From Ectocarpus siliculosus (Eukaryota > Sar > Phaeophyceae > Ectocarpales > Ectocarpaceae): DNA of 64,000 nucleotides. The DNA lies in assembly GCA_000310025.1 (NCBI GenBank), contig FN649729.1, positions 4,775,915 to 4,839,914 on the forward strand. Direction: 5' to 3'. Position numbers and translations under genes: made by a program. The notes under the pieces are model-generated. The model ran no database searches, was not told where the DNA came from, and saw only the letters and a list, made by a program, of their open reading frames with translations. Every line of letters begins with the position of its first letter. The first letter of the stretch is position 1. This document shows positions 1 to 64,000 of this stretch, piece by piece.

Positions 1-653
1 TCTCTGGGTCGGTCTCTAGGTCATCCTCTGGGTTGGGGAGGGTAGGTACGATACGGCATCGCGTTGACGAGGGAACGACGACAGAAGAAGAATAGGGGAA
101 CAATTAAGCTGATGATTCTCAGACCGGCTAGGTAACCAAAACGTTCCTGCTATGCGAAGTGAGTCATAAAACGGCATCGCTTATTCATAACCAATGCCCT
201 TCGGCCTATGGTTAGCTCTGAACACACAATAAAGGTGACCCAACAAGTTCCAGTAGATCGGATTAGTAGATACGCAAAACGTAGATGTGCGGTGCCCGAC
301 AATATGAGTGTCTATGGGCAACGCACCAAATGATCGCCCCAGGAATCAGGTTCGTTTCCGCCAGCGTGTTGGCGTCGATAATGTTAACTACTCTACGTGG
401 GTGGTGGACGCACTCGCGAGTATGTGGAGAACCAAACGGTAAAGGTGGTCGTCCCATCTGAAGGAGGTACGTATGCATGCGTCCGCGTAGCCACTCACGT
501 CACGAGGAATTAGTCATTTTTTCTGATCCATGTTGGGGCTGGCTGATATTTTAGAATCAGTTTCCACGAAAACCGTTTTTAGAAGCAGTAGTTTTCAAGG
601 CAACGGGCTAGGTTCCTGTTTACATGCGAAACAATATTTGAAGAAACACGTAC
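1..653. other. Unassigned stretch left of the secreted-protein exons
   Basis: No convincing exon. It should contain intron and perhaps further exons of the minus-strand secreted protein. A 71-codon open frame on the minus strand (263-478) shows no cysteine module and was not accepted. Confidence 0.4.
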
Positions 654-1393
654 CATCCATCATGCATGGGGCACAGCCTTTGACGGAGCAGGGTTCGGTG
701 ATGTGGGAGAAGCAACAGTCGTCCGCCGTCGTCACGTCGTTCCTCGAACCGCAACCGGTACCACCGCACCCGCCCTCGCCGCACATTTTCTGTCGGTCAG
801 ATTGGTTAATGTTCAAAGGCGGTGACGATAATAAGAAAGATCCTACGTTTTTTCTTGGGAGAAGGGTGACACAATGCCGACGCCTCATTAGTACACAAAG
901 CTGTCAGTCGTGGAGAAAAGGCATTTCGACACGTTTTCCCTGCTCAAACGTGCACCCATGTGGTGGACCCAATTCGGCTCGTGTAAGTTTTTTTCAGTAC
1001 CGTCATGACTAGTTTTTATTTTAAAAGTCTCACCGAGCAGCAGTATCCGTCTTCCAGGATACCGTTCTCGCAGAGGAAGCCAGCCCCACCACTTCCTCTA
1101 CCGCCACCACGGTGGTGACGCCCACCGCCATCTTCTCCTTCGCCGCTGCTGCCGCTGTCGCTGGATCTCTTGTGCCCGCTCTTGCCGCCATGGCCGTTGT
1201 TGGTCAACTCTCTCCGCCACGATCGCTTGCGGGGGAGGTCGTCGGCGTGGGACCCGCGAATGCCGGCCGAAAGGGGATGTGACAGCTCGGCCAACTTTCG
1301 GCCGTTATCATCTTGGAGGGAATCATGATCGCTGGCGCCGACAGAGACCAGCACCGCGGCTCCGAAAAATAGCAGGCAGCCCGAGCCACGCAT
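654..1393 (-). CDS. Secreted cysteine-rich repeat protein, 5' exons (partial)
   Basis: Two exons seen, 1393-1034 (120 codons, phase 0) and 789-654 (phase 1 out); more exons must lie to the left. The ATG at 1393 opens with MRGSGCLLFFGAAVLVSVGA, a clear signal peptide, so the product is probably secreted or cell-wall bound. A basic, Gly/Ser-rich stretch follows, then a cysteine module that crosses the junction: CENGILEDGYCCS joins KMCGEGGCGGTGCGSR, then DDCC and CMMD. The donor after TCG is GTGAG, the acceptor is GACAG, and the next donor is GTACGT; phases agree. I recall this CC..CG..CGG.GCG.R pattern from many secreted brown-algal proteins but know no function. The 3' end was not found in 1-653, so the gene is cut off or its next exon is too short to recognise. 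Confidence 0.68.
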
Positions 1394-1849
1394 GAGATCG
1401 CTGTAGCAGCAATGGGGGCTGCTCGTACAACGGTTCTGCGTTTCTTTGGGGAACCAGACAAGCAAGCAAGTAGACAAGGAGGGGGGACAGGAAATCAGCG
1501 CGAGGGAGGATTGGAGAGTTTGACTGTAGTTCTTTGTTGTGGGACGGAAGCATGGTTGAAATGTATGCTCCGATAAGCTCAATTCAGGGTCGGGCATCAA
1601 TGGTACAGATGAGCAGTAGGGGTCTCTACAACTCCAGGATTTAATGGCCAGGCAACATGGAAGGGGCAGTCAAAAGCGAGTGCGTACATGGGTGCAGGAC
1701 GCAAAAGGAGGTAGTCTTGTGCAACAGTGAACACCATGTGGAAACAATGTGTCGAGAATCTCGCGAGCTGTCAAGTGTGCCAAAATGGCGAACATTTGGC
1801 AACAAAAGGACAGAGTCTCGGTCAGACATCGAGGGTTCTTAGGCACAAG

Positions 1850-2305
1850 TACGAAGCTCTCCTAAGAGATCACATGCAAGGGTCCAACGCACAGGACGAG
1901 CTCGTGGTTTTAGAGGGTACCACAATGCAGGCATGCCGAAAGGGTCGAAATGTCTGATTTCATGGCAGGTCGTCGACACAAAGAATATTTTCCTCTCACA
2001 ACAAGTGGTGCGGCTTTAGGTGGAGAACAAACAAACGCCAAAAAAAACAAGGGTGTCTGTTTGTGCGCAAGCGGTTTGTACGAAGCTCTCCTGAGAGAGC
2101 ACATGCAAGGGTCCAACACACATGACGAGCTCGTGGTTGAAGAGGGTGCCACAATGTAGGCATGGGTCGAAATGTCTTATTTCATGGCAGGTCGTCGACA
2201 CCAAAAATATTTTCCCGTCACAACAAGCGGTGCGGTTTTAGCTGGAGAACAAATGCCGAAAAAACAACGGTGTCTGTTTGTGCGCACGCGGTTTGTTTCT
2301 CACAT
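1850..2305. repeat. Tandem duplication of about 229 bp, two units
   Basis: Unit 1 starts at 1850 and unit 2 at 2079; both begin TACGAAGCTCTCCT and run through ACATGCAAGGGTCCAAC, GACGAGCTCGTGGTT, GGTCGAAATGTCT and TTTCATGGCAGGTCGTCGAC in the same order. They differ by scattered substitutions and small indels. Short open frames inside are not conserved between units, so I see no coding role. A weaker relative may start near 1660. Confidence 0.8.
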
Positions 2306-3681
2306 GGGCCAAGCATTGAAAACGACACTGAGAGTAGTAGCGACCCTTACGCGCCACTCTCTCATCGAAAACATAGAAGGTTCCCCTTGTTCCCATTGTT
2401 TCCCATCATGCGGAACGAGTCTGGCCGGCTCGTGTGTCTAGAGTTGGCGGACAGGCCGCTTGTCCTTCTGGATTGATACTTCGAAATTTTACTCGTAAAT
2501 GGCCGGATGTTCTCAAAGCGCGTATCTGCTTCACCTTGTACGTACGTCGTTGTTGATTGGGTTGTGACCACGGATGAACGGATTTCCTTGTGTTGAGGTA
2601 TCAACGCCCCAAGAACGAAAGAGAGTATAGCGCAACGCCCTCCCTTGGAAGGCGGGTTTAGAAAAAAATAAATTATGCAAGCACCACCGACAGTACAGAC
2701 TTGTAGCAGTCGACTGTCCATGGCACGTGTCACTTTACGGTCTCTCGTGACTGACTGCCGTGCACTCCCTCTGGGGATTGTCTGGAGCGACGTTTGTGAC
2801 GATATTTACGTGGAGTTCAGGCAAGACGAACCTGAGAAGTTATCCAGGAAGACCCTACACTGCTGTAGGTACGAAGTCGGCGCGTGCCATAGGGAGTCCC
2901 ACCGACCAGGTTAAGACTAGACTATAGGGCATAGACTGTATGCCATTAGAGTACAATATAAACAGTTGGGGGATTTCCACCGACCAGGTTCAGACCATAT
3001 GGCATGCATACCTTGAGAATACAAAAGAAAACAGTCCACCAACAAACAAGGTGGGCGTTCTACCGAAACACAGGAGTAGCACTCCGACGTGCGAACAGGT
3101 GTAACCCACGGTGCGCTAGTATACTACTGTAGACGACGCTGTGATTCGTACAGCATTAGTTGCCACCACAGGAGTCATTCGAGCGAGAAGTAGGCGCATG
3201 CATGACGGTCGGTGGAATATGTTATGACTGACTACATATAAGAAGCAACGAGCAGGTTGACTTCGGGGGGGTGGTCTACAGTAGTCTACTGTAGAGCGGA
3301 CGTCGAGCTCCCATGACCCAGCAGCGGAAGAAAAGCGCGGTAGCACGTGTCGTGTTGGTTGCGGTGCAGTCTACGTCGACTTGGTGGTTAAGCGCTTTAT
3401 TGTACCGGCTTTTCGTGATACATATAACGGGGTCGTACCAGCGCTATAACCTCACGAGGCTCGAAACATGCGCAAACCCGAGGTTGCCTGGCGAAAATGC
3501 GAGCAATGAATGCTCCACCGCAGTTTTTTACTCAGGACACCGCATGTTGCCCAATCAGTATCTAAACATCTAAACGCACTCACCACAATGAAGGTGGAAG
3601 TCGTGTGCGATCCAGTGGAAGAACGGAAGAAAGCAAAAGGAGGAGAAGGAGAAAGTGTGTCACAAGGTGGGGGTTGTCTAG

Positions 3682-4281
3682 ATGGGGAGCCGCGTGTTCG
3701 CGCGGTTTCCTTCCAAACTTCTTGGGAATAAAACCTCCCCGACTGTATTCTACGAAATCTACGATGTGAACCGTGACGTGCGGAGGAACCATCCGTCGCA
3801 CAACTCTCCGCTTCTCGTTCCGTTGTGGTGGAGCTTAGAGCTTGAAGCTTGGCAGCTTGACTGTCATCCTTGTTTTGATCAAGAGGGTGATATGTGCGCC
3901 TGTTCTATCTACACTAAAGTTCGTCCATTTGACGGCGCGCGATGCTGTACTTCAAGGTCAACCCGAGCGGTTGGGCAGGTTGCAGTTTCGCGTGCCCTTG
4001 TAACGTCAGCCGACAGCAACGTACGACTGCTGTGTGTGGTGTTGGTTCAGCAGTTCAGCCGACACGACTGGACCCAATCAAATCTAAACTCTGACGTGAT
4101 TCGACCGGGGACAAGACTCGTATTCAACACTAACGACTCGTCAACTCATGTGTGTGGTGCTCTTTCACACAAACACCCCGTTGTTCGCACGTGCTTGGTT
4201 GAGACTTGTACTGCTGAACGATATCGCCCCGATGATGCAATTGGTACAACCTCGTACCACTGCGGTTCTGCGGTAGTGTAG
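3682..4281 (+). CDS. Unrecognised 199-codon open frame (doubtful)
   Basis: A single uninterrupted frame from ATG 3682 to a stop at 4279-4281. Its length is unusual for an intergenic part of this window, but the predicted protein has no motif I recognise, is rich in Cys, His and Arg, has no signal peptide or membrane segment, and has no splice partners. It may be chance. Transcript data or a homologue in another brown alga would decide. Confidence 0.15.
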   Translation: MGSRVFARFPSKLLGNKTSPTVFYEIYDVNRDVRRNHPSHNSPLLVPLWWSLELEAWQLDCHPCFDQEGDMCACSIYTKVRPFDGARCCTSRSTRAVGQVAVSRALVTSADSNVRLLCVVLVQQFSRHDWTQSNLNSDVIRPGTRLVFNTNDSSTHVCGALSHKHPVVRTCLVETCTAERYRPDDAIGTTSYHCGSAVV

Positions 4282-5930
4282 TTGTTGTCGGCGTAACGCA
4301 GCCGAACCCACGTGCAAAACCTTACTGTTTTAATCTCAGGCCCCCGTTTGTCGAGACCCTTGAAAAAGAAATAGTTTCGGGAAATCACAGGTCACAGTCG
4401 TGAGGGACACAACATGAGGCACGGCTTGTGAAGCCCTTCGCACCGCACGGATAGGTGAGGAGAAGAACTATTCGTTTTTTTCCTCCGGTGTGATGAGCAA
4501 TCAGGGACGTGAAAACCCACGACCCAAAACACATACAGTTAGTAGTGGATTAACAGCTGACATTCCATCCTCCCTTGCGACTTACTATCTCCAAGTGTTC
4601 CGTGCAATGAAGAGTAGTACGTACTGCTGTCGCGACCAGATTACGACCTACCAAAGGTTCAGTGCCCTTTTCACTGTAGACTCTCGACATCGTACTCTGT
4701 GGTGACCTTTCCCAGTCAACAAGACAACTTTAGGCTGCAGGCTGCTGTACGCCGTGAGGTGGGTAGGAAACGTGTTTTGTGGGTGTTGATTAGCAATAGC
4801 TCGGTAGGAACAGCAGAGGAAGCAGTGCACGGTACGTGCTGTACAGCAGTGATGCCGGGTGTTCCATGAAGAACGAGAGGTGTTCTAAACCTCAAGAAGA
4901 AGTAGCCTCACGACGAACCAATCAATGTTTGTGCCAAGCGTTCATATTGCGTTGTCCGAATGTTAACGGCGTCTGTAAGAGTTCGCGACACCCCACAACG
5001 CTCGCACACAATCTGTGTATGCATGCACTGGAGGAGGGTGGACCCCCAACTCTTTATAGCCCGAAATGAGACCACGGAAATCGCATGTGATAAAACAATC
5101 TTATCACTCTTCACCCGCCGTGGCAGAGTCGCCAAATTTCAGGGAAAACACAAACTTCTCACCAGTTACTTGTGCCATAGGCGGACTTCAACTCCACCCC
5201 CTCCCCCCCGAAAAACATCGCAGTGTTCTGCAGGCGTCGCTGACCTAAAAAAAATCGGCTAGGAACGTTCCGGGTGATCACAATGCCGCCCTTCTTTGAT
5301 GCTATGTAAATTTCGATATCGGTAAAGGCGTTCCGACATGCCCAGCGTGCCCATGTCCTAACATGGTTTCATTTTGTACAACCCCTACCAGTAAAGTCAT
5401 TCTCCGTAGAAATAACGCGGCCAAGCAGATTCAATTTCCCAACGTACTGGAAGGGGGGCGCTGTATCACAAGCAAGCGGGTCATCAAACAATCTGACGGC
5501 AAAACCAAAACTATGTTTTTTTGTACACCAATAACGCGGCCCTTGTGCATACCGCCAAATAATCTACCATATGGTATTTACAAGCCCACACGACGGCACC
5601 ATCCAACTCACGGTTGCCTCTGCGAACCATACAACCTAAGAGAGGCGAGAAAGACCCTTGGTGGATATCGACGTCCGAACATTTGAATCCGGAAAGGGAC
5701 TCATTCGGACGCGTGATGTTCGCGAACCACCCAACATGCCGAGTCAACGTTCACCATTGGCATCGTATGCCTATAAACAACTGGTTCTTGGCCTTCCCCA
5801 ATGCGTAGCCACACCACAAGTTCTCTCTATCCTTCGGTTCTCTAGAGTGGTGGCGGAGTGGAGGAGGTCAAGACTTCCTCCCTCCGAGGACCACAGTAGT
5901 CTTCCTCCTTGCGCGTGCCCCCCCGGTGGA

Positions 5931-8900
5931 TCATACCTCCGACTCTTCAGCTAGGCCGGCCGAAGTGTTCACCGCAACGCCTCTCACCGGCGGCTGCTGC
6001 TGCTGCTGCTGTACCGCCACAGTGGCAGGCCTTCCTCCCCTTGCCGCTCTGCCCCTCGCAATGACCGCGGCCTGAGTAGACCCCCCCCCGCGGTATCCCG
6101 GAACCCCCTGAGAGCCGATGTGCCTCAACTGCTCTCCTGGTTGTTGTTGTTGTTGCTGCTGCTGCTGGCTTTGTCTGAAGTGCTGCTGGGAAAATGCGGG
6201 GTAGTGCTGTTGGGGGTGAGCGGTAGGATCTTGTTGTTGCTGCTGCTGCATCGATGGGGCGGAAGACGACCGTCGTGCAGAGTGCGGTAAAGCCTGCTGC
6301 TGCTGTTGCTGCTGTTGCTGCTGCTGCTGCTGCTGGTGCGGTGACGGTTGTTGCTGGTGCTGGTGCTGCTGCTGCTGCTGCTGCTGCTGCTGTCCTCGGC
6401 GCGGAACAGCGGGAGCAGGAGACAGCCTTCTCTGGACCCGCTGCTGCTGCTGCTGAGGCGCTTGTTGTTGCTGCTGCTGTTGCTGCTGCTGCTGTTGCTG
6501 CTGCTGACCAAACGACGGGTGGTGGGCCAGCTGCTGCTGCCGCGCGGCCTTCGCCTGGGACAGCTGCTCCTTCCGCTTGCTCTCCGCCTTGAGGCAGAGC
6601 TCCTTGTAGTAGTTCTCGTACTTCTTAACCTGCTCGGTGAGCTTGCGGTTGGTCTGCGTCAACCGCTGTACCTGCTCGGTTGCGATGATGATGGCCGGTC
6701 GGTTCCGCGATAAACAACAGCCGCGTGCGTGTGAGGGAGGGGGCGGGGTAGATAGGGGGGCAGAAAAACACAAGGAGCGGCGAATGGGGTGATTGAGATG
6801 GCAACAGGTGTAACCACAAAAACCATATCACCGAAAGAAAACGCGGCGTGTTTCGCACACAAGACCACCGTAGCAGCATTCGCGATAAACCCCTCCCAAT
6901 GATGTGGAAATCACACCGACCATTCCACCGGCCTTTGTCTAGTCGTCAAAAACCGGCCTGCTTCCAATCGGCGTGCTTCTCTACATTTGCGAGCGAAAAC
7001 AGACACCCTGTAGACTAGTTTTCAATAGCTACACTGCGCTACTATCAAGAGGCACGACAACCTGCAGACACGTGAAAGGAAAACTCTCGACGAGATGTCT
7101 CCAGCGCAGATCCCTTCGGCAATGGCAGCCTCTCGGTTGTGGAACAACGGAGCGAGCTTTGAGAGTCCGTCTAAGGGGAAATGCGATCGCTCGCAGTTCT
7201 TACGGTGTACGGTAGGGCAAGTCGCGAGCTGTGAAGGAAAAGCTCCCAGCTAGCACCGGAGCATCTCCCAGCTTGTGAAATAGTTTTTACTTGTATGAGA
7301 TTTGTGTGAGCGCTCGAGTGTAGTACCATGGCAGCAGAAATATCAGGCAGGCGAACACAGTCTCAAGATGTATGATACAGCTGCAATAAAGGAACTTGCA
7401 CCCCATCACCCATGGCGGCTAAGAGAACCAGCACCCCATCTCCCTTGAGGTCAATTCTACCAGCAACAGGAGCCCCGATGCGGCAAGCACAACCGTGGTG
7501 CGGGTTCTTCTTTGTTGGTGCGGGTGCTTACCTCCTCTGTAGTCTTCGCGGGGTCTGAGGTGCTCGCTCCGCCCGTCGCCGAAGCCGTGCCTGGCGCCGC
7601 TAGCTGAGGGTAAGACCTCATCACCTCGTCAAGAGTCTTCTTCAGCAGGGTGAACCTGAAGAAAGCACGAGTGGCGTTATATTTGGGGATCGTTAATCCA
7701 AATTTCGAGCGAGCTGTCAACTGCACGTCCGCAAGACGGACATTCGGCGATGGCGTCAGATTCCTCACGTGCGAGAGCGTAGAGTAGGTGCACACTTGCA
7801 CATGATTTTCAAACGATGTGATTGGCGTAGAGGGCCAAAAATTTCAGGTTCGCTCACACGGCAACGTTCAGCGCTGAGGTGTGCAATTTGTTTTGCGTCT
7901 GACAAAGGCTTTGATGCCTGGCGGGGGCGCCGCGATCCGTAGAAGTGCGGACCCCCCCCTTTCCAGTTGCTGGTGCTTTCCGACCTATTGGTGGGGACCC
8001 CAACTGAAAGGTTGTTTACGAGCACGTGTCGTTGTCACTACTGTAGCATCGACCGCGAAAATCGGCCACCAAATGGACACCATCATCTGGGTGAGCGAGG
8101 GGGTGTCTTGTGCCGTTAACATTGCCTGGCTGGCCAATGAAACTACGCCAACCCTAGCTTGACCGCAGGCGCCATGCTTTCGGGTCTACGGGGCCTGTGC
8201 GAATGCCATTGCTTCTCATCCACAAGCTTTCCACAAAAAATCGTCTGACCTTCGATCGAACATCTGCGCTAAACCTTGAGAGCAGAACAGCAACGGTTCA
8301 ACGGTGACTTCGCTGGCCTTACAATGCATGTAGCGCCTATCGCGTCGCCCTTCAAAAGTTTGTTGGTGGGCAAATAGCTGGCCAAACAGTCTTCGCATTG
8401 TACAGACTCTCAGCCGTCACACCCGCACCTTTCGTGGTACTTGAGCTGGAACCTCTTCATCTCCTCGCGTATGGCTTCACTCTCCTGCCGAACCTGCGCG
8501 GCAACAAGCGAAGAAAGACAACACACAGGACGGAGTCGCGCGGCACGTGAGATGCAAGCACCATCAAAATCACCCGCCGAACAAGCGTTCTCGTCGTCAG
8601 GGTGCGTCGTCTTGGTTGTTCTCCTTAAATTTACCGCGTTTGCGGTTACAGATGGCGACCACCGCGGGTGGACCAGCTAGGTTGAGGGAAGTGTCACAGG
8701 TTGGTCGCAAACGCATGAGTAGTCTGCACTTTGAAATTCAACACCAGCAGCAGCAGAAGCAGCCGAAGGAGAAGCACAAGCGCCAGCAACAGCAGCAGCG
8801 AGCGCGCACACACGGCATGAGTGTGCAGGAACGCCGTCGCTTGGGAGCACAGCGAATGACAGAAAACACAACAACCCGAGGCGTGAAACCACACCATGTA

Positions 8901-11900
8901 CCCGTACAAGGAAAGAAGACACAAACCTAAAACATGACTAGACAGCGTGTTCGCGATTTTGTTCCCGCTGTACAAGACTGCTGCCTTTCCATTGGCCCGG
9001 CTGGTGAGCACGGTCGATGTCAACTAAAAAATACACACGCATACACACACACACACCACTCGGACACGGACACATCATGGGCTTTAAAAACATGTTAGGG
9101 TTTCAGTCGCACTAAGATTGGCATATTTTCACTAGTCCGCCCGTTAACGCGGTCGATGCTAAAAAAAAAAGACACACACATACCACACAGACACACCAAA
9201 AGGGGAAAAGAAACCTGCCACACCGGACCGGACCACCCCAAACAGAAAAAGCCGCAGCGATCCCTCGACCGTGCAGAACCGCGACAGCGACTAACGACTG
9301 CGACCACCACTTGATCGAAACGGCCCAATGTGTTCGAGATATTGCTGCGCCCCCAGCTTGTGGTCACGGTGCTTTTATCGAATCCATTAGGTCGATGCCA
9401 CTCATAATCGGCAGTATAGGGGCCATCTTAATATTCACACTTTGCATCCGAGTCGTCCCCATATTTCCGAACAGCCGTGGATGCACTCGCCTTATCTCGG
9501 TCTTCGCACTCCTTCATCAGGGACACGTTCTCGTCCCCCAGCGTCTTGAGGCACGTCAGCAGCCGCATGATCTCGCCCTGCTGCGCCTCCTCCTCCCGCA
9601 CTCGCCTCGCTTCCTCCTCCGCCGAAGACAGCAACAACGCCGGTCGGCCCTCGCCCCCGCCCCCCTCTCCCGCCGACTCGCCAGCCCACACCCCGCCGGC
9701 TCCAGCCGAAGGTCGATCAGCTCCGCTACCCGGACCTTGCACCCTCCTTGCAGTGTCGGCACCACGACCAACGGTGTTTCCTACACGTGGCGTTTCTCCT
9801 CCCCCTGCAACTCTCCCGTCCGCTCGGGTACCGTCGCCGACGTTGTCGCTTCCGCGGCCAGAGGGAATCTGCGGGGCCCCTTCCGGCGAAGTATCGCTCT
9901 CGTTGAAACGGCGGGGAGCAGAGGTTGATCTCCAGCCGCCGCCGCCGCCGCCGGGGGGGTTCGTGACACCCAACCTCGTCCCGGGCGACCCCAACACCCC
10001 GGCGGCGGGGCCGTTACCGTTACCGTACGCGTTGGCGGGGCCGTTCCCGCCGGCGCCACCGCCACCGAAGATGACCGACTTGTTGAGGAAGAAGAACGAG
10101 TCCCCCAGGGCGGAAGACAGGTGGGGAGCCCCCCCGCTGGAGAGTCGCTGGCGGGCTCGCCCCCCGGGGCCCCCCATCTTGCTCTCGAGCCCGAGCTTGG
10201 CGAGCTGGCGCTCCAGCTCTAGCAAGTCATCCCGTTGCGGCCTTGGCAGATAGGGTGAGGGGTGAGGGTACGTTGGAACAGGTGAGTCATGCCGCGTCCA
10301 GCTCAATTGTATCAGACCAGGCCACCACGTCTGCACCGGCTTATATCCTGAGGTGGTGCACTTGAGTAAAGGATCTACAGGTGTAGGAGCAAGATTGTTG
10401 CTGCTCAGGACTGCATCCATCTAGAAAACACGCTGACCTTTCCATTTTCCCAGCTGCCAAACCTAGCTTACACAGCAGTTGGGTATCGACGTGCGGACGC
10501 TTGTGTATGAAAACCACCACCAACAGTCCCGGGAAGGCATCATTATCTATAATCCGTACAGAACACTACGAAAGTACTCTGTCTCCACCATAGCAGCACC
10601 AGCGCGTGACGGACGGGAAAACATTGAATGCTGTACTACGCCCGGCTCTTTGGCGAGAGAGCGAGATACATCTCTCCACCATCCAAACAGCAGCAACAGC
10701 AACAACAACACAGAAATTGCACACCTAAATTTCTGGGCCAGCTCCGCCGCCGCGTCGCACCCCCCCCCCTTCGCCTCCACGGCGTTGCCGTTCGCCACGG
10801 TGCCCCTCATGATGCTATCGTCCATATCAGGCCCGACCGAGTGGCTACTCCGCCCGTCGCCCCGACCCACCACGTTTTCCCGTCTGCCGTCCCCCTTGCC
10901 CGTAGCCTTGACGCCGGCTGCCGCTGCCCGATAGGCTTCCGCTGGGGTTAGATCTCTCGAAGAGGACAAGGAGTTGTTGAGGGAACCGCGACCTTCGCCG
11001 GAGAGCCTGCCAACAAATCGTTCGACCAATCAGAACCCGCGTGTGCGTGCAAAACGACGACGGTGCCAAGGAGTAGTGCACGAGAGCTTGTTCACTCGCA
11101 GGTACTGTATGCGTAACATTTGATTCAAACCATGGGGGGGAGTAGGATTAAAACCATCCTTCGAGTACCCGTGATGGTGTTGCCGTAATAGCTGGTCGAG
11201 GCAAACAGGACGATATTGAGGGGATGGGGATATGCATCTCCATGTTGGTGTATTTTCCGCCCAACTATTGACAATAGCGGTGACAAGATCACATTGTGCC
11301 GCTCCAATTCAGGATCAGAACACGAATTCCCTCGGTTCTGGTTCTGGTTGGGGTCTCGCTTACCGTAATCGTATAGCCCCCTTCTCTGCCCGAGCGGCGT
11401 GTGAGTCTGCCAGCAGCAGCAGCGAGGAGGCCAGCACGCCATGCTCTTGAACCTGCAGGAAAACACGCACCAACCAATTGATAAACAAGGGGGCTGAGAG
11501 ATGCCTGCTCTTCAAATACCTCAAACAAGTCGACGCCCGGAAGCAGGGGGTGGATGATGTATGCTCTTGAAACACCTGAAATCAATCGACGCCCGAAACC
11601 ACGCGCGTAGAGGGGTTGGATGATGCTGATGCCGTGCCATTGTAACACACCACTCAATCGACGCCCAGTATTGTACATAGCACGTGAAAAGGGGGGGGTG
11701 GATGATGCCTACTCTTGCAACATCCGACTCAAATCGACGCCCGGAAGCACGTGGGGATGTGTGAATGATACCCAGCATGCCGAGAACGTGCGTAGCGTTG
11801 TCCGTAGTTTCACGTTTCGATCAATGGTTTGCATGGGGGGTGGATGTGCCCACAAACAGTTTGCTGCTGTGTGCTACCCTCAGGCAAACGTGCAACAGAG

Positions 11901-14027
11901 GAATCGTTTCTGATCATTCCAGTAGTACTTCTTTGGGTGCGGCCGAACCAGCTTGTGACTTTGTCAGAGAAGGGCTACGGCGTAATGGATTGATTGCGTG
12001 TTGGCTTGTTGCGTCCTTGGAACGCCCATTCCAAGAGCTATGATACACATCTCGTCTCGACCTCTGTACAAACACCAACTCGAGAAAACGTGCAAGACAA
12101 TCGAATCGCTAGATACGAGAGAGATGTCAACTTGCGAAAACAAGCGCCTACAAAGGAACACTACCCACTGCGGTGAAAAAGCCCATGCGGCATGCGGCGC
12201 AATTAATCACTTTATGTACAAGGAGTGGTACCCGTCCGTTCTCGCCTGTTCGGCCGCCCTGAGAAAGTCTCTCGCGGCGGCAAGATGCAGCTCGGTAGCC
12301 TCCGCATGGTCCCCCTTTCTGCACGCATCCTCGGCCCCCTGCGCGCAACGATGCGCCTGTGGCGCGCGCGCGCGAGAGAGAGAGGATGAAGAACATGGGC
12401 GAGTCGGGTACGACGGGGGACGGAGGTTTAGGCTCGGGGTGCTACTTCCTTCCAACACTCGGCATCTACTGTGTACCTGCGGCTCTCTCTCTCTCTCCTT
12501 TGGTACAGTAGCTGGGAAACAGCAGCACCCCCCCCCTACCCGGCGACAAGGTACGTCGGAGTGTCCCACTAGGTGAACAAAACACGCCGCTTTTCGTCTC
12601 GCGCGTGTTCAAAATATAGTCTACTGCTGTTGAAAACCATGCCTACTGTAGATTGGGAATCGCCAAACACACGCCTTCCTCCACACACGCTTCTCGATCC
12701 TTGCGCATGAACACACCACAACACCGCATCCGGTCTAGGTTTCGTTTCATTGCGTGGCGGTGATTGTTACCTCTGCCGCGGCTGGCTGCCGATACTCAGT
12801 AAGGTGGCACAAAGCAAACCGTTGCCGAAGTGACTTGCCGATACTCAGGAAGGTGGCATAAAGCAAACCGTTGCCGCTGTGACTTGCCGATACTCAGGAA
12901 GGTGGCACAAAGCAAACCGTTGCCGCTGTGACTTGTCGATACTCAGGAAGGTGGCACAAAGCAAACCGTTGCCGCTGTGACTTGCCGATACTCAGGAAGG
13001 TGGCATAAAGCAAACCGTTGCCGCTGTGACTTGGGTGTTGGCAGTCTGCTGTACACGTGAAAGTGAGTGTAAGGCTTACAGCAGAACGGCGTGATACCTC
13101 CCATGCCTTCAACCTCCAAGCCTATAGACAAGCGGGACGAAGCCGACATTTGGGAGGGACTCCTGCTCCGATACCTTAGCCCACACACGCACCTTCGTTG
13201 AAGCTTCGGTTCGAACCCAGACATGAGGCACCATCCCATTGCCACTACAATCTTGAACTGTACCAAGGGAGCGACTTGTCGGCGGAGACACTACTATTCC
13301 ACTCGGATACCTCTCTCAAACAGCATGCTTCGTACGCCCGCAGATGCGGTCAAAGCGTGTCATCGTTAGACACACTATTCACAACCAACTCCAGTGATTC
13401 AAGTTTGTCGGCCGGTTGCAGCCGAGCTACTGATGACGGAGAGGCTGGTTGATGCAGTTGATGTTGCACTTCCTTCATTGAACGCGAGTTGACTATTGCT
13501 TGGCCACCTGAACGACAGCGCTCTGTTTTCCTCCATGGCGACGAGCGTCCACGTCGTCCCGCGCCCCTCTCCCACGAATCAAGCTGAGGCCGGGCTGCTG
13601 GAGTAATCCACCAATGGGTTCCACCTCTGCCGAGGCCGAAGCGAACGGCAGGTCCTCTGCCATGATGATGAGAGCTTGTTGCTGGGGAGTGGAGGTGTTT
13701 CCGGACAGCCGACGATGGAGGGCCCCCGCAGATTGTACCCCGTTGTCCCCCACCGCGAATCCATCCTTGGATTCCCCCGCTGCACCTTGCATCCTGGGCA
13801 CCCTCGGCAAACAAGGCAAAGGGCTGGTCATGTCGTTGTAGGCAAACACTGTAGAAAAGCGTCAGAGCAAGACTAGAGGCCTGTGCCGGGTGCAGGTCCC
13901 AACTGTTACGGCGGAAGTCTAGTCGTGACGCGGAGGCTGTTGTCAAGGTTGACTCAGGCGTTCCCGGATTCACTGCTGTGTTGACGCAAGTTACGTCATC
14001 GCAGTCGCTTCCACTGCCTGCGACCAT
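5931..14027 (-). CDS. MIT-like, coiled-coil and poly-Q protein (NRBF2/Atg38-like)
   Basis: Eight exons: 14027-13910, 13848-13508, 12356-12246, 11452-11364, 11006-10725, 10241-9441, 7655-7532 and 6671-5931; 868 aa. All phases match. Residues ~154-215 form a three-helix MIT-like bundle (GAEDACRKGDHAEATELHLA, then SSLLLLADSHAARAEK). A Gly/Ser-rich middle follows, then a coiled coil at ~540-660 (ENVSLMKECEDR ... LTQTNRKLTEQVKKYENYY) and a Gln-rich tail. MIT plus C-terminal coiled coil is the architecture of NRBF2/Atg38, the autophagy PI3-kinase regulator; that function is inferred, and poly-Q tails are not part of the family. Intron 3 appears to use a GC donor (CAG/GCGAGA): every nearby GT donor gives the wrong phase. 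The 5' end is least certain; exon 1 rests on a 61-nt intron, and ATG 13831 is an alternative start. Confidence 0.6.
5990..6530 (-). repeat. CAG/CAA triplet tracts encoding poly-glutamine
   Basis: On the plus strand this is a series of CTG/TTG runs; on the minus strand, in frame with the last exon of the MIT-like gene, they encode at least nine Gln blocks of up to about 16 residues, separated by Pro, His, Ser and Arg. CAA interrupts CAG. The other frames give poly-Ser, poly-Ala or poly-Leu, which are shadows. Such tracts are prone to length change. Confidence 0.85.
8937..9055 (-). repeat. Intronic sense repeat, copy 1
   Basis: In intron 6 of the MIT-like gene, on that gene's strand. Order: GTGT-rich stretch, TTTTTTAG, ACATCGACCG, GCCAATGGAAAGG, CAGTCTTG, AGCGGGA, CGCGAACACG, CTAGTC. 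The closest match is the copy at 20685-20800, which also ends in CTAGTC. Confidence 0.75.
9100..9185 (-). repeat. Intronic sense repeat, copy 2
   Basis: Same intron and strand as copy 1. It has the GTGT/T-tract, TTTAGCATCGACCGCG, a degenerate core, and TTAGTGCGACTGAA, which matches the copy at 43421-43505 (TCAGTGCGATTGAA). Confidence 0.65.
11440..11765. repeat. Tandem repeat overlapping the 5' edge of an exon
   Basis: Four decayed units of about 60-85 bp, each with CTCTTG(A/C)AA..CC and (A/T)CGACGCCC(G/A), adjoin exon 4 (11452-11364) of the MIT-like gene. The exon's own acceptor region (read on plus, ATGCTCTTGAACCTGCAGG) belongs to the same series, so the units are copies of an intron end plus exon start. 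Confidence 0.65.
12788..13032. repeat. 49-bp tandem repeat, five copies
   Basis: The unit contains CGATACTCAGGAAGGTGGCA and CAAACCGTTGCCG(C)TGTGACTT. Copies start near 12788, 12837, 12886, 12935 and 12984 and are nearly identical. The array is in intron 2 of the MIT-like gene. It is a recent minisatellite with no coding role seen. Confidence 0.9.
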
Positions 14028-14057
14028 ATCACCGTTTTCCTTCCCTGGAGAGGGGGC
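14028..14057. promoter_or_regulatory. Very short gap between two divergent start codons
   Basis: Only 30 bp separate the proposed minus-strand ATG at 14027 (MIT-like gene) from the plus-strand ATG at 14058 (CtpA-like gene). If both starts are right, the two 5' leaders must overlap and the promoters lie inside each other's transcribed region. No TATA-like box was seen. The minus-strand start is the less certain of the two. Confidence 0.35.
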
Positions 14058-17000
14058 ATGAAGGCATCCTGCGCAAGACGCGCCCTGGTTCTCCTCCTTC
14101 TGCAGGCGCGCGTGGCAGCTTTTTCTGGCCGCTCTCCAGGGTAAGCGAGAAGACCAAGCAGCAGGACATCATGAGTGTATGCACATCTCTTCCTGTAATT
14201 TTCCCGACTGGGTCAGTGTTGCTGCTGTTGTTGACTCATGACTGCTGTAACTCCTAGTCAGGGCATGCGTTGTAGACGATAGATCGGCATACCATGATGC
14301 TCAAGGTCCTACCCAACAGCGTTGACGCTCGGTTTTACGATGGCTCTACCCTTATGGTGAGCAGCCTGTTGGCGACAGCAGAGTAGTAGTCGCCACGAGT
14401 CGCGAGTCTCTCGTCGTTGTTGGTCCCCGCCGTTGTTGTCGGGCGGTTGCTTGCTTCTCTTCGCCCACTGTGGAAGTTGGGATCTCCACTTACAAGGGCG
14501 ATGGCACCGGTTGAAGGTTAGATATCGTCATGTTCACCTTCGTACCCTTCCCCGGGATACTGGGGTGCGCTTCCTGCTTGTTAGAGCTCAGCCGGGGCGC
14601 GCCATGCGCGTTTGTCGACTTTCGTGCATTTTTAAAATCCAAGCAAACGCCAGCACCCTGGTGCGCGTTGTACTCATGTGTTGACGTCGAGACCTGTTGC
14701 TTGGGGACTTTCCTCTTGTACGGGTACCCGTAAGGTTGCGAGTCAGCGCACAGCGGTGCGATCGATTTTCGAAGCGTCATTTCTCCACAACCAGGAGGTT
14801 ACCACTGTCGAAGAGGGCGGTTTTGAAAATATCTCATTGAGAGCTTTCCGAAGAAGTATCAGGTAGCACTCGCACCCCCTGGTTGCGGCTGGTTGTGGAG
14901 AAATCACGCTTTGAAAATCGATCGCACCTTGGTGCGCTGACTCGCAACCTTACGGTATCTTCGCACTGACAGGACCGATGGCACTAACTGCTGTTATGCC
15001 GCAGCGTTTTTCCCGGGAAGATCTCGGGGTACAGTCGTTGCCTCCACGGGCACAGCCTAGTTTAATCTGAACTGAGGATTGTATGTGGTACATGGATGCG
15101 TATGTAAGCACATCATCTTCTTTTCTACAGCAGTGAAGGGAAGCTTATGTACATTGCCGTGTTGAGCCCACAGCAGTTGACATGTAAAGGGATTATTGCG
15201 ATGTTGGCGTGTAAGTGGATTGCTTGTTGCGTGCCTGTAAGCATGCCCTTTTTAATATTTATTGGCGAACCTTGTTCGAGCGGGGTGGCTATGTATTACA
15301 CAAAAGTTCAAAGTCTCAAGACGAACAACAACACTTTGCGGCGGAACTGCCAGCTAAAAAAGCATCAAGATTCCCCGACTGCTGCAATGTACTTCGCAGT
15401 CTCTTTGTGCGGAGTGCCAACATGAGTTGGCATGGAACTGTACTCTTGGGAGACACACATTCCCCCGCATGCCCAGGGCTCAGCCTGGGACTCTTTGGCA
15501 AGATCCAGCCATGGAGGTGTAGCCATGGAAATCCTTGCGGAGGAGACTGTAGCATCCCATCTTGCACCATATCTTGTGCCACTCGGTGATTGGCGTGCAA
15601 CACCGAGCGCTATCTAGTACGAACAAAGATGGGGGTTGCATTCCACATGACGACTTGCCTTCAGGGCACATGCTTTACGCTCCTCGTTCCTCCGCGTCTA
15701 TCTCCCGGTATCACCCCCGGCTCTCTGTCCGTTGACCCCCGCGCTCTCTCGGCCACCGACGCTCACTCTCGACGGAACAACGAACGACCAGGCAAAGAAG
15801 ACCACGAGTCCAAGTACGCCCTTCAGCAGTGGCTGCGGTGGCTGCGGTGGCGGCGTCGCGGGCAACTCACCCCCCGCCCTCCGCCTTCAGACGCGCACGC
15901 CCGGGGCAGGCGCCGCCTATCCTGGGCGGCGGCCGATGCGGGGGCGGCAACAATGGCCTCGGTGATGGGAACTCCCGGCAGGTCCACATTCCGTTAACCG
16001 TCCTGCAGGGGTGGTTTGACGGGCTCGGAGCCGGGGACAGCTTGGGCGATGCAGACAAAGGAGGCGGCGGAGAATCTGGAGGGGGGGGCAAGTCGGGGGG
16101 GGCGGGGGGCGACAAGGCAAAACGAAAGAGCGGTGGTAGCAGTAGTAGTAGTAGCCCAAGTAGCAGTTCGAGGGGGCCGGGGAAGGCGACGCCTCCTCTG
16201 CAGGGTGGGCCGGGGTCCTCGAGCCTCTTCTCGATGCTAGGAAGGTTAGGTGACGGCGGGGGGACATCTAGTGGCGGCAGCGGCAAGAGCACGAAAGCGG
16301 AATCTGGTACCACCGCGAAGGGGAAGGATGGCCAAGCGGAGGACGCGACCGGAGAGGACGGGGGGCAGCAGGGATTCGGGCCGATGCAGACGCTGGCGGC
16401 CGTGGGCGAGAGCTTCTCGGCGGGGGCCGCGGCATTCCAGGAACGGTTCTCGGAGATCAGTCCGCAGAACGTTACCTTGGTGCTCGGTGGAGGCAAGGTG
16501 GCCAACGTGATGGTGCCTTGGAAGGGGGTGGGCATCTACGCGGGGGGGCTGCTGAGCGGCCTCGCGCTGGCCGTGGGGCTGCTGACGGTCCCGTACTCGG
16601 ACTTGGGGTCGCCGGGCTTGAGGAAGAGCCTGACGCTGTTCGAGAATGTGCTCGTGGATATCGACCAGGTGAGTCTTTTTGACGGGGTGTAGTCGTATAG
16701 ACGCATGTCATTAGTCGTTAGACCATTGACCTCGCATCCCTACAATGCCGGGACGTGGCGATATGTCCATTTTTCGTCGGCCCAGGCTACGTTTTACAAG
16801 GATGAACCAGAAAGTAGATCGCAATCCTCGTGTTTTTCTGTGCCAAAACTGGAATATTGCCGGCTTACCAAACGTTTCGCATTCGGTAGGCACTACTACT
16901 CTTCAAGTACCGCAAGGGACTTCGATGTTTGCGCGCTTGAACGAAACATGTGCTCCACACACAGCGAACACGTCGTTTCGTGTATGATGTACTTGAAGTA

Positions 17001-20000
17001 CAATGTTCTTTTCCAGGAGGTCGGTACATGCACTCCCGGGGGTGACTCAAGTCGAAAAAACACTATGAGAGTCTGAAACGTACATTTAGTTATCTAAGAG
17101 ATGGTGTACTGAAGGCTGAAGGCTGGCGTAGTGGAAAGAGGTCGGGAAGTATGAAACATCACAGACGTTTGCATCGGGAGGGTTGGGATATGGCTGACCG
17201 TGATAGGTGATACGAAACGCCATTCCGTACAATTTGTTCGCTGCAATCAACTCGATGTTTGTAGCATATGCATACGGGTGCGACATGAAGTGAAGATACT
17301 CCTGGACACTGGAATAAGTAGTAGGAGCGGAACCTGCGACTAGCACAAGTCCTGTTTTATCCTCGCTGAAATAGTCATAAAATGTTTTTAATCCTGATCC
17401 TGGGATGATGGTGCTGTTGAGGCTCTGAGATACATGGGTAATGATATCTGCTCGAAGCACATGATGGAGGTCAGGCGTGTTGTGGATTCGTCGCGAAACA
17501 CAGCGCAATAAGCATGCACCATCACCGATGTCGGGTAAAATGGACCATTGACCTGGGGTGGAATTATTATTGGAGTCGTCGTCGTCGTTGTTGTTCGAAA
17601 ATTCCTTATCTGGGTCGTCGTGAAAAGGCTGTTGTTCGATTCGTTCTTTTTTCATTTTCTCGTGTATTTCCATTACCACGAAGGCATGAGCCGCAAGAGC
17701 ACTCGCTCCAAAAACACAGCCAGCAGAGCCTCGAACGCGGGCGCTAGCTCATCGGCTGCTGAAGGGACGAAGTCGTCGGAAACTCCCCTCAGATCTCACG
17801 TCAACGGCACGCCGGTGATCAACCTTGTCCCAGCTACAAGGTTGATCACCGGCGTGCCGTCGACGTGAGATGCGAGGGGAGGCTCTGACGACTTCGTCTC
17901 TTCAGTTCAGCAGCCGATGAGCTACCGCCAGCGTTCGATGCTTTGCTGGCTATGTTGTTGGAGCGAGTGTTGCTGCGGCCCATTGATGCCATTGACGACT
18001 ATTTTTTTTTCGCGAAATGGTGGTTGTGTGCGAGTGCGCGACCTCGCATCGCTGGTCGTCAACGTATTTTCACGCAAAAAAAAGATGACGATTTCGCGCA
18101 AACGCCAACAACGGATCAAAGAGACGTTCATCAACGTGCCCGACGAAGGGCACATTGGTGGCATTGTTACGTTGCGCGGTGGTTCTTGTTGTCGGCCGTC
18201 GCGACGTGGCCAAGATATACGCTTCTCACGGAACAACTTGTTTTCTGTGGTGACGAACTTGAGCGGGGGGCACACAAAAGAGAAGATCGCCGCTGGTTCT
18301 GTACTCGTTGCATCCACTGTGAGGAGCTGTGCGATGTTCATTTATCATGCTGGGAGCGTGCCAACGTCCTTTGAAGAGAACGACCTGTTGTATTCGAAGT
18401 ACAAACATGAACGAGAGTATATACAAATTTCCTTCAAACAGAACAGTTTTCGGGTAAAACGCGGACAGTCCGGTGACGGCGGGTGATCTCGAAAGCTCGT
18501 TGCTGCTGTGTCCTGGGTTTCTTCCTCGTGACAAGTATCATGAGAGCTGTCGTGTTTAGGATGCTTACGTCATTCTATGGTCCGCTGTCGATAAATACCT
18601 GTTGTATTCGAAGTACAAACACGAACGACACACGATTCTGTCCAGCCACGAAGCGAACGTACATACATTTCGTTCAAACGGATTAAACCGTACCGTGAGG
18701 GCGGGTAACCTCTTCGTTGCTGCTGTGTAGTGGTGTTCTTCCTAACGACATGAGAGGTATCATAGAGAGAGGTGTTGTGTTTTTGGACTCTCACTACCCG
18801 CGTGAGGATATGCTCTGATGTCGCTAAATACCCGTGTCGGTAGTGGACAGCAAACGCAACGTATGCATGTGTTCGTGAAATTCCACAAGAATAAGCGGAC
18901 CGTTCCTGGTGGAAAAGGCACGCGCAACTAAAAAACAGACCACCAATAGTGAAAACCGCCCCGCCCACTAGAAAGTGTTCCTGTTCATGTACATCTGAAG
19001 GCTTTTTTGGTTTGGATTCGCAGCCCCTAAAAAAAGAGCGAGTCCCGGCGGCTTCAGGTGGCCAGTGCGCGCACCACCAATGTCTCGCGAGACCCACGCA
19101 AAGCGGGTAGTGTACGGACGGGTCCTCTGAGTGCCATGCAGAAGAAAAAAAGTGTTAGAAGAAACGCTGTCCCACCAGAGAAAAAAGAACACAACCACCA
19201 AAAAAGTCGAAATGCTATGCATACACATGCATGTAGTATGCTTGTATACTTCGGGTGGAAAACTCCGGATGGAGTATTCCATACCAAGACTTTTGCTGTA
19301 GGGCATTCCAACTATCCAGTGTTCAGCGGAGATCCTATAAGGGGTGAGAACTCTCTAAGACCGAAACTCCCATGCCCTTTGTGGAGGGAAGGGAGGGAGG
19401 GCATGACTAAGTGCGTGTGGAGAATGAAGCACCGATAAGAAAAACCGGCAATAGAGGTACATATGCTGGTACTTCAAAGCAATTTACTCGGAGCGCCACC
19501 CGAATAGTAATCTTCTGTTGTCTTCCTGCCTCTTCCCTCTTGTTTTGCTACCGGACCTTGAGGGTCGCACGGCCAACCATTGGTTTTTGCTGCGGACCGC
19601 ACGCTGTAGTTGTGCATGCGGCGGTCTCTCGAAATCAAGCGGCCTACATCCGCCACTGCTGTGATGCATCGTGGACGAAACCTACCCCTTTGGGTGCAAT
19701 CTATCGTAATTCCCCCGGCTGTCTCGCTTCTAGACTACTCCCATTGGTCGGTTTTCGCGACATTCGTCGCGAGTCCTCAGCGTTGGTCTGAGCGTCCGGT
19801 TTGTGAGCTTTCCGACGACCATTTCCGTTCCCTCTTAATTGCCCGGTCGGAAATCCCCCCCCACCGAACGTAGCGCGTAGTGCTGAGGATTTTGCGACAA
19901 TATCTCTCAGCGCACTCAGCGCTCTACCGTACCTCGCTATTCATTAGCTCCGCGTGCGGGCTAGTGTTCGTTCTGAGGGGCGATGTGAAGCCACCTTTCG

Positions 20001-23000
20001 TAGCGATAGATCGCGCCGGAAAACAATCCGTTGGCGAAGGAACATCTCGAAGTGTTCGACACGGAAGGATAAGAGTCGGCGGCGCCTGCTGGCGTCGATC
20101 TGTCTGCCAGTGAGCATACATAATTCGGCAAACTTTGCACCCACGAACATTGTTCTGGCATGGGCAGGGCGGTAAGGGCATGGTACCGTATGTCATCCCC
20201 GAAGAGCCACGAAGGACCCTGCCTAGATGACCCCCCAACGATAGTATCATACCTCCCCGTTGGGTGGTTTGGTTTCCCTCTGCAAAACGCATGCATACGA
20301 TAGATGCATAACCCAGATGGTTTACGTACGTGACTAACATTGACCAAAGCAGTACCTGTTGTTCCAGGGTATGACCACATGAGTTACCAACACGGTATTG
20401 CCTATCCCAGGATTCCAACCGTCTACGTACTATTTAGCACAGTCATTTATGTTGTAGCAAAACAACTGCTTTACGCCCCCGCCGGTGGGTGCCGACCAAT
20501 GCGGTTTGATATGGAAACGAGCCAGCACCGAACCGCTAGCCAGCGCTGAACCCCGGTTGCGTGGCCTCAGGGTGTGGTTCCTATTACGTCCCCCCACCCC
20601 TTGCTGCTGTGTCTATTCTCTCCTTTGTGCGTTTGGTTACTTTCCGACTTCCAACGCTGCAACTGAGGTGTGCTTGTCAATACGTGTATTTCTGTGTTTG
20701 ATTGGCATCGACTGCGCTGTAACCGTCTGACCAATGGAACGACGTCGGTCTTGAAGCGGAAAAATAACGCGAACACGTTTTCTAGTCAAAGGATCCTATG
20801 CGTACCGAGAGCAGTGTATGTGTGTGCACTTCTTTGCTGTTGGCATCTGCGGCACCAACCGGCTGATCACGGAAGAGGTGTCAGTCTAAGTGCGGCTAGA
20901 AACGAAAAACGCTTCTACACGTCATGGTGTAATTCTCTCAGTCTCTGACACTCACTCACCCACTCACTCACTTCCTCACCCTCTCTCTCGCAAACTCCTC
21001 TCCATCTCTATCACACTCTCACACTCACTCCCTCACTCGCTCGCCCTCTCACGCACTCACTTTTTCCCTCTATCTCACTCTCACAATCACTGTCTCCCTC
21101 TTCCTCTCCACAGAATCTCACACTCACTCACTCACCTACTCACTCACTCACTTACTCTATCTTTCACTTACTCACCCACCCACTCACCCCCTCTCTCGCA
21201 CTCACTCAGTTAACCCACTAAATATTCATCTCTTTACAATTTTTAGCTCCCGCTCGCTCACTTACCCACCTACTCACTCACTCTCGCGTACACCCTGTCA
21301 GTCCTCAACTCTATCTCTCTCACACAAGAAGTCACTCACTCACTCATCCTTTCTCTTATATCCTCTCACCCTCCATCTCTCCATTTATCTCTCCCCCTGG
21401 CCCGTCTTGGGTACTACTATTTTAGGGGTACGTGGAGGAGGTTAACCCGGAGCGGCTCCTGGAGACCGCGGTGGGATCGATGCTCAGGACTCTGGACCCT
21501 TACACGGAGTACCAGGTGTGTTTTGTGTGTGAATTTTGTTGCGGCATTGTGGTTTTACTTCCATGCTTTACGGGCCCCCGTCCATTCGGACATATCCCTG
21601 TGCCGACCCGCGGATGTTTTATGTTCAGCGGACAACAACAACAACAACAACAATAGCAACACCCGACCCACGGGGCGCGCTCTATGTGACTGGGCCCACT
21701 CGGCTATGCTGTATCCCATCCAGAACAATCAAGCGGCGGCTGACTTGAAGGAGACCGTGTCAGGGAGGTACGGGGGGGTGGGGCTCGTCATATCCGGCGG
21801 GAAGCAGAGGGGAGAGCAGCAGCAGACGACGGGCGAAGCAGGTGAAGGACCCATGTCTTTTTTGTGTCCTCTCGGGGGGGGTGGGATGCAGGGACGGCAA
21901 AAGAAATGTGTACATGCATACCCATGCCCGGGACTGTTTTTTTCTTTGCGTGTGCTGTATTTTTGTCGTGCCCTTCTCCTTGTCGCATTGATTGAAAATA
22001 TAGAGGAGGCTCTGCGTTAGGGTCAGGCATACACATGGCCCGGCCTTACTTTTTTATTGTGTTCTATATCTCTGCCGCCTTTCTCCTTTCGTGTGTTTGA
22101 CCAGCCACAAAGCTTCGGCACAGGCGTGACCGTACACCTCAGTGCCATACAAGTGCGGGCAAGCGCGTAGATTTGCCGTCGATCCTCAGTAGCTCGACTG
22201 CTCCACCGAAAGGTTGCCAATGCCGAACACAGGTGGTTTTGGTAAGATCTACGGCCTCATCGAAGGAGGAATTTTTCCCTGGACGTGTCGATCGGGTCTA
22301 GCACCGTCTTTGGTCGTGCAGCAATCGATCTTTGAACGTAGATCGCTCTCGCACCTGTCTGTACGTTCGCCCGCACGTTTCCGGCACCATCTTCTCTCGT
22401 CCTTGCTCTTCTGGTGGCATCAGAAACGACGAGCTATCATGCCACCCGCACCATCCCGCCGCTTTTCTCGAAACGACACGTTTTCTCCAACCGACACATG
22501 CCTCCTCCACCAGCAGGAACTCCTTCCGTCCACGACGCCGCCTCCTGTTGCCACCTATGCGACCGCCCGTAACGCCGTCCATTCGCTCCCCGCGTGCTGC
22601 TATTGCCGCCTTCCTTTCGCCCGCACGGTTGCCGCAGAGCCACCAAAAGGGGGGCAGACGAGTGTGGGGGGCGGGGTACAGAAGGACGGGGGGGGCAAGG
22701 GTCGGGGGACGATCGTGCGAGGTGCTAAGCGAGAGGCCGGGAAGGACGGCATCACGGTGGTGTCGGCCTTCGAGGGGTACGCCTTCGACGCCGGGATGCG
22801 GGCTGGCGATAAGATAACCGCCATCAACGGGAAGCCGGTGGAAGGCATCACCGTTGAGAAGGTACTTAGAAGTGACAAGCGTGCGTTAAATAAGTAGATC
22901 CAGAAACGAAGATGCGCTTTGCGAGTTTCATGCGCGTGTTGTTGTTAATTTATGCACGTGTCTCGTGTCAAGGTCGAGTATGAAGCTCCTGCTAGCTACT

Positions 23001-26000
23001 GTAGCTCAAGACAGCGAAAATTTGCCCTGTGATTTGATGCACGTATTTTTATTTTAGTACTTCGCGTTCGAAAGAGTGCCAAGCTAGATGCTGCTAATGA
23101 GAAGACGAAAGGCGTGCTGTGTTAAACTGTTGCTTTTATTTTCACGGTCAAAAAGGAGGTGCCAAAAATGTTCTAGATCCAAAAACGAAAATGCCCTCTG
23201 TGAACTTGTTTGTGTCGCGTTGTTTTATTTTGTTTGTGGGGGGTGTCTCGTTGTGAAGAACACGCCGAGACATCCCAATGGTCTGGGGGTATCATGTTGT
23301 AGTACGAAGGCAGGGCATAACCCGCGTTTTTTCTGGGTCAGGACGAGATTCCATGGTCCGATGGTCAAGAAAAACACAAAACCTCCCTGGTGTTGTTTTG
23401 GCCCCGGCATCTGTGAAGATGCATGGCGGGCTCGGTAGGGCGGATAACCTGCTGTCAGTGCTGCCTCGCTCACTGCTGCCTTTGGGACACGCGGGTACGG
23501 GAGGAGGCCGTTGTGAGCGAGACAGCACTGACAGCAGGTTGTTCGCCCTACTGTACCGAGTCCGTGTTGTACAATTCTAGGCTCTGGTTGTAAACCTCTG
23601 ATTGTATGCGCGCCTCGTGACCGATATTTTTGTGTTCTGCTGCGCATCGGCTGCCGGCCACACACACGCCTCAATCATCGGGATGCCTCACGGTTGGCTT
23701 GCTGGAAACAGGCGCGAGATCAGCTGCGAGGAGAGCCAAACTCGAAGGTGAGCATCTCCTTCTTAAGAGACACCAGCAACGGTCAGACCGAGCAGGAGAT
23801 CACGCTCACGAGGCGTCTGGTGAAGCTGCGGGACGTTAAGCTGGCCACCCTTGTGGGAGACGTGAAGAACGCTCCGGTGGGCTACATGCAGCTCTCCGGC
23901 TTCAGCATGGGCGCGGCGCAGGAGTTGCAGCAGGCGTACCGGTACCTTGACTCGGCAGCCGAGGGGGGGCTCCGCGGTGTCATCCTGGACATGAGGGGGA
24001 ACCCAGGTGAGTTGGTCCACTCAAGAAAATATCGAGGCAGAAGCTGATATTTCGCTTGCGGCCTCTACCGTTGCCGAAGTTTAAGAGGCGTGCCTATCAC
24101 AACCGGTATGCGACGGTTCGTTACATGTGGGGAGGGCATGTTTTACTTCTGCTTAAGTGGTTCTAACCCTCCTAGTACTGAAGCCCAAATGGGGACACTT
24201 TGGGGGCGGCCAAGTGTGTGTTTACCGCACCGTACAATGGTCGTCACTGTGCTCCGCTCGCTTTGCCAAAGATTTTTCACCTACGTCAGCCGAAAATCCC
24301 CACAGAGTATCCACCACAGTAGCCCCCGAAGACCAAACCGCGCAAGACTGAGCCAACCCAGGCTCAACCCTCCATGGCATCAGCATCACCCGGACCTAGC
24401 CCAAGTCGGTTCCGAGCTATGCCTACCTTACTCCGAACGGTGTCATGAACCGAAAGCAGAGTCCAAACAGGATCAATTAGACCTGACCTAAGCGGAGGGT
24501 CGGTTGAACCCTGAACGAGAGTGCAGCTAATCGAGGTCAAATCTTGTGCGAAACGACACCACCACACACCACCACGCATTCGACACCGACGAACTGTAAC
24601 TGTAACCGTAACCGTAACCGTCAGAAACGCTTGAACCGTAGACGTTACCGTCAGACCGTAGACGTTACCGTCAGAAACGCCAAACCGTAACCGCACACGT
24701 CGACGCGCTGAAACGTGCCCGGAACTGTCAAAACGCCAACCGGTGACCGTACCCATCAGAAACGCCACACTGCAACCGTCAAAACATCAAACCGTAACCG
24801 TCGTCACGCCAACCCGTAGCAATGTCTGTCAACACCGCCGACCCGTAACAATAACCGCCAACAACGCCAACCCGTAACCGTAACCGATATGCCGATGACA
24901 GGGGGCTTGCTGGAGGCCGCGGTTGACGTGTCGGCGCTCTTCGTGCCCGATGGCAGCAGGATCGTGTCCATCAAGGGGCGGAACTTCCAGGACGTGACCT
25001 ACGGGAGTTCACAGGGCCCCGTGAGGCCGGCGTCGACCCCGCTCGTGGTGCTGACTAACGGCGGTACCGCCAGCGCGGCTGAAATCGTCTCTGGAGCTGT
25101 CCAGGTATGGTGGAAGTTGTGCTGGTGATGCCAGTCGTTGGTGGCTTTGTCCTTTTTTTGCCGTGGTTGTTGGCTGAGATCATCTCTGGAACTGTGCAGG
25201 TACGTGGTGGTCGTGGTGGTGGTCGTGATGCCGGGTCGCTAGTGGCACTATCGTGTTCGATTTTTTTCGTGGTGATGAAAAACAGTGGTGCTTTCTTCAT
25301 TGACCTCAACGAACATACACCTGTTGCATGGAGACTAGTCCCCCATCGAAGCAACACCTACTTTCCATCTGAAGCACTGCTTTCCATTTAAAAGTCTCGC
25401 CAACTTTCCTGCCCCTACGACATGATCGGGCCTCTTCCATCTGAAACGCTCCCAACGTCCATGCCCTTTCGGCGCGACAGGACCTGGACGCAGGGGTGAT
25501 CGTGGGCGTGGGTAACGGCCGGACGTACGGCAAGGGCCTCGTGCAGAACGTCGCGGAGCTGCCGTACAACAACGCGCTCAAGTACACCGTGGCCAAGTAC
25601 TACACTCCCAGCGGAAGGTGAAAACTTTCCTGTCTAGTCTTTGCGTTCACGTCCCCCCCTCCAGGAAAGCGCCGCCTCGTGTGGGTTAGCGGTCATTGCC
25701 CCCCCCCTCCTCCCTCTAAGAAACAGGCCGGCCTCGTAAGCTTGAGAAACCCCGCCTCGAGGAAACCGCCGCCTCGTGTGTGTCCAACAGCCTAGTTTAC
25801 CCTCACCGGATAACCGCCCAAAATTACTGTGTTGCACGGTGGTGTCTGGTTCGCGGGATAAATCATGTCTCTCATGCGCACAAAGATGGGGTCAAATAGT
25901 ATGAGTGCCGTGGGTGACAAGTCAACGAGCTTGGAGTGCACAGCAGCGGGGCAGGCGTTACGCCCCTAGCGGCAGGTGACTCTTCCATTGCTGTTGCTGC

Positions 26001-29000
26001 TGTTGACTGGCTTAGTTGAACATGGGTTCGGGTGGGTATCAACAGCTTGTTATCCCAGTACTGGTAGGTTTTATCATGCGGCCGGTTCGACTTCTAGCGT
26101 TTTGACAAATTTTAACCCTCGTGTTCATTCTTACACTGCGATGTTATTAAGTGCGGGCTCTTGCTATATGATTGGGTCGCGTTGTGGGTCGTCCTCAGAT
26201 GCATCCAGAGCGTGAACTATAAGGAGGGTGGTGTGGCCATGGGAGAGGAGAAGCAGAGCAGCGGCTTCGGCTTCGAGGCGAGCGAGGTGCCCGAGCTCGA
26301 GCGGAAGGAGTTCGTCACCACGGTGGGTGCCTGGCTCATATCGTTATAAAAGCTTCCGTTTTCCGTTCTCTTGTGGTGTACGTGCGAGTTCGAGCTGTTC
26401 GTATCGTCGTGTGAGTTGCTCTTCTTTTCATTCTGCATGTTGTTTCACTCTTTGGGTTTCCTGTGTTTTTCTGTTTGATTCTGCTTCCTGTTTCATTCTT
26501 CGTTTCAGTGATTTTCGTCAAAGTGCAATTTTTTCCGTTTGGTTCGTGTATTTGTTGAGCGTTCTATTGTCCGCTTTGTCTGGAGATAGCCATTTAGTCG
26601 TCACGAAACGCTCATCACCGCCCAGGAGCTTGTGTTGCTCTATTGTCTATTGACGTGCTATCCCTGGAGTTTCACAGGAATACAAATGTGATGTCAATGT
26701 CACTCATTGCCACGGGGAGAGACTACTGCGCGACCATCGCAGCTGTATCTTTTCCGCAACTTGGTTGGCCTTTGGCAAGAGTGTGACTCGCTATTTACGG
26801 GATAATGGGCACGTCCACCACCGGTCGGGTAGATTTGGCGGAGCGTTCAACCTCCGCGGAGCCCCCACAAGATTTTTTTTATGTTTCCAAGAATGAATGT
26901 TGCCCAAAGAAGAATTAATCGAAAAATGAATCGTTGCTCAACAATGAATTTCGCCAGGAGAAAAATGAACGTTTACTAAAAGAACAAGTGTTTGCACAAG
27001 ATAAATGGTTTCGGGGAATCGAACAAGTAGTGCTAAAAAAAAAATGTGGCAGTGATTTTATGAAGAGAGTACATCGTCCTCGACATTAGACGCTCGGGAG
27101 ATTGTGCCCTATGTGAAGGGGACCTGTCTCCGTACCGCCCCCTTTTTCGAGCCTTGTTGTTTTCAAGGCAAGAACGGGCTTCGCTTCTAGGGGTGCAACC
27201 GGTGCCCGACAAGGCTGGCGGCTAACCGATTAGCTTCACAATCTTCTGTGTGTTATTCAACGGGTTTGCCCTGCCCGCCACGTCATGACAAAAGCTCCAC
27301 GATTAGACCACGAAGACGTAGCGGAGAACTGAACAACGAGGAGGGATGTGAACTGGAGGAAGAGACCGGGGACTGCTGCCATCATCAACTTCTGCCTCGA
27401 CCGACATGCTGGGCTCGCGCCAGGAGTCGGGCACCTTCGTTTCGGGGGAGGGCAAGCGGGCGGCCGGCGCCTGGAACAGTCAGTGCCTCGTGCGAGAAGC
27501 GGTAGCCGCTCTGCTGAGTCGGTCGGGCACCAGCCCTCCTGCATACCCCTCCGTTTTCAAATATAAGGACCATTCGAATATGCGATTGTCCCAATGGTCC
27601 CTATATTGACGAACAGAGGAGTGCGCGGCAGCGCCGTGCAGATGCCGCCCCGGCTTGCGGCCCCAATACCGCCACCGTCACGGCCACCGCAGAGAAGAGT
27701 GAGAGTGCTGGCTTCCTTTGCCTGTGGCGCGTGCGGACGACCATGCCCAGAAACCCCTCAAGCCCGGCGGCTTTTGAATGTCACGGCCGCCCTTGCGAGC
27801 TGGCTCTTCGACAACCCGCGAGAGTTGGGGAGTTTGTCCGTAAACACCGCCCGAGTTCACTTTGGGGCAGAGATAGCGCCAAAAACATGAACCGACCCCG
27901 TCAGCCTCTTTCTGCTCCTCCCGAAAAAAAGAAAAAAAGGGATTTCTCGAGGGGAGTGAAAACAAGTTAGCGGGGTCGGTTCATGTTTTGACGCTTTTCC
28001 TTTAACCCCAAAGTGACCTCGACGGTCTCCACCGACAAACTCCCTAACTCTCGTGGGGTGTCAAAGGGAGCCAGATCGAGAGAGACTTCACTGGTAGCCG
28101 CGCCATTCAAAGGCCGCTGGGCTTGAGGGGTTTCTGGGCATGGTCGTCCACACGCACCGCCAGCAAACAAATTACGCCAGCACTCTTACTCTGCGGCGGC
28201 GGTTCGGTGTTGGGATTACAAACCCGGTCGGTATCTACCCAGCGCTGCCGTGTGGTATGCAGTAGGGCTGTTGCCCCGAGACCGACTCGGCACAGCTTTT
28301 TGCCACTTCTCGGACGAACTGTTCCAGGCACCGGCCGCCCGCTGGCCTCCCCAGGAGCGACGTGCCCGACTCCTGCCGCTACTGCAATAGCCCAGCATGT
28401 CGGTCGCGACAGAAGGTGATGGTGGCGGTACCGTACCCGGTCTTCCTCCAGTTCACTTCCCTCAGGGCTATGCTCCATCTTCTTCGTCGTTGTCGCCCCC
28501 CCCCCCCCGCCGGCGAGATTGGGGCATTCATCCCTTTCGGTTGGGGAATTTTGACGGCACCTCTGCCGCAGACGTTATTTTCACTTTCAGCGATGTGCTC
28601 AGCAGCAGCCGCAGCAGCAGCAAAACAGTCTGTTGCTTCGTCGATCCTCATCGTTCCACTCGCTGTACGGTTTATTTCCAGATATCTGGAAGTACGTTTC
28701 AAACCGGCGCTTGCGTTTCCTCCCTTTTCGCGTGAAAAGCTTCATCGATCCTCTTCGTTCCACTCGCTGTACGGTTCAATTCCAGATATCTGGAAGTACG
28801 TTTCAAACCGGCGCTTGCCCTTCCTCCCTTTTCGCGTGAATACAAGCGGTTGTTTTGGGTGTGCACCCACGTGGTGTGTTGCTGGAAATTTGCTTGCTCT
28901 GATTTTTTTGCAGCACGGTCGAGTGGTTTTCGATGGCGGAGGCGTTGAAGCTGACGTCAAGGTGAAGCTCCCCAAGCCATCTGCACTCGAGATAGCTCTA

Positions 29001-32000
29001 CAGGTGGGTTGGAACGGACTGACTTTTTTCTTTTGTTGGTGGCGGTGTTTTGTCGGCCGTCGCCATCGGTGCCACGTGAGTTTTTTTGAACCGTTGAGAT
29101 GCGATTGTGTGATGTCGAAGATCCATCGAGGATCCTACATCACCTGAGGCTTCTGCTGGGGGTGGGGGGAGGGAGGTTATTCATCCGTGGAGGGCGATGG
29201 ATGTTTGCCTACATTCTTTCAGTACATTCATCGACGGGACCGTTGCCGCTCGGCCAAGGCGCGCATTTCCTTGTCCCCGAAGTGACAAGAGCTGACACCA
29301 GTGGGGCGGTGATTTGCCGTACATGGCGGCGCTGCGGTCACCGGAACAGAATATTTTCGTTCGTGTGGTTGTGGTATGTGTTTAACGAACGGTGAACGAA
29401 AGTAGTTCTTCTTGGCTCTTGGGCGGATGACGTCATGGCAAGAGCAGTAGTTGTTGTTGGGTGATCGCGGTTTAGCCGTTTTTGGACTTGAAGGTGACGA
29501 GCTGTTTTCTTTCTGTGCGTTTTTTTTTTTGTTGTTGTGTGTGTGTGTTTGAAATCGCATCGACCGCGCTAGCCGACTGAGCAAGGAGAAGACGCCAGTC
29601 TTTCAGCGGGATACGAAACGCAAACACGCCTTTCTACTCAAAGGGTTCTACCAACAGGGGGGGCGCAGGAGTTAGACGACCGTGCCCTGTGTCCTGCTTG
29701 CGCAGTTTGATGAGACGACTCGATATTTTGTGTGCGTGTTGCAGTGTCGTGTTTCTGCAGTACAAAGAGAAGACCCAATGTTCGTGTGTGTGCGTGTTGC
29801 TCTCCACTCAGGTGCAAGGAGCCTACTTCGACTTCGCCGGGCAGTGGACCAAGACCCACACGTTCAAGGGGACGGACGTGGTGACGGACGGGGTCCTGAG
29901 GGATTTCAAGAACTTCGTCTACAAGCGGCAGAAGGAGGTGTGTTGTTGGAGGAAGCCATTGGTGTGGTTGCGGGTGTTGCCGCCGTTGCTGATGCTACTG
30001 CTGCTCTGCTGCTGTTGTTGTTGCTACTGATGTTTTTGTTTCACACCGAGAATCCGATCTGGCATTTGTATCCAGTACGAAAGTGGTCAAGTACAACTTG
30101 AATATTCCATCTTCCTGCGGCACGCGATAACACCGGTGCATGGTACGGTTATCTGTTACACGGTTATGTCCATGAGCCTCAGTTCCGTGTAGCGGGAACT
30201 GCCGAGGGCAGTTCATCCGGAGGACTGCCGTCGCAGGCGAACTTCGTTCCGCCGCGTTGTCGCTGTCGCCTTCTGGCCCAAGCGTCCACCGAGAGAAAGC
30301 CCCCCCCTACAGGCAATTCGCATGCACATCAGAAAGGCGCAATAAAGTGGTTCGATGATTATTGAAATACTCACAACTTCACAGCGACGAGCAGCGAAAC
30401 ATCGGGAGTGAGTTCTTGAGCAATGCCGTATCTGCCCGCGTTCTTGCTCATCCTCTGCTGCTGCTGCTGCTGCTGCTGATGTTTTGTTTTGTTTTCGTCA
30501 ATTTCGTTCGTCAGGGTACGTACGACCTCGCGGCGATTTACGGGCCCCAGTTGGAGTCATTGGAGTCCATCCTGGAGGACTCCAACCTCGGCCACTACGA
30601 GAAGCTGGTGGAACCCCTTCCCAAGAAACTGACGCAGGAGATGCTCACCGCGTTCGACTCTCGCAAGGAGCGGATAAGAGCTTCCCTTGAGGAGGCCATC
30701 CTTTCTAGGTACAGCAGTACGCTTGACCGGGCATTAGGTGGAAATTGGGAGCGACGGTTACAAGTTGGGTACGACAATAATTCAAACAGCGTTCGGCATA
30801 AAGTGGGCATTATGCCGGAAGCCCGTACACGCTAAGACACTGCATCCAAACCGTGCAGCAACAGCTCTTTTTTGCCGGAGCCTGACTTGGTTCGAACTGA
30901 CCCCCCCCCCCCCCCCCCCCCCCCTTTCACCAAAAACAAAAATTGCCCCCCCCCCGGGGTGGCAAAATTTTTCCCCGCGTCCCCCCCCGAAAAAAGGGGG
31001 GTTGGAAAAAAAAAAAAAAAAACCCCCCCTTTTTAAACCCCCCCCAAATTTTCCCCGGAAAGGGGGGGAAAAACCCCAAAAAACCCCCCCCCCCCCCCCC
31101 AGGAAGTGGGGCCCCTATTTTTTTTAAAAAAAAAAAAAAGCCCCCCCTTTAAAAAAAAAAAAAAAACCCCCCCCCCTTTTTTTAAAAAAAAAAAAAAAAC
31201 CCCAGGGGCCCCCCCCCCCCCCCCCTTTTTAATTTTTTTTCCAGGGAAAAAAAAAAAAAAACCGGNNNNNNNNNNNNNNNNNNNNNNNNNNNNNNNNNNN
31301 NNNNNNNNNNNNNNNNNNNNNNNNNNNNNNNNNNNNNNNNNNNNNNNNNNNNNNNNNNNNNNNNNTGGCCCTGCGGGTCGTGCCCTGGTGGTGCCCGGGT
31401 CCGGTTCCGCCTCCCCCCCCCCCCCCCCCCCCCCCCCGACGCACGCAAACACGCCTTCTGCCACCCCCCGTCATTGGCAATTTTTGCCGCAGGTATCTTC
31501 CGGAGAGCATGGTGCTTCGGAAGCAGCTAGACAGGGACCCGCAGTTTCAAGTCGCCCTCGAATTGGTCCAGGATAAGGGGATGTACAACCGGATAATCAC
31601 ACCAGCAGACGCCAAGGTACTTGGGACTCTTAATTCTTTAGCAGCAATGACGATGCGTGCCTTGTGAAATATGTACTACAGCAGTGGCAGTTGTTTTCAT
31701 CTACAGTAAGAACTCCAAGTGGCATCTCTCTGTCCGCACTTTCATATTTTAGTTGCAAGGGAATCGACAATAGCAGCGGTGACACTGCATGCTTGTGAAA
31801 CATGTGCTTCGAACGCATTTGCTTTCGGCTACGCTATTAATGTCTCCCAAGTTATTTATTTTTCAGTCCGCATGTTGATATTTTGTTTGCCAGGGGGTCC
31901 ACAATCTTGTTACTCGAAAAGCGTTTGTTCCGTGGCAAGTACCATCAACTTGGTAGGGCACTGTGTCGTTGTAGTTTTGGAGGATATTTTTATCCGAGAA

Positions 32001-32111
32001 TTCTCCAGAATGGGAAAACGTCCACGAATCTTGAGCTCGGGATTTTTTCAATAACAAGATTCCACGTTTTTTTGTCGCCCCTTGCAGTATCGCCAAAAGA
32101 GGACGGCGTGA
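14058..32111 (+). CDS. Plastid-targeted S41 C-terminal processing protease (CtpA-like)
   Basis: Fourteen exons: 14058-14140, 15792-16668, 21426-21515, 21724-21841, 22638-22861, 23712-24006, 24902-25104, 25481-25617, 26199-26322, 28914-29003, 29812-29937, 30515-30708, 31493-31616, 32088-32111; 902 aa. Exon 1 is a signal peptide ending VAAFSGRSP, the heterokont plastid pattern, followed by an Arg/Ala-rich transit-like stretch. A hydrophobic segment at ~275-294 suggests a membrane anchor. The N-terminal protease part (LDPYTEY, RYGGVGL) precedes a PDZ domain (AGDKITAINGKPV, ~365-470). Catalytic Ser620 lies in NGGTASAAE and Lys648 in TYGKGLVQ. The family trims C-termini in the plastid lumen, for example of D1; that substrate is inferred. 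The ~300-residue Gly/Ser-rich N-terminal extension is unusual. Least certain: the acceptor at 15792 and the last 24-bp exon (reading on from exon 13 would end at 31667 instead). Confidence 0.85.
14727..14956. mobile_element. MITE-like element with 66-bp terminal inverted repeats
   Basis: The left arm (14727-14792, starting CCCGTAAGGTTGCGAGTCAG) is repeated inverted at 14891-14956 with few mismatches, around a ~98-bp centre. It is 230 bp, non-coding, in intron 1 of the protease gene. No clear target duplication beyond a possible TA. Confidence 0.8.
17086..17673 (-). CDS. OTU-family cysteine protease, intronless, nested in an intron
   Basis: A single exon of 195 aa from ATG 17673 to the stop at 17086. 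An acidic Asn/Asp-rich N-terminal region (to ~40) precedes an OTU domain: catalytic Cys in IGDGACLLRCVSRRI (compare DGNCLFRA in the family), YLHFMSHPYAYAT..IEL in the middle, and SFHYASLQ supplying the catalytic His near the end. OTU proteins cleave ubiquitin or related chains, and OTU domains also occur in mobile elements and large viruses. The gene lies antisense in the 4.7-kb second intron of the protease gene, looks more AT-rich than the exons around it, lacks introns and sits next to a long hairpin (17686-17983). These suggest arrival by a mobile element or retroposition, which is inference. The domain looks intact. Confidence 0.7.
   Translation of the reverse strand: MEIHEKMKKERIEQQPFHDDPDKEFSNNNDDDDSNNNSTPGQWSILPDIGDGACLLRCVSRRIHNTPDLHHVLRADIITHVSQSLNSTIIPGSGLKTFYDYFSEDKTGLVLVAGSAPTTYSSVQEYLHFMSHPYAYATNIELIAANKLYGMAFRITYHGQPYPNPPDANVCDVSYFPTSFHYASLQPSVHHLLDN
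17686..17983. repeat. Near-perfect long hairpin (inverted duplication)
   Basis: Arms 17686-17828 and 17836-17983 flank a 7-bp loop. The 34 bp next to the loop differ by one mismatch; outer parts diverge more. Both arms, read inwards, start ATG and encode related peptides (MSRKSTRSKNTASRASNAG against MGRSNTRSNNIASKASNAG), so the hairpin is an inverted copy of the 5' coding end of some gene. It lies just upstream of the OTU gene. Confidence 0.88.
18380..18845. repeat. Direct repeat of about 220 bp, two units
   Basis: GTTGTATTCGAAGTACAAAC recurs at about 18387 and 18602, and each is followed in order by TTC(C/G)TTCAAAC, CGGGT(G/A)A, GTTGCTGCTGTGT, TTCTTCCT and GATGTCGCTAAATAC or TGTCGATAAATACC. 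It is in intron 2 of the protease gene, right of the hairpin. Confidence 0.7.
20685..20800 (+). repeat. Intronic sense repeat, copy 3
   Basis: In intron 2 of the protease gene, same strand as that gene: TGTGTTTGATTGGCATCGAC, CTGACCAATGGAACGACGTC, GGTCTTGAAGCGG, CGCGAACACG, CTAGTC. Confidence 0.75.
20935..21390 (+). repeat. CACT/CTCT-rich low-complexity tract
   Basis: About 450 bp of degenerate CACTCACTC and CTCTCTC, ending ~35 bp before the acceptor of exon 3 of the protease gene. It may serve as an extended pyrimidine tract. Open frames in it are artefacts of composition. Confidence 0.9.
23431..23560. repeat. Small inverted repeat, ~45-bp arms
   Basis: GGCGGATAACCTGCTGTCAG continuing to CGCTCAC on the left is repeated inverted at 23513-23560, with a ~40-bp centre. 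It is in intron 5 of the protease gene, and is probably a small non-autonomous element. Confidence 0.8.
24172..24270 (+). mobile_element. Fragment of the TTAA-type MITE
   Basis: TAACCCTCCTAGTACTGAAG, then CCCAAATGGGGACACTTTGG and TTTACCGCAC, match the left end of the element at 49998-50424 in the same order. The right terminus is missing. It is in intron 6 of the protease gene. Confidence 0.7.
24586..24890 (+). repeat. Degenerate CCGTAA / GTCAGAAACGCC repeat tract
   Basis: Irregular repeats of AACCGTAACCGT, GACGTTACCGTCAG and AACGCCAACC fill the end of intron 6 of the protease gene, up to the acceptor of exon 7. No coding content. Confidence 0.8.
25078..25265 (+). repeat. Tandem copy of the 3' end of protease exon 7
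   Basis: The end of exon 7 (GCTGAAATCGTCTCTGGAGC and on to CAG, at 25104, with its GTATGG donor) recurs 95 bp downstream as GCTGAGATCATCTCTGGAAC with CAG and GTACGTGG. The copy still reads AEIISGTVQ beside the real AEIVSGAVQ. Following intron sequence (TGGTGATGCC against TCGTGATGCC) is also copied. Confidence 0.8.
27301..28493. mobile_element. 1.2-kb foldback element
   Basis: The left arm (~27301-27901) and right arm (~27970-28493) are imperfect inverted repeats around a ~68-bp centre. Matching pairs include ACATGAACCGACCCCG with its inverse at 27970, CCCAGAAACCCCTCAAGC with its inverse at ~28120, and GTGAACTGGAGGAAG with its inverse at ~28441. The left arm has an extra ~80 bp containing its own small inverted repeat (27559-27605). 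No transposase. It lies in intron 9 of the protease gene. Confidence 0.75.
28637..28845 (+). repeat. 104-bp tandem duplication
   Basis: Two nearly identical units start TCGATCCTC(A/T)TCGTTCCACT at 28641 and 28745 and end CCTCCCTTTTCGCGTGAA. In intron 9 of the protease gene, ~70 bp before exon 10. Confidence 0.9.
29519..29670 (+). repeat. Intronic sense repeat, copy 4
   Basis: In intron 10 of the protease gene, sense: T-tract and GTGTGTGTG, CGCATCGACCGCGCTAGCCG, ACTGAGCAAGGAGAAGACG, CCAGTCTTTCAGCGGGATA, CGCAAACACG, CTACTCAAAGG. Confidence 0.75.
30895..31440. other. Assembly gap with homopolymer artefact flanks
   Basis: A run of 100 N (31266-31365) is flanked by long stretches made only of C, A, G and T homopolymers. 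This looks like base-calling failure around a hard repeat, not real sequence. It is in intron 12 of the protease gene; the intron's true length is unknown. Open frames across it are meaningless. Confidence 0.9.
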
Positions 32112-32219
32112 AATCAAAACACTGATCCTATACCGGTAGCCGGCAAGAACACGACGGGTACCCACGTGTTGACCTTTCTTTTGTGAGGAGTAGAAAACGT
32201 TGACGCGTGTCGATGGAAG

Positions 32220-32525
32220 AAATCTCCGGGGGGGGTTCTCCAAGATGACACTGATAATGCAAAAAAAGCGAGCACGTTCGATACGACGAAGTCCCCGACT
32301 GCTTTCGATGTGCTTCTTCGGCAGCTCACCGAAGACGTTCTACGGTCGTTCGGCCAAGCCCTGGAAGACTCGGTGCAGAGGGGGGACCTGCGGCTGGACT
32401 TGTCTTCCGACGACGGGGCGGGGATCACGATAACGCCAACTTCGACTGCCGCGGGGGCGAGGCCTAGAGCTGGGGACGGGGGCATTTCGACTGGACCTAA
32501 CCGGCGCTCATTGCCGCAGCGCTGA
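32220..32525 (+). CDS. Unrecognised coding-like stretch downstream of the protease gene
   Basis: An open frame entering at about 32220 and ending at TGA 32523 contains SPTAFDVLLRQLTEDVLRSF and LEDSVQRGDLRLD, which read like real helical protein; the opposite strand is also open but low in complexity. It has no ATG of its own in a good place. It could be an alternative last exon of the protease gene (AAG/AAATCT keeps phase 0) or a separate gene. I recognise no domain. Confidence 0.25.
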   Translation, partial: KSPGGVLQDDTDNAKKASTFDTTKSPTAFDVLLRQLTEDVLRSFGQALEDSVQRGDLRLDLSSDDGAGITITPTSTAAGARPRAGDGGISTGPNRRSLPQR

Positions 32526-34807
32526 TGGACTCGCTCCATGGCCGGGGTCTCCCGGACCTGCCGAAAGGGGTGAAAAATGGTGGGAGAATTAGTGGGTCCA
32601 TCGCAGGTGCATCACCAGGAAAAAAAATGTTGGATGAAGCTGTTGGCGGGAGAGACGTGGAAAAAGCTGGCCGATTGAGAGTGTCGGCTGCACACAAGAC
32701 ACGGCAGGGAGGGGGCTGGGTGGTGCGGCGACTGCGCTACCGTCGTACGAGAAACAAGCGCCTTTTTAGACATGTATATTCGATTTTCGATCCCTTCCTT
32801 CTTTCTGCCCGGCGGGTGAGCAGTGTTCATTTTTTGTGCGGAGTTGGCGATCAGAAGAACGATGCAAGGGAAATTAGTTCTAGAAGCTGCAGGGAGTGAC
32901 TTGATGCGCCGGAGATGTTGCCTTTTGAAAGTGTATTTGTCCGTTGTTGGTTTTACTTTTTGATTAGATGGAATGCAAGTACCGCTGCGGGAATGTCACA
33001 AGAAGTAACAGCAATCGATCAGGAGAGTCGGGTTCCTCACCCGCATAGATTGGGCGGGAACACGGCTCTGGATTGACTTGGACCCCTGCTACGTCCCCGA
33101 TTGCTCATCGCGGCGAGCGCTTTAAAACGAACGGGGGTGGGGGGAGGGACCACCGTGCTCCCACAACCCTGACGGAAGAGAGAGGTGTAGGGCAGAATGC
33201 ACCGGGGAGTACAAAACCGTCGGCTATATATTCGGCACGCCCGTCCCGTGTCGGGGGTTTCTATCGCTTGGTCGACGGGTTCGAGGGCCAATAGTCGCCC
33301 CGTGAGGGCAGTTGAAGTGGTTCCCTGGGCGCCCGGCGTCTGGGTGTTCGCGCTCTCGACAGAAATTTTATACACGCGCTGTTCGAGGTATTGGTGGAAG
33401 GTGACGCGTTCTGTCCTTCTCTCTCTTTTTGACACATGTGATATGTAGTAGTATAACAGGGTAGACAAATGCGGCGGGGTGCTTTTTTAGAAGTTCATGT
33501 TGACGCGTTCGTTTTGCTGCTAGTTGTTTGTTTCGGATGTCAAAACGTACGTGGACATCTGTTGGCATCGTGGTAACATAGGTACCCTTCTTTTTTGGCT
33601 GCCTGAATGTTTCTCACGCTTCGCCTCGTTCATACTGAAGCGTGGAAGAGGAAGACGATAATGCCTCGGGCGAGGTGGGCTGCTTTTTCTGTCCGGCGTC
33701 TCTCGCCCCGGGTTGTGCGTGCTCTGGCCCCCCCAACACGTTGTGACCCGTCCGCTTTCCCCCTTAACGGCGCTGTCTACTCTGAAAGTCACGGGCTGCT
33801 CTCTGTGCTTCGAGGGAGCGGAAGCCGCCCGTGGTCCCAAGATCACTCGCGGTGGTGGTGGTCTCTTGACATGTTGTGATGTGTTGCTTTGTTGTTGGGA
33901 GAATCCCCGTGGCAAAAAACATGGCTTAACGCATCGTATACAGGTTGGGGTATTGCCTGTAGCCGCACCAGCAGAGAGAGCAGAAACTCATTCGGAATGA
34001 AACGGGGCTTGGCACAGAGGCAAGCACACGCAGGACAGCGCACAAGCACAGGTAGCGTGGGACCACGTGTTACATACCGGCACATCATACACACGTTTCT
34101 CGCAAGGCCGTGTACTATACAGGAGACAACACCATAAGGCGAGGGGAGCGACGATGAACTAACAACACGATACAAGAAAACACAAGCATTTGTGATGCCG
34201 CACAGACAGCCAGAGAATCCCATGTCTAGAGTTATGGACAGATTTGATTGATGCTTTCGCTTGTAACAGGCCACACAACAAGCAAGTGAGGTTCCCAAAC
34301 ATTGTTGACTGGGCGAATTTTCAAACATCTGACACTTGGCGAGTAGAATTAGACTAGACTTTCATAGCGGGTTTCACCGAATGAATGGAGCTCCATCTGA
34401 TCGCCATTCTTCGTGCTGGTTGCTCGACTGCTTGCTGCTATGCACGAGCAGAAGAGGAGCGAAGCTACGTTTCATTTTTTTTTTTTTTCAATTTTTCAAA
34501 TTTCTCGAGGAAATCACCCCGCATTTTTTCCCACCGTTACAATCCAACAGCAGTCCCGCGCAGTCGTGCGCTGCAGATCTATCCGCAGATCTCTGATGAA
34601 TGCTGTTGGACTTGCAAGACACCTAATCCATCGAAATGACACCCGTGGCTTATTGTCCATTGGATTCAAGATGTGTCGCACGAGGTCAATACCGTGCTTA
34701 GAACAAGCTCGGTCGTGTGAGTTGAAGCGGGGCGACAGAAACGGCTGGTATTAGTGTTGAAAACAACACCAACCGCATCCCCACCATTACACTTGTGGTG
34801 AAACGAA
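32526..34807. other. Intergenic stretch upstream of the CNB-domain gene
   Basis: No exon supported by splice signals and similarity. Only short unrelated open frames are present. It should contain the promoter of the gene starting at 34808. Confidence 0.4.
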
Positions 34808-37800
34808 ATGCTAGGCAACCGCGTCCCATCCGCCGGCGATGCCGCGGATTTCCCGACCAAACAAGTCAGCCGTGCAGCACCACGGGCACCTACCGTTCGC
34901 AGGAACACTGGGGGGGATACCCACCGTCAGAGCTTCGCCCTCCGCAAGGCAACTCTCTGCAGACCAACACCACCTCACTCACGGACTCCGGTGGACAATC
35001 TCCACAAAGCTCAGCAATGGAGACTCCATCGACTCCACCACAATAACATGAAGAAAATATCTCGTGGTGGGGCAGGAAGCACGTTAGACTCGAGGTCGAT
35101 CACAGCCTACGGAGACGGAGATGGTTCTGCAAAAGCGAGGAGACATTGGCAGCAAGCGATGACCGAGGTAGGCTTCGCAAAAAACGAACTTGCGAACTTG
35201 CCTACATGTACGTAGCGTATGGCTTGCTTGACTCGATGCGCCCTTCCAAACGAACCCGACATACACCCAGGTACTCCGGGGCACCCGTGCGGTCGAGTCG
35301 ATTCTCGATACAGAGCGGTTCAAGGACCGCAAGATGACCTTCTGGCACGGGATGGTGATAAAGAAAACATCAAAGTACAGGATCGACAATATCGGCGTCG
35401 AAATGTTACCCAACCGGTGTCGCTCGTGCATCGACATCGCAGAGCGACACATTCGCGAATCTGACGCGACAACAACGAGCGGTGAGGCCGATCTAGACAC
35501 TCCGGGGTCCTCTTCAGACGAAGCGACGATGGCCAGCCCTGAGGAGGTTGCCATCGTGTTCGATATGTTCAACTCCGTTCCCGAGGTGACCAGTCTCGAC
35601 TCCATCTACAAGAAGCAGCTATTCCGTGAATTCCAGTTAAGGCACTTCGCTGCAGGGAGCACCATATTCCGGCAATGGGAACACCAAGACAAGGTGAGAG
35701 TTTCCAGGTTTGACAAGAAACTTGGTGGTGGCGTTCCTCGTGGGGACTCGGGAGGGACGACATCCTCCTGGAATGTAGACTGCTCTCTCTTCGACGCGTA
35801 TTTGTACGGTCATCACTCGGAGATTTCTGCGTAGATTCTCTGCGAGCGATCACTTCGAGCCCCTGCGGGTAATCGAGAGACCGGGGCCCATTCCGGGCCC
35901 AAGCGGGCACTCGAGAAACCGGGGTCACCGGCCGAGACGACAATGGCTGCGGCGAACGAGAAATCCCAAAATGAACAGAGTGTTGGAGTCGAGTTATGTT
36001 TCCTTTGCGGGGGAGGGGAGCGTGAGGGTTCGTTTTTCTTCGACATTCCACAATCTACCTGCTTGAGGGGCGACGTCCCCGTGATTGCGGTCTTGAGCGT
36101 GTGGGTTCTCTCTTCCACCTTCATGAAGCGCCATAAACGCGAGAGTATAAGAAGCCGAAACCAAACCAGCACTACAGTAGCCAGAGCTGACTTCAAATGG
36201 TTGGTTTCGACTTCTATACCTCAAAGGCTCTGTCGTCCATGTCGACAACAGTATTTCGGGCTTCTTGGTGAGAAATGTCTGTGTTTGATCCAAAAACCAT
36301 GCTCTCTTGGCGCGCAGATCTGCGTCATTCTCCGAGGAAGGGTGCACCTCACGTCCAAGCACAGCGGGGTTTTGTTTCAAGCCGGGACCTGCAACGTTGG
36401 CGAGGCAAGGACGTACGGTACACGGCAGGAAGTGCGATTCTTCATTAAATACTGGACCTCAAGTGCATGTCCGACACACAGATGACACGTTTGCAAGTCA
36501 AACTGGTGCTTGCTGCGTCATATCAAAGATGCATTAAAAGATCCTGGAAAACCTTCTGTATCCGGGGCTAGCGAGATAACGCCTTGGGACTACCTACGCC
36601 GGAAATGGACTGTTCCAACGTGCGTACCCCCTACCCGGCCAACTCTAGTAGGCTTGCACGAGCAACCTTGGCGTTCGTACAGTAGTTTTTTCTCTTTCTA
36701 TGGTATTGCGGCGCCTAGCTCAAGGGTTTCCGACTTTCGGGCCGCTCCGGGTTCCTGCTTTGGTTCTGATTAAAACAGGGTTTCGACCTCTGTACACAAT
36801 TCTTCGCATGAGCGCCGGCCAACGATGCCGTGTAACTGGCCACCGCTTGGAAAGCAGGTGATTGGGAGCATCGAGCCCATCGTAGGGATGCTGACAGCGA
36901 GGTGCGAAGCCTACACGACCGTGCTCTGTTTGGGATCGGACAGTTTCGCGGCGGTCGTGAACGATTCAGTCTGCGCCGAGCGTGTCGCAAAGAAGGTAAC
37001 CTGTCAGAGAGAAGGGGAAGCGTCGTTCTGTATCCTGTGGGGCGTTGGGGTATCACGTGTACCTCTTGCCCCAACACGTCTTCGGACACGAAAGCCGGAA
37101 GCTTCGTCTTCTTGAACCTACAGCCTGCGATGTGCAGCCTCAATAATGACAGAAGACGGCCGATGCTTCAGTAATAAAAAAAACACATTTCCGTATTACA
37201 CGCCGTTTCCGCACCGAATCCCGCGGTGCCTCAAACAATCCCCGATACAAAACGCCCCCCTTCGGCTTTGCCGTCAAACAATCGCCAGGCGTTCCTGAAG
37301 TGTAGCGCCGTGTTCTCCACTCTCAACGACGACGACCTCAACACCGTGGAGACGCTGTTCACGACGGTCACCCTGCACGACAACCAGGTCATCTGTAAGG
37401 AGGGCTCTCGCGTCGATCACGTCTACGTCGTGAAGCGGGGGTTCCTTCGGATCCTCAAGGCGTTCCTCCCGGAAGAAGATGACGACAGCCGCTCTGCACC
37501 TCCTCCATATGCCTCGACGGCCGCCGCCGGGGCAGCCTCTGCGCGCAGATCCAGCTCGGCAGACGTCGAGACTCGGCTGAAGCACTTCGACCTTGGAGAG
37601 ATCGGGCCCAAGGACATGCTGGGAGAGAACGGTATGCTGAAGCACTTGGACACGTCGTCGGCGTTCTCGACGACGCCCCCTCCGGCTGCGACGGAAACTG
37701 TCGCGCTACCGGCGATAGCGAGCAGCCAAGAGGACGCACAACATCTCTCGCAGCCAACCGAGACTCCTGGTGACACCACCGATCATGGCGCTAGTACTCC

Positions 37801-38125
37801 AGACTGGGATACTGGAGACGCGAGCCCCCCTTCCGCCGACGCCGCAACGGATAGGGCTGGGTCATCTCGTGTAGCTACCATAGGTCCGAGAAAACCCGCC
37901 TATATCATCTCTGCTGCTGCTTCTGGGGGAACGGCGGAAGTCTACGTTGCCAATGTGTACGACCTGAAGAAGCTGCAGACGGATAGCTTCCGCTACTGTT
38001 GGAAGACCGCCCAAAGGCTGCACCAAGCCAGGGCGCAAGCTTGGGGAGTCGAAGCTTTGGCTCAGCAGTTGCGGAGGCAGAACGAATGGGATGCCCGGAA
38101 ACGCGGAGTTTTGTCGCAAATTTGA
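34808..38125 (+). CDS. Protein with two cyclic-nucleotide-binding-like domains
   Basis: Five exons, all phase 0: 34808-35167, 35271-35693, 36318-36431, 36858-36995, 37289-38125; 623 aa. CNB domain 1 (~235-345): QLRHFAAGSTIFRQWEHQDK runs across a splice site into ICVILRGRVHLTS and later LGSDSFAAVV. CNB domain 2 (~346-590): FLKCSAVFSTLNDDDL, QVICKEGSRVDHVYVVKRG, LGENGMLKHLD, then ~85 residues of Ser/Pro/Thr-rich insertion before AEVYVANVYDLKKL. No ion-channel or kinase domain, so it resembles CNBD2-type solo CNB proteins. Domain 1 has no clear phosphate-binding cassette (the family Arg of RAATV is not kept; AYTTV instead), so ligand binding is doubtful. The start (ATG 34808) and the exon 3 donor (GAA/GTGCGA) are the weaker calls; upstream exons are possible. 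Confidence 0.75.
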
Positions 38126-39578
38126 GCCACCGCCCTCTTCGTATGTGTGCAATGTGAACATTTTTTATTGCTCTCGTCAAGGCTGGCGGCAGCTAATGTC
38201 CTTGGAGATGATAATAGGCTAATCCCCGAACCCTTGAAAATAAACACGAATGCACCGAAGTTCGCCATGTGAGTGATGGTGCTGTTTTTGGTTTTCAGTT
38301 CTTCTCAGCGCAACCAAGGGTAAATATCTCTACTGAAATACTCTTATTGTCTCTATTGTGGTTCAGACTGAGATGTTGCGGACGCCGGGTGGGGCGCAGA
38401 AGTAAGACCGGAAGAACGGCAACACAGTACACTAGTTCGAACTGCCCGTTCTTGTTGTTTTCCCCGAAAGCCACCTGGACTTGCGCCGTTGAACATGCAT
38501 CTCTGATGCTGCGATTTCAGGGTAGCATGGACGTCACGCGTTTCTGATCGATCAATTTTCGTCAGCAAATGGAGGGGAGACTAGTAATACCATACCGTAT
38601 ACGACACAAGATAACACACCCCCTGGACCGATCTTCAAAGCTCGATTTTATTAACAGTAGCAGAAAGCCGCCTGGTCGAGAGCTCTCCGAAAACGAGCGT
38701 TGACAATCGGTGTAGGGTGTGTGTTATCTTGTGTCGTATACGGTATGCAAACCATTGCCGCATCTCTCGTCAAAAAAACGTCGTCACTCCTCTGCCCCAG
38801 ATTTGAATCCACTAGACAACGGATCTGTGACGAAACATGCACCAGATCCAATCCCTAAAAGACATCCGACGGCGATTCCCGTCCAGGCACGCTGGAGCGC
38901 AAATTTTTCAGGCAACCCTGGGAGAGATTCAGCACCATCAATATGGCCGCCCGTGCTTCGAGAAATACAGCCGTCTGCGAGGCAGGGAGGAGTCCCCCCT
39001 CTTCCTGCAACAACTGGGTTTGATCATGGCGGGATTGCAGAGTTCTTGTGCTGAGCTTATTTTAGCCCGCCTCGACATTGAGCAGTAGTAGAGCGCGATC
39101 TCCGCCAGGACCGATATGGCGCCCAGCTGACCATTCATCGCGCTTCCCATCAGGACGCGCAATGTATAGCGGGCTAACACGACCCCGATTGCATGATTTG
39201 CTGTGCATATGTACATGGCATGTATGGGTCATGTGTGGATCGTCATGTCGTCGACATCGATCATGAACCTGGGGGCACCGTGAATATCACGGCACTTCAA
39301 AATATACTCCGCGAGCCCCCCCCGTCTCCACACAGTACAGGAGGAGTTGGCTCGTCGCCGAGACAGAGGGAGAGCGAGAGAGCGAGATTGCTTCCGTTGG
39401 GTAGGGTGTACCTCTTGGGCCCAAGTGGAGGGAGTTACCTCATTAGCTTGTATGAAAAAAAATCTCTACGAGAGCGAGCGCACGAGCGCTGCCGGCACAA
39501 CTACAAGTACTGCGGCACAACTGGCCCATCAATACTGGTTGCCTGGTTCCTGTCGGGGAGACAGAGCGTTCTTGCGAA
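38126..39578. other. Intergenic stretch, CNB gene to spastin-like gene
   Basis: Contains the 3' flank of the CNB gene, the MITE at 38591-38747, and the presumed promoter and 5' leader of the spastin-like gene. No other exon was found. Confidence 0.5.
38591..38747. mobile_element. 157-bp MITE with ~31-bp terminal inverted repeats
   Basis: CATACCGTATACGACACAAG followed by ATAACACACCC at the left is repeated inverted at 38716-38747. A related pair of termini frames 49969-50509. No coding capacity. It lies between two plus-strand genes. Confidence 0.9.
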
Positions 39579-48365
<8,787 letters not shown>

Positions 48366-49968
48366 AGTAAACGGCTGGCCAAGGTTCTTGGATGGTTGCA
48401 TCAATGTGCGGCCGTGACTTACGGGTCTGAAGTGGTCGAATATCCGATGTACAGATCTCCGAAGTGGAGATCTCCGATTTGCAGAAGAACACGACGACGA
48501 CGACGATGACGAAGCAGAGCCCCGGGCGGGGAGACTATAATGCTGGGTTGTACCGACCGCATGAGGTGCCCTTTCACGGTGACTCCGTCATGGTACACCT
48601 CTTAAAGACACGTGCACACTGTACATGCCTACGGTTGGTGCGTACCTGATTAGGACATGTACATGCCTGCCTATGGTTGGTGCCGCCTGTTAATCGATAT
48701 AGACATGCGTCGGGTACCACGACTTTCATACGGTGGCACTTCTTTCGAAGGATGTAGAATAGTCTGCGGATTTGGTCGGCCGGTGCTACACTCCGTTTGA
48801 ATGGAGGCCCTGACGTAAATGCACGCTAACCATTACTGTTATAAAGTGTGGTGTGTCCGTGCTGTAAGTAAAGGCCATGGGGGCTCTCTTTGGACACACA
48901 CGCTACGCTCGGGGGGAGGTGATGTTTTTTTTATTATTTGGCGGCAGTATAGATGTGAATCGTGAATTGACGTTGCGCGCGAGTTTCCGAACAGATGGCT
49001 GATTCGCACGATGTTACGGAAGAACATAGACAGAACTACGGCGGGATGGGGTCATGAGACTACTGTAGTGCGTCTGCTCGTGAAGGCTGTTGCACATAGG
49101 AACAACTGCTAAGAGGCATGACCGCTCACGGCTCTGTCGATAAGAAGGTCGCTTCTCGCTTCTCTTTTCACTTGAAACTGGCGTGTGGACGCGCTATTTC
49201 CGTGTGGAACCGAGATGCACAACATTCGTTCCGTCGCTTGGTATACGTAGCTGTAACACACCTCTCAGCAGTTTCTCGAAAATCAGCCACCATGCAATTG
49301 ATGTATGGAGAAACAAACTCATGGTACTTGGGGTAAAACGGTGTGTGTCCACAAGTACGTCATATCCTGAGAGGCACATCGACAGCAGCAGCAGTTAAAC
49401 GGAGGACCATGGCCGAAACCGCCAGCTCTAAGGCACTCCTGAATCGATCAAAATAATGGACCGCTTCCAATTATTCAAGACCCTGGAGTTCGGTAACGCG
49501 TATCACATGACCAACACTCCTGGTCTTTCTCGAGCCAAAGCTTACCCAATGAAATCCTTTTAACAGCACGCAACACTCAGGAACAATAAATGTTTGCATG
49601 GCAGACTCTGTACTTGCCCTTATGATGGCCTGCTACATAATTCTTCGTGCTTGCGCCTCAGCTAAACGTCAATCCCGTCACCCCAAATGTCTACTCATGC
49701 TACATTCGTTGTAATCGGCATCCACAACTCACTTGACTTTCTCCGCATCACACACTACGCGATTTTTGCCAGCACATGTCAAGGTGTTACGCATATATAT
49801 ATATGGGAACGAGCCGCGGACACGCTCAATTTCTGTGTATTGTTCCTCCCCGAGCGCAATCCGAAATGGGGGAAACCCACGTAAGGCTGGCCTGTTCACA
49901 CTATATACTGCGTCAAACAAAATCTTGGCCAAAACCGCGTCGCCGGGCGTCCTTGCATGGCTTACCGC
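48366..49968. other. Start of the convergent intergenic stretch
   Basis: Lies between the 3' ends of the spastin-like (plus) and methyltransferase (minus) genes. No supported exon or RNA gene; the remainder up to 50835 is mostly the nested MITE pair. Confidence 0.5.
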
Positions 49969-50509
49969 ATACCGTATCATACACGGCACAAGATTAACCC
50001 TCCTAGTACTGGAAGCCCAAATGGGGGCACTTTGGGACACAGCACTCAAAGGCCTATTTACCGCACTGTAGTCACCATAGGCTCCGCTCTGTGCAACGCA
50101 CGTGAGAACCCTTGGTCTATCATGCTTGGCTGAGGTGGTACGCTGTGTGATATGATGCTGTGTGGTGCCTCTCCTGGGCCTCTGACTTGCTGTACACATC
50201 TCCCAACCCGCGTGCCTCCTGGGTCGTAAAACTGTGCATCGCCTGGTACTGGATAAATTGGCTGACTTGGCTTCAGCATGTTTTGGGGACACTTGTCATA
50301 CTGAAGCCAAGTCGCCCTTTGTCTGGCAAGGAGCTCAGATTCTTTGGAGGGACTGTAGCCCCTCGCCCAATGGCTGATAAACATTTTTTCGGCATTTTGT
50401 TTTGCAGACTAAGTACTAGGAGGGTTAATTAACACACCCCGTGACTCCATTTTTAAAATGGATTTGCTAGATAGCACCGGGGTGTGTTATCTTGTGTCGT
50501 GTACGGTAC
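49969..50509. mobile_element. MITE interrupted by another MITE (outer element)
   Basis: Left terminus ATACCGTATCATACACGGCA and right terminus GGTGTGTTATCTTGTGTCGT with GTACGGTA are the same terminal sequences as the element at 38591-38747. Without the inner insertion the element would be about 110 bp. No coding capacity. Confidence 0.75.
49998..50424. mobile_element. 427-bp TTAA-flanked MITE (piggyBac-like ends)
   Basis: Both ends carry CCCTCCTAGTACT as an inverted repeat and both are flanked by TTAA (49994-49997 and 50425-50428). TTAA target sites with CCC..GGG ends are typical of piggyBac-type elements. There is an inner inverted repeat (GACTTGGCTTCAG, ~50268-50312) and no transposase, so it is non-autonomous. 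A fragment lies at 24172. Confidence 0.8.
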
Positions 50510-50835
50510 GAAGCTCGACTCGGCGCCTTGCGGCGGGGCAAATCTTACCATCAAACAGAGGCGAATCCACTCAATACGCTAACACGTTGTGCACTCGCTT
50601 TCCGGGCCTAAACGACAGACCGGGCGGGGGTCGCTTTCACGTGCAAGCTGCGGTGCCCCGCCGTATCACGACGGCACGCAATTTCTACAGCAGCACCAGC
50701 AGCGCCACCGCACCTGGCAACGCTGTCTCCCATTGTTTTTAAACCGGCACGCCTAAGTGTCTACACGCCAAACCATGTCGTTACTCGTGGTCCTTTCGAG
50801 AGACACAACCCGCAGTTTTTCGCCGGCCCCCGCCC

Positions 50836-53676
50836 TCATCGCTTCCTCAAGAGGTACAAGAACTGCCCGAAACACCCGCCCTCTCTCTGGATGTCGTGCA
50901 CCTGCAAGTCCCAGCCATAGGGACCCCCCCCTTCCCCATCATCGCTGTGCCCCTCCTCTCCGCCCTGCCGTCTTGCGCCAAGATGACCGGCAGCGGCGGG
51001 GTGCTCGCCCAGAAGAAACTTCCTCCGGAAGTGGACCTGCTCGAACGAAAGCTGTACGAAAACGCCTCCGGACACGAGCACCCTGGAAACCTCCGCGCAC
51101 ATGCGGTGGGATTGCTCGATTGTGGCTGGGTCCGGGTTCCAAGGATCACCCTTATCAACCATTAAGGCGTCCATTGCCGCCTGGGATTCCGCGAAAGGAG
51201 AGGGAGGCAGGATCGGTACGGGGATGCCTTGGTTCTTCCATCTGGACAGTGATAACAGCAGTCTACTCCTGTACTCAAAAACCGGAACACCATCTATTAA
51301 TAGGATGGGCTTCTGTCGAATCACGACCGAACAAATGGGAGAGTGGTGATGTTGAATTTAAATCTGCACGCAGGACAGAGGTCGGTACAGTAACGGTCCC
51401 GTCGAGTGAAACGCTACATCATAATTTACTTCATCCGAAACAAACGACCACCACCTATGCATAGCAGCAAGAAAAGGGCGCGCTCTTCCAACTTTTTCGA
51501 CAGCGGTGAAACCTGACGCACCGCACGTGCGCGCACGCGGCATCTGGCGAGGCGCGAGTTTCCTCGTCATTTCATACAGCAGCATACTGTACCTTGTCTA
51601 CGACGGCGTCAAAGCTCGCGTCCTCTGCCGCCAGGGCGAGCATGTCCATCTTCTCCCACCGCAGCCCCGGGCGAGCCGCGAGGTGCTTCGCCCGCATCTT
51701 GTCTATCACCACCGCCGAGAAGTCCGTGCTGAGCATATCCCTGCAGGTATCAGGGGGTGTTGTAGAGCGTATTTGGGGGGAGGGATACTCATATATCGCT
51801 TGCCTTATTCTTGTCACTTGACGTCTACAATATTACAAGTAATGAAAAGACTAACGTCCTAAAAAAATGGGACGACACCTACACACATTAAAGGGACTGA
51901 CGTATCTTCATTGGTCAGCCGGTTGGCGTGGTCGATGCTAAAAATAGAATAACACACACACTCGCCTGTATCCGTCATCATACATGTCCGCGCTGAGGCC
52001 ACTGTTGCCACAGCCAACGATGAGTATTCGGGCATCCCTCGGCACCGCTTCATGCAAGTACTCCGCGATGTCGGCGTAGCTCGCTAGCCACTTTCCCGCA
52101 CGCCAAGCAAAGAGATCAATCACACGAGGAGTGCGCATGAAAAGAGGCACGTCACGCTTGAGGCAGCAACACCAACGAGAGCAAAACCGTATGTGCCAAA
52201 CCAAGGGTATTCATGTCCGTTAAGCACTTCCCCGGCAATGTCGGCATAACTCGCATTACCCTTCTTTTTTCACTTGGAGTAACGACTCGCTACAGTGAGC
52301 AAAGCGCGTGAACACGGGTTGTTCTATCTTACTTTCAGTGTGGGTGCATTAGGCCCACAAATGGACTCGAGTTGGCCTGGGGATCTCTCACATCGTACGA
52401 CTCCTCCTCGGAGAAGCGGCTGTCCCAGTATTCCTTTGCCTTGTACACCAAGTTGGACGAGGGCAGTGCTGCAGAACCCGCATCTTTCCTTGGGCTAGTG
52501 CAACCGCCGCCACTACTACTACTACCATCCGGTGCTGACGCTGGTTCTGCCTCCGCTGCTCGCTCTTCAGCGCCTGAGGGCGCTGCGACGGTCGCACCAT
52601 CCTAAAGGCAGCACGGAAGGGACAGGATGGTCGTAGGAGAGTTGGCGGCGTTGTCGGTCTGTAAAAGCACACATGTAGCACCGCCTATGCATACCATTCA
52701 CCTTACACCTCCATAGCCTGCCGGGCTGGGCTGGAGACTTGCGCTGTAGTTAGGATCGACGATCTACATAGGCTCTCTCATGTAAAACTGTCCTACAACA
52801 TCAGCGCCGCCCCCTGCTGCTCACTATCCTATAGGTATGCTCGCGCCGACGACTGCTAAGTACGTCGCGTCAACATGCACCTCGGTAGTGGGTTCACCTG
52901 AACATTGGAGGTTCCTCTGAGAGAGTGGCCCCAGTACACGAGGTCTGTCTCGCGGTAGGTGGGAAATCGCCACAATAACGGTTCGAGTCTGTTACAAACT
53001 ACCTATGTCCACCCTGCGTGTCGCTACCGTACTAAGTTTGTACCTACACCCACGAGTGTGCCAACAGGAGTGTGCTACCGCCGAGAGATGCATAAAATAC
53101 CGCACCCCCCTGTTCACATGTCCAAAGCCTGACAACTACAAGAGGATACCACGGATGAAATGATACAATTGCGGAAAGCTTTCGGCGCGACGGTTCTAAT
53201 GCCTCCGGCAATTTTTTGGCACCGCCATCGTCGTCGTTGCTGCAGCAAAAGTCGACCTGGGTAAGATATGCACTGAACTTTGAGAGTGGCGGTGGTACGC
53301 AAGCCGGTTTCCATTGACGGTTGTCCTTCCAATCACTGCAATGAACACGACCAACCACATAGACTAAATAGATCGACAGAGGTACTCCTTCGTCATCTAG
53401 TTTTAAAGTCTACGGGGTGTATGCAGCGGTCGTGTCGTGCATGTCCAACACACAGCAGACACTCCGCGCGTTGGTGCCTGTGTATGCACGGCGGTAAGCG
53501 CTCTGCCTGCTGTGTTCACTCACCTGGTGTTGGAGGTGCTGTCGCAAACTCTCCAGCGTTTCCGCGGACAGATTGGTCTCGAGAGATGCCCAGTCCACCC
53601 CAAGCACTTCCTCGCCCTCGCTCCCGCTGTCCCCACCATCAATCATGGCCGCCGCACACACCCCACCCCACACCAA
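50836..53676 (-). CDS. METTL13/EEF1AKMT4-type SAM-dependent methyltransferase
   Basis: Five exons: 53676-53524, 52601-52392, 52090-51966, 51740-51593, 51180-50836; 326 aa. Acidic N-terminus, then YKAKEYWDSRFSEEESYD joined to WLASYADIAEYL, SAM motif I ILIVGCGNSGLS (~143-155), GYRDMLSTDFSAVVIDKM, FDAVVDK, DALMVDKGDPWNP, EVSRVLVSGGVFVQLSF and a final QFLYLLRKR. This order is that of the METTL13/EEF1AKMT4 family, which methylates lysines of elongation factor 1A; the substrate here is inferred. Intron 3 starts GCGAGT, not GT: only this donor gives the gap-free GYRDMLSTDFS expected from the family. The last exon contains an in-frame ~29-residue Gly-rich stretch after FRRKFLL that the family lacks. 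Start: ATG 53676, or 53646 (MIDGG), which has the better context. Confidence 0.85.
51884..51965 (-). repeat. Intronic sense repeat, copy 9
   Basis: In intron 3 of the methyltransferase gene, sense, starting at the donor itself: GAGTGTGTGTGTTATT, CTATTTTTAGCATCGACC, CCGGCTGACCAATGAAG, ACGTCAGTC. Confidence 0.75.
52215..52262 (-). repeat. Decayed copy of the 5' end of methyltransferase exon 3
   Basis: On the minus strand, GCGAGTTATGCCGACATTGC in the intron upstream resembles exon 3's GCGAGCTACGCCGACATCGC, with an AAG-type boundary before both. About 48 bp align. It lies ~130 bp upstream of the true exon. Confidence 0.55.
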
Positions 53677-54020
53677 GCCGCAGTGACCAAGTCAGAAGTG
53701 CGGGGCAATAGAATCGTGAGGGGCTCCGCAAAATGAAATGGGCACCATCTAATTGTAGGCGGTAGGGGTATTTTTTTTTTTCCGGTCAAGAAAATCGTGG
53801 GTGGTCGGCTCGAGCGGTCCATGGCACGACACCCACATACACGAAGCGATCCGGCCATCGATCCGGGCGACCCTCCATCAGCTTCTCGGTTTTTCCTTTC
53901 AGACACGACCCGCTTACGGAATCACGTGTGTTTGGCCTCCAGCTCTGAGCAGCGAAAGAGGCGTCCACCTGACCATCAAAGCTCGCTCCCTGCCGGAACA
54001 CCAGAAAAGTAACACAGCAG
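53677..54020. promoter_or_regulatory. Divergent promoter region
   Basis: 344 bp separate the start codons of the minus-strand methyltransferase and the plus-strand KH protein. Includes an 11-bp T run at ~53770. No recognisable core element, but both promoters must lie here or in the leaders. Confidence 0.5.
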
Positions 54021-57000
54021 ATGCCCACTGTCGGCAAGCCTCCCGCTCGCCAGGGCAAGATGCCGAAGCGCGCAAATCAGGAGGGCGGCGCGGCGGCGGC
54101 GGCGGCGGCAACGCCCGGCCGCGCGAAGCGCGCCACGCGAGCCGCGCGGGGCCGCGGCAAAGCTTCCCCCGCAAAAGCCAGCGGCAGCAGCGCAGCAGCG
54201 GGTGCTGCTGCTGTTAGCGCGGGTGACCCCGAGCCGGCAGCGGCGCAAACCGCTCCCTCGGTGAAAGAAGAGGACGACGGTGCTGCTTCACCTGATGAAA
54301 CCTTCGCCGGCGCCGATGCCGCTGCCGTCGCGGCCGCTCCCGGCTCGCCCATGGAGGAGTCGCCGAAGCTCCAGGCAGAAGAGGAGGAGGGGACGATGAA
54401 CGGCGGCGGCAGCAGCGAGCAGGTGGCGCCGGCTGCGGACGGCGCTCCTTCTGCCGCGTCTTTCTCCTCCCCCTCAGTCGTGCTTGGCGGTGCGACCACC
54501 CCGCCGCCATCTTCCCCTCCTGCAGCCGACGCCGACGCCGGCGACGAAGAGACTGACTCCAAGGCCAGCGACGAAGAAGAGGAGACTCCTGCCGAAGCGG
54601 CGGAGGAAGGACCCGGGTCGCCTGCTGAGGGGGAAGCAGCCCCGGAGCTATCTCCGCCCGCTTCCGCTGCAGACGGTGACGAGGTATCTTCCGCAGGAGA
54701 AGAGGATCATCCCGCTGCTGCTGCTGCTGATGCTGCTGATGCTTCTGGATCTGCTGTCGATGCCAATGGCGGTGGCGCGTCGTCGCCGCCGCCAGCGGCA
54801 GCCCCTCCGGCGGCAGCGCCGGCCGATCCGATGGACACGGACGACGCTGCGGCGGCAGGCGAGGAAGCCGCCGCGGACGACGGCGAGCAGCAGAAGACAT
54901 CATCATCCGACCCTTCCGTAGAACAGACAGAACAGACTGCTCCTGAAACCGACGACAACAAATCTAGCGTGGAAGATGAGGCGGCGAAAGCAGCAGATCC
55001 TCCCGCTGCTGCTGCTGCTGCTGCTCCTGCTGCTGCTCCTGCTGCTGCGGGAGCAGCAGCAGGCGTCAAGTCTAGGTGGTCACCCGACGTGGGTGCTACT
55101 GCTGCTACTGCTGCTACTGCTGCCCCGGTGACGCCCGCGGCAGGTGGCATGTCGGTGGCTGAGGCGGCGGCGGCGGCAGCCATTGCCGCTTCCAAGAGTC
55201 TCGTGCTGACGGCCGAAAACCTAGACGTCCAGGTGAGAGCAAGTAATATACGAGCTGTGCCCTCTGTTGCTTGGCTGCGTTTTGGTGGTGCGCAGAATGT
55301 GCACTAGAACGTAGACTTTAAATGAGCGTGAGCGGCCGCCCTCCCTCTCGCGCACCTCCCTCCGCACGTCGAAAGATCGAAGAAGCTCGTGGGTGGTTCT
55401 TTTACATTGCGACCGGGCCTCGGCGTCGCGTATGTATTTGGTCGTTGTTTTCTCATGTGTTGTGTTGACCGACAAAGATCCTTGATGCACGTATGCATGT
55501 ATTTTGTGCATACGAAGTACTTTGTAAAACACCTGGAATCGTTTTAGTTCCCAGTTCCCAGGAACCAACCCACGGGTTGGAGTGAGTAAACGGCACTAGT
55601 GCTGTGAGCGCTGATTTGAAGTGAAGACAAAAAAAAAAAAAAAAACACTGCCGTGTGTGAAGACTTCAACGCTTCCTTTCTTTGCGTATAGCGGATAGTC
55701 TTTCTTCTAGTGCCCAGCAAGTACATTTTCTTGAAAAGACTACAATGTCCATTCAATCCTTTTGTACCGCTACTGCTGTGAAGTCGCCAACATATATACG
55801 TACCTATGCCCTACTCGACACCCATAAGGCGTGTCGTTTGCGAGCCCCAGACACGTACAAAATGACGCGTACGTTTCTGAATTTTCACGTGAGCACTCGG
55901 TGACGACGCTCTTGGTTCGGCGCTGCCACCTGGTCTGCATACATGAATACCGCGTCTCCTGTTTTCCCACACCTTGTGTGTACAAGTTTTGATGCCGCTT
56001 TGCGTACGTGTACGGAGGTTGGGACGAAGAAAGGCAAAAGAAAATTATCTTGGCTCTGCATGTTGTGCCAGCTCGTGAAACCCCCAAACTAATAGCCGAA
56101 GGTTTGCCCACCATTTGCGCACTTTCGTAAGGATTGCCCTGCTGTATTTGCAGTCATGTTCTGGCTTCGCCTCCTCTGGTTGTTTGTATGCATTGAAAAA
56201 CGATGATTGCATCTGTGTACAGTACTGTATGCGTACCAAGTGTGTGGTGAATTCGCTACTCGATCAAATGCCCCCCCAAATCGGCAATCACATGCCACCA
56301 CAGCAGCAGTCCCGCCAGTTTAGCTGAAGGGAGAATACCATCATCGCCAGGTACATGAAGCGCGCGATAGCGCGGAAATTGCCCCCGATTCCACGGGGGT
56401 TGCCCCCCCCTCCCTCTTCAGCACAGATTGGCCACATTCTCAACACTCATCGCAGCCGCCCAACGGTCAGGTAAAAGAATGCCCTCCCCTCTTGGTGCTC
56501 ACCCCTCCCCCCCCCCGACTCCCTCCGTCCCTTCTGCGCTCGTCCTTTATGGATGCTCGCAACCTCCTACCCTTTCCGCATGGATCGCTTCTTGGTCTCT
56601 CGCCCGTTTTGAATCTCTTTTTTTTTGTGCATGTCGTGGGAAAACAACCCGGCGCGGTCCTGGCTGCTGCTGCTACCTCCGTCCCGCGGGTTCCCGTATG
56701 ACGACTTGCCGTCCCGGATCGTCATGGCTTCCCGCTTGGTCTTCCGCGCTGCCGGCACCTCAACCCTACCCCTACCCGACCCGACCCGACCCGACCCTGC
56801 GGGGCTTTTGGACCTCCACTTGTTAACATCGAAAAAACTACAAAAACGGGGTTCTATCGGCCTTGGGAAAATAACGCACGCGCTGCCGCTGTGCTGCTTG
56901 CGCGGTGTGGCTACATCAACCGGGCTGTGTGCGTGCCTGGTATGCGACCACGGCCGTCTCATCTTCCATGCGGTGCTGATGGGACGCGTAATTTATGACT

Positions 57001-60000
57001 TCTCCGCCTGACCAACTGCTGCGACTCTCACGCTTGCGGGCGGCTCTACTGCGCACGTCGCGCCATCTACGATGTCGGGGTGCGTTTTCCCGGAAACGCA
57101 GCGCGCCGCGGACTTCATGCTGGCTGTCAAGGGGAACAGCTACAAGGGGGCGAGGTACGACGGGGGCGATTTAGAAACTGGCATCCAACATCCCCACCCC
57201 CCCTCTCCGTGCCTGACCTTTTCTTACATTGGTTGCTGACCCGCAGCTCTCCTCGTCCTCTTCAGTGCGGTTTCAACCACCCCCGATACGTTCGCGACAG
57301 CACGGTGCCCCCGTTCTTCTTCTGAGCGCCAAATATGTTGTTTCTACGTGGGTTGATCGGTGGGAATAACTCTGCCCCCCCCCCTCCCCCCCTCGAGAAA
57401 GGGAAGAAAACCGTGACCCTGTTTTCGTGATGGCGTTGCTTGTCTCGATTTCGACTGCTGTCGCACAGATGTCTCGTTGGTTTGCGACCAGTAAGGGTGG
57501 GTGGCCTCTTCGTCGTAGCGGAATTCGTGTGTCACCGTTGAGAAAACCGCCTCCTTTGCCTGTGCGTGGGTTCGCCGTATGGGCAAGTCAATTCCCAAGC
57601 CGTGTTCGACTAGACGGAAAAGCTCGGGTAAGTGAGCGCACGACAAAGAAGCAGGTGGCGGTAAGCAGCTGGAGAGCCTGGACACACGCGAATGTATTCG
57701 CTCCAGTTTATTGCCGACCGTCTCTACTCCTGCGGCAGAAAGAAGGGCAGGAAGGGTGTCTCAAGGGTCAAACAAGTGTTTCCTCGCAAGCAAGCAAGGA
57801 CAACGACGTACTCGAGCAGGAAATTGTTAATTTCGTCGTCAGCGGCGCCCTCCCAAAGGCCTGGAGCGGGTCGACTTTCGTCGGGATGATGCCCCTCCCT
57901 GTGTGTCTCTCTGTTCGCGTCGCCCCCTTGTCCAGGCCCTTCGCCCGCGGCTGCTGCACATGAGGATGAACAACTCATACTCGATTTTGACGTGCTATTT
58001 ATAGCGTTGAAGCACCCGTTTCATCCCCGTCGTGTCTCCGCACTCACAGGCCCATGTGTGCGTAAGCGGCGGGAGCCATACACGGCACCCGGTGCTCCCA
58101 ACGGATTTATTGTCTAGTTTTTTCTGCCATTCAGTATTGGCGTCGATGCTGGGCGCTCGCTGCCGCCGGCAGCAAGCTAGCTCCTTGGCACATGGTGGTT
58201 CTCTGATGTGTTTTTTCTGGAACTTGGCTGATGATGTCTTCCCGCTTTCTGGACGGTGGACCAGTTTTCGCACTGCTGCCGCTGTGGCTGCCGCTGTTAG
58301 CCTTGACCGCCCCCCTTTCCACTGCAACCCTTACCCACCCAAGTCCGTTCCAGCGGTCTACCCCTTGTTGGGGAGTAAACGGTGAGAGCGCGGCTCGTTC
58401 GACCCTCACGTGTGTGTTTGTGTCCCCACCGCCTGTTGTGATTTTTTGTTGCGTCCCGTCGTCGTGTCATGACCCTCGTCGTCCTTTCGCCTTGTCCTCC
58501 CATGTGTTTTTCTTCTGGTGGTGGTGGTGCTGCTGCTGCTACCTGGTGATGTTGCTGCACTGGCGCCCGGCACTTCCGCCCCTCTGTCTGTCTGTTTTTT
58601 GCGTTCGTCCGCTCAAGAGTGTTTGTGGAGAGCGTGCTGGCGACGATAGACCGCAAAGAGCGGCTCGAGCAGGAGAGCCTCAAGCGCAGGCAAGCAAACA
58701 CACCGCAGAGACTGAGAATGCCGCTATTCGTCGGTTCTCTCGTCCGTGTTGTTGTCAGATTGTGCGAATCGCTTCAAGAACATGACCCACTGCAGGAGAA
58801 GCCCTTTGAGCCCTGTCAGGTTTAAACATCCCCGGCTCTCTTGACAAGATTCATATCGTTGTATTTGTTGCCTGCATTTCGTACACCGTTCCGAACTTGG
58901 AGCCGGTACATAATGTGCTGGTCCAACTGCCGCGAACAACCTCCTGCCGTGGTGTACTTGCATCATTATTATTGGCATCGTCGACATCAGTACCAACATG
59001 TCTCTCCGTCTCTCCTCCAGTAGATAGCACGCCGAAGTCGAGAAAGATAAATGAGCATGCGGCCTCGTCTGTCCTACAATGCGATAGAGGCAATTAACGA
59101 ACATCGCTCCAGAGACAAGATAGGCTGGCTTCTCTTGCCTGTTTTCCTTGCCTCTTGTGTGTTCGGCGGGTGTGTGTGTGTCCCCGCCCCCCCCCCCCCC
59201 CCCCCCCTTTNNNNNNNNNNNNNNNNNNNNNNNNNNNNNNNNNNNNNNNNNNNNNNNNNNNNNNNNNNNNNNNNNNNNNNNNNNNNNNNNNNNNNNNNNN
59301 NNNNNNNNNNAAGGCAATTAAAAAAAAACCCCCCCAGAAACAAAAAGGGGGGGTTTTTTTGCCCTTTTTCCCTTCCCTTTGGGGGTTTGGGGGGGGGGGG
59401 GGGGTTCCCCCCCCCCCCCCCCCCCCCCCCCTCTGCTCACTGCCGATATGTGGTGTCGTATCTTGCACCACGATGTGACTGACTGCGGGTGTCTTCATTC
59501 AGTTGATCATGGTATGGTTTCTGCCAGCATCTTCTCCCTCGATGTCGATTTTTTGGTCGCCCCTCAACACGTTGTATGTATCTCCTTCATTTCCCCCAAC
59601 CAAGTGTTTGGTTGCACCTGCGTTTGGTTGACTTACTCGAAGACCATCGCTAGATTGCGGCCGAATTGACTACGGTACCCTCGTCTGCGACAAACGGTAG
59701 CCATGTCAGTCAAGCATGTCACGCCGACGACGAGCCGTAGCTGTTTCCGGTTGTGCACGTCTGCTTCTCTGCCCGTTTGACCGACTCCCTGCCCGCCCTC
59801 TAACTCCGCTAGCCAGCAAGAACAGTGTTCTCTCGCACTCACTCCGTCTTCTCTTCTCTCGCACGATGTCTTATCTCCCTTCCTGCACATGTTGCTACCC
59901 CGTTACCTCTTGGGCATGACATGCCTCCCTCTCGCTCCGGACGTCTATGTCCATGACGCGTTGGTCGGGCGTGGGTCCCGAACTTCCAATGGAATGGGAC

Positions 60001-63000
60001 CTTTCCCCACCCTGACGGGCTTTTCCCGTCCGCCGCCAAACCCCTGTCGTTTCGGCACGCGGGGCAACAAAACGAAACACCAATCCGTCTGAAACGGGTG
60101 TCTTTTTTTTCTTTTCTTCCTTGGCCGATTTCGGTCTTTGGTCGATGCCAAAAAAAAAATCATGTCGTTTCGGTTCGAAAAAAACGTAAAAAAAAAAACA
60201 TTGCGAACGACGACGACGACGACAACGACGACGACCAATCATCAGTCGTGCCGCTGCAGCGGGCGGCGGCAAGGACAGCAGCAATGGCGGGGGCGGCGAC
60301 CCCAACAAGCGTCACCGCGCCGACCCTAACGCGAAGCTTGACGGCACGGCCGCCGCGGCCGCCGCGGCCGCCGCCGGCGACAAGAACTCGAGGGGCCGCA
60401 GGGGCGGCGTTCGCCAGCGGGAACGCGAGGAGCGGAAGCGGGAGCGCGCGGACAGCAGGGACAGCCGCGAGCCCCCCGCCGGCGGGCGCAACCCCAAGCA
60501 GCGCGGCAAGGAAGGAAGGGTGGGGGGGTCCAGCGGAAAGGACTCCTTCGCCGGCGGTGCGGGGGGGCCTCCGTTCCGGGACCTCGAGAACTGGGACCCC
60601 GAGAAGGCGTTGATCAGGTCCATGTTTTTGACGGACGATCTCGACAAGGTGAAGTTGTTTTGTGTTCTTTTATCTATCATTTGTTTTTTTTGCATCCGAG
60701 GATGGTACCCCGATGACCTCCCACTGCCCCCTCTCAGATAGTACGTGCTGTTTTTTTCGTACATGGTAAATAAACTCCAGTATGTCTTCCAGACAACCTC
60801 TAGTTCTTGACCACCAAGTTTTGGCGCATCGTCAGTCGTGTTTCATTTATTTTGTCCATATCCATTTATGTACCCTGTCCTGAACTGTACCGTGCAGCCC
60901 ACAGTGAATTTTTACACATTTTAGCATTTTAGTTGTATTTACACATTTATTGTTCGTTGTTGATTTTTATCTTTTCTCTGGTACACGTGTACCACACGTT
61001 TTTATTTTTTTTTCAGTTTTGATGCGTTGTGCCGTTGTATTTTCTGAGTCTTTTCTTGAGTCCAAGATTTTTTTGTGCAAGACGAAGCTAACCAAGCATA
61101 CCGATACTGCTGTTGCGCGTCGAAGTGTTTTTTATGCTACATACAGCCACATGTTCAACACTCGGTCCTCTCCCGCTGCCAATGCTACGTTTTGCTCTCG
61201 ATTTTCACCTCGTGCTTATTTCGAACCCTCCCCCCATGCTTACGTTTTTTGCTCATTTCGCCGCCGCGCCCCCTCTCCGGCCTTGTGGTTGTCTTGTTTT
61301 TTCTTTTTCTTTTTTTTTCTTTTACTCTTTTTTTCTTTTTTTCAGCACGCAATCACCGTCGTCCTCCTCATCCCCAACGAGAAGCGGGTAGTGGGAATCG
61401 TCGTGGGTCGCCACGGACTGCGCCTGAAGACGATCCTCAGTACCTCCAAGTGCACCATTACAGTCGAGAAGTGAGTGGGAGGGAAGAAGAGATGGCGTGA
61501 CTGGAACAAGCCGTAGATTGTTCTGACGTGATTTTTCTTTCTCCGTGAAACCCGTTAGGTGTATTCTTCGTGAGACTTCCATCTTTCTTTGACGCCCTTC
61601 TCGACTGTCTCTTCCAAGGCGTTTTGTCACTACTCGGACGTATGATGTCACGAAAAGCTAACCTTGCTAGATATGTCCCCCCCGGTCACGGTGTACTGTA
61701 GCATTTTCCTTAGAGAAATACGCAACGCTCATCTCTCCGTTAAGAATTTGTTCTCGCCGTAATATTTTTTTTCTCTCTTATCCTGTCACTGCTGTCGCTG
61801 CTGCCGGCGCTCTGCTGTAACAGCGACAAGTTTTGCGACAAGGAATCGGGTGTGCGCAAGGTGGTGCTGCGCGGCTCTATCCGCAACGTAGTGATGGCCC
61901 AGCAGCTCATCATGGACCTCGTGTGGGAGGAGATGGAAACGGCGATCGGCGTTATGCAGTTCATGATCCCCGATGAGGTGAAGAGATGACAAGACAAATA
62001 TACAACTGTTGGATGCGTAGCGGCGGGTCGTGCGTGGTGCACATTGTGTCCACCTGCTCTCTCTCGCTCTCGCTCTCGCTCTCGGTCCGTCGCTCTCTCT
62101 CTATGCTGTCTTGCATGGAAATGGCACCATAGGATACAACCAGCTTTCCAGAAACGGGCTTCAGGTTGTATTTTAGCCGACAGAGCACAAAAAACACAAA
62201 CCTCGTCGCGTAGACCTGATATGATTGCCACGAAAACGACACTCATGTTCCACGGTTGTTTCCCACTTCCACCCTCAAAACACGAGCGCCGTCGCGTACT
62301 GCTGAAGACTCGGTATGATTACCACGAAAAACGACACCGGTGTATTTACCGTCCCTTGCTCTGTTCTACGGCTATTTCCAAAAAACAGGCGTCTTCCCGT
62401 GTCATCGGGCGCCAGGGAACCTTCATCAAACAGCTTCAGCGCGAGAGCGGGTGCAAGATCAACACCCTGAACGACACGGAGCTCCGCTCGGGTCTCAAGG
62501 CCCGCGTGATGAACGTGTGCGGCACGAACAGCTCCATGAGCAAGGGCCTCTACCTCATCGCCCGCAAGATCGCATCGCGCTGGGAGTACGCCCCGGAGTG
62601 GGAGGGCGGCGACCCCACCCTCCCGTCGGGCCAAGGGCTCCCGTCGGCCCCGACGGCAGCGCACTCCTTGCCACCACCGGACTCCTCTAGCGTGGACGCC
62701 GACTCTGGCAGGGACAGCGGCGGCCGGCGCCAGCGGGGACAGCGCGGCCGCGGCGGGCGCGACCGCGGGGACGACCTCGACCGGTACGACAGAGACGGCG
62801 GCCGGAACGGTCGCAGCGGTGAGTCCGACCGGCGCGGCGGCGGCGGCGGGAGCGACCGCGGCTCCTCCGCCCGCGACAGCGGCGGTGGCAGGTACGGCAG
62901 GGGCGGGCGCGATTCTCACGACAGCGGCAGCGGCGGCCGCGACGGATCCTCCAAGTCTTCCCGCGGCGCCGCTCCCCCGCTGCAGACTACCTCGGCACCG

Positions 63001-64000
63001 TGGATCACGGACCAGCCGAGCGCCGCTGTCCCCCCGGCGGCCGTGCCGGTGCCGGCCCCGGTGGGGTCGAGCGCGGCGGCGGTGGCTGCCGCCGCTTCGG
63101 CGGAGGCGTGGCAGCGTCTCCTGGGCCAGATACCGGCCACGGCGAGGGAGAGCCTGGGGTTCGGCGCGATGCCGGTGCCGGCGACGGCGGCGGCGGCCGC
63201 CGACATGTTCGGGCAGTTGTCGGGAAGGGCGGCGATGGCTTCGGCCGCGCCGCCGCAGCAGCTGCACCAAGCTCCACAGGTGTGTGTGTGTGTGTGTAAT
63301 TCAAGTTGTTTAGCACCCACCGTGTTAATTCTCGCTTAACATATATATACCTGGTATGTAAGTGTCGGTCCGCTGGCGGTGGGTGCGTATTTCCCCGCCG
63401 TTGCCGTGGCTTCCCATGGTAGGAAAGTCCACGCCGCACACAGAACCGAGGTTTTGACACGACTGCTCAAGTTTGAATAGGACACGAATCTTTCGAACAC
63501 ACGCGTGTGGGCGTACACACGATAATGGATATTCCCGTTAAACGCTCTATTGAGAATTAATGAAAATAATCCTCCTGTGTTTTTCCTCCCTCTTTTGTGG
63601 TGGCCCCCGCTGGTGCGTAAAAGAAAACACACCCGGAGGTGCTGACTGGCTCCCAAAATAGAGTGTGCAAGAACATCACACACGTCACGCGTAAGCTCGT
63701 TTGGGTGTGCCTTGGTTGTTCCTATCGACACCGTTCGAGGCAAATGGCATGTCGGTTCTCGCCTCTCGGGCCTTCCGCCGGTTGATCTCTCCGCCCTCCA
63801 CATCGAACAATCCCCCGTCTCAACTGCAGTCCTTCCTTCCTTGCTGTGTGTTGCCGTGTCCTGCGTCTTACAGCAGGTGTCATGGCAGCCGCCTCCCCTC
63901 CAGCAGGCTCCGCAGATGTCCCAGCCGAGCCCCGCCCCCGTGGCGGGAAACCCGGCCGTCTTCCTCCCCCCCACCTCCCTCGCCCCGTCGCAGCCTCAGC
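54021..64000 (+). CDS. KH-domain RNA-binding protein with RG-rich region (3' end outside window)
   Basis: Eight exons seen: 54021-55232, 57102-57154, 58618-58689, 60246-60648, 61346-61470, 61824-61977, 62389-63279, 63874-64000 and on. The N-terminal ~400 residues are low-complexity, acidic and Ala/Ser-rich after a basic start (MPKRANQ). Two KH domains follow: KH1 ~581-653 (IPNEKRVVGIVVGRHGLRLK, GRHG loop) and KH2 ~665-735 (SSRVIGRQGTFIKQLQRESG, GRQG loop). An RG/RGG-rich region (~765-850) and a Pro/Gln-rich tail continue to the window edge. Tandem KH with RGG resembles hnRNP K/PCBP-type proteins that bind single-stranded RNA. ATG 54060 is an alternative start. The exon 3 donor is uncertain: AG/GCAAGC (a GC donor) with acceptor at 60245 keeps phase, but a weak GT donor at 58729 with the acceptor after CTGCAG also does. 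Confidence 0.78.
59175..59430. other. Assembly gap with homopolymer flanks
   Basis: 100 N at 59211-59310, flanked by poly-C, poly-G, poly-A and poly-T runs of the same artefact type as at 30895-31440. It lies in intron 3 of the KH gene, so an exon could be hidden. Confidence 0.9.

What the first reader, a model, noticed from the sequence alone, without database searches (positions are those of the whole stretch)
8937..51965. A short repeat family found only in introns and always in the sense direction
Nine copies (8937, 9100, 20685, 29519, 43421, 43540, 45750, 45850, 51884) share the order GTGT-rich, T-tract usually ending AG, CATCGACCGC, CTGACCAATGG, ACGTCAGTCTTGAAGCGGGA, CGCGAACACG. They sit in four genes on both strands and each is on its host gene's sense strand. 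Three tandem pairs reduce independence, but no antisense or intergenic copy was seen. The T-tract plus AG resembles a 3' splice site, so the family could be introner-like, depend on splicing or transcription, or be lost when antisense.
Basis: partly seen in the sequence, partly recalled or inferred. Interest (0 to 1): 0.82.

Follow-up and report, generated by a model that had tools for sequence, protein, structure and literature searches.

The report
Retrotransposon tails landing in GT repeats

Summary
All nine copies are real (nhmmer E 5.9e-19 to 1.1e-7). The family is large: 1,433 genome matches to a 28-mer, control 0. 'Only introns, always sense' fails. Of 91 fetched loci 87 gave a copy; a codon model put 48 sense, 18 antisense, 3 mixed, 18 without nearby coding. 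A second sample of 36 gave 14:5, 4 mixed, 13 none (pooled 62:23, p 3e-5). Five antisense host exons pass Pfam cut-offs. On the other strand the repeat is the 3' end of a 5'-truncated non-LTR retrotransposon: one copy (L093) runs from this tail through a degraded reverse-transcriptase region, and a less broken homologous piece passes Pfam RVT_1 (6.6e-10). Two bodies share the 3' end. The truncated end again abuts GT runs in 56 of 137 last copies (random 2.2% and 0.8%). The bias fits the antisense bias of LINEs known from mammalian introns. One unusual feature remains: in the first sample the tail lay within 80 bp of an exon in 24 of 66 loci (null 8-12%), some as exon|GTGTGT; the second sample gave 3 of 19 (not significant). 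Whole-intron introners are not supported.

The parts
8946..9056 (-). copy 1: 3'-end core 9019-8946 plus GT/T tail up to 9056; body type a
   Evidence: nhmmer 2.1e-9; sequence
9100..9210 (-). copy 2, tandem with copy 1; body resembles type b (by eye); GT/T tail about 9159-9210
   Evidence: nhmmer 1.1e-7; sequence
20665..20792 (+). copy 3: tail about 20665-20705, core and body a 20706-20792
   Evidence: nhmmer 8e-18; extent
   Evidence: nhmmer 1.9e-4; extent
29520..29725 (+). copy 4: tail about 29520-29557, core and body a to 29725; then GT-flanked fragments up to the likely acceptor near 29808
   Evidence: nhmmer 6.7e-19
43422..43541 (+). copy 5, body b, in an intron of an AAA ATPase gene
   Evidence: nhmmer 1.9e-15; extent; likely donor at about 43385
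43537..43672 (+). copy 6, body a, tandem after copy 5
   Evidence: nhmmer 5.9e-19; extent
45746..45839 (+). copy 7, body a
   Evidence: nhmmer 7.5e-17; extent
45846..46102 (+). copy 8, body a, tandem after copy 7
   Evidence: nhmmer 2e-17; extent
51884..51962 (-). copy 9: its GT tail directly follows a coding stretch that reads like a methyltransferase motif (own reading; that stretch itself had no Pfam hit)
   Evidence: nhmmer 4.4e-9; sequence; downstream exon Methyltransf_25 2.3e-5, below cut-off
63278..63340 (+). probable decayed copy: exon..CACAG|(GT)n..TTTAGCACCCACCGTGTTAA at a splice donor
   Evidence: by eye; not among the nhmmer hits
8047..8163 (+). decayed plus-strand relic(s) between minus-strand exons; possible antisense or intergenic copy
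   Evidence: nhmmer 0.82 and 0.003; exon strands

Best explanation
The family is the 3' end, seen from the opposite strand, of a 5'-truncated non-LTR (LINE-type) retrotransposon and of a second element body that shares the same about 45-base 3' end. On the element's own strand a copy ends approximately ...CATTGGTCAGCCGGTTAGCGCGGTCGATG-CTAATTAAGAAAA-(CA)n. Copies insert into GT/CA runs, with the CA-ended RNA tail presumably annealing to a nicked GT run (inferred), and are cut off at varying points towards the element's 5' end (shown). New copies can land in the GT tail of older ones, giving the tandem arrays (inferred). Some copies sit with the tail at a splice site: exon|GTGTGT in one orientation, CTAAT..CA-rich..CAG|exon in the other (seen). 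A GT-rich donor may serve as target and the inserted GT tail may serve as donor, so such insertions may be tolerated (inferred).
For: L093 carries the tail core (320-383) and, on the strand for which that tail is the 3' end, a degraded RT-like region at 2090-3277; L092 and L094 (same tail) align to it over 1.8 kb at 84% and 0.73 kb at 87%, and L095 (no tail) over 2.9 kb at 80%. The homologous piece of L097 passes Pfam RVT_1: 6.6e-10, 39.5 bits, cut-off 29.6. RT pieces are few (24 matches at 14 places, a lower bound) while 3'-end matches number 1,433, as 5' truncation predicts. Alignable end of 150 copies: median 90 nt, 5-95% 42-251, the upper value capped by the body-a probe of about 250 nt. 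GT of 7+ letters at the truncated end: 35 of 98 copies with no close next copy and 28 of 52 with one, random 56 of 2,493; second sample 21 of 39 against 7 of 919; also seen in antisense and no-coding loci. Orientation 48:18, p 3e-4; second sample 14:5, p 0.06 alone. Passages of PMC3088655 report antisense bias of LINEs in mammalian introns, stronger near exons.
Against: No copy with both tail and unbroken RT was seen; the Pfam-passing RT piece (L097, 1.1 kb) does not itself reach the tail. L093 and L095 RT pieces gave no RT hit and the fold prediction was useless (pLDDT 34). Target duplication cannot be told apart from GT tail plus GT target, and about 60% of truncated ends show no GT run. The splice-site excess was not significant in the second sample (3 of 19). 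Tandem order showed no age gradient (23 against 17 of 43), so nested insertion is not proven. Gene strand rests on a self-trained codon model.
Confidence: 0.87

Rival explanations
1. Introner-like element: insertion into exons creates new introns, with the GT tail as donor, so the family is spread by intron gain.
For: 24 of 66 loci have the copy core within 80 bp of an exon on the tail side, against 8.0% (45 bp null) or 11.8% (80 bp null), p 1e-10 and 2e-7; 7 of the 19 edge-sense loci read AG|GTGTG by eye. Exon ends without the core motif nearby rarely carry GT runs: 1 of 26 in the window, that one a probable decayed copy, and 4 of 52 in loci; random 80-mers 3.0%.
Against: The intron goes on for 185-758 bp past the element in 9 of 9 edge-sense loci with a found next exon (10 not found). 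Of 5 edge-antisense loci: 382, 656, 831, one not found, and 45 bp in L003, where the 'exon' may be the element's own coding. Copies without nearby coding: 18 of 87 and 13 of 36. Edge excess not significant in the second sample, 3 of 19.
Confidence: 0.08
2. Reader's sense-only family dependent on transcription or splicing, using the T-tract AG as acceptor.
For: 9 of 9 in the window on the strand of neighbouring coding; 62:23 over both genome samples.
Against: 23 antisense loci; five antisense host exons pass Pfam cut-offs: MCM (L003), Ank (L022), PC4 (L037), DnaJ_C (L086), IPK (L049). AG not kept better in sense copies.
Confidence: 0.04
3. Bias set by the target alone: GT runs lie on the sense strand of introns, so a GT-seeking element lands that way.
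For: Strong GT association at both ends. Away from core motifs, exon-flanking stretches hold GT runs 8 times and AC runs 2 times in 155 edges, p 0.11: a sense excess is not excluded.
Against: Such runs are scarce, and the numbers are too small to carry a 2.7:1 bias (window GT 1/26 and 1/28, AC 1/26 and 0/28; loci GT 4/52 and 2/49, AC 1/52 and 0/49).
Confidence: 0.25
4. Body a is a SINE or other non-autonomous element whose 3' end is borrowed from the LINE with body b.
For: Two bodies share one 3' end; in what I fetched, body a was not linked to an RT gene, and its far part found only 4 matches.
Against: Body b joins an RT-like region, so the family as a whole is not a SINE. No Rfam hit in the window at gathering thresholds; promoter boxes not tested.
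Confidence: 0.15

Closest known systems
LINE/CRE families of Ectocarpus (PMC12477816; abstract, section 5 part 1 and passages seen)
   Same: Genome of similar size (200.2 Mb there); two CRE families, 4,821 copies of which 30 intact, 0.42% of the genome, i.e. about 170 bp each (my division): the size and copy number expected here. The paper says LINEs there are frequently 5'-truncated and prominent in introns.
   Different: The parts I saw mention no GT target, orientation bias or splice-site position for CRE.
Togen, (TG)n-specific non-LTR retrotransposons of fish (PMC4640811; abstract and passages seen)
   Same: Non-LTR retrotransposon tied to TG runs.
   Different: Its position near NeSL/HERO is given as unresolved there; relationship to the present element not tested.
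Antisense LINE bias in mammalian introns (PMC3088655; passages seen)
   Same: LINEs are biased to lie antisense to the gene, more so near exons; elements very close to exons favour the donor side.
   Different: There elements near exons are depleted; here the first sample shows an excess.
Introners (PMC9860276; passages seen)
   Same: Element end at a splice site; opposite orientations considered.
   Different: Here the element is part of a longer intron in the loci where this could be seen, and probably also lies outside genes.

Membership tests
Non-LTR retrotransposon (LINE) | encodes a reverse transcriptase | tested here: met
   L097 piece RVT_1 6.6e-10; the homologous region lies in L093, which has the tail. 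Every RT copy read (L093, L095-L104) has stops or frame breaks
Non-LTR retrotransposon (LINE) | fixed 3' end, variable 5' truncation | tested here: met
   150 copies measured from the tail, alignable ends 42-251 nt (5-95%; upper value capped by the probe)
Non-LTR retrotransposon (LINE) | target-site duplication | tested here: inconclusive
   GT on both sides cannot be separated from tail plus GT target
CRE clade / restriction-like endonuclease LINE | RT tree position | not tested
   no reference RT set at hand
CRE clade / restriction-like endonuclease LINE | C-terminal restriction-like endonuclease | tested here: inconclusive
   no Pfam endonuclease hit in the L093 and L095 pieces; MDLVIPPG..DVTIVNP in L095 looks like such a site only by recalled motif
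Microsatellite-specific LINE | copies inserted in one simple repeat | tested here: met
   GT of 7+ at the truncated end 35/98 and 21/39; random 56/2,493 and 7/919: a strong preference, not shown to be exclusive
Introner | element spans the intron from splice site to splice site | tested here: not met
   0 of 9 edge-sense loci with a found next exon; 1 of 4 edge-antisense (L003, doubtful exon)
Introner | intron absent from close relatives | not testable with these tools
   no relatives of G000 held
SINE | Pol III promoter or tRNA/5S/7SL-derived head | not tested
   none

The most novel reading that the evidence does not exclude
A GT-seeking LINE uses host splice donors as landing pads: it inserts at GT-rich donors (or, turned round, at acceptors) and its own (GT)n tail, or on the other strand its CTAAT-plus-CA-rich end, becomes the working splice site, so that insertion at the most dangerous place in an intron is self-healing.
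Probability: 0.3. Interest if true: 0.75.

Novelty: new member of a known kind. Interest (0 to 1): 0.42.

Why it matters
It turns an apparent sense-only intron family into a GT-landing retrotransposon with a usual orientation bias, which guards against reading single windows as rules. If the splice-edge excess holds, it is a natural case of a mobile element that supplies the splice site it would destroy, opposite to the exon-edge depletion reported for mammals, and it would be testable with RNA-seq and relatives' genomes.

Tried and rejected
Rfam on the window: no match at gathering thresholds. Covariance model R1 was built but could not be used on G000. Pfam and PDB searches with L093 and L095 RT pieces found nothing useful; only the L097 piece passed. 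Fold prediction of the L095 piece was too poor to use, so no fold search was run. The far part of body a found only 4 matches and no RT partner. Alignment A2 was made for a profile search that I then did not run. Tandem age order: no gradient. AG conservation: no difference. Edge and non-edge copies do not differ in likeness to the consensus (p 0.19). Literature: nine searches; in their listings and in the parts of papers seen I found no report of GT-targeted CRE copies or of LINE tails acting as splice donors in brown algae, which does not show that none exists (the CRE supplements were not readable).

Full report
Check. The genome is probably a brown alga: one host gene has the EsV-1-7 cysteine motif (L076, 1.8e-31); that this motif marks brown algae is recalled, and no tool names the species.

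Anatomy. I fetched 91 loci of 2 kb, which are all matches outside the window, neighbours merged. Copies typically show a GT run, a T-rich stretch close to TTTTCTTAATTAG, then CATCGACCGCGCTAACCGGCTGACCAATGAAAA(G/T)ACGTCAGTCT, then one of two different bodies; GT of 7+ letters lies within 45 nt before the core in 98 of 150 copies. The far end breaks off at varying points (median 90 nt, 5-95% 42-251, the upper value capped by a body-a probe of about 250 nt). That is a LINE 3' end seen from the other strand.

The element. Body b leads into longer copies: L092, L093 and L094 carry the tail and align with each other over up to 1.8 kb; L095, which lacks the tail, aligns to L093 over 2.9 kb. L093 holds degraded coding with RT-like motifs on the strand for which this tail is the 3' end. 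Pfam did not recognise the L093 or L095 pieces, but the homologous, less broken L097 piece, with X at its stop, passes RVT_1 at 6.6e-10. A search with a 161-aa RT piece gave 24 matches at 14 places, a lower bound, far fewer than the 3' ends, as 5' truncation predicts. Every RT copy I read (L093, L095-L104) has stops or frame breaks. Body a was not linked to an RT.

Landing site. At the truncated end, GT of 7+ letters occurs in 35 of 98 copies without a close next copy and in 28 of 52 with one, against 56 of 2,493 random points, and in 21 of 39 against 7 of 919 in a second sample. It is seen in sense (8/30 interior, 8/21 edge), antisense (6/14, 2/4) and no-coding loci (8/18), not in the mixed ones (0/2).

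Orientation. A codon model seeded with four exons of the window's AAA gene and self-trained on window plus loci gave gene strands. Of 91 loci, 4 lacked a profile hit and were dropped (L017, L035, L069, L070). Of 87, after removing 4 coding segments that overlap the element: 48 sense, 18 antisense, 3 mixed, 18 none. I tested 20 segments, chosen by eye, in Pfam. Ten lay antisense to the copy (8 from antisense loci, 2 from the mixed locus L051): 5 above cut-off, 1 below, 4 none. Ten came from sense loci: 6 above, 1 below, 3 none. This confirms real exons, not the whole model. A second sample was planned in the notebook after its pattern search was sent but before any locus was fetched: 36 loci at about every third place of the first 100 exact matches printed, so contigs C1-C11 only. 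It gave 14 sense, 5 antisense, 4 mixed, 13 none (p 0.06 alone). Pooled 62:23, p 3e-5. LINEs in mammalian introns show the same kind of bias (PMC3088655, passages). 'None' loci, 18 of 87 and 13 of 36, compare with 19 of 124 tiles of the window (31/123 against 19/124, p 0.06); this suggests, but does not prove, copies outside genes.

Splice edges. In the first sample the copy core lay within 80 bp of a tail-side exon in 24 of 66 loci (19 sense, 5 antisense); random non-coding points in the same loci gave 8.0% within 45 bp and 11.8% within 80 bp. Seven of the 19 sense cases read AG|GTGTG by eye (L015, L020, L029, L040, L043, L063, L080), others have another donor with the tail next to it; antisense cases include CTAATTAAAACACGCACGCACACGCACGTGCAG|exon (L024) and CTAATAAACACCCGCACGTACAG|exon (L077). 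The window copy at 51884 looks alike by eye. Exon ends without the core motif near them rarely hold GT runs (1 of 26; 4 of 52; random 80-mers 3.0%; 43 edges with the motif were left out). But the second sample gave only 3 of 19 (null 6.6% and 11.1%, p 0.13 and 0.35). The two samples do not differ significantly (Fisher p 0.10) and the pool of 27 of 85 stays above the null, so the excess is likely but not proven. In edge-sense loci the intron runs on 185-758 bp past the element (9 found, 10 not found); in edge-antisense loci 382, 656 and 831 bp, one not found, and 45 bp in L003, where the 'exon' may be element coding. This speaks against introners and for insertion at existing splice sites.

Not supported: use of the T-tract AG as acceptor (21 of 44 sense, 12 of 19 antisense, 12 of 21 none, 2 of 3 mixed) and youngest-nearest-exon order in arrays (23 against 17 of 43).

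Verdict. A known kind of thing, a microsatellite-landing, 5'-truncated LINE, quite possibly the CRE LINE already counted in Ectocarpus (PMC12477816), which I could not test. The sense-only claim is the chance of a small window on top of a real 2.7:1 bias. The splice-edge position is the part worth a second look.

Noticed in passing
43682-44038: Array of a 77-bp unit (4.7 copies) in the same AAA-gene intron just after copies 5 and 6.
   Followed up: no
44471-44743: The exon end ATCGACGAG with its donor GTGTGA recurs at 44698, at the end of a 91-bp tandem duplication (44557-44743): a copied donor within the intron.
   Followed up: partly
16718-16739: Word of a second interspersed repeat (TTAGACCATTGACCTCGCATCC region), whose 19-base part also occurs in L018, L026, L056, L067 and L068; L018, L026, L033, L067 and L068 share stretches of up to 364 bp at 83-93%.
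   Followed up: partly
12787-13033: 49-bp unit repeated 5 times at 95% match.
   Followed up: no
L082 about 30-922 (coordinates in copy orientation): Two body-b copies head to head form a long inverted repeat.
   Followed up: no
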